DNA of 64,000 nucleotides. Source: Halichondria panicea. Taxonomy: Eukaryota; Porifera; Demospongiae; Suberitida; Halichondriidae. Numbering within the stretch: position 1 is the stretch's first letter; the number at the start of each line of letters is the position of its first letter. Under the pieces are notes generated by a model that had not been told where the DNA came from, ran no database searches, and saw only the letters and a program-made list of their open reading frames with translations. A program made the position numbers and the translations under genes. Where the stretch lies: positions 10,278,632 to 10,342,631 of the forward strand of contig NC_087377.1 of the NCBI RefSeq assembly GCF_963675165.1, written 5' to 3'. This document shows, piece after piece, positions 1-64,000 of the stretch.

Positions 1-1765
1 GAAGAACAGGAAGGTTCAGCTGGTGTTCAATACTTCTTTGGTTCATATCTGTGATAATATTTTTTAGATATGTTTTCTGATGAAAACGTAATTTGGTGGA
101 AGTTTTGAGAACACGTTTGTAGAGATCTGTTTTAAGTAACTTTCTCTCTCTCGTATAAGCTGCATAATGCAATGGTGTATTACCATTGTTATCTGAGGAA
201 TTCGTGTCAACCTGTTGAGTTTCAGCTAAGTACGTAAAGACATCAATAGAGTCTCCCACAGCTGCAAGGTGTATAAGAGCTATTCCGTTAACATCTTTAG
301 AATTTTTGTCACACTTCTGATCCTCAATGTAATATTGGACAGCCGTTATATTATCATAGAAACAGGCTATATGAAGTGAAGATAATGTTGGACAACAATT
401 TTGCTCTTCAACAAGAAATTTAAGAGTCTTCATGAATCTTGGAGGATTTTTTATGTGATGAAGCACAACATTACCTAGCAAAAGATCAAAAAATTTTTGA
501 CCTAAACTAGCGAAGGGTAAGAGTTGGATTTCATTATTATCATCTTTCTTAGTGTTTGGGTCACATTCACGATCGATTGTTAAATATTTTACAGTTTCAT
601 ACTGACCTACACAAACAGCAAGCTGAAGAGGTGTAATTCCTTGAGAGGCTTTACAGTATTGGTTGCATTTTCGATCCTCAATGAGATATTTAGTGATGAG
701 AATTTGCCCAAATTGACAAGCCATATGAAGAGGTGATATTTTGTAGACATTGAGAACATTGGGATCACCTCCATAAGCTTCTATAAGACATTTGAAAATT
801 TCTAGAGTACCACCTACTGCTGCATAGTGAACAGGTGTATTGTTTAGGATGTCAGTACACATCACATCACAATTGTGTTCCTTAATCAGGTACTCAAGAA
901 CACAAGGTGTTTCACATAGAGCTGCATAGTGAAGTGGAGTACATCTATTAATTGTTAGTATGTCTGGTTTGTACGTCTTTGATTCAACTAGATACTGAAC
1001 AATATCTATCAAACCACATTGACAAGCTAGATGAATAGGCATGCGGCCATTTTTGTCTGCTTCATCCAGCAATGCAAACCTATGCTGAGTCATGTCAGAT
1101 GGCATGTCTCGCTCAAGTCTTCGAAGGGTAGCAGCTTCAGTCTGAATGTTTACTAAGTACTTAACCATTTCTAATTTTTTGGACAATACAGCATAGTGAA
1201 GTACTGATTCGCCAGTGAGAGTTGTGTTACAAATGAAATCTTCAACTAGCTGATGTTTTTGAGCTTCCTGAACCAAAAGTTGGACTATCTGCACGTTACC
1301 AGCTAAGCAAGCCGGAAATAAAGGTGTTTCCTTGTATTCATTACAGTATAATGGATCAACTCCTTTCTCAATAAAATACTTGACGATATGTTTGTGCCCA
1401 TAGAAAGCAGCAACATGAAAAGCAGTTGAACCATCAGTAGCTTCACAAGCTGCATTGACTTGGCACTGTTCAACAAGGTATTTAACAACGTTAAGATGTC
1501 CAGCTCTTGCGGCAGTGTGAAGAGCCGTATCACCTTGTTGATTAAAGTCTAATGGATCTAGTTCCTGAAGTTTAATACATGCTGCAACATCACCATTATA
1601 ACAAGCAATATGAAGTTGAGAATTTCGTTTTGGAACACATGCTTTATATCTTTTCAATAAACGACTAGTCTCAATCTGTGCTGCCATTGCACTGGGAAAA
1701 TATTTCATTGGTGAGGTTTCAATGGTGTTTAAAAGACCAAGTCGGTCTATTTTCTCCTCTGGTTG
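1..1765 (-). CDS. Ankyrin-repeat protein, large exon (3' part beyond window)
   Basis: One open frame runs from a good acceptor (CTGACTTTTATAG at about 1766-1778) to the left window edge without a stop. It encodes many ankyrin repeats of the form TxLHxAAxxGHxxxVKYLxE, for example TALHTAARAGH, SPLHMACQFGQ and TPLHYAALCET, roughly every 33 residues. Such repeats are protein-binding scaffolds. No signal peptide or TM segment is visible. If the gene begins inside this exon, the start is ATG at 1708 or 1687. The frame stays open further up to the acceptor, and the phase (0) matches the donor at 4047. I therefore think it more likely that this is the 3' exon of the Death-domain gene to its right. 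A separate single-exon ankyrin gene is the alternative. Confidence 0.85.
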
Positions 1766-4047
1766 CTATAAAAGTCAGTGTATGGAGGAAATACAAACAA
1801 TCATGATGGTCTTTCAATGCATTAGTAGTATAACTCATACACTATGGGGTAACTATTATCAATCAAAACATCACTATCTTGGATACTTAATGGATACAAG
1901 TTGAAGATTATAATTATCGTACGAAACTGACCGACTTTAAATTAACTGATTCTATAATTGCTATTACGTTTGATTATGAAGTGAAATATACAGAAAATAC
2001 ACGTTTGATTATGGAGTGAAATATACAGAAAAGACAGGGATTGGTACCAAAATTGTCTCGAATAGCCACCCATGTTTCCCTGCGGTTTTCTTGTTGAAGA
2101 CACAGTACACTATAGGCAGTTCTATATAGCTATAATTATTATAGACGTTATACAGGTACAATAAGACGCTACCAGGAAGGGGTATGGAATCGAAGTTTTG
2201 TGGGACGGGGGTCTGTATATATTTGCTCTAACAGCCATAAAAGTTGTTTTCCGCATTAAGCGGGGAAAACACAGATGGAACTAGTTTTGTATTACATTTT
2301 TGTGATGTTATGTACAGCTAGGAGTGCATAAAGGGGAGTAAGCAACTACTCTATAGCCCATACAAACCCGTTGTCTCGAGCATGTTGTACATGGCTTGTG
2401 TGTAAAACGTCCACATCTCAAGTGGCTCTACAACCACACTCAAAACAGTATGGTTAACGTTAATGTGTGGAAACCACGCTCATAAACGTTTGCCGGCTGT
2501 TGTGCTTTGATCATGCATGCTTGTAATTAACACAATACAAAATAATAACTGTGTTAGTATAAGCGTCTAAACCGCGGGTATTTGGTGGGCGTATTTTTGA
2601 GTACAACCTCGCGCTGTTTGCAAAAATACGTCCAGTTTTTTCTCAAGTTCTTGCCGAAAAGGGTGAGCGTATTTTCCGGAGGGTACAGTAGAAGTGCACA
2701 CTAAATCGTCAATCATCCAATTCTCATTCACTGCTTTACTTATATACGCATGCAGTGATGCAAAAGAGTGGGAAATGATTGTTAAATTGGTAAAAAGGTT
2801 GCCAAAAGTTCAAAGTCCATAATTGCAGCTCTTCCAGTAGCTAGCATTCTATAGTGCAGAGCTAGACCTTCGTTTATCATTGAGCAGCTATAGCAGTCTA
2901 GACTGACAGACATGCACACATACAAACACACTTAGTCTACCGTATACCTCGCTACGCATGCGCATACCGAGACATAACGAGCAGGTTTGCACCAATTAAT
3001 GCATCATCATTATTGTTATAATGATGATGACCTAAGAGGTGATAGAATGCGTGACATAAATGACACAGAATTGCAGTAACCAACTGTTACTATGCCTATA
3101 TGCGCATGCATGCTACTACATGCCCTACACATTTACACTGCTGTTTATCATTTAAGTGGGTGGAGGATCGAGGCATGCATGCATGGTTTGTCTATAAGAG
3201 CTTAATATCACGAATATTCAGTTATCCGACTTGGCTCTGGTCTGGAACAATGGTGATAATTGAAGTTCAATTTTACTGTATGTAGTTATGGCTCGAGGCG
3301 TAGCCGCACGAGAGAGAGAGAGAGATTGGCAACAAAAGCGGTTCACATGATGTTTTACCGTGCTTGAAATCTACGTAGTGGCCCAGGTAAAAGGTGGCTG
3401 TGTGTATTGTAACTGCTCAACTGTTGCGACAAAACTAACACCTTCTATAGGCTTCTAGCCATGCATGTTCTCTTTAGATACTGGATGTGCTAACCGAAGC
3501 TTATTTCTCGAGTTATGGCTTAATTTACTTTACATACTCACATATATGTAAGCCTCGAGACCAGGCTGTTCATTGGGAAAGAACGTCAACTTCCAATGTA
3601 GAGCTCGTGTAATTGGTAGGAATTTTATGGACCGATAATTAATCGCACGCCCACAATCGGTCATGAATGGTAAAACATTTCACAGAATAACTTATTTAGT
3701 CCACGTCCTGTGTGCTTAATTATCAGTCCATGAAATTAATTCCACGAGTTCTACATTGGAACTTTACTAGCTAGGCGTTCGTACCCATTAACCCAATAAT
3801 GGTATCGAGGATATGAAGACTGCTGCAGTCTCTTCAGAATGGTGCATATAACCATTTATAATTATCAACACTGCATGTACTTCAACACTGTATATTGAGA
3901 CTCTATGTGTTGATAATTATATGTACACAACCAATTGACCTGAGAAAGAAAATCCTTCTGCGAATAAACGAACAAAATTTAAAACAACCTTTAGAGATCC
4001 CATAATTCGAGTAGCAGCTATACAATCACATACCAAAATTATCTCAC
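1766..4047. other. Non-coding stretch, possible 2.3 kb intron
   Basis: No convincing coding sequence. It holds a GA microsatellite near 3310-3327, a reverse copy of a dispersed repeat (about 3400-3480, matching 12030-12175 and 12540-12600 in complement), and an inverted-repeat element at 3551-3795. If the Death and ankyrin exons belong together, the whole stretch is an intron. Confidence 0.5.
3551..3795. repeat. MITE-like inverted repeat, diverged copy
   Basis: The left end (GCCTCGAGACCAG, AAAGAACGTC) and right end (CTACATTGGAACTT, GGCGTTCGT) match the element copies at 36559, 57416 and 61578, with the same internal GGACCGATAATT stretch. This copy is the most diverged of the four, so probably the oldest insertion. 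Confidence 0.6.
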
Positions 4048-5845
4048 CTTGCGAGCTGGTGTTTTGCCAAAAGGAAACTCTTTACCCATTGTGGCATATC
4101 CAGATTCACTGTCGTGAATAGAGCTTGCCTTTTGAAGTTGATCATAAACAGAAATGGCAGTAGCTGAACCATAAGGATTCATGTTAGAGATAAACTTCTT
4201 GTGAGCATCACTAGAACTGTCGCCATCTGAACATTTTTGAAGTAATTAAGGTATAACTGATAGTTAAAAATGCCAACCTGTATCTGGTCTTCTATGATTG
4301 TTTTCTGGGCCTGATCCATCAACATTCTGAACAATTATTATAATAATTATGCTAAAATACCATGATCTATAATTATACTTAACCAATATCCTGTATATAA
4401 GAGCTTTGAACGATGAACATACCTGTACATAATACCAAAAGCATCCACATTTTAGCCAAATAACTCTGAGATTTTTTAGTAAAGTTTGCTGTTCTGCTGA
4501 AATTGCAAATGCTTTTAGTTGAAATTCGATGTACAGTGGAACATGATAAGTTATTTCAATGCAGCCTGGTTGAATACCGAAACGTTTAAGATGGTCATTT
4601 GGAATATCAAGTGCTTTAGCCAGGTTAATCTTCAGTTCTTCAAGATGTTTAGCAGAAATCTTCTTGAAGCTTTGATTAATTTTGAAGATCAATTCAGTAC
4701 ATGTGGTGCCTTCTGTGAATCGAGCCAAGGCTCCGCTGTAGTTCTCAAGAGACTTCTTGGAATGCTCAATGAACAATTTTTCATATTCTTGCAAGCATTG
4801 CTTGTCATAGTCTGTTCCCAACTTCTGGATGAGATACTTCAGTATCTTATAGCTGAAAGATATGAAGAAATTACCGATAACAGGCCACATGTCAATAATT
4901 GTTTCACAATTTATACATTTTTTCTTCTCTTCTGCAAAAATAGTGTCAGATTTAAGAAATTCAGGAAACATATTATATCCTTGCAAGCATGAAATTAATT
5001 CAAGTGGCTTATAGCCTTGAGCCTCCAGTGAGTCCCGTATTTGGTTGGACAGATTGTTGAACGAATCTTCCGTAGAAAAATCTTCTTCCAGCAAGTCCAA
5101 TTCTTCTACTACTTGCAGTTGCTCCGAAATATCAGCGTCTTGTAAGTCTATTTGCAGTTATGAATATAAAGCTATAATTATAATTATTTCATGATTGCAT
5201 AAATATTATTATACCTGACTTCTTTATTCTTGTTTGTTTGGACATGCCACAATCTGAGTTCTTCCGTTTCCGTTTTGGGGTTTGTACTAAGGAATGTCAA
5301 GAGTATACTGTTACTAGCTATATATAGCTGTCAACCATCATGCACTCAACGCACTACTTTATATGCATTACTTATAACACAAGTATATACATATAATTAT
5401 ATATAATTATGTAAGATTGTTAAATAATAGTAAAACTGCAGGCATATGCTGCTCTTGGTTTTAATTATACGGCTTTGATACACTCCTAACGTATAATTAT
5501 ACGTACGTTTAGTACACAGGAACTTGCATACTTTGACAGCAACATTTCCTTTATTCATGGGAAGTATGAGGGAGAGTAAAAAATGGAAAGTTGCCTCCAA
5601 ATGTGTTTTTTTCAGCCAGTATTTGAGAGCCAACTTCATACCGGCCTGTGTGCGATCGATAACAGCTTTAGCTTTTTCTTCTTTGACATCCGTCTGCTGT
5701 GCATCTGAGAGCCCTAGCTTCTCGACATAGTCATCAGTGTTATCAAAGCAAGCTGCCAATTCACAGAGATATGTTTCTTGAATTATTAAGTTAAGCTGTT
5801 CGTCAGTGATGTTCATAGTTGTTTGTAGAACCTCTATTGTCAAAC
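4048..5845 (-). CDS. Death-domain protein with sponge-type second domain
   Basis: Five exons with matching phases: 5845-5507, 5286-5215, 5147-4423, 4326-4278 and 4226-4048. Exon 1 encodes a Death-fold domain (ELAACFDNTDDYVEKLGL, then a helix with LALKYWLKK and a final VAVKVCKFL). Exon 2 is a short basic linker (TPKRKRKNS). Exon 3 encodes a second compact domain of about 200 residues (IIDMWPVIGNFF, LIQKLGTDYDKQCLQEY, GCIEITYHVPLYIEFQL). I recall this from sponge Death/NLR-type proteins but cannot name it. Exons 4-5 are a polar tail (SGYATMG). The 5' exon with the start codon was not found: exon 1 opens with an acceptor (CATGCTAG). The last exon ends at a strong donor (AAG/GTGAGA), which in phase could join the ankyrin exon ending at 1765. 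Likely a cytoplasmic adaptor in death-fold signalling. Confidence 0.75.
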
Positions 5846-6430
5846 CTAGCATGCATGTACAGAAGAAAACAATCAATGATCAGGTGAGTACATGTATATA
5901 TATCAATGGTTCAGAGTTTTGATTAGCAGAACAGATGATAATATGTAATGAGAGATCGCTTAATATATATATTTGCTGTTGTCATTATTGTGACTGTAAA
6001 AAATGAATATTGCAAGCTGCGCTGTGCTAATCATTAGCATGTTTTGCTTTGCTCAAGAGTGTTATAGAAAAGGTTACAAAATAATTATATGCAATTATCA
6101 TTATTGAATACTTGCATACTTTGACAGCAAAATTTCCTTTATTCCTTTATGACAATAAGAACGAATTTAAATCCATACATTTCCCAGCCCCTTGAGGCTA
6201 ATAAACTAAAAAAATTCGCTGTACGAGCTGTGTTTGAGCTATGTGTACGCTGTATAGGTACCTGCACATGCGCATTGAGAGGCTTTTTCACGTGGTATTA
6301 TAATAATATACTGACTCGAGGCACGATTTGTACAGAATTGTCGAAAGAAAAAGGACCTTTTGACAATAGTTATACAAGCAAGATCTTGATAGTGTGTGCA
6401 ACTTCTGACAGATTACAGAGCAGCTATATG

Positions 6431-7924
6431 CAGGGGGGTAGCCAGGATTTTGGGGAAGGGGGTGCTTTCATAAATAAAAGAGGCCGCTTTGCGGCCGATT
6501 TTTAGCCGAGCTGCGCAGCGCCAAAATTTAGTTGACCGGAAACCACACCTCTTATTAGTGACATCATCGGCACAGTTGGGTGTGGCCCAGCAGGAGTGAG
6601 AAGCCTACATGCAAACTTGAAAGCCTCCTAGATCCTTTGCAGGCTCCTTTGTCCATCCCAATTGATAATCCAGGATAATATTATTGCATAAAACTTTTAC
6701 AAAGAAACAAGGGCTGCAACTGTGCAACTCTGCAACTGTGCAAGCCTGAAGGGGCATACATCTGGAGGGCAGTATTGGCAAGTCTCTCGAGGCCCTTGGA
6801 TGTCTGATGATGAGTGCAGTCCTCTATGCACTGTACAAGGCAGCTAGCTAGCTCAGTCATAGATAAACGATGAACGTTAATGAGCTCCACCCATGTATGC
6901 AGGAAGTGAATAGCTGAACCCTACGTGACCTTCCATGCAGTTTGCAAAACCAGCATGCAATCAATATCTTTCGTAACGCAAGTCCAGCACAATAGTCCAG
7001 CTACTAACTAAAAACTACTTAAGTACTTAAGTGCTAAAAACTATATAGGTGAATAGCTAGAATAGCTACAGTGCCTTCAGCTTTGAGAGTAAATTTAACC
7101 ACAGAGTGAGTAGTTGTACTTATATGTATCTCAAGATTGGAACATTTCTAAGAAATTGTGCTGATACCATTGTGTAGGTGAATAAATAAGCTACAACCTT
7201 ATTTGAAAATATTTCCCCAAAAAGTTGTTGTAGTGGGAAATCATTTTAGGTAAAAATGGGGGTGATCGTAAAATATATGTGTAACATGAAATATCTCCGG
7301 AACTAAAGTATTTCTGGACAACTTTTTTGTATCAAAAGATAGAAAATTTATTAACAATTAGTGTGCAAAAACAATTAGACCTTAGCCGACAAATTTGCTT
7401 GAGTTCCATCGCTAAGCAAAAAGGCACCTAAAATATCCCATAATTGAGTATTAATCAGTACGTGTACTTATGTAAGCTATACGTAACCATGCATATGTTA
7501 ACTAAACTATTCAGGAATGTTGTGCCAAAGTTCCATACCTTAGCCGAAAACAATTGATCTTTTCCATCGCTAAGCGATTGTCCACTATAGAAAAATGTTG
7601 GTGTTTTATAAACCACCACATACCCACCACCTTTCGTTGCCATGGAAATATTTTTGGATATGTTTTAGATAATTTGTTCACCAACACAATGGTATCATCA
7701 TATTTTCTTAGAAATATTCCAATCTCAAAATATTTACATTTATGTACTAACACGTACCAAATTGCGTTTATTTACTCAAGGCACTGTAGTTCAGTATGCA
7801 GCTAACAAGCTAAATCTGGAGTGTTGAGCTCAACTGGATCTTCAAGTAAGCTTTAATATACATGTAGAGTCAGGCAGTGGGGGGTGCTCAAGCACCCAAA
7901 GTACCTCCCCTGCCTACGCCCCTG
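6431..7924. mobile_element. Possible non-autonomous hAT-like element
   Basis: The left end (CAGGGGGGTAGCCAGG) and the right end read in complement (CAGGGGCGTAGGCAGG) match at 14 of 16 positions, in the pattern of common hAT-type termini. No matching 8-base target duplication is visible and no transposase is seen inside. The ends could belong to two separate insertions. Confidence 0.35.
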
Positions 7925-8114
7925 ATACAGTCAATGTTTATGTCCTCATGCAGTGAGCCGAAAGACAGTGAATGAGATCATAGCTAGATACATCTTAGAA
8001 AGCTACCTTTTCAGGAGTATGCATGTATAGCTTGAAAAAAGAGCTAGAAAAAGACAGAGGAAGAAGCTTTTGAGATGGACCATGTTCCTGAACCAGGTAA
8101 GTAATAAAAACATA

Positions 8115-8584
8115 CCGTATAGCAGGTATATTTCAAGGGTATAAATTTTCGCGGATGGACCTCTACAAAGGATTTCGCAGATTTTATTTTCGTGGTCTGA
8201 GTTCCCAGCCTTTTGGTGCATGCGCACATCAACATGCAGCTGCCTCCACACCGTTAGCCTCGAATCCAGGCCTATAGCCTGTATAAAATAATAGAATCGG
8301 TGAGGCACTATGTCCTCCACCTGTAATAGCAGAACGTTTGCTCTGCAGGCCATGGTCAGGGGATACAGTAGACGTAGAGCAAGCTAGCTGCATGGCTATA
8401 CCAGCGTCCTTGTCTCTTGATTCCTTTTTCTTTCCTCTTATTGTCGATAGGTGTGGTCAATAATATTGAACACGCCTACTATTCAATAAGATATAAATTT
8501 TCGTGGGTATAAATTTTCGTGGTACAGGCACAATCCGTGAAAACCACAAACATTTTATACCCTCGAAATATACCCGCTATACGG
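8115..8584. mobile_element. MITE, TA-flanked, CCGTATAGC ends
   Basis: Terminal inverted repeats CCGTATAGCAGGTATATTTC and GAAATATACCCGCTATACGG are flanked by TA on both sides. The subterminal part repeats AAATTTTCGCGG motifs. A second copy lies at 49887. No coding capacity. TA duplication suggests a Tc1/mariner-type source. Confidence 0.75.
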
Positions 8585-9290
8585 TATATCATTTGTATAG
8601 CCTTGATATCTATTTTTATACATGGGTGATAGTGCGCATGCGCTTAATCATTGTGAATCAGCTTAGCTATAGCTGTGGCTTATGCCCTCTATTGCCCGTC
8701 CACGCCCATGCAATATACGGTGAAGCTTAGCTAGCTAGTTGTTGCTAAAGTTATGTCCTCCATTAATATTGCCCACCAGTCTGAAGCTTGAAGAGGCCCT
8801 CATATCTCTACAATGGTCATACGGTCTGGATGTCTGAGCCTGCAAATCTTTGTGCTCCCAGCTGCTACCATATACGACTATGGAAGACGAGAGAGTCTTC
8901 TGGCTTCAGAATAGTGTGCAAGCCTTCAATTTTACTAATGTATAGAACAAAATCCCCATACAGATTCTGGGGAACTCAACCATGCAATAGATACCAGGCT
9001 ATATTTTAAGCGGCCTGGGACCGAGGCTAGTATTAGTAAAACCAGTAGGTTTTACATAGGATTGGCAGTGGGTTTGCCCATGTTTAGTAATATTTCACAT
9101 ATTTGACTCGTGTTCAAACTGAGGCCTCATCAAGAAAGTAGCTGTTTATTTAGCCTTTACTCTATTTGTATCTCTCATTTCTTTATCAATGAACGTTTTA
9201 ATGAATTAATATTGTCATTTTAAAAATTGCACTATTTTGACGTTTCACCGCTCTTTGTCTGACTGACTAAGTAGTAAGTAAGTTTCTTGC

Positions 9291-9439
9291 CCAACATTTT
9301 CTCCAAGTACAGCCATCTCCAGGACATTCTGCACAGAGTTTCCAAACGACTATACAACCTGGATTACAAAGCGCTTCTTCAGATTTGCAATCGCTTCCAC
9401 AAGGCAGATGACCTCTCAGGCTCTAATTCTCTTACCTAG
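9291..9439 (+). pseudogene. Possible 3' exon fragment, unknown gene
   Basis: After an acceptor-like CATTTTCTCCAAG, an open stretch encodes about 45 residues with helical, protein-like composition (SHLQDILHRVSKRLYNLDY, LLQICNRFHKADDL) and then a stop. No neighbouring exon could be joined to it. I do not recognise the family. It may be a relic or chance. Confidence 0.25.
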
Positions 9440-9714
9440 ACAATTCCGCCATCTTTAATGACTCAGCAATTGCGTTGTGGCCAAATAAAAGATAGGCATG
9501 GCTAAGAAAACGTGCGCCTGTTGTGCCACAAATTCTCAGTAAAGTCAGTGCAGTGCTTGCCTGAGGTGTTGCTTTTCTTCACACTGTTCATCAGCTCTAG
9601 CTCCCTTCCTCTGACAGGTATGCTATATGCACTGGCTAGATATCATGCTCTTGAAATAACTTAAAATGGCTGCATAAATTCAACATATCAAGCAATAATA
9701 ATTACAGTAGACTC

Positions 9715-10127
9715 TCGTTAATCCGGTCACCCTTGGGACCATGCAGCTTGGCCGGAATAGCGAGGTGGCTGTAGCTCAGGAAATAGCCGCGGTTTTAAAA
9801 CGACCTTACCTCGAATCTAATGACTACTTTTGCGGTTCTTGTCTTGAGGATAATGTAGGATAATGAATCATTCTGTTCTCTAATTAATCCAATTTTATTT
9901 GCTAAACCACACCCAAAACGTCATATCCGGCCGTAATATACGTATAAAATTACATTGAAAACCTTGTTTGGGACAGCCAGCACTGACCGGTAAACGAAAT
10001 AGCGAGTGGCCGTACTTCAGGGTGAGTTTTGTGCAGTAAACATATAGCTAGCATTCCGTGCCAAGCCAAATGGCCGGTATATTGAGGTGGCCGTACTTCA
10101 GAGAGCCGGAATAGCAAGAGTCTACTG
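9715..10127. mobile_element. Pogo/Tigger-like MITE, copy 1
   Basis: Ends CAGTAGACTCTCGTTAATCCGG and CCGGAATAGCAAGAGTCTACTG form terminal inverted repeats flanked by TA (9713-9714, 10128-10129). The inside carries repeated GGCCGGAATAGCGAGGTGGC-type motifs. No transposase. The end sequence and TA target resemble pogo/Tigger elements. The family assignment is from end shape only. Confidence 0.75.
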
Positions 10128-10249
10128 TACTCATTACTATATATTAGTCCTGTTTTCTCTTCTTGAACTTCTGTACTGCCTCTTGACGTTCCACTTATGC
10201 ATGTCATGATACGTAAATTTATACTTCTGTACTGAAAAAGAAATGGAAT

Positions 10250-10900
10250 CCGATTAGAAAACATTTGCAACGTGAAAAATTGCTAGGATTGGCCAGGGGA
10301 ACCACCAAAAAGCGTGGAAACAAGAAATCAGACAAGAGCATAACTCCAATCCGTTACAACGTCATGAACATGTACAATACATAGTATATAGACTGTGTTC
10401 CAGATCCATCTATATACTAGCTTCCATCCACCACATCATTCCATACAGGTCACCATGCAGTACTGCATGCCACTACGCATGGATGGACCTGTACTCAACA
10501 CTGCATGTATTCAGAGGAGGTACGACAGGCGCGGTGCAGCTCAAGCAATTAGCCTCTCAGCAAAAACATACGACGTGGGCGGCGCGTGGGCGGATAATTA
10601 TTGTTCAATCAAAGGCTAATTGCCTGAGCTGCACTGCGCCTGTTGTACCTCCTGGCATGTATTAGGAACATCAATTCATCACATGATTATATGCCCGCAA
10701 ATTCAAAATGGATATATAAATATATAGGGATCGGTCATCACCCCACCAGTAAAAATTGGCCAGGAAAAATGGAAAACTACCAGTACATGTGAATGACGTT
10801 GTAACGGATTGGCTCTCGTCTGATTTCTTGTTTCCACACTTTTGGTGGTTCCCCGGCCAATCCTAGCAATTTTTCACATTGCAAATGTTTTTCTAGTCGG
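10250..10900. mobile_element. Long-TIR MITE, copy 1, with nested foldback
   Basis: Inverted arms of about 125 bases (left 10250-10376, right 10780-10900) share TGCTAGGATTGGCC, ACAAGAAAT and CCGTTACAACGTCATG. A second copy lies at 48328-48882. Between the arms sits a different small foldback at 10503-10655 (GGAGGTACGACAGGCGC against GCGCCTGTTGTACCTCC), which looks like a later insertion. Half of that foldback also occurs at 12265-12310. Confidence 0.75.
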
Positions 10901-11194
10901 ATAGATCTACAATTTAAAAGTTTTATATATGTATATATTTTGCATTTCCCCGTCACTAAATAATTTGGCTTTTGGAAGTGTATGCATTGGAAAAAAAGTG
11001 AAATCTCGTACAGCCCAACTTTAAATCAGTAAAAATGAAGCGAAATCCGAAATCTATGAAATCTGAAATCTTCACTATTGACACCACATGCACCTTTTTT
11101 AAGGAGAATTGGTGTGGTCTCCATTGTTTCGTAGGTGTAGATGACACCACACCCTTTTTCTGAACGCCGACCTCTTGGTGCTAGACTCGTATAG

Positions 11195-11826
11195 AACGCC
11201 AAATTGGTCAAAAATACATCCAACTCATTCAGGTGTCCCACACATCTATCGGCTACTTTGCACACATCGATCTCTACCCATGTGAACACTACTTGACATC
11301 TATCGACTACTTGACAAATGTCAAGTAGTCGATAGATGTCAAGTAGTCAGTGGCGGATCCAGAGGAGGGTCCATGGGGTCCCTTGACCCCCCCTTTTGTT
11401 TGTAGCTATTGTAATTTGATTCAATGATTGTACCTGTTGTTTTGATGTATCAACTGCCAAAGGAGTGTTCAGCTAGGTTAGCCTAGGCTAGCTAGTTGAC
11501 TATTCGTTCGTGGCAGCTAGCTAGCTCTATGCAAGTCTATTATGGGTCTTCCCCTGGCTGAGTATGGGATTTTCCCTAGTCATGTGTGACCTGAAGTGGG
11601 CGTAACCCCCAAAAATTCGCACTGTGCGCGACTTTTTTCACTACTCACGCTGCGCGCTCATTAGTTTGGAACCCCCCTCTTTCATTTTTCCTGGATCCGC
11701 CACTGGTAGTCGATAGATGTCAAGCAGTGTTCACATGGGTAGAGATCGATGTGCATGCAAGCAAAGTAGCCGATAGATATGTGGGACACCCAAATGAGTG
11801 GGATGTATTTTGACCTATTTGGCGTT
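11195..11826. mobile_element. Foldback element split by a second MITE
   Basis: The left arm from 11195 (AACGCCAAATTGGTCAAAAA, CATCTATCGGCTACTTTG, CCCATGTGAACACTAC) is repeated inverted in 11711-11826. The centre is a smaller palindrome of GTAGTCGATAGATGTCAAG units. A second element is inserted at 11348-11705, so the foldback is older than that insert. Confidence 0.75.
11348..11705. mobile_element. MITE with CAGTGGCGGATCCAG ends
   Basis: A perfect 15-base terminal inverted repeat (CAGTGGCGGATCCAG / CTGGATCCGCCACTG) is flanked by a 5-base direct repeat GTAGT on each side (11343-11347, 11706-11710). It is 358 bases long with no coding capacity, nested in the foldback element around it. Confidence 0.8.
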
Positions 11827-11974
11827 TCTTAGAAATGTTCCCATTACAAGATATTCACATTTATGTATACCAATATCAGCAAATTTGCGTTTTTTACTCT
11901 CTAGGCTGCAAGTACTGTATAGCAACACTCGGTAAACAAGTTTGGTTACGTGCTCTTCTGAAAAGGCTGCAATG

Positions 11975-12619
11975 GCATTCCAAGTAAGCTAAACTAGGCA
12001 TAACTCGAGAACGAAGCATTATTTTGCAAATCCACGAATTACAATCCAAGAAAACATGACTAGAAGCCTATAGAACACTTACTTGCACTTTATTAATCCT
12101 TGAGCAGCTGTAGCAGTCTACACACACACACACAGACACACAGACAAACACACCAACACACTACCGTATAATTATTCTGAAACATAGTTAGGACACAATC
12201 AATCAACTTTATATAGAGCAATAATTATTCGTCCACGCCCTACCCACGTTGTATGTTATTGCTGAATGTAATCAGAGGCTAATTGCTTGAGCTGCAGCCT
12301 GTTGGACCTCCTCTGGCTTCTGGCAGTACAGTATAGGCATGCAGCATTGCAGCTCTTTCCTAATTAACTATTGTAGCTAACATACATACAGCTATATATA
12401 GCATCATCTGCTTGCATAAACTTTATACAGCGCTAAAAGATTCAAAAGACCGGCTGCAACAACCTTCACTGTGAGTCAAACTAGCCATAACCAAAGAAAG
12501 AATTAAGCTTTAGTTTGCAAATCCACAAAGAGAATGTGGCTATAAACCTATAGAAGCTGTTAGTTTTCGTTGCATTGCAACCGTTGAGCAGTTATAGCTG
12601 GAACACGCACGCGCACGCG

Positions 12620-12665
<46 letters not shown>
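11975..12665 (+). repeat. Two diverged copies of a dispersed repeat ending in CA runs
   Basis: Copy 1 (about 11975-12175) and copy 2 (about 12465-12665) share TTTGCAAATCCAC, CCTATAGAA and TTGAGCAG..TAGC. They end in (CA)n or (CG/CA)n. A reverse copy is near 3400-3480 and a partial one near 2860-2940. The simple-sequence tail is SINE-like, but no tRNA-like promoter was recognised. Confidence 0.5.
12603..12662. repeat. CG/CA dinucleotide microsatellite
   Basis: An alternating run of ACGCGC then ACACAC, about 60 bases, forming the tail of the repeat copy just before it. Alternating purine-pyrimidine of this kind can adopt Z-DNA. Confidence 0.9.
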
Positions 12666-12910
12666 CAGTCAGTGTTACTGCATCCCTCGTGTGGCCACGC
12701 CTCGAGGCATAATTACAAAATGCTAGAAAAAGTTAAATTAATTAGCACCACTTAATAATAATTATCTCTTTTTGGGGCACACGCAAAGCGTGTTAAAAAT
12801 TTAATTTTAGATATATAAAATTATAGTTTCCTTGGTGATCACCCCAAAAGTATTAACAAATGAACGTACGGCTTTTGTGTGCATGAATGCATGACAGTAT
12901 TGTGTAGTTA

Positions 12911-13349
12911 CAGTAGACTCTCACTATTCCGGCCCTCTGAAGTACGGCCACCTCGATAATTATACCGGCCATTATTTTGGTTTGGCACGGAATGCTAGCT
13001 AGATATTTACTGCACAAAACTCACCCTGAAGTACGGCCACTCGCTATTCCGTATACCGGCCAGTGCTGGTTGCCCCAAACAAGGTTTTCAATGTAATTTA
13101 TACGTTTATTACGGCCGGATATGACGTTTTGGGTGTGGTTTGGCAAATATAAAATATTGAGTTACACTTAAATGGAGAGCAGAATGATTCATTATCCTTC
13201 ATTATCCTCGAGGTATATCCGCAAAATTAGTCATTAGATTCGAGGTAAGGTCGTTTTTAAGCCACAACTATTTCCCGAAATACAGCCACCTCGCTATTCC
13301 GGCCAAGCTGCATGGTCCCAAGGATGATCGGATTAATGAGAGTCTACTG
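12911..13349. mobile_element. Pogo/Tigger-like MITE, copy 2 (inverted)
   Basis: Same family as 9715-10127 in the opposite orientation: starts CAGTAGACTCTCACTATTCC, ends GGATTAATGAGAGTCTACTG, with TA on both sides (12909-12910, 13350-13351). It shares internal motifs such as GGCCAGTGCTGG and AACAAGGTTTTCAATG. A truncated third copy is at 24102. Confidence 0.75.
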
Positions 13350-13952
13350 TACTTATTTTTATGCCTCGGTGCGCATGTGCAGGCGGTGTGTCTATATGCA
13401 CACGCATATAGACACACCTAGTGTGTAGCAAAACTTTTCCATGGAATTAATGTTGAATGTTACTACTCTACTTTAGCTCTGTACTAGAACACTAGTAGCT
13501 GCAAGAGTGAGAAGAGTATTATAATTATACCACTAGCACTGCACATTCTCCTCATTGCTGATTGTGTCTCTTTCAGCCAGCTATATTTGCTGTCTCGTAT
13601 AGCCATAATTATAGATACAGCACATTCCTCATTTGAGGTAAGAAGAAAGCGAGGCGCGGATGTTCATCCGAGGCCACTTTCGTTTCCAATCCATCTCTCC
13701 CTTTATCTATGGTATCTACTTAGGTAAGTCATATGAAAACTTAGTGGTTAGAGAAACCTTATAATTCAATGCATGCCAATACAGTGGAAACTCCAAAAAA
13801 AGGACAGGTTGGGAGCAGAGGTTTGTTCTTTAGTTTTTCGGAGGTTGTCCTCTGGTTGACTGCATATAATTACTATGCCACCAGAAACTATTTATTATAC
13901 AGTTACATAAGTTTACTTATGGACTCTTAGGCTGGCAGTAAAAGAATTTTAC

Positions 13953-14569
13953 CTGATTCAGAAGACTTAGTAGAGTTCTCTGACTCTGAGCTGGGAAAAA
14001 GATGAATTTCTTCAGGACTTTCTTGGTTTAGCCTATCTCTGCTGACTGAAAGTACCATGCTGGTTATGAAGTGCTTCAGTCAAGTTATTTAATATTTCCT
14101 ACCTTTTTTAATGAGGTACTCTTCGATACATTCAGCAATTTGGTCACATTTCACTAATGAAGATCTGAGAGAGTCACACACTCTTCTCCAAGTGAGACCA
14201 TCGTTGCTTTTCATGCAGTAATCAATCATATCACATAAGCATTTTTCTGAATCAGCTTGATTGGCTTCTCTGATACTCTTTAGTTTTTCATTGGGAGCCT
14301 TCAATTTCAATCCAATATCGTACCAATGGGTACAAGCATTAAGCAACTGTTCATACACAATCACATGATCACCAGTCTTCAACTTTGTATCTGTTGTAAC
14401 ATTAAACACAAGCCTGAAACAATAATTATTAGATAGCTAGCTAGCTATCTTTGCTAGATAATAAGCAGTAAGTTAGATTTATTATATACGATGGCTAGAT
14501 CTACTATTTTTACAATTTACCTAATTCACGGTCAAGATCTGCACTCCTAGGCATGTCAGCCATGGTCAT
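13953..14569 (-). CDS. Small Death-domain protein
   Basis: Likely exons are 14569-14514 (ATG, MTMADMPRSADLDRELGK), 14413-14103 and 14045-13953, with consistent phases. Exon 2 encodes one Death domain of about 85 residues (LLNACTHWYDIGLKL, KLKSIREANQADSEKCL, MIDYCMKSNDGLTWRRVCDS, IAECIEEYL). The tryptophan pair (HWYDIG, LTWRRV) is typical of the fold. Exon 3 is a serine- and acid-rich tail (FPSSESENSTKSSES) that ends at a donor, so at least one more 3' exon exists and was not placed. The exon-1 donor (TT/GTAAAA) was chosen because it alone gives the right phase. Probable intracellular adaptor. Confidence 0.65.
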
Positions 14570-15047
14570 AGAAGAGGTGTGCTAGGCACAAGTGAACTTC
14601 ACTAATTAACTGTCAGTTTTCTGTCGATCAAATACCCGAGTGACACAAAAGAAATTGATGATCTGAGATAATTTTGCACGTGACTCAACTTCCTTCCACT
14701 TGATCTTAGCTAATTAAGGTCACTAATTGGATTTATCCAAATTTCTCTTGCAGACTACTTCAAGCCTAGTTTTTAGTGTCTGTCAGTTTAAAACGTTATT
14801 TTTCAGGGGGGTCAAATTTTATTTTCGCCAATTTTGCTCTGTCATAAATTGAATTTATGAGCAAAAAATGCTTCCAAAGTTGTCACATTGAAATTCCCTC
14901 AATTTCATTGCCCATTTCTTTCTTCAAAGTTGTACCTCTAAATTCTCCCACTTTTCTACTTAATCTGTATAAGAGTGAACATACACCGGCGTTGTCAGTT
15001 CCCATGTGACATAGTTAGATGATATAATTATACCACCCTCCCTCCAG

Positions 15048-16658
15048 GTCTATTCACTCCGAATGACGTACAGGGCATGGTGAGTGAGATCACTAAGATG
15101 CAAGAGTTCCACTACCCTCACGTCATGTCCCTGAGATTGGGGTGTGTCTCGACGCTGGACCTGATGTTTCTATGGTGATGCCGTATATGAGCAACGGGAG
15201 TCTACTAGACTACTTGAAGAAAGAGAGGTCTACCCTATATAGAGTTGGCAGAAGGAGAGGATTCTGAGAAGGCATTTTGAACTAGCATACAATTAAAGGA
15301 GAAAATGTATATAGTATGCAGTGAAACCTGTCTATTAGGTCACTCTATATATAATAAAGGCAAGTAAATGGGCCCCAAAGTCTCCATAGTATATGTTTGG
15401 ATCTGGTTAGCAGGACAACTTTTTGTTAGAGCCACTGTTGGTATCAAGGGGTTTATAGACAGGTTTCACACTTAAGTTTGTGTTCTGCATTTCTATTTCC
15501 TTGAGTATTTAATAGCTATTAGAAAGCCCTATCAATGGTGAATGTAGGTGTTAGCAGCAAGGAAGCTGTTGTTGAAGATGTGTCATCAGATAGCTCTTGG
15601 AATGGTGTATCTTGCAGAGCACAAGTTCGTCCATCGAGACCTAGCTGCCAGGAACTGCATGTGAGGCACTGAATTGGTTTGTCTGTTCTCACACAGTAAC
15701 GTGCACATCTTGAGATCATTATGTATTCAGGTCACAGCATGAAATTGCAAGAGTTACTCTCACTTAATGTAGGTTGGATTCAAATGGTGACCTTAAAGTT
15801 GGTGATTTTGGTCTGGCCGAGGACATGTATACGCAAGGATACTTCAGACAGGGTCAAACTGAGGGAGTCAAACTGCCGTACAAATGGTTAGCAGTGGAGA
15901 GTCTAAATGATGCCATCTTCAACGAGAAGACTGACGTGGTAAGTTTAAATTGTCTTTTAAATTAGTGCTCTGAACAGTTGTATAACGTTTTTGTTCCTCT
16001 ATTCAGTGGTGGCCGGACCCCCTACCCTGGAGTGGACCCGATGTCCCTGGTGGCTCTACTCAGAGAGGGCAGGAGATTGGAGCCTCCCCAGAATGTTGCC
16101 TGCTCTACGGAGATGTAAGCACACATTGATGCACTAGCAGTGCAAGGAAAACTGGATAATTCAAGAGCCGACTCGTGGCAACTTTTAATTGTGTTGATAC
16201 GTTGCATTGTCTACTATAATTATTATTAACTTATATATGTCAGCTGATCGTATTACTACAGGGTCTCGTTGATTGCCAGCTGTTGGTACGAGGATCCTGA
16301 AGAGAGGCCTTCCTTCGATGAGCTAGCAACCCAGTTGGATAAAGTTCTGAGCAATATGGTGGGCTACGTGGAACTGAACATGGAGCTAGTTGCCATCATT
16401 GAGGATGAACACAGTAAGCAATAAATATTGATATTTACTTCTGAGAACGATGTTGAATGCATTTCTGGGGTATATTGAAGTGTCCTGATGTAGTTTTTGT
16501 AATTGTATACTCTTATTCTGTTTTCTACAGAGTACGATCATGTCCTCTCGCTCGAAGAGCAGATGAAACTTTCCGAGGCTGCTACTAAGGAGGTTACTAT
16601 GGAAGAAAATGCTGCTGCGTATGGGCTTAGAGGAACCGGGAAAACCAATCTGGATTGA
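15048..16658 (+). pseudogene. Receptor tyrosine kinase, kinase-domain remnant
   Basis: Six recognisable exons: 15048-15227, 15548-15660, 15773-15938, 16007-16114, 16262-16413 and 16531-16658. They encode an alpha-C region (VSEITKMQEFHYPHVMSL), the hinge (VMPYMSNGSLLDYL), the catalytic loop [18 protein letters not shown], the activation segment VKLPYKWLAVESL, GRTPYPGVDP, and the C-lobe end (WYEDPEERPSF), then a short tail and stop. HRDLAARN plus KWLAVES mark it as a tyrosine kinase. Broken: the glycine loop, the VAIK lysine, the TM and the ectodomain are absent upstream. Two extra bases after MSL shift the frame in exon 1. The exon for the WSFGxxxWE helix is missing between DV and GGRTP, leaving exons out of phase. 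Sponges have many RTK genes, and this is a dead or partial copy. Confidence 0.8.
15319..15480. mobile_element. Short MITE in RTK intron
   Basis: Inverted ends GTGAAACCTGTCTATTA and TATAGACAGGTTTCAC bound about 160 bases inside the first intron of the RTK remnant. No coding capacity. Confidence 0.65.
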
Positions 16659-17010
16659 TAAGTGAAAAACAAGAATATCCAACCGAGCAAGTTACTGAAT
16701 CAGTTCGCTATTTCAATAGTGACCCACAACAATCTTCACTGCTAGAGTGTGAATCTATACTGAATAAGAAAATGGATATCTAGGACCGATTGACACCAGC
16801 ACCGAACAATTATAATGCACAGACGCTCGTCGTCCTTCGAAACATCTGTTTAGAAACCTTTTTGCTGTTTTTGTTATATATACGTAGTGGTGTCAAGGAA
16901 CTATTTTAGTGCTTTCATGTGATTCTGACTTTGCTTAATTAAAGACACACGACTTTGTACATTCTACTCTATATATAATTATAAGCATAAATAATATCCA
17001 ACACATGCAT

Positions 17011-17387
17011 TAGTCTGGGGGCCAGACCTAATAGCTCGGGGGCAAAATCAAGAGAGCTAGGATTAGGTCTGGAGACTCTTGCAGCATTTCCGTGTGCTCT
17101 AGCGGAATGTGGCCAGAGCCAATGAAATGCATATCCTATGTCATGTGATTTTTAATCCAATGAAATGCGAGTATTGCCTTTGTGGAATTTGGATTACAGC
17201 CAATGGAATTTAGATACAGCCAATGAAATGAGAGTATTGCTACATCTAATCCTTCTTTATAACCTCCAATATCACAGTCTCCTCCCTATTGACATTCCAA
17301 GAGCACACGGAAGTGCTGCAAGAGTCTCCAGACCTCTTTCTCTCTTCCCCCTCCCCCCTCTGAGAAAGAGGTCTGGCCCCCAGACTA
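17011..17387. mobile_element. MITE with TAGTCTGGGGGCCAGACC ends
   Basis: Perfect 18-base terminal inverted repeat (TAGTCTGGGGGCCAGACC / GGTCTGGCCCCCAGACTA), then further inverted pairing (GGAGACTCTTGCAGCA / TGCTGCAAGAGTCTCC). The middle holds three near-repeats of the CAATGRAAT type. No coding capacity. Confidence 0.8.
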
Positions 17388-19145
17388 CACATGCATGCAG
17401 CAGCTGGTCTCCCAGTTGCGATGGTGGTGTCTATATACTAGAGTAAAGTATCAATAACAGACAGAACATATAATCAAGCTGCTGCCAGATGAGAACAGAT
17501 TTGTGAAACAAGCTGATTTTCACCCAATAATATAGGTCAGATTCTACCTATAATTATACAACATAACTTCTAAAAATGATAGCCCAATTCTAAAATAATT
17601 ATGCATGATAATTATAACAAAATATATGCATGCATGGCTGTGGAAATAAACATAATATCAGACACACAAACCTACAAATCACTGAAGAGGCAGACCCACG
17701 AGATTTAAGGTACTTTTGGTTGCTAAAAGTCTCTCTTAGTACAACTAAAAAACACAGACATATCAACTATACTTCTCTGCAACATCATGCACACACTCAG
17801 ATCCATGGTTATATTGTTTTACAGCTACATCACTATTTGATATGCCTAACACTAAGACTGGTTTGCACAAGCAACCGATTGCATCGTCCAAGTGTACTAG
17901 AATAATTATGCTGGTGCACTCGGATGATGCGGATGTAATCCGTTGAAGTAATGCACTAGCTAGCTCGCTACCCTTGTGCATTACGTTGTCATATAGTGTT
18001 GGAGGTCCTCCTGTTAAGCTGTCCCCTCGAACATCTGACCCTAGGGTCAGATGTACCCCCCTATCTTACAGCTATAATATTATTATGGCTTACTGAATAG
18101 TAACTGAACAGCTAGCATTATACTAATAGCTCCATACAATATCATTGCCTATAGGGCCAGACAAGGCTGAGTAGTTTAGGCTGCTTATAATAGTTGATAT
18201 CTAGTTAGTCTGTTAGATCAGGGCCATGCATAAATAAGTATTAAGATACATCGAGTATATATATAGCATAGACTAGTATAAAATTATTATAATAATAGTC
18301 TCAGCAACAAAATGTTCTCCATTGTACATGGAACATGAAATGATTGACATAGGTTGCTGCTAAATTATACACAGTACAGTGTGTTGACCAATTTGCTTTC
18401 TTTTACTTAATTACTTTTTTGTTCCCCACTTCAAGTTGCTTTTTATGAAGAGCTGGTGTTACTCATGTTACGTCATGTATAATGGTTAGATACATTTACA
18501 ACTTACAAGTAACATAAATATAATACTATAAACAGTATACACACAGTCTCATGACAGGAAGTGTGAAAATGGCCTCGTTCCCAGGCCAAATTTTCCTTTT
18601 AAAAAATCAGCCTGGGAACGAGGCTATAGTGCATGTGCAAGATACAAGCAGGATGTGGCATTGTGGCTGCACAATGTATGGTAGGCAATTTAGTGGTCCA
18701 TCTAAAATAAGCCTATTAAATTGCTAAATTTGACAGGCCATTTGGCTATGAAAATTTACATGTGTGCGTGGTGTATTTGACACACACACACACCCACACT
18801 AGAGTATACGAAGACTAGATCTAGTATACCGTATGCATGTACGCGCAATGGCATAAGATGCAAAGGGATTCTTAAAATTGATATTCTGTTGGATCTGTTT
18901 GAATATTCGTGTGCATGTTATAGCTCTTGTGGTAATTATTAGTGTTAGTGCATGGGTCAGCACAATTTTGTTTTCATAAGCATAATTGTTATGAATAAAA
19001 GCTATGGAAGTATCCACATAATTATATCACCAACATTTTGTAGAAATCAAAGTATCTGGACACCATCATTTATCTTTCTAGAGTACAGTTATAATAATTG
19101 TCTACAAAAGTTTAGGGTATACCGTGCAAGGACAAATAAGACAAT
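17388..19145. other. Intergenic, no gene seen
   Basis: AT-rich sequence without a credible reading frame. A 55-base hairpin at 18571-18625 pairs GCCTCGTTCCCAGGC with GCCTGGGAACGAGGC. A related hairpin occurs at 45891-45931. A short CA run lies at 18781-18792. Confidence 0.6.
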
Positions 19146-22100
19146 TCACGCTACATTGTGTATGGGGCCAATATCTGTGCATGTAACAAAGGGACGCTGT
19201 TTGACTCTTGGAGGGGGAGGTGCTGATCTGTAGTCCTCTGTGGTTAGGGGGGCTAGGTCATCCATGTAAGGTAGTCTCAACTGGTTCGGTTTTGTGGCTG
19301 GTCTGATGATGGGAGGAGTTATGTAGCGATCAGGGTCAGCTTCTTCCACTGCTCCATTAGTGCGAGGTAGATCCATGGGGTCTCTTTGTTCATAATCATC
19401 TGCGTTATCATTTTCATTGACTACCGGATGATACATTTCCCGACTTCGTCGGAGTTTCTTGTCTGCAAAACCAGCTCCTAAATTCCGTAAGATGTCCTCT
19501 ATCTTCAGCCATGTATTGCTCTTCTTGAGTATGAATTTGTAAAAATGATAGCAGAGTGTTGTTACAAATAGAGTAAATGATATAGCCATCGAAGTATTGG
19601 CTAGTGCTGACTGATCTTTCTTGGTATCTTTGACATAAGAAGTACCAAATGCAAAAATAGCAACATTGAGTACATAGAGACTTTCGAGGGAATCACAGAA
19701 CTTACTTTTATACAAATGATTATTCAGTAGTTTCCAGCCGATCAGTCCAACTGATACAGCGCCAGATGATAGCACGGGAAGAAAAGTGTCTGGAGCCATA
19801 GCAGTTATTAGATTATGAACAATCAGAGCAAAGAGGAGCAGTCCCACCCAGTAGCGATGCTTGGGAGTGAATGGAGCATGGTATGCATCCATGAAGCCGA
19901 TGTACCTTGTGTTCTTGGTCCATTTCATAACCTTTGAACAGTGCGGAAGCCATTGTCCTAAGAAGAGCAGTAGAGTGAACAATCCACCAGCAACGAGGAT
20001 TATGATAGCAGCAAAAAACTGAGGGATGTGATTGGTTGTGAAATATTGCACATTGCCGTCGTACAACCAAACTAGTGTATTATTCTTATCATCGGGATAA
20101 TGCAAGTTTGAGAATTGTAGTGCAACAATGACAAATCGTAAGAGTTTTGAATAAGAGAGTAGGATGAGTGTGCCTAGGGCAGCAACTGGATTTCTGTTGG
20201 AGAGGAGCCTTGCAAAAGAGTCAAAGTATTTGCTCAAAAGAGTCAAAGTATTTGCTCAAAATGATTGTTAATAACATCAGAAGAAACATGTAAGCTGGAA
20301 AGACAAGTTGAAGGAGCACTTTCGCTTGAGAATTCATTCCATCGTAAAAGCATGTCTCGATACCCAAGTCAAGATTCACCCATGATACAAAAACTGTTAA
20401 AAAGTTATTTAAATCAGGTAAGAAAATTGCTTTATTAGCTGCTAGCATGTTAGCATAGAAAATGAGGCCATGAATTTTTCCAGTTGCTGTTGTAATGTTG
20501 AGCACGAGAATTAAAGCAACTAGCAATATTCCAGCCAGCGCAAATGGAATAAGTAGAAGAATATAAATATTAGAGCACCGTTCACATTTTGACGTAGCCA
20601 ACACAAGACTTAGTCCAGGTTTACATTCTCCACACAAAACACCACTTCGATTGTAGGCACACTGTTCGTCAGGGTTGCTTAAGACTGATGTTGATTGGCT
20701 TTTGTACGCAATAGTCAAATACACAGTTGCTAACAATATACCCTGTTTCGTTGGTAGTATTTATGAATTCTATCCATATGTTGTTATTACTTTCCAGCTT
20801 TATGGTTTGGTTTTCCTCAGAACAGTTTGTTATCTGATACTGTAGCAAGTCTGGATCACAGTCACACGTGCACTCAATATTGGATTGAATTGGTTTGAGC
20901 CCAATAGCGCATGCACATGGTAGAAAAGATATATTAATAAGTTGTTTAGAAATTCCCAATTTGAAGCATGGACCCTCAGCATAGAGTTCCACTTGAGCAG
21001 AGCTGTCTTGTGAAAATACATTGTACTCTAATTCTGTACACTGATTGTCAATTTTTTGTTCTTCCTGTCCTTCTTTGAGACGACAAACTCTACTCTCAGT
21101 AATAACAGAACTTTGAATTGTGGCATTCAATGGATTTCCAACTTGGTCAACAGCCATAACACTGATTTTAATCATATATCCCTTTCTTGTATGAATTATA
21201 TGTGAGTTGTTACATAATATTACTCGAACAGGCTTAGAGGATATCAAGGAGAATTTTACTGTTTTCCTTATGTAATCTGATGGAGATCCAGTTGAAGAAA
21301 TGTGATATTCAGCATTTTCATCTGCTGTACACCTGTCCAACAGACCTCCGTAGATGTCTGCTCCTGACTGGGTAGCTACATTGTTAGTAACAAATGTGTT
21401 TAAATAGTTTGGATTATTAAAATTATAGCCGACCGTACTATACAGTTTAATTGTTTGAATGAAGCAGTAAGCAAAATAGTCTGAGTAGTATTAGTTTCGG
21501 TGGCCCCTACTCCACATGCACTCCTCTGTGTATCATCCGCCACAAATATCTCCCCTCCATACTGAGCCGAGTTGTTGTTAATTATTAACATGACATAATA
21601 TGGTTGAACCACATAATGTTCCAGATATTCAGGGTCCTCTTTAAATAGGTAAAATTTCGAATTGTGTTGTAGATACACTCCACCGCCATTAGCAGTTGCT
21701 GCATTTTTGTCAATGTTGACGTATGATCGAGTAAGTTGAATTGTTGTATCAACTGCATTAATGCCTCCACCATTCTCAGCAATGTTGTCATAAATCTCAC
21801 TTGACGGTTTATTTGAACCAATACCTTTTGACACAGATTGAAATTCAACTCTGCTTAAAAAAGCATAAATTCCTCCACCATCTTGGTGTGCTGTGTTGTG
21901 ATTAATCTTTATTGGCTCATTTACAAGGAGTGTACTTTCTCTCAAAAATATCCCTCCTCCTCCAGAGGTAGCCGTGTTGTTGGTGATGATTACTCCTTTT
22001 GTGTTAATGCACATTTGACTCTGGATAATGCTAATAGCTCCACCAAACACACCACGATTGTTTGCCAGCGTACTGTCTGAAATGATCACACTACTTTTTG

Positions 22101-23555
22101 AGCTAACATGCATTGCTCCACCAGAGTTAGCAATGTTATTTTTCAATGTACTGCTGGAAATGGACACACTACCCATGACAACACCAATCGCTCCTCCGTC
22201 GTTGTCAGCACTGTTGTTCGTCAGTGTACTATTGGAGATGGACACACTGCCTTGGCCAACACTAATCGCTCCACCATCATAGCCAGCACTGTTGTTTGTC
22301 AGTGTGCTGTTGGAGATGGACATATTGCCTGAATAAATACCAATCGCTCCACCCTCGCTGCCAGCTCTGTTGTTTGACACTGTGCTGTTGGAGATGGACA
22401 CGCTGCCTATAGCAAAAATTGCTCCACTACGATCGTGAGCACTGTTATTTGTCAGTATACTGTTGGAGATGGACACACTGCCTGACAAAACATAAATTGC
22501 TCCCTCATCATTGTCAGTACTGTTGTTTGACAGTGTACTGCCGAAGATGGGCACATTGCTTTTGAGAACACTAATCGCTCCACCCTCTTTAGCACTGTTG
22601 TTTGACAGTGTGCTGTCAGAGATGGACACACTGCCTGACGAAACACCAATTGCTCCACCACCATAGTTACAATCGTTGTTTGACAGTGTGCTATCGGAGA
22701 TGGACACACTGCCTGATTTAACATAAATTGCTCCACTATAGTACGCTCTATTGTTAGTCAGCTCACAGTCGGAGACAGACATACTGCCTGAGTCAACAGA
22801 AATCGCTCCTCCGGTATTTGAAGCTTTGTTATTTGTGAAGTTACACCAAATGATTGCTACACTACCAGATACCGCTTGTACCGCTCCTCCACTCACAGCA
22901 CTGTTATAGTTGAACTCTGTGTTGTTAATCAGTGCGTTGTTTGATTCAATGTCAACTGCACCTCCATTATTTCTAGTGAACAAGCTATGTGCTATGTATA
23001 CGTCATCAGCCTCAACGTGCAGTGCCTGACCAGTGTTGTTCATAAATAGAGTGCTCTCAATTGTTGCAGCTTAAAAATATTAACTATGTAGGTTTTCGGT
23101 TGATTGAGTAATTTAAAGCCTGAAAAAAAGCAGTGGTTGATATAGATATCGCGGGCACCGTTAATGATAAAACTTTGATGAATGTTTTGTGGTCTAACAG
23201 TCACTCCAAAGAAACCCAAGTGTTCAATCTCTAATTCAGCAGCACTCACAAAATGTATCGCTCCATTGATGTGAAATCTGACTACAGTTGTACTTGTGCT
23301 CTGGCCAATTATATACACATGTGAAAAGTTACAAATCAATAGCTGCTCAGTTAACACGTGATTTCCAGGAAGAAAGCTCAAAGTGAGATTGTCTCCTCCA
23401 GATAACAGGTCTCCTTGAACAAGCTGCTCGAGAGTGAAACAAGTTCCATTTCGATAGTCACGACACAAATCAGTTGAATTCACCGGCACAATGTGATAGT
23501 GCTCGCTCCTGGTAACAGTAGCTAGGGACAGGAGCAGCACTAACCAGTTGAACAT
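19146..23555 (-). pseudogene. Beta-helix (Pmp-like) ectodomain plus multi-TM receptor-like protein, frame-broken
   Basis: Start ATG at 23555 gives a signal peptide (MFNWLVLLLSLATVTRS). Then come an N-terminal domain, about 15 beta-helix repeats of 25-26 residues (GGAI...VSISNSTLTNNSA, as in chlamydial Pmp-like repeats), an LLDRCTA/cysteine-rich section (CACAIG, CTCDCDPD), a CGECKPGLSLVL motif, and seven or eight hydrophobic helices (e.g. LLLIPFALAGILLVALIL, FFAAIIILVAGGLFTLLLF). It ends in a polar, proline-rich cytoplasmic tail (APPPPRVKQRPF). Intronless. The reading frame is broken in at least four places: near 23060, near 21470, near 20670, and by a 22-base tandem duplication at 20214-20257. 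The protein sense continues across each, so the gene decayed recently or this assembly carries errors. Probably a surface receptor. I know similar sponge proteins only as uncharacterised Pmp-like entries. Confidence 0.8.
22030..22900 (-). repeat. Coding tandem repeat, about 78-base unit
   Basis: The beta-helix section is built of near-identical units of about 75-78 bases (GGAGATGGACACACTGCC, CTGTTGTTTGTCAGTGT on the plus strand), each one coil of the beta-helix. High similarity between units suggests recent expansion or homogenisation. Confidence 0.8.
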
Positions 23556-24101
23556 ATTTCTATACAGAATATCTGAGGTGCATGTATGATTGTAACATTG
23601 ATAATGCACTGCATGTTTCACTCATTTTATAAGTATGCACTATTAATAATACTAGCTTTTTTTTAACGTAGCTACTAAGTGGTGTGGAATTACGTGTACA
23701 TGTGCTTACTCAGATTACTTAGTTGACATTTTTCAATATTCAAGAGGGCCCCATAACTATATATTACGCATAAAGCAATCTACCGTAGTGCTAGAAATAT
23801 ATGCGAGCATAAAATATTGCGTTTTGGCCAATTAGCTATAAGGCTACGAAAACGTCATGTGATTTTTATTTAACACTACGATTTCAATAGAAATGTTTAT
23901 TTCGTCTGATTAATTTATCAACATTTTGGTGCATAATATCATGCATATTTATAATTGGACTATTAATTTAGGAGGTTATGTTGTTTATAGGTAGACCAGG
24001 TGAAAAATCAGCTTGTTTTGCACACCCGTTCTCATCCGGCAGCTGTTTGATTAGCTAGCTTCCATGCACATACATACTACCGGTACCACATTTATTGAAT
24101 A

Positions 24102-24245
24102 CAGTATATAGACTCTCGTTAATCCGGCTACCCTTATATACAGCTTGGCCAGAATAGCGAGGTGGCTGCAGCTCAGAAAATAGCTGCGGACTAAAAACAA
24201 CCCTACCTCAATCTAATGACTAATTATATAATTGCGGTTCTGTAT
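24102..24245. mobile_element. Truncated pogo/Tigger-like MITE, copy 3
   Basis: Matches the left end of copy 1 (GACTCTCGTTAATCCGG, CAGCTTGGCC, AATAGCGAGGTGGC, ATCTAATGACTA). The right half and right terminal repeat are missing. Confidence 0.6.
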
Positions 24246-25106
24246 TGTGAGTATAGGTGCTGGGGAGGTCACCACGAGAAAACGTATTTTGACGTCAGGG
24301 TGTTTAACCCTCATGCCCCTTCCAACAAGGGTACTAATCCTAGCATGCATGCGCATGAGAGAATGAAAAAGAAAGCGTACGAACAGCGTGTCAGAAAGGT
24401 GGAGCATGCCACCTTCACCCCAATCGTATACTTGCAGTAACTGGTGGCATAGCCAAAGAAGCTGAAACTTCTATAAGAGATTAGCCTCCCTCCTCGCAGC
24501 AAAATGGGAAAACCACTACACCACAACACTATAGCATAGATTCGTTGCAGACTTTCGGTTAAAATCGTCTATCAGATGCATCAGAGGCACGAGGTCAATA
24601 TGAGGCCATGCATGCTCTAAGATTGCCTGAGTCTGTAATCCTCGTGAGAGCCGAGTCAGGACTCAATCCAACTCTGTTCTAATTGTACCCTTTTAACTAT
24701 TACTTGTGTCACGTGTACGGGGATTAATATCCTTTCACTTTTATTTGTACATAATTAAATAACTACTAGATATTTTGTCAATGCCCTGCATGCATGGGCC
24801 TCACATGAAAATTATCACACTAATCCATGCATGTATAGAATGACTATTATAGCTCTGTGCCATAACCTATTCTTCAACTCACTTGCTGAGAATGAATGTT
24901 GTTTGATTTTCTTTGCAACCATGTAATAGCTTGACAGGCTATAATTATTATAGACTTTGCAGATTGACTGACAATAAAATACTTCGATAAAAATTCACAG
25001 TAAAGAAAACTGCAAACTAGACCAGACTGAGTAATTATTACAACAACAGTTGAAAAGTATAGTGGAAAACTATTAGATCCCACAGGGCTGATCCAGAACA
25101 AACGGT

Positions 25107-25832
25107 GCATGATCATGAAAAAGGAAAACTGTGAATTACACAACAGTCATAAATGTATGGCATAACACATGATTAAAACTCAAAAACAATAGAAAATGAT
25201 CCCTAAAGTACAACACATGATTAAAACACCGCGGCATTACCTCGGGTACACGCTATGATAACAAAGGCTTGGCCCTCTGGCCGTACCGCGCATGCGCATG
25301 CAGTATCTGCCACACACGTGTCAGTATAGCCGAGTGTTGGAAAAGACTCATCTAACTCTTTGCTTCCCACCCTCCTATTCACATTGATTAGAGCCCTAAC
25401 CACCTTTTCCATCCGACGATGTTGATTTATCGGTTTGGGGGGCTGAATGAGGGCCCCCAACACTTAAGTGCTTAAGGCTAATCGCGGGGCCCCTCTCTCA
25501 GTACATACTCCCCCCAAAAACCTAACCACAGTCACGTGACCTCCAGCCTCTAGCGCAACAGAGACGTGGGGCACGTGACCTACGCTTAGACCCGGTACTG
25601 CCAAAATATGACATAATATCCTCGCGCCGGATATGACGCCTTCGCTATATACCACAATCTGTACAACCATAGTTAAATCGGCAAAACACATGCATGATTA
25701 GAAAAGAAAAATGCGTGTGAATTACACAACAGTCATAAATGTATGGCATAACACATGATTAAAACTCTAACCCTAACCCTAACCCTAACCCTAGGCCGCA
25801 AGACAAGAACAATGGAAAAGGGTCCCTAAAGT
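25107..25832. repeat. Direct repeat pair around the GC-richer island
   Basis: The sequence GTGAATTACACAACAGTCAT... (copy 1 25107-25210, copy 2 25691-25832) is repeated directly, ending in the shared TCCCTAAAGTA. Copy 2 carries about 40 extra bases that start with a (CCCTAA)n run. Confidence 0.8.
25767..25794. repeat. Interstitial telomere-like repeat (CCCTAA)4-5
   Basis: Four and a half perfect CCCTAA units, the complement of the animal TTAGGG telomere repeat, inserted in one arm of the direct repeat. Confidence 0.9.
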
Positions 25833-26088
25833 ATAGGAAGCTAGAAAACTAGAATACTGAATACTGCAACAGTGTTATACTATAAAAGGGACGTTTTTCA
25901 GGCTCTTATAATTATTGAGTATCTACAGTTTTTTTTTATGGATCACTGCTTAAACTTTGCTTAGACAATGCAACCTCACACTATTAATTTGTTAGTAAAA
26001 TTAGCTTTTTTCAAAGAAAGTTTTATAAGATACTTAATTCATGTCATGCAGTTGTCTCTCTAACTAATTATGTATTACATTGTCTTGT

Positions 26089-27235
26089 TCACATTTCATG
26101 TTCAGAATCAGCGGAGTGTGCAGCAACTACTCTTTCAAAGTCCTCCTCCAGGGTTCCCTCAGGCAAGTCCTGGGCTTGGCCAGCTGCCTCAACATCAAAA
26201 GGGCATATGTACTGCACTTTGTAATCCCTACAGCCTTCCGGATTGTCTCTGTTCCAGCAATACCCTCCATCCTGTATAAGTTACAGTAATATAGACTCAT
26301 GACACCTCACACGAAATATAGACCATGACAATTGTTAACGTGTGCCCAGTCAATAATCCGATAAGCCAGTGTAATTTTCATTACAGAGACTCCTGAGGCC
26401 AGGCAGGCACAACTACAGCAAATGGCTGCTTCCACCCAAACCAGCAGAGCTTCAGGTAAGTACAGGCGGCGTACAGGTGATATAAGCCAGAATTTGTTGT
26501 GTGCATGGCATGTGTAGCTATTGTGTTCACTCACATCAGGTTTGCATGTCATCTTCTGCTCAAACACCGCAAAGTCTCTATTGGTTCTCACATCGTTGCA
26601 CCTTATCCCAGCTGGTGTAGCTCCTCCAAGACAAGAATTTTTGGGGAGGTTAACTGTCTCACAGTCACAGCGACCCGAGGGATCATCCCGGTCCGTGAAA
26701 GATGTTTCATAGAAATCATTACAAACAATGCCTCTGGTGTCCGGAATGCTTCCTTCAGGGCAAAGGTACCTCACTCTGTAGTCGTTGCACTGCTTTCCCA
26801 ACCTTTGATCACTGTTAATGCACGCTAAGCCACCACGAGGTTCGCAAGCAACTGAGAGAAAGTCACCTATACAAAAAAGAAAAGGTATACTTAAGTCGAA
26901 CCTGACATTACAAGACACCTAGTAACTGGTACTGTGTGATGGGTAAACAAGTGTATAGGTCACTAGTATACGTAATCTGTAAAACAATTTTAAGTAACAA
27001 GTATAAATTAATTTTTACCTGTGCTTTTGTAGGGAGCTCCAGTTGTGGTTTGACATTGAATTCCAACAGGTTCGGGGCAAACTGTCGTCCTTGAAACAAG
27101 TGAGAAAATCTCGTAATCACCTTTTCCCGAAGGATCGTCTCTGTCCATCCATTTTGTATAGCAGTACCTGTTGCATCGACCAGCAACCATGCTAGTAGCT
27201 AGGGCACAGAGAATGATGTTGAATAGAACTCCCAT
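26089..27235 (-). CDS. Secreted protein with two WxxW (mucin2/CILP-type) domains
   Basis: Three exons (27235-27019, 26866-26535, 26271-26089) sum to 732 bases, giving 243 residues with no frame break. The start gives a signal peptide (MGVLFNIILCALATSMVAG). Two copies of the WxxW domain follow: the first has WMDRDDPSGKGDYE, CPEPVGIQC, GLACINSDQ and CNDYRVRYLCPE, the second has FTDRDDPSGRCDCE, GIRCNDV, YCWNRDNPEGCRDYKVQYIC. Each domain is split by a phase-matched intron. The DRDDPSG core and paired cysteines match the family seen in CILP and gel-forming mucins, where it is an extracellular disulfide module. The second copy has lost its first tryptophan. The C-terminus is acidic. Likely secreted matrix or mucus protein. 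Confidence 0.85.
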
Positions 27236-27764
27236 AACTGAAACAGGTTTCTTCGTTTTATTGGAACACACTCTATTATATTTATACTCATCAGATACCT
27301 TACAATAAAATGTCCATCATCGACATGTTAAACAGGTGTATTTCAACAAGTCAGGTGTATGCACTTGACTTGTCAACAATGGACAGTTCACTATTCAAGC
27401 CCTTTGCTACTAAATACAGCTCATTCCATAAATAGGATTAGAATCAAATCGTGAGCTATTTTTATATAATTAGTGTGTACAGGACTAACGAGTGTTGTAA
27501 GCTGCGCTGGATCGATAATTTCCCACAACAACCATACTTGCCCGTAAATATCATTATGATGCTAACAGTAATTGGTAATTCCTGTGGAAGGTTTCTATAT
27601 GATATGGATTCATCTTTACTGACGTGGATTATAATTAACTGCATGTGTGAGAAACTATCAAAGTCAGCATGTGGCCAATAAATCTTAGCTCAGCACCAAG
27701 AAGTTGTAGGAGTTTTGTTGTTATTTTGTGTGTGGACAAAGAAGACAATGTACATCTAAGGAAA

Positions 27765-29615
27765 TTATAAAAATAATGAATTAATTGTGCGACGTAAGTG
27801 TACTGTTTTATGTAGACTAGCGATCTTGGTCCCAGGCTGAGTTTTCGCATAATTATATGCTGAAAAGTTTTGTGCAATCCAGTTTGCAGCTAGATACTCG
27901 TGAATTGTTAGGTGAATGAACTGAAAAGTGATCTCTAATCCAGTTTTAGTGAAGTTCTTTATAGCTGTTAAAAGTCCCAACCGTGCTTCTTTCTCGATCT
28001 GAAGGTACTTCCTCTTTCTGAAATGTTAGCTTATCTTCAAGCAAGTTTTGGTACGCCATTTGCGATAAATCGTTCTTGTATCTTTCTAGATCAGATGTAC
28101 GTGTGCTGTGAATATCCTTTTGTCTTTGGAATGTGTTTTTTAGAAACAGTGCAAACAGTTCCGTTATCGTGGCTGGTATTGTAAAGTTTTCGTATTTATA
28201 GATAGAATAGCACAATTGAGAGGAATATAACAAAATGAAAGAAGGTCTTCTCTGCTTTTTAATTCATCTATTAAATGCCATGCTTTATGCTTATCGTGTA
28301 TGCCAACAATAATACATTTTTCTATTTGTTCCGTGTTGAAACCGAGCACTTCGATGTGCCTAGTGAGAGTGCTCATTCTTTGCAACTTTTCAGAAGCGTA
28401 AGGCCGTGAACAAACGATAGCTAAACATTCTTGAAGGATTCTACCATTAAATATGTCAAGGAAAAGTGATTCTTTTTCTCTTTCGTGACGACCTAGTTCA
28501 TCATAACCATCAAATAGAAAAAGTACATCTGCTCCTCTTGTTTTCCGAATGTGCTTAATTGCTAAAGATTCTATATCTGGATCGTCACAGTAGAAAAAAT
28601 CTGCAATTTTTGCGGCTCTAGCTAACTTTGTCACTCTAAGAGGAATGTGTACACTAGCAATGGGCAGTCTTTCAGGAGCTCTCCTTTTGCCTAGTCATAG
28701 CATATCTTCAAGTAATGTTCTTTCAAGTGACGAGCATAAATACTGATGGGACTCCATGGATCAAATAGATGTTCACCTGTGGGAGAGAAAAATGCGATGA
28801 AATGTGGACAACCATACCACTTCCTGTTGGGTAAGCATGTGCAAACACAGATAAAATTCACAATCTTCAAGAATGTGCATGTTAAGTAATACAATGTGTA
28901 CCATTGAATAGTTTTTGGTATGTCTCATCCATTGTTTGCAGCAAATCACTGTACAGTACTTTATTCTGTTGAAGTATGTCCTTGACATATTTATATCGGT
29001 GAGGATACTGCTTAACAACTCCCAGGATACTTTGGTAGAGACTTTTATCTTTAAGTTGATTGGTGTTCTTTACTTCGTTTATTTCTACAAGTGTTTCGTC
29101 AGAGATGAATCCTTTCGCTAGGAGAGCAGTAGCCATCGCTCGAGGGTCTTGTGACAAGCTGTGTACTATCTTCTCAGAACAAATCGCCAATGTTTGATAT
29201 ATATTCACAATCTGCAGAAAAGAAGCATGTACATACTATAATAATACTAGCATATTTACTTACCCTCTGTTTCAGGTCCAGGGTTAGTTTCAACATCTCC
29301 AGCAAGAAGCAGTAACAAAGGTAAAACTATTGTTGCTATAGAAACTAAACCAAGATGCCACGTTATTGTTTGGTTGCCATCATAAATCGATACAAGGCTA
29401 CAAACATACTTTACATCGCTATATTTGTGTGTATCAGCAATTGAACAATTTAATGCCACCAACACAGAGACGATTGTTATGTACAGTGTGTTTAAAAGGG
29501 AAAACTCATGCCAATTATTCTGTATTAGCAACGAACTAATCATAAATGAGATCACCATAATGCTTATAGTAGTCAGAAATACTCGATCACTCTGGGGCCA
29601 ATCACACTTGTACAT
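27765..29615 (-). pseudogene. NLR (NACHT) gene remnant with N-terminal TM segments and 2A motif
   Basis: Exon 1 (29615-29264) encodes 117 residues with three hydrophobic segments (about 13-33, 43-58, 89-105), ending LLLLAGDVETNPGP. Exon 2 (29211-28902) encodes a Death-fold/CARD-like domain (PRAMATALLAKGFISDETL, ILQQNKVLYSDLLQTM). The third part (from 28776) runs into the NACHT domain: PLRVTKLARAAKIADFF, Walker B VLFLFDGYDEL, RPYASEKL, then the winged-helix region (FIHLTIHEYLAANWIAQ). The Walker A loop is missing, a TAG replaces the expected Trp in ICYDWAKGELL, 2 extra bases follow at LLVY, further frame breaks lie near 28200 and 27970, and no leucine-rich repeats follow. Exon 1 to exon 2 phase could not be settled. 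A decayed innate immune sensor of the sponge NLR type. Confidence 0.8.
29274..29297 (-). other. 2A-like ribosome-skipping motif DVETNPGP
   Basis: Residues 107-114 of NLR exon 1 read DVETNPGP, preceded by LLLLLAG. This fits the 2A consensus D(V/I)ExNPGP with the LAG lead-in. In known 2A sequences the ribosome releases after NPG and resumes at P, giving two proteins from one frame. Here it would separate the hydrophobic leader from the Death/NACHT part. Confidence 0.85.
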
Positions 29616-30272
29616 TCGTTTGTTGAGACAGTTTTAACTTTTCAAACTCATACATTGTTGAGTCCAGTTCGTACCCTCCACTCCTCAGCACTAATGGGCA
29701 TTATGACAGGCAGTGATGACTTTTTAAGTTGCTAAAAGTATAGTCTCACGGGTGTGGCAGCTTCAGGTATTGTATTGTAAGTAAGTTTATTCATCTGAAT
29801 ACTCCATATGCACAAAGTTCCATATAGGGAGAAAATGTAGTTACAATGTATAATGTGTACAGCTGTGAGTGTCTTCTATCGGAACAACTGGTCCATCCGA
29901 ATCACACATTCAGGATTAGACTCTGATAATAATATTATATTATATTAGGCACATTTTTCAAGAATAGAATAATTGGTGAAATAAAGCATAATTTATCATA
30001 AAAAATCAGATTGTTAATTCTCCCAAAATGCGACATAATAAAATTAAGACATAAACACAGCACACAACTGACACACGACATAATTAATATAATCATGATT
30101 CTCAGTGTTATCTTGCTGACTTGAGTACTGATCCATAATATTTACCTTCAGCCATAAAAACGTCTTTATGCAAAACTTAACAATGGACATTGATGCCCGA
30201 TTATGCTAAAAATTTTCCAGCATAATAATTATTTATCAGGGCCTATTCAGGATATACTTCTGGAACAGCTAG
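29616..30272. other. Intergenic, no gene seen
   Basis: AT-rich, no credible frame or repeat apart from short AT runs. Confidence 0.5.
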
Positions 30273-30476
30273 CTAGCTACACATACATATACATAAAATC
30301 AACGGGTAAAGTTTGATTGCTCTGATCGGCCTCATCATTGCGTACTCTGGATCTTCTACAGCCATCTTTAGCTGTGCCTTCTCTTTATATTGCTCCAGGT
30401 TCCCTCCATCACAGGGTGTGGTATTGGGGAGCACAAACTGGAGCTTCCTGGGGGGTTGAAGATTTGATAGGGGCAA
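30273..30476 (-). pseudogene. Fragment of Ig/FN3 receptor tail exon
   Basis: Encodes PPRKLQFVLPNTTPC, EDPEYAMMRPIRA and a KLYPLIL end, matching the last exon of receptors A, B, D and E at clearly reduced identity. The earlier part of that exon and the other six exons are absent. A relic of a sixth receptor copy. Confidence 0.7.
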
Positions 30477-30525
30477 GATGTAACGTGGGCTGTTGTTGGG
30501 TGTTGGGAATGTATCACATTATTGT

Positions 30526-31268
30526 GTACAAGGTTTTCTGAAGGGAGTGTCAACTGTTCAGTCAAATTAGGCACCCCAATATCGTCCAGTTTCTGGGAAT
30601 GGTTTTTGAAAAGGGTATACAATATCCCATCCTAGTCACGGAATTGCTCCACTGATTTGAGAAGTTGTCTTGAACATGCACTACGGTGTTCTCTGCAATC
30701 AGCTACTCCATCCTTCATGATGCGTCACTGGGCCTGGCCTACCTTCACAGCCAAACACCACCAATTATCCACTTGAACATCCAAGCACAGGTATTCTTCT
30801 GTCTGCCAACATGACAGCCAATTTTCTGACTTTGGGTCCGCCATGATATTCTACCAGCAAATGACACATGCCCCTGGAAGTCTATCATATATGCCCCCTG
30901 AGACCTTGGTTGATGACCCTCACTATGATGCAAGTGTAGATGTGTTCTCATTTGGAGCATTAATTAATGACTGAAACGTTTACAGTTGCCATTGCCAGAG
31001 ATTGGCCCTGCTCGAAAATATCCAGACGCTGATACTGGGATACCCATGCATATGGGATACCTATGCATATAGACGATTAGTTGTATCAGAAGTTGAACAG
31101 AACGCCACCAAAACCTACTCAAAAAAATTGATGAGGAGCACCCACTGATGGACCTCATTACCAGCTGTCTCAGCAACAACCCAGATCAAAGGCACAAAGT
31201 ATTGAGTTCGTCAACAAATTGGATATGCTCAAAGAGATTGATGCATATTACGAGCACAGAAAATAGTT
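30526..31268 (+). pseudogene. Degraded copy of the kinase of the kinase-ZU5-Death gene
   Basis: Parallels 52125-52870 (shared ACAAGGTTTTCTGAA, CCCCAATATCGTCCAGTTTC, GACCTTGGTTGATGACCCTC, CACCCACTGATGGACCTCAT) but with many gaps and shifts. The start and N-lobe are missing. Plus strand, placed before receptor A as the fuller copy is placed before D. Confidence 0.75.
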
Positions 31269-31299
31269 AGAAAAAAACATTGCAAACTGGTATATAATT

Positions 31300-31830
31300 A
31301 TATAGACTTGGGCCACTTTTGTAAGTTAAGATTATCAGGAATCTGTAGCCATATTGTATTTATAGAGGTATTACATGCAACTTCGCCTTATCCATATTTA
31401 CCACACAATAATGTACAAACACTATAATTATTGCAGATCGATATCCTGAGTATAGAAGTTGTCAGCGAAACAACAATTATTGTTACACTGATGCCGCAAC
31501 TGTAACCGAGTTGTAACATGGGCTGTTGTTGTCGAGGGTGGTGTTGAGATACTCGGGCATGTATATAATTAAAGATGGAACGTTCCACATGATAGGGAAC
31601 CCTCAGCTTGAGCATAAAAATATATGAAACTGGGTTTTATCTCCATCACTGGGCTAATATGCAACAATTCTGCAATTGTTACGTTTTCTACCAGTTCAGA
31701 ACTGCTTTGATATGATTCAGCAAGTTAGACACCACAAATTATCTCAGCCCAGCTTGGTGGTTGTAAGAATTCTGTTTGTTGTTACTGTACATTGTGGGCA
31801 GTCACAGAGGAAGTATGGCAAACCTATATA
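31300..31830 (+). pseudogene. 3' relic of kinase-ZU5-Death gene and flank
   Basis: Repeats the segment encoding SIEVVSETTIIVT and then GATGCCGCAACTGTAACCGAG, the counterpart of DAATVTE at 55047. The ZU5 part between them is deleted. Similar pieces are at 48890-49310 and, in part, 56205-56480. Confidence 0.6.
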
Positions 31831-31894
31831 GTGATCTAAAATCAAATCTGAATCGTTATAATTATGTAGACGCCATGACATAGGATAGAATACC

Positions 31895-32690
31895 ATTGTG
31901 GACGATGTTATAGTTATCGGACATTGTCACATTTTGTCATATTCCATCGTAAATCACGTTGTCATATTCCCATCGTAAATCATGTTCCATTGTGCACATG
32001 CATGCACTGTCATATCAAATTGTAAACTCACATGAACGTGTGGGCCATGCAAAAGAAACTGGATTGTGTGGGGTCAATTCATTGCGTGGGCATGATTATT
32101 AACCAGCTGTTCCCTGTTCAGTCTATTAGTCACCTCATGCACTTAGCCAATTTTACACATCGTTCACATTAATATTTTTGTCTCACAGAGTCATTGTATA
32201 GGGAGGTGGGAGGTTCTGTTTAGTGTTTCCAACTAAAATACCTTTACATACTTTACCTGCATAAGAAAAATGAAGGAGGGGTGGGTATAGAGAGTCAAGG
32301 CACATGTGACTCACATGATCACTGTATACCTTAAGGCGTAACGCTAAACAGAAACACTTCCCCTCTACATGTCTGTTACTGTAACATAATCATGGAGAAA
32401 GCTATGGTCAATCATGCCCACGCAATCAAACACATTGACCCCGTGGAAGCCATTTTCTTTTGCATGGCCCCCAAAACATTTATGTGAGTGGACGGTTTGA
32501 TATGACAGCGTGCACGGTGAGATACAACAACACATGAATTTAATTATAACAACGTGAATTTATGATGGAATAATTGGTTTACAATGGGATACACAACGTG
32601 GAGATTTACGATGGTATAATTATGACAATATGAATTTATTATTGATTTACAATGGGATACAACAACGTGAATTTACAGGGTTTAGTTAAC
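31895..32690. repeat. Long inverted-repeat element 3' of receptor A
   Basis: The left arm (GTGGGCCATGCAAAAGAAA, GGGGTCAATTCATTGCGTG) pairs with the right arm (CACGCAATCAAACACATTGA, TTTTCTTTTGCATGGCCCCC). An inner pair is GTTCTGTTTAGTGTTTCC / CGCTAAACAGAAACACTTCCC. The right arm tails off in tandem TACAATGGGATACAACAACG-type units. Copies lie 3' of B, D and E. Mobile element or part of the duplicated block. Confidence 0.75.
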
Positions 32691-32968
32691 ATGAATGCAC
32701 ACCATTGGAGTGGGTAGGATCCCTATACCCCCTCCACCACCGCCCACACTCCCATGGCGGACACGTATTTTCATGTAATGCATGAAATACAACGTTATGA
32801 GAACAAAATTATACTCTATGTGACAGGGCCTCAAATCAATAAATGCTACAAAACAAAAAAATTGGAATTCCAAAAAAATAAGTAAATTCAATGCTTCTCT
32901 ACTTTTTATTACACTTTTGAACAGCTACACACATGCACGTTACATGTTTTGAGTATATTAGAAAAAAA

Positions 32969-34888
32969 TTAAGTTGATAAAATCAAAGGCGAAGGCTTGA
33001 CTGCTTGGATTGGCCTCATCATTGTGTACTCTGGCTCTTCTAAAGCCACCTTTAGGTCTGCCTTCTCTTGATCTTTCTCCAGGTTCCCTCCATTACAGGA
33101 TGGAGCGTTGGGGAGCACGAACTGAAGCTTCCTGGGGGGTGGAAGATCTGGTGGGGGCATGTCAAAGACGTAACGTGGGTTGTTGTTATCGAGAGGGGTG
33201 TTAGGAGTGCTCGGTGTGCTAGCGGATAGAAGGACACGTAACGGTTCTCCACCAGGACTCTCATACACAGGACCACCTCCTTCGTAAATGGGATTTAGCT
33301 TTGTGGCTGATGATCTTGTTCGCAATGTGCTTGGTCGTCCATTATTGGCCGTATCAACCGACATTTTTCTTAGATCTGAATGTATGAGGTATAATTAATA
33401 CCATGCATGCAGATGTGAACAGTCAATGTTTGACTGATGCTCTTACATTTTGCTTTTTTCCTTTGCTTGCAGTAAAGAGCTAAGAAGATGAAGAAGAGTA
33501 CAAGGGAAACGGCCAAACACACAGCAAGCCCTCCAATGGCTGTGTTATGTATTTGTACTTCTTGATTACCTATACCTGTGAATAGATACGGAAAGTGAAG
33601 CAAGCTTAGTAAAGCACAACATACCGGCAAACAAGTCCCACTGTTATCGTCAATCACAATTTATAGCACATGGTGAATTTCAAAACAAAATGCTTCACTC
33701 ACTCTGAGAATGCAGTACTTCAATAACAATATCTTGTCTTGACACAGTGAGTCCTACTGTGCTTCGTTCTTCTATAATTACCCTATAATTAGCTCCAACA
33801 CTCAGTCCAGAATGAACACTGTACAAAACATCACCATAGGATTGCAGGGTAGAGTTTCCGGAAACGTTCTCAAGATAAACTGTATACTCGACATCTTGGA
33901 AGGAACAAACATAAGCTGGCTGTATATAAATAAACATTATCCAATGCATGTATGCATGGTATTCTTTAAGTTGAACGTACTTCAAACCATATCTCCAAGT
34001 GTGGTGCACTGTCTCTGTCGTACAAAACTCTCCATTGAATTTCAACAGGATCAAGTGCTATAGAAAAAACAGGCATGAAAGAACATTCAATTTAGTAATT
34101 GACTTACGAATTGGATATCCTGCAATGACACTTGCTGCATTGCTCCCTAATGAGTTGTATACTGTCACAGTGTATTGTAGCTCGTGGCAATTGCTAGGGG
34201 CAGTATCGATGACATCCACATACATACGTTGTTGACCCAATGTCACATTTCTCATTGTGGAATCAGACGTGTTGTAAATTAGCAGTGAGTATGCAGTGAT
34301 GTTGAATCCAGTGTGGGTGAAGGGTTTGTTCCAAGTGATGGTGAGTGACAAACCATTATCGGTGTAACTGAATCGTGGCTGGGGTTCAGATGGTGGTCCT
34401 GTGCATATACACGAGTTTAAATACACACACATAGTATCATTGGAGCCTAAAGTATCTATTTTTTTATTACCTACTTGTTACCTGCAATAATGAAGAGCTT
34501 GTCTTGTTGGGTGTTCGGGTCAAAACCAAAACAAGATATTTTCGAACTATTGTTGTACTCATAAGCTGTGATAGTCAGCCTTAAAAGCAAGTAATCCGAT
34601 ATAGTATCATTCCTTATAGGGACATTAATAAAGAAGCCCCTAGTCGGATCAGATTGGTATCTAAAAGTGTCGTTGATTTTCCACTCCGCAGAGCGACCAA
34701 TTACCTCACAAATGAATGTTATGTTTCCACCTGGGGCTACAGCATCAGTTGACTGAGAGAAATTTAATATTTCTGAAGAAAAATCATCATGACAGCAACA
34801 TATTCAAGGCTTTCAATTATTTACCTGCAGTTTGCACTGATGACAGAGCCATTGTCAGGAACAGTTGTAATACGAAACAGTAGTACAT
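32969..34888 (-). CDS. Receptor A: Ig-FN3-FN3 single-pass receptor
   Basis: Seven exons (34888-34825, 34772-34482, 34398-34108, 34057-33981, 33919-33703, 33575-33447, 33375-32969) sum to 1476 bases, 491 residues. Exon 1 is a signal peptide (MYYCFVLQLFLTMALSSVQT). Exon 2 is an Ig-like domain (PGGNITFICEV, KISCFGF). Exon 3 is an FN3 domain (PPSEPQPRFSY, LTITWNKPF, LQYTVTVYNSLGSN). Exons 4-5 are a second FN3-like domain (DVEYTVYLENVS, SVGANYRVIIE). Exon 6 has the TM helix and a basic stop-transfer (CKQRKKAK). Exon 7 is the tail with NPIYE, VYESPGG, RYVFDMPPP, LPPPRK and EYTMMRP. YESP fits YxxP and YTMM fits YxxM SH2-binding motifs. Likely a cell-surface signalling receptor of unknown ligand. Exon domains are cleanly separated by phase-1 introns. 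Confidence 0.85.
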
Positions 34889-35267
34889 CTTTAACAGCTT
34901 GCAACGATTCCACTGAACATTATGATTAGCTAGTTTAAGAATGTATCATAATTATATGCGTTTATTTGGCACGCAGAAACCAAAAACAATCTGTATATAT
35001 ACAGAGTCAAGGACAAACTGTGCTAATTATATGCAATTGAGATACACAGTAGAGGCCAGGGTTCAAACAGACTGAGTTAAAGATAATCAGACAGTATGAA
35101 TAAGCTAGCCTAACAGTTGCTAAGTAACGCTGACATGCACATGAATCAATTACATTTATTAAGATGTTTCCCCCATCACCATGCGCGCATGCGCAACCCA
35201 CACATATGCATGCATAAAACAATTATTGCTCTGCTGTAAACAGACCCAGTGTCATAATCTTTGCACT

Positions 35268-35360
35268 TCAGTATACCATGCAGGATCGAAGTCATCAAGT
35301 CTGTGTGCAGTAGCTGTCTTAGTGTGCAAGTTTTAACCGTTAACCGAGTCAACAGAATGC
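35268..35360 (+). pseudogene. Relic signal-peptide exon of a CCP receptor, upstream of A
   Basis: Matches exon 1 of CCP1 (39423-39510): AAGTCATCAAGTCTGTGTGC, GCAGTAGCTGTCTTAG, ending near ATGTAAGTCA. One C is lost just after the ATG, breaking the frame, and the TATA at the matching place is changed to TGTAAA. No CCP exons follow. About 160 bases downstream an open stretch (35522-35672, NGTLEYDMDEDAF) might be a relic CCP tail, which is very uncertain. Confidence 0.7.
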
Positions 35361-35684
35361 GCATGTAAGTCACATGCATGCAGTTAGGCCTGAGCTTACA
35401 ATAAATTTGCCTATTATTTAATCAAATCTTGTGCATGTGTAAACTTGAGCATGCATCCTATATGTAGTAACGATGTTGCATGCAAAAACTGTAGCCTTTT
35501 GATGACCTATTATACCTCAAACTGACAATGGTACCTTGGAATACGATATGGATGAAGATGCGTTTAATGCTACTAAACCAAATGGAACTGATGGCTTCAG
35601 CTTGGATGGAAATGCAAACCTATATAGTGATCTAAAATCAAATCTGAATCGTTATAATTATGTATACGCCATGACATAGAATAG

Positions 35685-36440
35685 AATACCATTGTGGACG
35701 ATGTTATAGTTATCGGACATTGTAAAAATACACGTTTTGTCGTATTCCATTGTAAATCACGTTGTCATATTCCCATCGTAAATCATGTTCCATTGTGCAC
35801 ATGCGTGCACTGTCATATCAAATTGTAAACTCACATGAACGTGTGGGCCATGCAAAAGAAAATGGATTTTGTGGGGTCAATTCATTGCGTGGGCATGACA
35901 GTTAACCAGCTGTTCCCTGTTCAGTCTATTAGTCACCTCATGCACTTAGCCAATTTTACACAACGTTCACATTAATATTTTTGTCTCACAGAGTCATTGT
36001 AAACGATGTATAGGGAGGTGGGAGGTTCTGTTTAGTGTTTCCAACTAGAATACCTTTACATACTTTACCTGCATAAGAAAAATGAAGGAGGGGTATTGAG
36101 AGAGTTACAAGGCACATGTGACTCACATGATCACTGCACCTTAAGGCGTAACGCTAAACAGAAACACTTCCCCTCCACATGTCTGTTACTGTAACATAAT
36201 TATGGAGAAAGCTATAGTCAATCATGCCCACGCAATCAAACACATTGACCCCGCGGAGCCATTTTCTTTTGCATGGCCCCCAAAACATTTATGTGAGTGG
36301 ACGGTTTGATATGACAGCGTGCACGGTGAGATACAACAACACATGAATTTAATTATAACAACGTGAATTTATGATGGAATAATTGATTTACAATGGGATA
36401 CAACAACGTGGATTTACGGGGTTTAGTTAACATGAATGCA
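35685..36440. repeat. Long inverted-repeat element 3' of receptor B
   Basis: Second copy of the element at 31895-32690, with the same arms and inner inverted pair. The right-arm tandem units are fewer. Confidence 0.75.
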
Positions 36441-36558
36441 CACCATTGGAGTGGGCGGGATCCCTATATACCCCCTCCACCACCACCCACACTCCCTGGC
36501 GGACATGTGTTTTCATGTAATGCAACATCATGAAAACAAAATTACACTCATTCAAACT

Positions 36559-36755
36559 TAGCCTCGAGACCAGCCATTTGTTATCTATCTGAAAGAACGT
36601 CCAGGACTGATTTCTTGGACCGATAATTGCCCGCACAAGGTGTATTACCCATGAATATCATTATGATGCTGTTAAACGCTGACTCAGCTAGACGAGTTGT
36701 ACATTGGAACTTGACCAGGCGTTCTTTCAGATAACGAACGACTGGTCTCGAAGCT
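36559..36755. mobile_element. MITE with TAGCCTCGAGACCAG ends
   Basis: Terminal inverted repeats TAGCCTCGAGACCAGCC and CGACTGGTCTCGAAGCTA, with further GAAAGAACG / CGTTCTTTC pairing. It lies between receptor B and its 3' inverted-repeat element. It is present at the same place after D and E but not after A. Confidence 0.75.
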
Positions 36756-36922
36756 AATTCAAACTGTGTGACAGGGCCTCAATCACTAAATGCTACAAAA
36801 CAAAAAAATTGGAATTCCAAATTGAAAAAAGAAGTAAATTCAATGTCTTCTCTACCTTTTTATTACACTTCTGAACAGCTACACACACGCACGTTACATG
36901 TTTTTGAGTATATTAAAATAAA

Positions 36923-39005
36923 TTAAGTAGATAAAATCAAAGGCGAAGGCTTGACTGCTCGGATCGGCCTCATCATGGTGTACTCTGGCTCTTCTAAAGC
37001 CACCTTTAGGTCTGCCTTCTCTTGATCTTCCTCCAGGTTCCCTCCATTACAGGATGGAGCGTTGGGGAGCACGAACTGAAGTTTCCTGGGGGGTGGAAGA
37101 TCTGGTGGGGGCATATCAAAGACGTAACGTGGGTTATTGTTATCGAGGGGGGTATTGGGAGTACTCGGTGTGCTAGTTGATAGAAGGGCACGTAACGGTT
37201 CTCCACCAGGACTCTCATATACAGGACCACCTCCTTCGTAAATGGGGTTTAGTTTTGTGGCTGATGATCTTGTTCGCAATGTGCTTGGTCGTCCATTATT
37301 GGCCGTATCAACCGAGATTTTTCTTAGATCTGAATGTATGAGGTATAATTAATACCATGCATGCAGATGTGAACAGTCAATGTTTGAGATGCTCTTACAT
37401 TTTGCTTTTTTCCTTTGCTTGCAGTAAAGAGCTAAGAAGATGAAGAAGAGTACAAGGGAAACGACCAAACACACAGCAAGCCCTCCAATGGCTGTGTTAT
37501 GTATTTGCACTTGTTGATGACCTATATACATGTGAATAGACACGGAAAGTGAAGCAAGCTTAGCAAAGCACAACACACCGGTGAACAAGTCCCACTGTTA
37601 TCGTAAATTCAAAATAATTATAGTACATGGTGGATTTCAAAACAAACTACTTCGCTCACTCTGAGAAGGCAGTGCTTCTACTGTGCTTTGAACTACAGCA
37701 AAGCACAACACAACACACCAGTAAACAAGTCCCACTGTTATTGTCAATCACAATTTATAGCACATGGGGAATTTCAAAACAGAATGCTTCACTCACTCTG
37801 AGAATGCAGTACTTCAATAACAATATCTTGTCTTGACACAGTGAGTCCTACTGTGCTTCGTTCTTCTATAATTACTGTATAATTAGCTCCAACACTCAGT
37901 CCAGAATGAACACTGTACAAAACATCACCATAGGTTTGTAGGGTAGAGTTTCCGGAAACGTTCTCAAGATAAACTGTATACTCAACATCTTGGAAGGAAC
38001 AAACATAGGCCGGCTGCATATATATAAATAAACATTATCCAATGCATGCATGTGCATGTATGCATGGTATTCTTTAAGTTGAACGTACTTTAAACCATAT
38101 CTCCAAGTGTGGTGCACTGTCTCTGTTGTACAAAACTCTCCATTGAATTTCAACAGGATCAAGTGCTATAGAAAAAACAGGCATGAAAGAACATTCAATT
38201 TAGTAATTGACTTACAAATTGGATATCCTGCAATGACACTTGCTGCATTGCTCCCTAATGAGTTGTATGCTGTCACAATGTATTGTAGCTCGTGGCAGTT
38301 GGTAGGGGCAGTATCAATGACATCCACATAGTACATACGTTGTTGACCCAATGTCACATTTCTCATTGTGGAATCAGACGTGTTGTAAATTAGCAGTGAG
38401 TATGCAGTGATGTTGAATCCAGTGTGGGTGAAGGGTTTGTTCCAAGTGATGGTGAGTGACAAACCGTTATCGGTGTAACTGAATCGTGGCTGGGGTTCAG
38501 ATGGTGGTCCTGTGCATATATACGAGTTTAAATACGCACACACATAGTATCATTGGAGCCTAAAGTATCTATTTTTTTTATTACCTACTTGTTACCTGCA
38601 ATAATGAAGAGCTTGTCTTGTTGGGTGTCCTGGTCAAAACCAAAACAAGATATTTTCGAACTATTGTTGTACTCATAAGCTGTGATAGTCAGCCTTAAAA
38701 GCAAGTAATCCGATATAGTATCATTCCTTATAGGGACATTAATAAAGAAGCCCCTAGTCGGGTCAGATTGGTATCGAAAAGTGTCGTTGATTTTCCACTC
38801 CGCAGAGCGACCAATTACCTCGCAAATGAATGTGATGTTTCCACCTGGGGCTACAGCATCAGTTGACTGAGAGAAATTTAATATTTCTGAAGCAAAATCA
38901 TCATGACAGCAACATATAAATTAAGGCTTTCAATTATTTACCTGCAGTTTGCACTGATGACAGAGCCATTGTAAGGAACAGTTTCACTACGAAACAATAG
39001 TACAT
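36923..39005 (-). CDS. Receptor B: Ig-FN3-FN3 single-pass receptor
   Basis: Same seven-exon plan as A: 39005-38942, 38886-38596, 38509-38216, 38165-38089, 38013-37797, 37521-37399, 37329-36923, 1473 bases and 490 residues, no break. It differs from A by an extra Tyr in FN3-1 (RMYYVDV), a shorter exon 6 that opens GHQQVQIHN after a different acceptor, and scattered substitutions. The intron between exons 5 and 6 carries a broken partial copy of exon 5 (37655-37760). The tail keeps NPIYE, VYESPGG, EYTMMRP. Its start lies 417 bases from CCP1, head to head. Confidence 0.85.
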
Positions 39006-39422
39006 CTTTAACAGCTTGCAACGATTCCACTGAACATTATGATTATAGCTAGTTCGAGGATGTATCATATATGCGTTTGTTTGGCATGCAGATTATGACT
39101 AGAACAGATAATGAAACCAAAAACAGAAATGCTTAGTTAACACCGTACGTGCAGCACTATGACAGTTATGCAATACAAATTATTGTGACACACAATATAG
39201 AGGGCTCAAACAGATCGAGTTAAAGAATCAGACAGTATGAATAAGCCTAACAGTTGCTAAGTATTGCTGACATGCACATGAATGCATGAATTCAATTACA
39301 TTTTATTAAGAAATGTTTCCCTATCTCACCACAACCCCCACACATATGCATACCTGCACGTATAGCTCGGCTATAAACAGACTCAGTCTCATAATCTTTG
39401 CACATAGCTACCTCATGCAATT
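39006..39422. promoter_or_regulatory. Bidirectional promoter region, receptor B / CCP1
   Basis: The 417 bases between two divergent start codons must hold both 5' UTRs and promoters. A TATAAA at 39372-39377 lies about 46 bases before the CCP1 ATG, and a TATA lies at a similar distance before CCP2. Shared control of the pair is inference. Confidence 0.55.
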
Positions 39423-41608
39423 ATGCCAGGATCCAAGTCATCAAGTCTGTGTGCAGTAGCTGTCTTAGCGATAGCGCAAGTTTTGACTGTTAACTCAACA
39501 CTATGTATATGTAAGTCACAGTTACAAACACATCGCTATATTCTGTGTATGCATGCATGTTATGTATAATATATATTTTCGTCTAACAGCTTGCACGGCA
39601 CCATTACCGTACCTACAAAAGATAATTTCCCACCCTGCTAGAGAAATCCGATATGAAACTGTCGCAGACTTACAAAACCCACTATGGTGCATCGATGGAG
39701 TCGGTGCAATATCAAGTCGTCTTGATAAGTTTGGTGACATTGAAGCACCAGAGGGACACATTCTTACATATACCAATCCTTTATCAAGTGATATGGCCAA
39801 TAATAAGGTGCTGTATTTAGTTGATCATGCAACGAACAATTGCACTGATATCAACAGTGCAGTGGAAATATCTTCAGCAGTTGGAAATATAAACTCAGCC
39901 ATTTTGATAATGTTACACATTGTCGAAGGTACGTGTGTTTCACTTCATGATAAACCTCGCATAACTCTGTTCATCAAAATAATTGGCTAATATAACCACT
40001 CACAAATACGCATGTATATTGCAGCTACCTCATGTCCTAAACCACCACCCCTAATGAACGGACGAGTGAGTACCACAATCAAAGAGGACAATAGTAGAGA
40101 AATCCACACAGCTGTCTACAGTTGTGATGTAGGATATTACTTGGATAGCAACGAGACAAGAGAATGTGTGAGAGAGATTGACGAACAGATTGGACAATGG
40201 ACGAGTTCACCACCAGCTTGCATTTGTGAGTTATTAACTAAAATTATACTTGGGTCAATTGATGTTTACAATGCATGTAATTACAGTGCAACCCCTCTTT
40301 AAGGGACACCTTTGGGCCCTTATAATTTATCCCCTTGTTTAGAATAGGGGTTGTTTTGTACACAAAGTGTTCATTGCAGCGGACCTGACCGTAGGCCTTT
40401 ATATCGTAGTTGACCTTTCTTCAGTGGTGGCAGTTAAGAGGTGTTCCACTGTGAACTTACATATGTTACCTTATACAGCTATTACATGTGAAGTGCCGAC
40501 AATAGCCAATGGTACCGTTACCAATAGTGCTTTTGATTCTGACGAAATGCAAACAAATGAAACTGTAGAATACGGAACTGAAATAATCTATCGTTGTAAT
40601 GCTGGATTCAGTCTAGCTGGAGATTATCTACCAAGAACTTGTCGCCAGAGTAACAACAGTGGCGTATGGAGTGGTACAGCACCATATTGCAAGCGTAAGT
40701 GAATTGATTTAAACACTTGTATTTTACTTTTATCACTATACAGCTAATAATTGTACACAACTATCTGAAATCAATTATGGCCTCATGCCTGAATATCGGG
40801 ATTCTAACGACACAGCTCTAAACAGTTTGAATCAAGTTGCCTTCTCAGTGGGAACTATCGCTAGCTACGGTTGCCAGAGAGGATACAAGTTAAGCGGCAA
40901 TGGAACAAAAGAGTGTCTTCTTACTGGAGAGTGGAGTAGTCCAGGAAGTGTTGAATGCAAAGGTATTGTTGTGCTTTATTTTTTGGTGACTCACTCTCTC
41001 ATTACATGCATGTTGATGTGCAGTGATAGAATGTCCTCATTTGGAAAAACCTTTGAACGGATCTATAAGTTTCAGCAGCAATTTGACAGTTGATGGAGTG
41101 GCAGAGTACACATGTAATGATGGCTACAAACTAGACAGAGGGAGTGCTAACAGAACATGTTCTTTAGATAATGATAATACTACTGCCACTTGGGATGGTT
41201 ATCCTGCAGTATGTACACAGAATAGTCTTATTAGTAAGTCAAATCCTAGTTCATGCATGCATCAAAATTAATCACTGTATTTGTATAGGTAATATGCAAG
41301 AAGCATTGAATGGGACTATGAATAATGGGACACAGAACTGTGAACCAGAACACTCAAAAGAAGTCAATGACATTTGGAGAGCAATATCAATTGTCATGGG
41401 GGTTTTGTTGTTGCTATTTGGAATTCTTGGATTAGCAGTATTCATCTGTGTCAGGAAATCAAGGCAAACGAAGGAATATCCCATACACAGTAACGAAGCA
41501 ATCACACACTGTCCGGTATAAATAAAAACATATGTTCATGCACCATAATATGCATCGTGTACATTTTCCTTTATATAGGATGTGATTGTCAATAATAATG
41601 AACTTTGA
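39423..41608 (+). CDS. CCP1: four-sushi-domain single-pass receptor
   Basis: Eight exons: 39423-39510, 39590-39928, 40025-40225, 40479-40694, 40744-40962, 41024-41233, 41289-41515, 41579-41608. They total 1530 bases, 509 residues, all phases agree. Exon 1 is a signal peptide (LCAVAVLAIAQVLTVNS). Exon 2 is an unnamed N-terminal domain of about 113 residues with LWCIDG, TYTNPLSSD, NNCTD and LHIVEG, shared with CCP2. Exons 3-6 are four CCP/sushi domains, each with four cysteines and the end W..PP.C or equivalent (QWTSSPPAC, GVWSGTAPYC, GEWSSPGSVEC, TWDGYPAVC). Exon 7 holds a TM helix (SIVMGVLLLLFGILGLAVFI) and a basic stop. The tail is short. CCP domains bind proteins, as in complement regulators and selectins. 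Paired head to head with receptor B. Confidence 0.85.
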
Positions 41609-41825
41609 GAAAGAAATACAGATAATTGACTGTGAGGGTGTGACTTATACAAACTACAAAGAACACTACTGTTAATACGGGTATTGACTCCCACAACAAC
41701 ATGAACTACCTGTACAGAATGTTCACACCATCTAATAGTACATGTACAGTGTCTTGCAGTATAATTATGCTACATACCAGAGTCGAAATGTAATTAGGCT
41801 TGTATTACTGAGGCAATTATAGAAC

Positions 41826-44800
41826 TTACACTTCTGGGAGGGTGGTCAAACTTGGAATAACAAGTGGAGATGGTCTTGACTTCCTCCCTGTCCTAACATT
41901 AGCTGGCCTCATCACTGTGTACTCATCTCCTAAGCGTGCTGTCTTAGGCATCTCTATGTTTGAAAAATCTAATTTTTGCGTCTCATAAAGGGATGCGGTG
42001 TCAGGGGTATCGTCAGGTACAGAGTATGTCGATGCTTTCCTTGGAGGGGGTAAACTAGGGGGGAGCATATCAAATGTATAGCGAGGACTGTCGAGGGGTG
42101 TGTTTGGTGTACTGGGGGTACTGCCGAGGAGGGTACGCAGCGGTTCACCTCCAGGGCTTTCGTAGAGGGGGGCCTTCATATATCGGGTTTGTAGCTGCAC
42201 ATTTTGTCTGCAGAGATAGTGGTCTCTGGGGTATCGTAGGTGTAGCTACAGTACCTCTTAGAGTATTCTTAATTTTTTTCTCTGAAGTGAAATAATTATT
42301 TTGAAGATGAACCGATTAAGATTGATAACATTCGCACTTACTTTTTTGTAGTCTACGCTGCCTGCAATACAGAGATAAGACAATAATCATTAAAACAGCG
42401 AGGATGGCAAAGAAAGCAGCAAGAGCTCCACTAATGATTTGGTATGTTAACATTTCTTGTCCATATTCTGCAGTACATGAACATGGCGAATTAGAAGTAG
42501 TCAAGCCTAAAATCGAATATGAGTATAGCACAGATGACACTAAATTATGCTTACCTTCGAGTTTCTGTTCAAGAATAGCGACCTTTTTCTTAGTGACAGT
42601 TAGTCCGGCTATGCTCTTAGCTTCCACCACAACAGTGTAGTTAGCTCCACTGCTCAGTCCGGAGTGAACACTATAGCGATTATCACAGTAGTTAAGGAGA
42701 ACTGTTTCTTCGATGGACTCCTCAAGGTAGACAGTGTAATTCACAACTTGGAAAGAGCAAGAATAAGCAGGCTGTATATAGAAGGCAATAAAAGAGTAAA
42801 ATACATAATAATTATAGAAACATACTTCAAACCAAATTTCCAAATGAAGAGAACCATTTCCTTGATACAGAACTCTTGACTGAATTTCCACAGGTGCAAT
42901 ATCTGCATACTGGCATTAATTATTGACTATACACAACATTTAATGTCACCAATTGGGAATCCTCCAGTCACAGAAGCCGTCGAATTGCCTAGCTCATTGT
43001 ATGCTGTCACAGTGTATTCCACTGCAGTGCACATGTTCGGCAGAATACTAACGTTTTGAGAATACACACGATCTAGTTGCAAGTCAATAGGTGCAGTTAT
43101 AGTCTCATGGTCGGCGGTGTTAAAGAGTTCCAGAGTGTAGCCAATCACATTGAATCCAGGATGAGTAAATGGTTCATTCCAGTTTAAGGTCAGTGAACGA
43201 TTGTGGTAATTGTAGACCAAACGAGGGTTTGATGGGGGACCTATAAAAGTATTGGTTATGAAGTGTTTGCCTCTAGGCTCTCCTTTTTTTGTTCTTTATC
43301 ACAATCGTTCAAATACTGAGATTAATCGTTTAATAAGATTAATACGGTATATACAGAGACTAGGTAGAGCAGAGATAGAGTAATAGAGGGATATTGGCAA
43401 CGGGAGTAACTCACGTGATCATTTCACATTGATTTCATATTGATTTCCTCTCAACCATCCTTGATGCGCATTATTTCCCGGCACAACGCCCGCGAAACGA
43501 AGTAATATTACTTTTAGTTAGTTATTAGTCTCATGAGACTTTAGAATTGACTTTAGAATTGCGTATAGTAAGGCTACACGTGTCCTGTGCTTTATTTAAA
43601 GTGAAGGTCCAAGCATGGAAGAATTGACTGTGGTGCTCTAGAGCTTGAAAACTAGTTATTATTGGTCTGTGCCCCCTTTTAAGAAGCACTGCCGTAGCCA
43701 AATTATGTTTTGCCTACAGATCCTGCTTATTTGTGTCTATATTATAATTATGTTGACAAACTGGCCTGCATACATTTCCTTCGTTAAATCTCTTTTGTAT
43801 GTTTTTTACATTTATAACCAAAAATGCTAAAATGGAGGCTGTAAAAGACGAGAAAGTGTTATATTAGTTTGTGCCCATTTTAAGAAGCACTGCTGTAAGC
43901 CTATGATGTTTTACCTACATATTTTGTTTTCTTGTGTCTCTGTTGATCAACTAGGCTGCATAAATTCTTGATTTTGATGTTCTTAAGCATGTTTTTTTAC
44001 TTTTAGCTATAAATGGAGGCTACAAAAGATGAAAAAAAGTCGATGACGTAGCGCATCACGGATAGTCGCATTTTTTCAACCGTTGCCAATCCCTTTCCTT
44101 ACTTTATCTCTGGGTAGAGTTAGGAAAAAGGAGAGCCTGTATCGTAACGTCACGTGAAGGTATAGGGGAGTATATAGAAGGGTGAAAAGCGCTAAATATA
44201 ATATTATTTGACTGCCTCTATATGACTAATATAAAACGGTGTGCCTGCAGCCTGCAAGCTGGACATGGCCATGTGGACTTGGAACTAGGAGTTCAAGCTG
44301 TTTATATACAAGCAAGCTATAGCTATACCTTATATACTTATTCAGAATATCTATGATTTTCTTGTGTCCTTCTAAATGCTATAGACGAATCTGCTAGACA
44401 AATTAGCTTAGTCATGCACACTGCAGGTATAGCTACCGCACCACTAGAGCTGGTACCTGGAAGTGTCTTTATTTAATAGCCTGGGAGAATATCTCATGAT
44501 TGTGTGGGCTACATAATCGCCCCACATATAAAAATCCTTGTGGATCACAAACCAGGCCTTCCTTTTCCTGTATGCCCATGCATTTCTTTTATTGCTGCCT
44601 CATTTTGTTTCTTTGTTTTTTGCTACCTTCTATATGAGATAGCTAGACTATAATACAGTATCATGACAACAACAAGAAAAATAAAGCACTGGGAATAAGG
44701 CTATGAAGTTATCGAGATAGCGATGCATTATAATTATACATACCTGAAATAATGAGGTATCGGTATTTCTCTGTGGAATCAACAAAGCATGTAATTTTCG

Positions 44801-45143
44801 TGTTGTTATTTGTAGAATTTGTTTGAATTGTAACACTGAGGATCCACAGTCTATCATTTCTCCTTATAGGATCCTGAAGGTAAATGCCATGGTGATCCTC
44901 TATTAAGAACGAAATTTTGTCATCTATCTTCAAATAAGCTTCATCACCATTAGCTTCACAGTCAAATGTCATGTTCTCGTACAAAGGAACAGCCACTGCC
45001 GACTGGTTAAAGCTGACAATCTCTATATAGAGAGAATACTTCAATCAGTGTGTGCAAAAGGAAAGCATTCTCGTGCAAACAAATTTACCTCCAGCATTTG
45101 ATGAACGTAAGAGAAAGATTAAAGCAATAATGAAGCACACCAT
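41826..45143 (-). CDS. Receptor C: divergent Ig-FN3-FN3 receptor with a one-base frame problem
   Basis: Exons: 45143-45089 (signal peptide MVCFIIALIFLLRSSNA), 45022-44744 (Ig-like, MTFDCEANG, KITCFVD), 43240-42950 (FN3, LTLNWNEPF), 42902-42826 and 42771-42555 (second FN3-like), 42506-42342 (TM, then CRQRRLQK), 42281-41826 (tail). They total 1540 bases, one more than a multiple of three. The extra base maps to a run of six C in the tail, between NPIYEGP and LYESPGG. With five C the frame runs through. The tail keeps YESPGG, PRYTFDM, LPPPRK and EYTVMRP and adds SLYETQ. Much more diverged from A/B/D/E than they are from each other. Intron 2 is 1.5 kb. Either a fresh pseudogene, a homopolymer polymorphism or a base-calling error. 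Confidence 0.75.
43241..44743. repeat. Receptor C intron 2: element with tandem 200-base repeat
   Basis: Flanked by inverted pieces (ACTAGGTAGAGCAGAGATA, ATTGGCAACGG at 43355-43400 and TTGCCAATCCCTTTCCTTACTTTATCTCTGGGTAG at 44077-44115). Inside, a unit TTTTAAGAAGCACTGC...AATGGAGGCT...AAAAGA occurs twice in tandem (43657-43855, 43866-44035). Non-coding. Probably a transposon insertion that enlarged the intron. Confidence 0.6.
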
Positions 45144-46009
45144 TATGCACAGCTTCGGATCATTCTGTTCTCTGCAACTGCTCAAACTGCATTTAATGGA
45201 TACTGTTATAGACTATCAAAATTCACGTATGATAAACAGTGGCATACCGTATATAATGCAATGGAATCAAAAACATTAGACAATGCAGCATAATTATGTC
45301 TGCATGCAGTAAGGTAAATTAATTATTCGACATAGGAGCTAACCGTCCCAAATTGGCCAGGATTGTCCAGATTTAGAACCTCTGTTCCAAGAGGAAACTG
45401 CTTCACTTTAGATATCCGGGAGTCTCAAGGTTGGGTTACTAAGCTCCAATAAAGCTTAGGAAACCTTGAGAAGCTTGGAACTACTGCTAAAATCTTGAAC
45501 TGAAATAAGTTTTGTTTACACAAAGCTAGCTAGCTACCAATAAGTGGGCGGGTCTCACTTGCACGCTTATTGTTATGAGCATGCGCAGCGAGCTAGTGAA
45601 GCTAAGCAGGGGGAATCCCAGTCATTCCCGGAGGATAAACATGCAGCAAGACATGCTGGAAGAAGATTTATTGTTTTTGCACTAAAAATCAAAGTGCATG
45701 CAATAAACAGATCTTTGCATCCTGAGGCAGCCAGCAGCCGGCCCACATGTTTTATCCCTAAATTCAAATTTGGCTGGGGAAGAAACATGAGGAAGCTGGC
45801 ACCTGACATGCAGCCAAGGAACAAAGCATTCAATTAATCAATTTACTACTTAGAGTTAATCAGCCATGCATGCACAGCCCTAGCCTCGATTCCAGGCCGC
45901 GCCTTGTTCAAGGGGCCTGGAATCGAGGCTAGCACAGCCCCCACAGTTAGATGTATAAAAGAGATATTCCACCAGCATCAGTCTGCATATATACCACAAA
46001 TAAGTAGAG
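45144..46009. promoter_or_regulatory. Bidirectional promoter region, receptor C / CCP2
   Basis: 866 bases between divergent starts. A TATAAAA at 45954-45960 lies 50 bases before the CCP2 ATG. A 41-base hairpin (AGCCTCGATTCCAGGCC / GGCCTGGAATCGAGGCT, 45891-45931) lies just upstream of it. The open frames on both strands at 45544-45837 look like an old repeat, not a gene. Confidence 0.5.
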
Positions 46010-47572
46010 ATGTTTTTAACTTTGAAGCAAGAGATTCCAGCTGCTTTGGTCATGCTAGTAGTTGCAATCGCAATTGTGAATACAGCCGTAGAAATATGTC
46101 CAGGTAAGTTTTACTATATAAGTGAACTTTAAAGCCCTGAAACTTTTCTTTTTCTTAGAATCGAGATGTCCTGGACCTCTTCCACAAATGCAACAGATTG
46201 TGGAGGGAGATAGAGTAATCGAATACTTCTTCAACTCGTCATTATACATAACCAATATTAACTGGTGTATTAATGGAAAGCAGGCTACAAATCCTACCTT
46301 GTTTAGGGAAAAAATCATGAAAAATTTTAGTACTAATGTACTTGTCTACACTAATCCTTCTCGTGAGGACCGAGCTAACGGATTAACACTGTATGCGATA
46401 GAGGGTGAATCTCATTCTGACTGTGCTATAAATACCAACCTGATCACAGTACAGTCAAATGTAGGAAACATATCAGCCAGGCTTGTCCTCATTCATATTG
46501 TTGAAGGTATGTATAATAATATTGATAGTCTCAAAAAGCGCAATCCTGAGTTAACTATGTATGAATGTATAAATTATAATGTTCTCTGTTTCAGCATCAT
46601 GCCCAGTACTACATCACCCAGTAAATGGGAAAGTAGTGCATGTGACAGATAAAACAGCCAATTACAGCTGCAACCCTGGGTTCAACCTAAATGGGAACAG
46701 TACAATAACTTGTGTAACAAAGGTTGATGAGCAAGTGGGGGAATGGATTGGTTCTTCACCAACTTGTGAACGTGAGTTAGTACAAAACAATAGTTGAATT
46801 AAAACTTCCCACTGATTTGTATAGCCGTTACCTGTGAAAGACCAACAATAACTAATGGTACCGTGGACTTTTGCGGTGATGGTCAAGAACCAAACAGAAC
46901 ATCTTTCGGAGCTATTGCCACTTTCAAATGCGATGAAGGGTACACTTTGAGTGATAGCACAACTCTAAGGTGTACTTACGGAATAAGTACAGAAAACTCC
47001 TTGAGCGAGAATGGAAACTGGAACAGCACGCTTCCAACTTGTGAAGGTAAGGTAGTTCTATAGGAAATGTTTTTGCAATTTTACAATGTGTGAACTGAGC
47101 ATTTATGTGTTTCCTCTTACAGCATTACCACCCACAACAACTGCATCAACAACAACCACAACACCTTCAACAACATCGATAACCCTGCATTACACAACGA
47201 GCATATCAGTTCCACCAGGTAAGTTATTACGCTCACACAATGTTCGTACCATCTCCTGCATCACACCGTATTATAGTCCCTGGTTCAATCAAGATAGAGG
47301 ATCCAAGAGGCATCTCAATAGTTTTAACTGCTTTTATTGTGGGACTAGTGCTAGGTGTCCTTGCAACCAGTGTGGTCTGTTATGTCTGCGTCAAAAGAAC
47401 TTCAACCATACATCCAGCAACTGTAAGTCATATAAACATTCACTAATGATGTAAATAACTACTACGTGTAACTTTGCAGTGTATAGGAAACTTAAATAGA
47501 AATGACGTCTTAAACGGACACATTGATTATCAAATGGATGGAATTGAAGACTCGCAAAAACAAGATTCATAA
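46010..47572 (+). CDS. CCP2: two-sushi-domain single-pass receptor with Thr-rich stalk
   Basis: Seven exons: 46010-46103, 46159-46506, 46595-46771, 46825-47046, 47123-47218, 47277-47422, 47480-47572. They total 1176 bases, 391 residues, in phase. Exon 1 is a signal peptide (ALVMLVVAIAIVNTAVE). Exon 2 is the same N-terminal domain as CCP1 (INWCINGKQ, VYTNPSRED, VGNISARLVLIHIVEG). Exons 3-4 are two CCP domains (SCPVLHHPVNGK...EWIGSSPTCE, TCERPTITNGT...NWNSTLPTCE). Exon 5 is a Thr/Pro stalk (TTTASTTTTTPSTTS), probably O-glycosylated. Exon 6 is the TM helix (IVLTAFIVGLVLGVLATSVV). Exon 7 is a short acidic tail. It has lost two CCPs relative to CCP1 or never had them. Head to head with receptor C. 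Confidence 0.85.
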
Positions 47573-48327
47573 CATTCCCCGTTTTGTCTGTATTTACTTA
47601 ATCTGTATGTGGTCAAAACTACCCTCATTGCTAAAACTAGCACAACAGACAATTTCAGTTGACCTTTGTTTTTACATGACTGCTGTTTACTCAAACTTTC
47701 CCTTTCTAAATGCTCCGTGTCTCTCATTGTACTGCACATAAGGCAATGTAACATTATACATTATATGCATACCTTGTCACATTACTAATGTCAACAATGT
47801 GATAGTCACACTAAGGGTCATTGGGTGGGAGACAAAGTGTATGACAACCCCACACAACAAACGTTTTACACACTGCACATAATTGTTCTTTGTTATAACC
47901 TCTCTCCGTGGGAGATGAGTGGGTATATACTGCATGGTTACCATGTTGTACCAAAGACTGAAATTATCATTTTAGGGGACAATTAATATTAGTCAACAAA
48001 GCTATCTGAAAGAGGTTTATCAATAAATTATTACTATGGGTGAACGTACTATGGGTGCTAACACAGATTAATTGAACTGCTGACAAAGAGATCTAGACTT
48101 GCTTATAGAAGAGTGACCATACAAGGTACAGAGAGTTTATTTGCACACCTGTGGTAGTATGAAATTAGCTATGAATATGTTGTCAGTTGTCAATGCAGCT
48201 TTGAATTCCAAACCACAAACTTTTTTCTACAGCCACAAACAAGATTACAGGACGATGACAAATTAATCAACCTCACATTAATTTTATCTTATCATAAATG
48301 TACTACTGTAATGAAAAAAGAAAGGGA
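47573..48327. other. Intergenic after CCP2
   Basis: No credible gene or repeat seen; presumably the CCP2 3' UTR and spacer. Confidence 0.5.
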
Positions 48328-48882
48328 ATCAAAACTAAAAAACATTTGCAATGTGAACGTTGCTAGGATTGCCAGGAAAAGAAAAGCGTGAAAAAGCGAA
48401 GAAACAAGAAATTCGGTGAATGCATAACTCCAATCCGTTACAACGTCATGAACATGTACAGTCGAGTGGCCTACTGTTGATAAGGAATTTTAAAATCGAA
48501 ATACAGGTTGCAGGGTAAATACAGAGTCATTGGTCTTTATCTGCTGGTCATGAATAACTTGGAATACTTCCACCCACACATCCAACACTTGCGTGTTTGC
48601 TCAACACTGTAAGGGAGTCATAAACACATAACTATAGCCTGCAAAAAATGTACATAATTAACATCACTATAATTATTACTTGCAATGTGAAAGGATTGGC
48701 CAGGAAAAGTACCGGCAAAACAAAAATAATTATTATAACTTATTGAAACAGTACATGTGAATGACGTTGTAACGGATTGGAGTTATGCACTCGCCGAATT
48801 TCTTGTTTCTTCGCTTTTTCGCGCTTTTCTTTTCCTGGCAATCCTAGCAACGTTCACATTGCAAATGTTTTTTAGTTTTGAT
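48328..48882. mobile_element. Long-TIR MITE, copy 2
   Basis: Inverted ends ATCAAAACTAAAAAACATTT and AAATGTTTTTTAGTTTTGAT with arms of about 130 bases matching the element at 10250-10900. The arms of this copy match each other closely, so it is the younger copy. Confidence 0.8.
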
Positions 48883-48889
48883 AATTATA

Positions 48890-49310
48890 GGCTTGGGCCA
48901 CTTTTTTAAGTCAGGAATCTGTATTTATAGAGGTATTAGTCATATACATGCAATTTCGCCTTATCCATATTACCACACAATAATGTACAAACACGTACTA
49001 TATTGCAGATTGATATCCTGAGTATAGAAGTTGTCAGCGAAACAACAATTATTGTTACACAGATGCCGCAACTGTAACCGAGTTGTAACATGGGCTGTTG
49101 TTGTCGAGGGGGGTGTTGAGATACTCGGGCATGTATATAATTAAAGATGGAACGTTCCACATGATAGGGAACCCTCAGCTTGAGCATAAAAATATATGAA
49201 CTGGGTTTTATCTCCATCACTGGGCTAATATGCAACAATTCTGCGTTTTCTACCAGTTCAGAACACTTAGTGCTTTGATGTGATTCAGCAAGTTAGACAC
49301 CACAAATTAT
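48890..49310 (+). pseudogene. Relic of kinase-ZU5-Death gene 3' segment
   Basis: Near-identical to 31300-31740 (GGGCCACTTTTTTAAGT, TTTATAGAGGTATTA, the SIEVVSETTIIVT-coding piece, GATGCCGCAACTGTAACCGAG). No kinase part remains. It marks a third copy of the module after CCP2. Confidence 0.65.
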
Positions 49311-49552
49311 CCCAGACAGGCCCCCAAAACATTTTGAGGCCTTGTGAAGGAGGCTAGCCTATGACTAGCACAGCAACTCAAGAGCAATAAAACTAAACTA
49401 ACAACGTACAACTACATGAGACATGCACTGTGGACTGGAATCAAGAGTCTTAGACTAAGAGAAGTACGTATGGCTCCTGCTAGGCTGGATCCAGAGTCAG
49501 TCAACAACCAGTCACAATTCTACTTTCTTGACATACCTATAGGCCTACCGTA

Positions 49553-49886
49553 TATAGACTGGCGGCGATACCGCCCGAGCGCGTAGCGCGAGCGACTGGC
49601 AAACTGCCTATCAGTCACTTGTCTCAGCGGAAGTGTAATAGATCGTATGACACTACTAAACATGAATATCGTTATAGATAATGTGGTTAAATTTTGCTAT
49701 GAGATTCAGCTACTATGGAATGCACTGAATCCCCTGAAGTGTAAGTGCGGTTACAATTACAGGGCTAATATGACGTTGAGCAATCTGATAGGCTGGAATG
49801 CTCGTTGCAGCTGAGACGAGTGACTGATAGGCAGTTTGCCAGTCCCTCGCGCTACGCACGCGAGGGGCTGTCGCCGCCAGTCTATA
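49553..49886. mobile_element. MITE with TATAGACTGGCGGCGA ends
   Basis: Left TATAGACTGGCGGCGA and CTGGCAAACTGCCTATCAGT pair with right ACTGATAGGCAGTTTGCCAG and TGTCGCCGCCAGTCTATA. The GC-rich arms contain GAGCGCGTAGCGCGAGCG. It abuts the next element directly. Confidence 0.75.
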
Positions 49887-50154
49887 CCGTATATAGCGGG
49901 TATATTTCGAGGGTATAAAATGTTCGCGGTTTTCGCGGATTGAGCCTGTACCGCGAAAATTTATACCCACGAAAATTTATGAATAGTAGGCGTGTTCAGT
50001 ATTATGGATTCGAGGCTAACGGTGTGGAGGGTACAGCTGCATATTGATGTGCGCATGCGCTAAAAGGCTGGAACTCAGTCCACGAAAATAAAATCCGCGA
50101 AATCCTTTGTAATGGTCCATCCGCGAAAATTTATACCCTCGAAATATACCCGCT
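49887..50154. mobile_element. MITE, CCGTATATAGCGGG ends, copy 2
   Basis: Shares ends and the internal CGCGAAAATTTATACCC motif with 8115-8584 but is shorter. The right end stops at CCCGCTA without the final bases. It also carries the CACACCGTTAGCCTCGAATCC piece seen in copy 1 (as its complement). Confidence 0.7.
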
Positions 50155-50473
50155 AACCATATTCAATTGTTCCTGGTACGGGATCACTTCAGCTGAAAAT
50201 ACGTAATGAAGCCTTGACTACGTATTTGCAGCTGAAGTGATCCCATACCTTGACTCAAGGCCACATGCAAGTTTAGCTTTTGCTTGCTTTTATTCGACAA
50301 AGAAGCTTTAACATCAAAATCTGCCACTATTTAAAACAAGATATTGTTGTGTGAAGGCTATACATGCTGTAAACGCAGCGCTGTGGTACCCAGGTGAGTA
50401 GATATACCTGTGACAAACAAACAAACAAACAAACAGACCAACAGACTACTATACCCGTGGCCGCCCACGCGCG

Positions 50474-50530
50474 CCTCGGGTAATGAAGAGCTTGTCTTTT
50501 TGGGTGTCCGGGTCAAAACCAAAACAAGTG
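50474..50530 (-). pseudogene. Fragment of receptor exon 2 end
   Basis: AATGAAGAGCTTGTCTTnTTGGGTGTnCGGGTCAAAACCAAAACAAG matches the 3' end of the Ig exon of receptors A-E. Nothing else of a receptor remains. Confidence 0.65.
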
Positions 50531-50627
50531 GGGCTTGCTGCACTGTTTGCAGTTTTTGTGGGTGGGGCTCTCCAGGATTACTCATACTTGAGCATGCGCA
50601 GAAAGCAACCAATATTATTACCCACTA

Positions 50628-51868
50628 CAGTGCAACAACCAAAGAGAGTAGATTTTTTTTTATATTATTTTTTTTCACATTTTGTGGCATATCTTCTGAA
50701 GTAAAAGTGATATGATCTATTTGAGTGCAGGTACTGAAAGTTCAATTATTGGCGCTTCCATTGGACCACCACCTGTTACATCATATGACATCATCACTAT
50801 GAAATGGCTGTCTGAAGATGTGTACCTCCGAAAATATGTTAGGAATAGAAGTAGCTTATTTGTTTGAGTTAAGATCTGAAATTTATTGTGTATGTACCTG
50901 ACTATATTGCTCATCTTTTGAGCTTCAACGGAAGTCTGGGCTGCTAGTAAGTTCTGAGAAATACTGAATTTTGTTGTTTTTTGGTGGCAAATATGTTAGG
51001 AATACAACTTTCGATTTTATGCTAGTTAAGGTCTGATTTTTGAGGAGCATGTACTACAATAGCATAGAATTCATCTGTACTAACTTACAGGAGCTAGATA
51101 AGTCTCATCTTTGCTAGAGCAGCCCTTCTTGTCAAAAATGGTGATTTTGCTCCGTTTTGCTACTTTTGCTGACGTATGCAATGATATTCATTGATTTGTG
51201 ACATCACAAATCATCTTGTTGTTATTTGCTACATCCAAAGGTCATGTGATGTCTACCTGCAAATACGCAGTTGGTGTTGGTCATTCTGTGTCACAGGGGC
51301 GTGGTAATTGAGCTTACTACGTAGCCAAATTGCCCCAAAAGTCATAAAAAGCACTGTTTTTGACAAGATGGGCCGCTCTAGCAAAGAAGAGGCTAGCCTA
51401 ACTCCTGTAAGTTAGTACAGATGAAAAGTACACTATTGTAGTACATGCTGCTCAAAAATCAGACCTTAACTAATATAAAATAGAAAGTTGTATTCCTAAC
51501 ATATTTGCCACCAAAAAACAACAAAATGCAGTATTTCTCAGAACTTACTAGTAGCCCAGACTTCCGTTGAAGCTCAAAAGATGAGCAATATACTCAGGTA
51601 CATGCACAACAAATTTCAGATCTTAACTCAAACAAATAAGCTACTTCTATTCCTAACATATTTTCGGAAGTACACATCTTCAGACAGCCATTTTATACTG
51701 ATGATGTCATGTGATGTAACAGGTGGTGGTCCAATGGAAGCGCCAATAGTTGAACTTTCAGTACCTGCACTCAAATAGATCATATCACTTTTACTTTAGA
51801 AGATATGCCACAAAATGTAAAAAATGTGTACCAAAAAAAAAAATCTACTCTCTTTGGTTGTTGCACTG
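50628..51868. mobile_element. 1.24 kb foldback element with about 510-base arms
   Basis: Ends CAGTGCAACAACCAAAGAGA and TCTCTTTGGTTGTTGCACTG. Nearly the whole left half (50628 to about 51145) is repeated inverted in the right half (about 51358 to 51868) with modest divergence, around a loop of about 210 bases. The two similar open frames in the arms are mirror images and not genes. It sits just before the kinase start. Confidence 0.8.
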
Positions 51869-53117
51869 ATTATAATTACTCTCTGAAAGTGCTCACGGAT
51901 ACGTACTTTAATTGTATCTACAATCGCAGTACAACTAAGTCCAATGGCGTCTATTACAAGACATGCCCCTATAAACTTAGATGAATTCACTTTAAAAGAC
52001 GTTCTCATTTCTGAAAACGAGCTGGGATATGGCTCATCGGGAAACGTCCTTAAACTTGAATATCAAGGCTTGAAGTGTGCAGGCAAGAAAATTTATCAAG
52101 TATTGAATGAATCAGATTATTATGTACAAGGTTTTCTGAACGAGTGTCGACTGCTCAGTCAAAATTAGGCACCCCAATATCGTCCAGTTTCTGGGAATTG
52201 TTTTTGAAAAGGGTACACAATTACTCATCCTAGTCACGGAATTCCTTCCCACTGATTTGAGAAGTTGTCTCGAACACTATGGTGTTCTCCACGATGAGAT
52301 CAGCTACTCCATCCTTCATGATGTGTCACTGGGCCTGGCCTTCCTTCACAGCCAAACACCACAGATTATCCACTTGGACATCTCAAGCACGGGGATTCTT
52401 CTGTCTGCCAACATGACAGCCAAAATTTGTGACTTTGGGTCTGCAATGATATTCGAAGGCAAGTACCAGCAAATGACTTTTGCACCTGGAAGTCCACCAT
52501 ATATGCCTCCTGAGACCTTAGTTGATGACCCTCACTATGACGCAAGTGTGGATGTGTTCTCATTTGGAGCATTAATGGTCGAAATGTTTACGGCAAAGTT
52601 GCCACTGCCAGAGATTGCTCGTGCTCGAAAAGATCCAGCTGGGATACTCATAGTTATATCGGAAGTTGAACGCCGCCAAAACCTACTCAACAAAATTGGT
52701 GATAAACACCCACTGATGGACCTCATTACCAGCTGTCTCAGCAACAACCCAGATTGAAGGCCCAAAGTATTTGAGTTTGTCAACAGGCTGAAGGGCATGG
52801 TCCTACAGTATCATTCTGGCAACAAATTGGATATGCTCAAAGAGATCGATACATTACAAGCACGGAAGATAGAGTTAGAAAAAGACAGAGGAGAGGCACC
52901 TTTGACAGGTATAGACTTGCATGGGCCATGCACTTTTGTAAGAAGATGATCAGTTCCTGATAATCATCTCTAGCCACATTGCATTTATAGAGGTATTATT
53001 CATACAGCTTCGCCTTATCTGCATTTACCACACAATTAATCTATGCATGCGCAATACATAATATTGCAGATATCCTGGGTATAGAAGTCATCAGCGAAAC
53101 AACAATTATTGTTACAT

Positions 53118-53826
53118 GATCTCTGCGCAGTTAAGGCCTGGGTCAGGCACTGATAAGATTAATTTTATTCATTGCCTACATTTTATGTAGATCATGTAGA
53201 TCATGTAGTGTTAATGAGATTCATAATGTTTATTAATGTTATTCATTGCATGTGACGTCATAAGGTCAATGTATTTGCTTAGCTAGCTGCTAGAACTATT
53301 ATAGATTATCTTTGGCAACAAATACGGCGGACTAAAACAAGGTAAGAGTAGCTGTTTAGGCCCTCAAAAGATAGAGTATGTTGTTATGATTATGTTTCCT
53401 TGATGGGAAGTAAAAATGTCCAAAACTTTCTTAGCTATGCTAGCTTCTTTAGCTCTGACAGCCACCCTAGAGGTAGGCTATTTTGTGTATCTCAAGAATA
53501 CAATAACTCCTACTCTTCCCATCAAGGATACTAGTACCTAGCTATGAGATGTTCATCTAGCCTTGTTTTTGAAGCTTGATCTTGGCATCTTCAACGCCGT
53601 ATTTGCACTTCTCTTTCTGAAAGTGGCATGACGTCATCACCATTTATGGGACTAATTAGCATAATTGAATTAAGCTAATTAGTTTTTTGGAAAAAGAAAA
53701 CATTGAGCTTCATTTTGGATCATTTTGATGCAGCATACACTGTATATTGCAAATAATACAGCAGTGTGAACATAGTGTAAATTTTGGTATTGAAATCTGG
53801 ACCCGGGCCTTAAGTGCGCAGAGATC
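53118..53826. mobile_element. MITE inserted in the ZU5 exon
   Basis: Inverted ends GATCTCTGCGCAGTTAAGGCC and GGCCTTAAGTGCGCAGAGATC, flanked by AT on both sides. Further inverted pairing inside (CCTTGATGGGAAG / CTTCCCATCAAGG; ACGGCGGA.. / ..CGCCGT). Taking out the element and one AT leaves the exon reading IIVTSLSFKWKG in frame, so it is an insertion into coding sequence. Confidence 0.85.
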
Positions 53827-54670
53827 ATCACTGTCGTTCAAATGGAAGGGACATGGGTTAGAAATTTATATATCAGCCAACTCTCTACCCCCTGAAATTG
53901 ATCAATGTGCTTTGCAAATCTATGCCAGTCTGTCAGGGCAGTACAAAACACCTGACAACAATGAGCTAGTCAGTGCTGTGTTTTGGTTTAGGCCTGTCCG
54001 TACTGCAACTTCGTCCAGCCTTTGACAATTCAAATTCGACATTGCGCAACAAAAGCCACTCAGTGTGAAGAAGTTATCTTTTCTTCGAGCTGTTTGTACA
54101 CAAGAATCTCTGCCGTACGCATTCAAGAAAGTCGAGAAGAATGAATCGTTCTCTGAGAAGAGCTCTTATGGCTATATTCAGGTCACACACTTCTCTGGTA
54201 TGGCTGTGAGTGCTCACCTACAGCCTCATGATAAAGTCAAGACTCTGAGGCTATACAGTGCAAGCCTGTTCTACATAAGGCGAGATATCAGAAGCTGGGA
54301 AATCCACCTAGTTGTAACTTGGGATGAAGATGTCAACAATAATTATTATAATCTCATCAAATTTGCCAAATACTGTAACAATTGCGTTGCGTGCTGGCGA
54401 TATCTTTAATTGTGACTGAAATTTCATCCTAATATACAAAACGTTGAGAAGCACTATAAAAGGAGAGGAGCTATAGTAGGTCCATACATGACTTTAGAAT
54501 TCGATAGTGAGGATATTGAACTCGAGGTTCCAATTGAGGGTTTGAAAATTAGAGGCTGGGAAATACGACCTCTTTTTAGACCACAGGTTAGTAACGGTAC
54601 ACCTGTTTGAAATTGTGAACAAAGCTTTTTTTACGTATGCGTATTAAAGTTGTGAAACACATTGTACAGT

Positions 54671-54893
54671 CAGGGGCGTATAAAAAAAAGAGAGGGCATG
54701 CAATAGCTATCTATAGTACACGTAGCTTAGCCTCGATTCAAGTATGGGCGGATTAATGTGAATTTGTACGAAGACTTCATTGAAGTGCTAAAAATAGATT
54801 TTTAGCACATTTGTGCATTCAATGCACATTCATCCGCCCACATTTGAATTCTGCTGTTTTGCTGTTGCATGCCCTCTCTTTTATACGCCCTTG
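54671..54893. mobile_element. Short hAT-like MITE in UPA intron
   Basis: CAGGGGCGTATAAAA and GAGAGGGCATGCAA at the left pair with TTGCATGCCCTCTC and TTTTATACGCCCTTG at the right. The middle pairs ATGGGCGGATTAATGTG-type sequence. Non-coding. Confidence 0.65.
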
Positions 54894-55874
54894 GTATAAT
54901 AGATTATATTAGATTATATAGATTGGTATAATAGATTATAATCCACATTGTCTGTAGCTTGCTCAAGCACGGATCGACAATTTTAAACCTGGGCGAAAGA
55001 TACCAAGTTGCCAACTAACTGCCAAATTTATCGGATCGGAGGCAGATGCTGCAACTGTAACTGAGTTGAATGTTCCTTTGGTCATCAAAGGAGCCAAGGG
55101 GCCATGCAACATGATTGCCATAGACATTGATTTTCCTTTAGCCATTGAAGGAGCCAAGGAGCCCTGCAACACGATTGCCATAGTCAACAGGCAAGGTAAA
55201 CAATGTATGTTCGTGATAGCTACTCCTTTCAATTGCGTAATACCTTGGTCACTGCAATAATTGTACTATAATAATATTTTATACTCAAGATTTATATTAT
55301 TATGCACTCATGATTCAACAACTTTTTGCAACAAAGCTTATCATTAATTGTACAGAAAATGAAAGTTCTCTGACTGTTGAAAGAATAATGGAAGAAACTG
55401 GGATCACTGAGCAGCAACTAGACATGATGCTTGAAGATTGTGACCGACAGTCGATTGCCGAGTGCTTTGATGATGTCGCCATATACCTAGACCAATTTGA
55501 GCTCTCTCCCGCAGACAAAGAGAATGTTAGACAGCAGCACACTGCTCAAGCTGCAATGACAGCTGCATTGAAGTTTTGGAGCCGGAAAAACCCTTACGAA
55601 GCAACTCTAAGAAAGTTGCTGGCGATAATTATTAATCAGAAAAGAGGAGATACTGCCATCAAGTGTGTAGCTAAAATACTCGAATCAACAGAAAGAAGGT
55701 AGACTGTGATCACTATTTCCTTGACTCCTCGCATATTTACAGTTCTGCACTTTATTTACTTGTCCACTTACATGCATGTAGCTACTATAGCTTATTAACA
55801 CTTTAACAGCATACGTAACGTATACATCACATGCATGCATATAATTTGAACTATAATAGTTGTGTCAGCAATCT

Positions 55875-56199
55875 CAGCTAGTATGTGAGGTTGGCCCTGA
55901 TTTATCAATGAAGTTGAGAGGGTCTCATTGGCGTGTGTACTCTGTATGGTATGCATGCCTTAATTATCTTGTTTTTGTTCCTGGATAGCATGATCCTGGA
56001 ATCTAATGGGGACATGGCAAAGACGTGACAACAGCCCATGTTACGTCTTTGCCATGTCCCCATTATATTTTCCAGGATCATGCTATCCAGGAACAAAAAC
56101 AAGATAATTAAGGAAGGCATGCATACCATACAGAGTACACACACCAATGAGACCTTCTCAACTTCATTATAAATCAGGGCGAACCTCACATACTAGCTG
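55875..56199. repeat. Near-perfect 325-base palindrome
   Basis: Arms of about 155 bases on each side of a loop of fewer than 12 bases (around 56037) pair almost completely. Next to the loop lies CAAAGACGTAACATGGGCTGT, similar to the FDMPPP-coding region of the receptor tail exon (CAAAGACGTAACGTGGGTTGT). Confidence 0.9.
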
Positions 56200-56544
56200 C
56201 TCAGGCATGTATATATAAAGGTGGAACATTCCACATGATAGCTTGAGCATAAAAATATATGAACTGGGTTTCATACGGGACAGTCTGCATCACTGGGCTA
56301 ATATACAACATGCAATTCTGCAATTGTTTTCTACCAGTTTAGAACTTCTTTGATGTGAATCAGCAAGTTAGACACCACAATTATCTCAGCCCAGCTAGGA
56401 GGTTGTAAGAGTTCTGTTTGTTGTTACTGTACATTGTGGGCAGTCACAGAGGAAGTATATGGCAATCAAACCTATATAGTGATCTAAAATCAAATCTGAA
56501 TCGTTATAACTACATGTATGTATACGCCATGACATAGTAATTTA

Positions 56545-57290
56545 GGATAGAATACCATCGAGGACGATGTTATAATTATAGCGGACGTCGTAAAAATTCA
56601 CGCATTGTCATATTCCATTGTAAATTACGTTGTCATAATTATTCCCAACGTTTTTATATATATATCCCATTGTGCACATGCATGCACTGTCATGAGATTG
56701 TAAATTCACATGAACGTGTGGGCCATGCAAAAGAAAATGGATTAATTTCATTTTGTGGGGTCAATTCATTGCGTGGGCATGATTGTTAACCAGCTGTTCC
56801 CTGTTCAGTCTATCAGTCACCTCATGCACACAATTTGTCTCACGAAGTCACTGTAAAGGATGTAGGGGGGTGGATGGTTCTGTTTAGTGTTTCCAACTAG
56901 AATACCTTTACATACTTTAATTACCGGTAAGAAAAATGAAGGAGGGGTATTGAGAGAGTTACAAGGTACATGTGACTCACATGATCACTGTACCTTGAGG
57001 TGTAATGCTGAACAGAAACACTTCCCCTCTACATGTCTGTTACTGTAACATAATTATGGAGAAAGCTATAGTCAATCATGCCCACGCAATCAAACACATT
57101 GACCCCGCGGAGCCATTTTATTTTGCATGGCCCCCAAAACATTTATGTGAGTGGACGGTTTGATATGACAGCGTGCACGATGAGATACAACAACACATGA
57201 ATTTAATTATAACAACGTGAATTTATGATGGAATAATTGGTTTACAATGGGATACACAACGTGGATTTACGGGGTTTAGTTAACATGAAT
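56545..57290. repeat. Long inverted-repeat element 3' of receptor D
   Basis: Third copy of the element at 31895-32690, somewhat more diverged and with a shorter left arm. The preceding 56205-56480 matches the flank found at 31560-31830 and 49135-49310. Confidence 0.7.
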
Positions 57291-57415
57291 GTACACCATT
57301 GGAGTGGGCGGGATCCCTATATACCCCCTCCACCACCGCCCACACTCCCTGGCGAACACGTGTTTTTGCATGGAATACAATGTCATGAAAACAAAATTAC
57401 ACTCATTCAAACTTA

Positions 57416-57610
57416 GCCTCGAGACCAGCCATTTGTTATCTAAAAGAACGTCCATGACTGATTTCTTGGACAGATAATTGCCCGCACAAGGTGTATTACC
57501 CATAAATATCATTATGATGCTGTTAAACGCTGACTCAGCTGGACGAGTTGTACATTGGAACTTGACCAGGCGTTCTTTCAGATAACGAACGACTGGTCTC
57601 GAGGCTAATT
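57416..57610. mobile_element. MITE with TAGCCTCGAGACCAG ends, D copy
   Basis: Same element and position relative to the receptor as 36559-36755. Confidence 0.75.
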
Positions 57611-57776
57611 CAAACTGTGTGACAGGGCCTCAATCACTAAATGCTACAAAACAAAAAAAAATTAGAATTCCAAATTGAAAAAAGAAGTAAATTCAATGTC
57701 TTCTCTACCTTTTTATTACACTTCTGAACAGTTACACACACGCACGTTACATGTTTTTGAGTATATTAAAATAAAA

Positions 57777-59877
57777 TTAAGTAGATAAAATCAAAGGCGA
57801 AGGCTTGACTGCTCGGATCGGCCTCGTCATTGTGTACTCTGGCTCTTCTAAAGCCACCTTTAGGTCTGCCTTCTCTTGATCTTCCTCCAGGTTCCCTCCA
57901 TTACAGGATGGGGCGTTGGGGAGCACGAACTGAAGCTTCCTGGGGGGTGGAAGATCTGGTGGGGGCATATCAAAGACGTAACGTGGGTTATTGTTATCGA
58001 GAGGGGTATTGGGAGTACTCGGTGTGCTAGTTGATAGAAGGGCACGTAACGGTTCTCCACCAGGACTCTCATACACAGGACCACCTCCTTCGTAAATGGG
58101 ATTTAGCTTTGTGGCTGATGATCTTGTTCGCAATGTGCTTGGTCGTCCATTATTGGCCGTATCAACCGAGATTTTTCTTAGATCTGAATGTATATGAGGT
58201 ATAATTAACACCATGCAGATGTGAACAGTCAATGTTCGAGATGCTCTTACATTTTGCTTTTTTCCTTTGCTTGCAGTAAAGAGCTAAGAAGATGAAGAAG
58301 AGTACAAGGGAAACGGCCAAACACACAGCAAGCCCTCCAATGGCTGTGATATGTATTTGTACTTGTTGATTACCTATACCTGTGAATAGATACGGAAAAT
58401 GAAGCAAGCTTAGTAAAGCACAACACACCGGTGAACAAGTCCCACTGTTATCGTAATCACAATAATATTATAGCACATGTTGGACTTCAAAACAAAATGC
58501 TTCACTCACTCTGAGAAGGCAGTGCTTCAACGTCTTGTATTGACACAGGGCCTACTGTGCTTTGTTCTTTTATAGCTACAGCAAAGCACAACAACACACC
58601 AGTAAACAAGTCCCACTGTGATCGTCAATCACAATTTATAACATATGGTGAATTTCAAAACAGAATGCTTCACTCACTCTGAGAATGCAGTGCTTCAATA
58701 ACAATATCTTGTCTTGACACAGTGAGTCCTACTGTGCTTTGTTCTTCTATAATTACTGTATAATTAGCTCCAACACTCAGTCCAGAATGAACACTGTACA
58801 AAACATCACCATAGGTTTGTAGGGTAGAGTTTCCGGAAACGTTCTCAAGATAAACTGTATACTCGACATCTTGGAAGGAACAAACATAGGCTGGCTGCAT
58901 ATATAATAATAAATAAACATTATCCAATGCACGGTATATATGCATGGTATTCTTTAAGTTGAACGTACTTCAAACCATATCTCCAAGTATGGTGCACTGT
59001 CTCTGTCGTACAAAACTCTCCATTGAATTTCAACAGGATCAATTGCTATAGAAAAAACAGGCATGAAAGAACATTCAATTTAGTAATTGACTTACGAATT
59101 GGATATCCTGCAATGACACTTGCTGCATTGCTCCCTAATGAGTTGTATGCTGTTACAGTGTATTGTAGCTCGTGGAAATTGGTAGGGGCAGTATCAATGA
59201 CATCCACATACATACGTTGTTGACCCAATGTCACATTTCTCATTGTGGAATCAGACGTGTTGTAAATTAGCAGTGAGTATGCAGTGATGTTGAATCCAGT
59301 GTGGGTGAAGGGTTTGTTCCAAGTGATGGTGAGTGACAAACCATTATCGGTGTAACTGAATCGTGGCTGGGGTTCAGATGGTGGTCCTGTGCATATACAC
59401 GAGTTTAAATACACACACATAGTATCATTGGAGCCTAAAGTATCTATTTTTTTTATTACCTACTCGTTACCTGCAATAATGAAGAGCTTGTCTTGTTGGG
59501 TGTCCGGGTCAAAACCAAAACAAGATATTTTCGAACTATTGTTGTACTCATAAGCTGTGATAGTCAGCCTTAAAAGCAAGTAATCCGATATAGTATCATT
59601 CCTTATAGGGACATTAATAAAGAGGCCCCTAGTCGGATCAGATTGGTATCGAAAAGTGTCGTTGATTTTCCACTCCGCAGAGCGACCAATTACCTCGCAA
59701 ATGAATATTATGTTTCCACCTGGGGCTACAGCATCAGTTGACTGAGAGAAATTTAATATTTCTGAAGAAAAATCATCATGACAGCAACATAATCAAGGCT
59801 TTCAATTATTTACCTGCAGTTTGCACTGATGACAGAGCCATTGTCAGGAACAGTTGTAATACGAAACAGTAGTACAT
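57777..59877 (-). CDS. Receptor D: Ig-FN3-FN3 single-pass receptor
   Basis: Exons 59877-59814, 59761-59471, 59386-59096, 59045-58969, 58894-58678, 58379-58251, 58183-57777; 1476 bases, 491 residues, no break. The signal peptide and exon 6 start (GIGNQQVQIH) are like A. The tail is like B/E (ISVDTANN, LLSTSTPS). The intron between exons 5 and 6 has the broken exon-5 copy (about 58500-58600), as in B and E but not A. One tail change is EYTMTRP for EYTMMRP, which removes the YxxM methionine. Upstream sequence matches A. The gene therefore looks mosaic between A-like and B-like copies. Confidence 0.85.
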
Positions 59878-60256
59878 CTTTAACAGCTTGCAACGATTCC
59901 ACTGAACATTATGATTAGCTAGTTTGAGAATGTATCATAATTATATGCGTTTGTTTGGCACGCAGAAACCTAAAACAATCTGTATATATACAGAGTCAAG
60001 GACAAACTGTGCTAATTATATGCAATTGAGGTACACAGTAGAGGCCAGGGTTCAAACAGACTGAGTTAAAGATAATCAGACAGTATGAATAAGCTAGCCT
60101 AACAGTTGCTAAGTAACGCTGACATGCACATGAATCAATTACATTTATTAAGATGTTTCCCCCATCACCATGCGCGCATGCGCAACCCACACATATGCAT
60201 GCATAAAACAATTATTGCTCTGCTGTAAACAGACCCAGTGTCATAATCTTTGCACT

Positions 60257-60350
60257 TCAGTATACCATGCAGGATCCAAGTCATCAAGTCTGTGTGCAGT
60301 AGCTGTCTTAGTGTGCAAGTTTTAACCGTTAACCGAGTCAACAGAATGCG
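60257..60350 (+). pseudogene. Relic signal-peptide exon of a CCP receptor, upstream of D
   Basis: Same relic as at 35268-35360, near-identical, with the same lost C after ATG. It predates the A-B to D-E duplication. Confidence 0.7.
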
Positions 60351-60674
60351 CATGTAAGTCACATGCATGCAGTTAGGCCTGAGCTTACAATAAATTTGCC
60401 TATTATTTAATCAAATCTTGTGCATGTGTAAACTTGAGCATGCATCCTATATGTAGTAACGATGTTGCATGCAAAAACTGTAGCCTTTTGATGACCTATT
60501 ATACCTCAAACTGACAATGGTACCTTGGAATACGATATGGATGAAGATGCGTTTAATGCTACTAAACCAAATGGAACTGATGGCTTCAGCTTGGATGGAA
60601 ATGCAAACCTATATAGTGATCTAAAATCAAATCTGAATCGTTATAATTATGTATACACCATGACATAGGATAGA

Positions 60675-61460
60675 ATACCATTGTGGACGATGTTATAGTT
60701 ATCGGACAATGTAAAAATACACGTTTTGTCGTATTCCATTGTAAATCACGTTGTCATATTCCCATCGTAAATCATGTTCCATTGTGCACATGCGTGCACT
60801 GTCATATCAAATTGTAAACTCACATGAACGTGTGGGCCATGCAAAAGAAAATGGATTTTGTGGGGTCAATTCATTGCGTGGGCATGACAGTTAACCAGCT
60901 GTTCCCTGTTCAGTCTATTAGTCACCTCATGCACTTAGCCAATTTTACACAACGTTCACATTAATATTTTTGTCTCACAGAGTCATTGTAAACGATGTAT
61001 AGGGAGGTGGGAGGTTCTGTTTAGTGTTTCCAACTAGAATACCTTTACATACTTTACCTGCATAAGAAAAATGAAGGAGGGGTATTGAGAGAGTTACAAG
61101 GCACATGTGACTCACATGATCACTGCACCTTAAGGCGTAACGCTAAACAGAAACACTTCCCCTCCACATGTCTGTTACTGTAACATAATTATGGAGAAAG
61201 CTACAGTCAATCATGCCCACGCAATCAAACACATTGACCCCGCGGAGCCATTTTCTTTTGCATGGCCCCCAAAACATTTATGTGAGTGGACGGTTTGATA
61301 TGACAGCGTGCACGGTGAGATACAACAACACATGAATCAAATTATGACAATGTGAATTTATGATGGAATAATTGATTTACAATGGGATACACAACGTGGA
61401 TTTACGATGGTATAATTATGACAATGTGAATTTACGGGGTTTAGTTACCATGAATGCACA
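60675..61460. repeat. Long inverted-repeat element 3' of receptor E
   Basis: Fourth copy, very close to the one 3' of B, with one additional right-arm tandem unit. Confidence 0.75.
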
Positions 61461-61577
61461 CCATTGGAGTGGGCGGGATCCCTATACCCCCTCCACCATC
61501 ACCCACACTCCCTGGCGGACACATGTTTTCACATGGAATACAACATCATGAAAACAAAATTACACTCATTCAAACTT

Positions 61578-61774
61578 AGCCTCGAGACCAGCCATTTGTT
61601 ATCTATCTGAAAGAACGTCCAGGACTGATTTCTTGGACCGATAATTGCCCGCACAAGGTGTATTACCCATGAATATCATTATGATGCTGTTAAACGCTGA
61701 CTCAGCTAGACGAGTTGTACATTGGAACTTGACCAGGCGTTCTTTCAGATAACGAACGACTGGTCTCGAAGCTA
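61578..61774. mobile_element. MITE with TAGCCTCGAGACCAG ends, E copy
   Basis: Near-identical to 36559-36755, as expected from the segmental duplication. Confidence 0.75.
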
Positions 61775-61941
61775 ATTCAAACTGTGTGACAGGGCCTCAA
61801 TCACTAAATGCTACAAAACAAAAAAATTGGAATTCCAAATTGAAAAAAGAAGTAAATTCAATGTCTTCTCTACCTTTTTATTACACTTCTGAACAGCTAC
61901 ACACACGCACGTTACATGTTTTTGAGTATATTAAAATAAAA

Positions 61942-64000
61942 TTAAGTAGATAAAATCAAAGGCGAAGGCTTGACTGCTCGGATCGGCCTCATCATGGTGT
62001 ACTCTGGCTCTTCTAAAGCCACCTTTAGGTCTGCCTTCTCTTGATCTTCCTCCAGGTTCCCTCCATTACAGGATGGAGCGTTGGGGAGCACGAACTGAAG
62101 TTTCCTGGGGGGTGGAAGATCTGGTGGGGGCATATCAAAGACGTAACGTGGGTTATTGTTATCGAGGGGGGTATTGGGAGTACTCGGTGTGCTAGTTGAT
62201 AGAAGGGCACGTAACGGTTCTCCACCAGGACTCTCATATACAGGACCACCTCCTTCGTAAATGGGGTTTAGTTTTGTGGCTGATGATCTTGTTCGCAATG
62301 TGCTTGGTCGTCCATTATTGGCCGTATCAACCGAGATTTTTCTTAGATCTGAATGTATGAGGTATAATTAATACCATGCATGCAGATGTGAACAGTCAAT
62401 GTTTGAGATGCTCTTACATTTTGCTTTTTTCCTTTGCTTGCAGTAAAGAGCTAAGAAGATGAAGAAGAGTACAAGGGAAACGACCAAACACACAGCAAGC
62501 CCTCCAATGGCTGTGTTATGTATTTGCACTTGTTGATGACCTATATACATGTGAATAGACACGGAAAGTGAAGCAAGCTTAGCAAAGCACAACACACCGG
62601 TGAACAAGTCCCACTGTTATCGTAAATTCAAAATAATTATAGTACATGGTGGATTTCAAAACAAACTACTTCGCTCACTCTGAGAAGGCAGTGCTTCTAC
62701 TGTGCTTTGAACTACAGCAAAGCACAACACAACACACCAGTAAACAAGTCCCACTGTTATTGTCAATCACAATTTATAGCACATGGGGAATTTCAAAACA
62801 GAATGCTTCACTCACTCTGAGAATGCAGTACTTCAATAACAATATCTTGTCTTGACACAGTGAGTCCTACTGTGCTTCGTTCTTCTATAATTACTGTATA
62901 ATTAGCTCCAACACTCAGTCCAGAATGAACACTGTACAAAACATCACCATAGGTTTGTAGGGTAGAGTTTCCGGAAACGTTCTCAAGATAAACTGTATAC
63001 TCGACATCTTGGAAGGAACAAACATAGGCCGGCTGCATATATATAAATAAACATTATCCAATGCATGCATGTGCATGTATGCATGGTATTCTTTAAGTTG
63101 AACGTACTTTAAACCATATCTCCAAGTGTGGTGCACTGTCTCTGTTGTACAAAACTCTCCATTGAATTTCAACAGGATCAAGTGCTATAGAAAAAACAGG
63201 CATGAAAGGACATTCAATTTAGTAATTGACTTACGAATTGGATATCCTGCAATGACACTTGCTGCATTGCTCCCTAATGAGTTGTATACTGTCACAGTGT
63301 ATTGTAGCTCGTGGCAATTGCTAGGGGCAGTATCGATGACATCCACATACATACGTTGTTGACCCAATGTCACATTTCTCATTGTGGAATCAGACGTGTT
63401 GTAAATTAGCAGTGAGTATGCAGTGATGTTGAATCCAGTGTGGGTGAAGGGTTTGTTCCAAGTGATGGTGAGTGACAAACCGTTATCGGTGTAACTGAAT
63501 CGTGGCTGGGGTTCAGATGGTGGTCCTGTGCATATATACGAGTTTAAATACGCACACACATAGTATCATTGGAGCCTAAAGTATCTATTTTTTTTATTAC
63601 CTACTTGTTACCTGCAATAATGAAGAGCTTGTCTTGTTGGGTGTTCGGGTCAAAACCAAAACAAGATATTTTCGAACTATTGTTGTACTCATAAGCTGTG
63701 ATAGTCAGCCTTAAAAGCAAGTAATCCGATATAGTGTCATTCCTTATAGGGACATTAATAATAAAGAAGCCCCTAGTCGGGTCAGATTGGTATCTAAAAG
63801 TGTCGTTGATTTTCCACTCCGCAGAGCGACCAATTACCTCGCAAATGAATGTGATGTTTCCACCTGGGGCTACAGCATCAGTTGACTGAGAGAAATTTAA
63901 TATTTCTGAAGAAAAATCATCATGACAGCAACATATAAATTAAGGCTTTCAATTATTTACCTGCAGTTTGCACTGATGACAGAGCCATTGTAAGGAACAG
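61942..64000 (-). CDS. Receptor E: Ig-FN3-FN3 receptor, start codon beyond window
   Basis: Exons 64000-63961 (partial), 63905-63612, 63525-63235, 63184-63108, 63032-62816, 62540-62418, 62348-61942. The 24 bases of exon 1 expected beyond the edge would bring the total to 1473. Nearly identical to B through exons and introns, including the exon-5 relic (62680-62780). Small differences are an extra codon in exon 2 (ATTAATAATAAAG) and A-type sequence in exon 3 (RMYVDV, not RMYYVDV). No break seen. Confidence 0.85.

What the first reader, a model, noticed from the sequence alone, without database searches (positions are those of the whole stretch)
30273..64000. Amplified three-gene recognition module: kinase-ZU5-Death, Ig/FN3 receptor, CCP receptor
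The sequence shows a repeating order: kinase-ZU5-Death (plus), then an Ig-FN3-FN3 receptor (minus), then a CCP receptor (plus, head to head). Intact or nearly intact parts are A, B, C, D, E, CCP1, CCP2. Relics of the same parts sit where the order predicts (kinase pieces before A and after CCP2, CCP exon 1 upstream of A and D). Families of paired surface receptors with recent duplicates, pseudogenes and conserved tails are typical of immune or allorecognition loci. I know of no described sponge locus with this arrangement. Function is inference.
Basis: partly seen in the sequence, partly recalled or inferred. Interest (0 to 1): 0.88.

Follow-up and report, generated by a model that had tools for sequence, protein, structure and literature searches.

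The report
Sponge paired-receptor gene array
One stretch of a marine sponge's genome repeatedly duplicated a back-to-back pair of cell-surface receptor genes, and in one pair the outer parts of both proteins have drifted far apart together while the rest stayed alike, which makes it a testable candidate for how sponges tell self from non-self.

Summary
The receptors are real; the three-gene module is not. The window lies on an 18.1-Mb contig of the demosponge Halichondria panicea. The repeating unit is a head-to-head pair: a minus-strand Ig-FN3-FN3-TM receptor with a long tyrosine tail, and a plus-strand receptor with an orphan N-terminal domain ('N'), usually CCP repeats, TM and a short tail. 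Seven Ig-FN3 genes are each back to back with an N gene (5) or its leader-exon relic (2); the array runs ~13.7 kb past the window. Genome-wide, five N domains were found (E<=1), all here. The kinase belongs to a large dispersed family: a bystander. A 97% block duplication contains one island, ~42980-46590, where identity falls to ~43-82%: the outer exons of both partners plus their shared promoter. Best reading: a receptor/co-receptor pair whose outer domains diversify as a cassette, convergent in architecture with Botryllus fester/FcoR pairs. Allorecognition is plausible and untested. Against it: type I (A, B, D, E) ectodomains are nearly identical, and the island's exons show dN/dS of only 0.28-0.43.

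The parts
30294..30506 (-). relic of an Ig-FN3 receptor tail (64% identical to B tail)
   Evidence: tblastn; blastn 30290-30497, 81-82% to the other tails
30507..31492 (+). kinase relic upstream of A; not part of the repeating pair
   Evidence: 76.5% to 52105-53120; several stops
32969..34888 (-). A: type I Ig-FN3-FN3-TM-tail receptor, complete open frame; partner only a relic
   Evidence: exons with GT-AG and open frame
35283..35360 (+). relic of the CCP1 leader exon, head to head with A, stop in frame
   Evidence: tblastn
36923..39005 (-). B: type I Ig-FN3-FN3-TM-tail receptor, 501 aa; a RefSeq isoform starts at 39405
   Evidence: gene model; RefSeq protein P0002; alternative start
39006..39422 (.). 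B/CCP1 intergenic stretch, inferred shared promoter; start codon of the RefSeq isoform of B (39405) and of CCP1 (39423) lie 18 bp apart in opposite directions
39423..41521 (+). CCP1: signal, orphan N domain, 4 CCP, TM, short tail
   Evidence: gene model; Pfam Sushi x4; RefSeq P0001 (RefSeq C-terminus differs)
41826..45143 (-). C: type II Ig-FN3-FN3-TM-tail receptor; tail frame shifted by 1 nt after NPIYEG relative to C'
42980..46590 (.). divergence island against the second block copy: most of C FN3-a exon, C Ig exon, intergenic stretch, CCP2 N exon
   Evidence: sliding identity; edges; per-exon dS
46010..47572 (+). CCP2: signal, orphan N domain, 2 CCP, stalk, TM, short tail (RefSeq 391 aa)
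48881..49315 (+). duplicated fragment containing a piece of the kinase gene's 3' region, after CCP2
   Evidence: 87.4% to 31294-31747 and 78.7% (48920-49059) to 52980-53116
50479..50556 (-). relic of an Ig exon
   Evidence: tblastn (9e-6); HMM (0.007)
51887..55702 (+). kinase - (weak) ZU5-like - Death-like gene; one member of a dispersed family, judged a bystander; limits approximate
   Evidence: Pkinase 5e-32 and Death 0.0056, below cut-off; ZU5 by 37.5% identity, 9e-9, to L007, no Pfam match; genome-wide family
57777..59877 (-). D: type I Ig-FN3-FN3-TM-tail receptor; tail motif YTMT instead of YTMM
60272..60349 (+). relic of the CCP1 leader exon, head to head with D, stop in frame
   Evidence: tblastn
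61942..64000 (-). E: type I Ig-FN3-FN3-TM-tail receptor; first exon runs to 64024, past the window
   Evidence: partner CCP1' at 64453-66559 in the flank (L009)

Best explanation
The array is built from one two-gene unit. Each unit makes two different single-pass receptors back to back from one short intergenic stretch: a long-tailed 'signalling' chain (Ig-FN3-FN3, tail with NPIY and YT[VIM]M) and a short-tailed 'recognition' chain whose first domain is unknown elsewhere (N, usually on CCP repeats). Shown: the arrangement, confinement to one locus, the open frames, tail conservation, tandem duplication of whole units, and an old shared divergence of the outer domains of both partners as one block in the type II pair. 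Inferred: the stretch is a shared promoter, the two chains are co-expressed and work together as a cis heterodimer (receptor plus co-receptor), and binding by the paired outer domains leads to tyrosine phosphorylation of the long tail and recruitment of PTB- and SH2-domain proteins. Most speculative step: the ligand is a polymorphic self marker or a partner chain on another sponge cell, i.e. self/non-self recognition on contact, rather than a microbe.
For: 7 of 7 Ig-FN3 genes are head to head with an N gene (5) or its leader-exon relic (2). The arrangement is shared by three old types (I, II, III) whose Ig domains are 30-39% and N domains 33-40% identical, so it predates them. N: 5 copies found genome-wide at E<=1, all here (5 of 5 and 6 of 6 candidates scored); no N-domain protein from another species in two protein searches (1 hit of 102 and 2 hits of 346 candidates; the organism name of P0004 is cut off, but it is CCP2' on the same contig); no Pfam family at E<0.03 for any of 5 members. 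Opposed start codons are 18 to 867 bp apart (positions). Identity between types I and II rises inwards: Ig 34-36%, FN3-a 42-43%, FN3-b 58-59%, tail 58% over its whole typed length or 76% over its first ~60 residues. NPIY stands in 7 of 7 array tails; YT[VIM]M in frame in 5 of 7 (D reads YTMT, C is frame-shifted). Divergence island: C/C' dS 0.62 (Ig) and 0.41 (FN3-a) but 0-0.06 in FN3-b and TM; CCP2/CCP2' dS 0.65 (N) but 0.02-0.03 in c1 and c2; identity 96% to 65-82% and back to ~90%. N:S is 33:4 for CCP1/CCP1' plus CCP2/CCP2' c1+c2 against 25:21 for A/D plus B/E, Fisher p=0.0007.
Against: Type I ectodomains (A, B, D, E) are nearly identical, with pN/pS 0.38 (A/D) and 0.30 (B/E), unlike hypervariable allorecognition ectodomains. 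Inside the island dN/dS is 0.43 (Ig), 0.28 (FN3-a) and 0.39 (N) (counts, ratios): its exons are old, not fast-evolving in amino acids. There is one island, between one pair of copies, and one of those copies, C, has a broken tail frame. The 33:4 count leaves out the N exon of CCP2 and the CCP2 3' part, and does not differ significantly from neutral site numbers (one-sided p=0.07). The 76% tail figure is for a chosen conserved part. No expression, polymorphism or binding data. Structure models are poor (N mean pLDDT 50.7; B 36.6). Microbe recognition would give much the same pattern.
Confidence: 0.4

Rival explanations
1. Microbe-recognition receptor cluster: the same two-gene receptor array, but the ligands are bacteria and the duplications and divergence come from an arms race with microbes, with no role in telling sponge from sponge.
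For: Sushi and FN3 domains occur with SRCR domains in H. panicea pattern-recognition receptors, and 62% of its identified PRRs are expressed in only some individuals (passages of PMC8242945). The neighbourhood holds a NACHT gene and a Death-like exon. The higher N:S of the N genes fits an arms race.
Against: A single-locus orphan domain always paired with the same co-receptor family is not the dispersed pattern of the large PRR families; this is an argument from architecture only.
Confidence: 0.34
2. Linked receptor-ligand pair acting in trans: the N/CCP protein on one cell is the tag read by the Ig-FN3 receptor on the neighbouring cell; head-to-head linkage keeps matching tag and reader together, as in a self-incompatibility locus.
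For: Outer exons of both partners diverge as one linked block of similar age (dS 0.62 and 0.65); one chain has a signalling-type tail and the other a short one.
Against: The same data fit a cis heterodimer; a shared promoter would put both chains in the same cell, which favours cis pairing or simultaneous display.
Confidence: 0.12
3. By-product of tandem duplication: an ordinary adhesion or cytokine-type receptor and an unrelated neighbour happened to sit head to head and were copied together; linkage has no functional meaning, and the island is an old paralogous stretch whose flanks were homogenised by gene conversion.
For: Tandem duplication preserves order without selection (general knowledge); A, B, D and E show homogenised ectodomains; dN/dS of 0.28-0.43 in the island is that of ordinary constrained proteins; the Ig/N correlation across pairs (r=0.99) is what linkage alone would give.
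Against: Pairing kept in three types with 30-40% identical outer domains and in 5 of 7 units although it can be lost (A, D); the island's limits lie close to the outer exons of both genes.
Confidence: 0.12
4. Assembly artefact: the second block (D-E-CCP1'-C'-CCP2') is the other haplotype of the first block, placed in tandem by the assembler.
For: 97.2% identity over 9.7 kb is within the heterozygosity some marine invertebrates show (recalled); a passage of PMC11067881 describes a retained divergent Alr1 allele in the Hydractinia assembly.
Against: Both outer flanks differ: left of A and D only matches of 76-83%; CCP2 is followed by the kinase region, CCP2' directly by F; the 3' region of A and D (32816-33776, tail, TM and introns) differs by 7.8% while their ectodomain region differs by 0.5-3%. 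If true, the island would be an allelic polymorphism, which would strengthen the recognition reading.
Confidence: 0.1

Closest known systems
Botryllus schlosseri fester family / fester co-receptor (FcoR) pairs in the fuhc allorecognition locus
   Same: Two different receptor families, one short-tailed and one long-tailed with tyrosine motifs, encoded next to each other as pairs; gene-content variation in units of pairs; Ig and sushi domains; long-tailed chain of 520-610 aa there, 489-510 aa here (passages of PMC12065747; lengths here).
   Different: No sequence homology shown or directly tested; fester has Ig+sushi and three TM segments, the sponge short-tailed chain has an orphan N domain (plus CCPs) and one TM by eye; FcoR tails carry ITIM, hemITAM or YxxI/L/V, the sponge tails NPIY and YTxM (only F also has one YxxI); polymorphism, co-expression and function are reported there and unknown here.
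Hydractinia Alr genes of the allorecognition complex
   Same: Clustered family of single-pass Ig-superfamily receptors with pseudogenes and low identity between members (passages of PMC11067881).
   Different: Alr genes are one family without an obligate head-to-head partner of another family (recalled); function shown by genetics there, untested here.
Sponge SRCR and other PRR families
   Same: Sushi and FN3 domains on surface receptors in H. panicea (passages of PMC8242945).
   Different: No SRCR match in the five receptors of this locus that were scanned; one locus rather than hundreds of genes.
Sponge aggregation factor genes
   Same: Sponge allorecognition candidates; in the passages seen of PMC12065747 the sponge citations are Grice and Degnan 2015 and Grice et al. 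2017.
   Different: Extracellular matrix-type proteins (recalled); none of their domains (recalled) was found in the proteins scanned here.
Mammalian NK receptor clusters (KIR, Ly49, NKR-P1/Clr), recalled
   Same: Tandem arrays of related surface receptors with conserved tails; NKR-P1/Clr also interleaves receptor and ligand genes (recalled).
   Different: C-type lectin or Ig only; not a head-to-head two-family unit with an orphan domain (recalled).

Membership tests
Botryllus fester/FcoR | two receptor families encoded as adjacent pairs, duplicated as pairs | tested here: met
   7 of 7 Ig-FN3 genes paired with an N gene or its relic; block duplication of A-B-CCP1-C-CCP2
Botryllus fester/FcoR | fester chain: Ig + sushi + three TM | tested here: not met
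   Sponge chain: N + CCPs + one TM (TM count by eye); no Pfam match for N
Botryllus fester/FcoR | sequence homology to fester or FcoR proteins | not tested
   No direct alignment was made; protein searches returned only H. panicea proteins, with limited sensitivity. Filed as convergent, not as a member
Botryllus fester/FcoR | long-tailed chain with ITIM, hemITAM or YxxI/L/V | tested here: inconclusive
   Of 4 tails examined (A, B, C', F) only F has a YxxI (YVSI); all 4 have YxxM; ITIM/hemITAM consensus was not searched as such
Botryllus fester/FcoR | pairs co-expressed; pair content varies between haplotypes; controls fusion/rejection | not testable with these tools
   One genome, no reads, no grafts
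Hydractinia Alr | clustered single-pass Ig-superfamily receptors with pseudogenes | tested here: met
   Ig weak by Pfam (0.012) and FN3 0.0036, profile matches to Ig/FN3 chains in the PDB
Hydractinia Alr | sequence homology to Alr proteins | not tested
   Search with B returned only H. panicea proteins (2 hits; only the 7994 candidates sharing most words were scored); Alr sequences were not aligned
Hydractinia Alr | highly polymorphic ectodomain controlling fusion | not testable with these tools
   No population data
Sponge SRCR receptors | SRCR domain | tested here: not met
   Pfam scans of B, CCP1, C', CCP2, CCP2'
Sponge aggregation factor | Calx-beta / Wreath-type extracellular repeats (recalled) | tested here: not met
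   No such Pfam match in B, CCP1, C', CCP2, CCP2'
   Kinase precedes 2 of 7 Ig-FN3 genes (one relic, one open frame) and belongs to a genome-wide family

The most novel reading that the evidence does not exclude
This is a sponge allorecognition locus: a supergene of head-to-head receptor/co-receptor pairs in which the outer domains of both chains and their shared promoter are inherited and diversified as a single haplotype cassette, with a recognition domain (N) that exists nowhere else. Pair-wise cassettes of this kind would then have arisen independently in sponges and in tunicates, implying that two-chain contact receptors are a general solution to allorecognition in sessile animals.
Probability: 0.2. 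Interest if true: 0.93.

Novelty: new variant of a known kind. Interest (0 to 1): 0.73.

Why it matters
Sponges accept or reject grafts with high specificity, which is taken to indicate a polymorphic genetic system (passage of PMC5450542), yet a 2025 review (passages of PMC12065747) calls the mechanisms of invertebrate allorecognition 'a complete mystery'. This locus gives a bounded ~47-kb target in a sponge that already has a chromosome-scale genome, and a precise prediction: variation between individuals should peak in the C-FN3a/C-Ig/promoter/CCP2-N stretch and segregate with graft outcome. [quoted passage not shown] a second, apparently unrelated case would turn an oddity into a pattern.

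Tried and rejected
Kinase as third module member: rejected on the genome-wide search. The general 'conserved tail, variable ectodomain' claim: rejected for A/B/D/E, where in the A/B comparison the tail (dS 0.16) has diverged more than the Ig exon (dS 0.07); it holds between types, and for C/C' as far as FN3-b and TM were compared. Domain identity of N: Pfam, PDB by sequence, AlphaFold2 (mean pLDDT 50.7) and Foldseek (0 of 183 matches with E<=0.001; several Ig domains among the weak hits, e.g. sDscam Ig1 at E 2.1) left it unidentified; a divergent Ig-like fold is only a hunch. Structure of B: mean pLDDT 36.6 with a two-sequence alignment, not used. Shared promoter words across the three pair types: 8-mers unremarkable (2 against 0.4 expected, shuffles reaching 4; 123 of 500 random triplets of the region reach it); 7-mers 16 against 4.5, above the maximum of 14 in 100 shuffles, but reached by 13 of 500 GC-matched triplets from the same region: a weak signal, not followed further. 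Rfam: no match at gathering cut-offs. Phage search with the promoter: no match, uninformative. Further stretches at C1:10.41-10.51 Mb: FN3 relatives, but no N or CCP match in the three 10-kb pieces read. Literature: the listings (one search had 0 results) and passages of PMC12018476, PMC5450542, PMC12065747, PMC8242945 and PMC11067881 showed no described sponge locus of this arrangement; no paper was read whole, and only openly licensed papers are searchable.

Full report
Where it is. The window is C1:10278632-10342631 of a 131.5-Mb, 39-contig genome. I fetched 50 kb upstream and 70 kb downstream and give positions past 64000 in window coordinates.

What is there. Hand-built models with GT-AG junctions and open frames give B (501 aa: signal, Ig, FN3, FN3, short linker, TM, long tail) and CCP1 (501 aa: signal, N domain, four CCPs, TM, short tail). 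A, D and E are the same kind as B. Pfam supports Sushi in CCP1 (6.7e-32) and fn3 in C' (2.5e-6). Ig is weak by Pfam (0.012 at best), but a profile of the Ig-FN3 part matches 28 PDB sequences with E up to 1, mostly titin, contactin, NCAM2 and similar chains (best 2.1e-22, mainly through the FN3 part). RefSeq holds B (P0002), CCP1 (P0001), C' (P0003), CCP2' (P0004) and CCP2 (P0005); the RefSeq end of CCP1 and first exon of B differ from my models. The CCP2' isoform held (P0004) lacks one of three near-identical CCP exons, as exon skipping would give. Signal peptides and TM segments were judged by eye.

The repeating unit. In order along the plus strand: A(-), CCP leader relic(+), B(-), CCP1(+), C(-), CCP2(+), kinase gene, D(-), CCP leader relic(+), E(-), CCP1'(+), C'(-), CCP2'(+), F(-), CCP3(+). 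All seven Ig-FN3 genes are head to head with an N gene (5) or its leader relic (2). Opposed start codons are 18 bp apart for B/CCP1 and E/CCP1' if B's RefSeq isoform start is used (418 bp for B from the first ATG of my model), 867 for C/CCP2, 357 for C'/CCP2' and 377 for F/CCP3 (positions). Because the B isoform's start codon lies 18 bp from CCP1's, the two transcripts should abut or overlap at their 5' ends; that they share a promoter is an inference.

The N domain. Searches with CCP2' N and CCP3 N found the same 5 places each at E<=1 (5 and 6 candidates, all scored), all in this array. Two searches of 5.8 billion proteins returned only proteins of this contig (1 of 102 and 2 of 346 candidates); that search needs shared 5-residue words, so remote relatives can be missed, as indeed CCP2' was. 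None of 5 members matches Pfam at E<0.03 or a solved structure at E<0.8. The AlphaFold2 model is too poor to name a fold. In type III no CCP was found in the N gene, whereas its Ig-FN3 partner F has three CCPs between FN3 and TM, so N, not CCP, is the constant element of the short-tailed chain. F and CCP3 are read from open frames and profile hits, not from full models.

Long tails. Between types, identity rises from the outside inwards. I versus II (B against C and C'): Ig 34-36%, FN3-a 42-43%, FN3-b 58-59%; tail, B against C', 58% over the typed length and 76% over its first ~60 residues. I versus III: Ig 32.5%, FN3-a 27%, tail 44% whole, 57% over the first part. NPIY occurs in 7 of 7 array tails and in 5 of 5 downstream tail matches, though the latter were found with a profile that includes the motif; the relic at 30294 lacks that part. 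YT[VIM]M in frame occurs in 5 of 7 array tails (D reads YTMT, C is frame-shifted) and 4 of 5 downstream ones. F also has a YxxI; A, B and C' have none. NPxY as a PTB site and YxxM as a PI3-kinase SH2 site are general knowledge, not tested here.

Block duplication and the divergence island. 33616-43258 matches 58591-68296 at 97.2% over 9.7 kb. In 200-bp windows identity is 0.955-1.0 from 33800 through C FN3-b1 (the first window, 33600, is 0.89), falls to 0.81-0.82 at C FN3-a, is 0.69-0.76 around C Ig, 0.43-0.68 in the intergenic stretch (the lowest values on as few as 19-35 aligned bases) and 0.65-0.78 around CCP2 N, then returns to 0.90-0.92 over CCP2 c1 and c2. The next window reads 0.62 because CCP2' carries two extra c2-like exons there, followed by 0.83-0.94 up to 48 kb. 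The C intron between Ig and FN3-a is 1503 bp against 64 bp in C'. The left edge is sharp at ~42980, inside the FN3-a exon; the right edge lies about the N-c1 intron and is less sharp, and the right flank is less similar (~90%) than the left (97%). Per exon, dS is 0.62 (Ig) and 0.41 (FN3-a) but 0-0.06 in FN3-b and TM for C/C', and 0.65 (N) but 0.026 and 0.022 in c1 and c2 for CCP2/CCP2'. The outer exons of both partners therefore share one old divergence, framed by recent sequence. This could be an old haplotype polymorphism captured by the duplication, or an old paralogous core with homogenised flanks; the data do not separate the two. dN/dS within the island is 0.28-0.43, so age, not fast amino-acid change, makes it stand out. 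Ig and N identities over the ten comparisons of five pairs correlate (r=0.99), as linkage alone would give and with two close pairs dominating.

Selection. Nei-Gojobori counts: A/D 20 nonsynonymous to 16 synonymous, B/E 5:5 (pN/pS 0.38, 0.30); CCP1/CCP1' 10:2, CCP2/CCP2' c1+c2 23:2 (pN/pS 1.4, 3.25; neither different from neutral on its own, p=1 and 0.14). The contrast 33:4 against 25:21 has Fisher p=0.0007; 33:4 against neutral site numbers has one-sided p=0.07. Left out of that pool: CCP2 N (56.6:32.4), C/C' (Ig 47.2:23.8, FN3-a 23.3:20.7, FN3-b and TM together 3:4), A/B, D/E and the CCP2 3' part. So the short-tailed chains appear less constrained than the type I long-tailed ones; positive selection is suggested at most.

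The kinase. 52140-52757 is a clear kinase (5e-32); Death is below Pfam's cut-off (0.0056); ZU5 has no Pfam match but 37.5% identity, 9e-9, to a stretch of L007 that passes the ZU5 cut-off. Genome-wide, 150 of 722 candidates were scored and all 150, the window's copy included, pass 1e-20; by my count of the list 56 of the other 149 are 59-68% identical, 50 of them on C3 between 0.87 and 2.46 Mb. One copy with an open kinase frame lies here. A relic precedes A (76.5%) and a ~140-bp piece follows CCP2. It was copied along at least once but is not part of the unit.

How it most likely works. Two chains made in the same cell from one divergent promoter (inferred), one short-tailed with the N domain outermost and one long-tailed with Ig outermost, are most simply read as a receptor and its signalling co-receptor. 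Their outer domains diverging as one block in type II is what a joint binding site would predict. The step to allorecognition rests on the parallel with Botryllus fester/FcoR (pairs encoded next to each other, expressed together, varying as pairs; passages of PMC12065747) and on sponge graft specificity (passage of PMC5450542); it is inference. Microbe recognition is nearly as likely.

Known or new. It meets no full set of defining features of any system considered: fester's triple TM and the SRCR domain were not met, homology to fester, FcoR or Alr was not tested directly. By architecture it resembles fester/FcoR. The ten literature searches showed no described sponge locus of this kind, within an openly licensed library of which I saw listings and passages. 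I rate it a new variant of a known kind.

Noticed in passing
window 28164-29633 (-): NACHT (NLR-like) ORF (Pfam 1.4e-11) near an ORF ending in a GDVETNPGP stretch, which resembles a 2A ribosome-skipping peptide (motif recalled).
   Followed up: no
window 19146-23621 (-): ORFs of a gene with a multi-TM C-terminal part (by eye) and many 'SVSISDSTLSNNSA'-type repeats, pectate-lyase-like by eye; the repeat part shows 68-76% internal DNA repeats.
   Followed up: no
window 5517-5846 (-) and 14089-14436 (-): A stretch resembling the kinase gene's Death exon (32%, 4e-16) and an ORF that looks Death-like by eye (no Death match in Pfam): the window's left half also holds immune-type genes.
   Followed up: partly
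downstream flank 81400-81660, 98922-100955, 104492-106515, 110307-110657, 123207-129040 (-), window coordinates: Further Ig/FN3-type receptors or tails with NPIY (four of five also YT[VI]M); 97999-101269 and 103545-106835 are 90.6% copies. A plus-strand ORF with weak V-set similarity (0.006) at 107960-108397 faces the second copy, so divergent pairing may extend to another partner family.
   Followed up: partly
C3:0.87-2.46 Mb of the same genome: Tandem family of about 50 kinases 56-64% identical to the window's kinase.
   Followed up: no
69864-70641 in window coordinates (L009): CCP exon of CCP2' recently triplicated (98-98.6% DNA identity between copies), with exon skipping implied by the RefSeq isoform; CCP2 has a single copy.
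   Followed up: partly
C1:9888751, 10111044, 10153719: Three places with near-equal matches (37-38%) to the first FN3 domain of B, outside the array.
   Followed up: no
downstream flank 113656-117120 (+), window coordinates: 1155-aa ORF of a LINE-like element (by eye) with a GDIELNPGP stretch near its start, again 2A-like (motif recalled).
   Followed up: no
intergenic stretches 39006-39422, 68721-69076, 75901-76276 (window coordinates): Slight excess of 7-mers shared by the three pair types' promoters (16; reached by 13 of 500 GC-matched random triplets from the region); possibly a common element, not resolved.
   Followed up: partly
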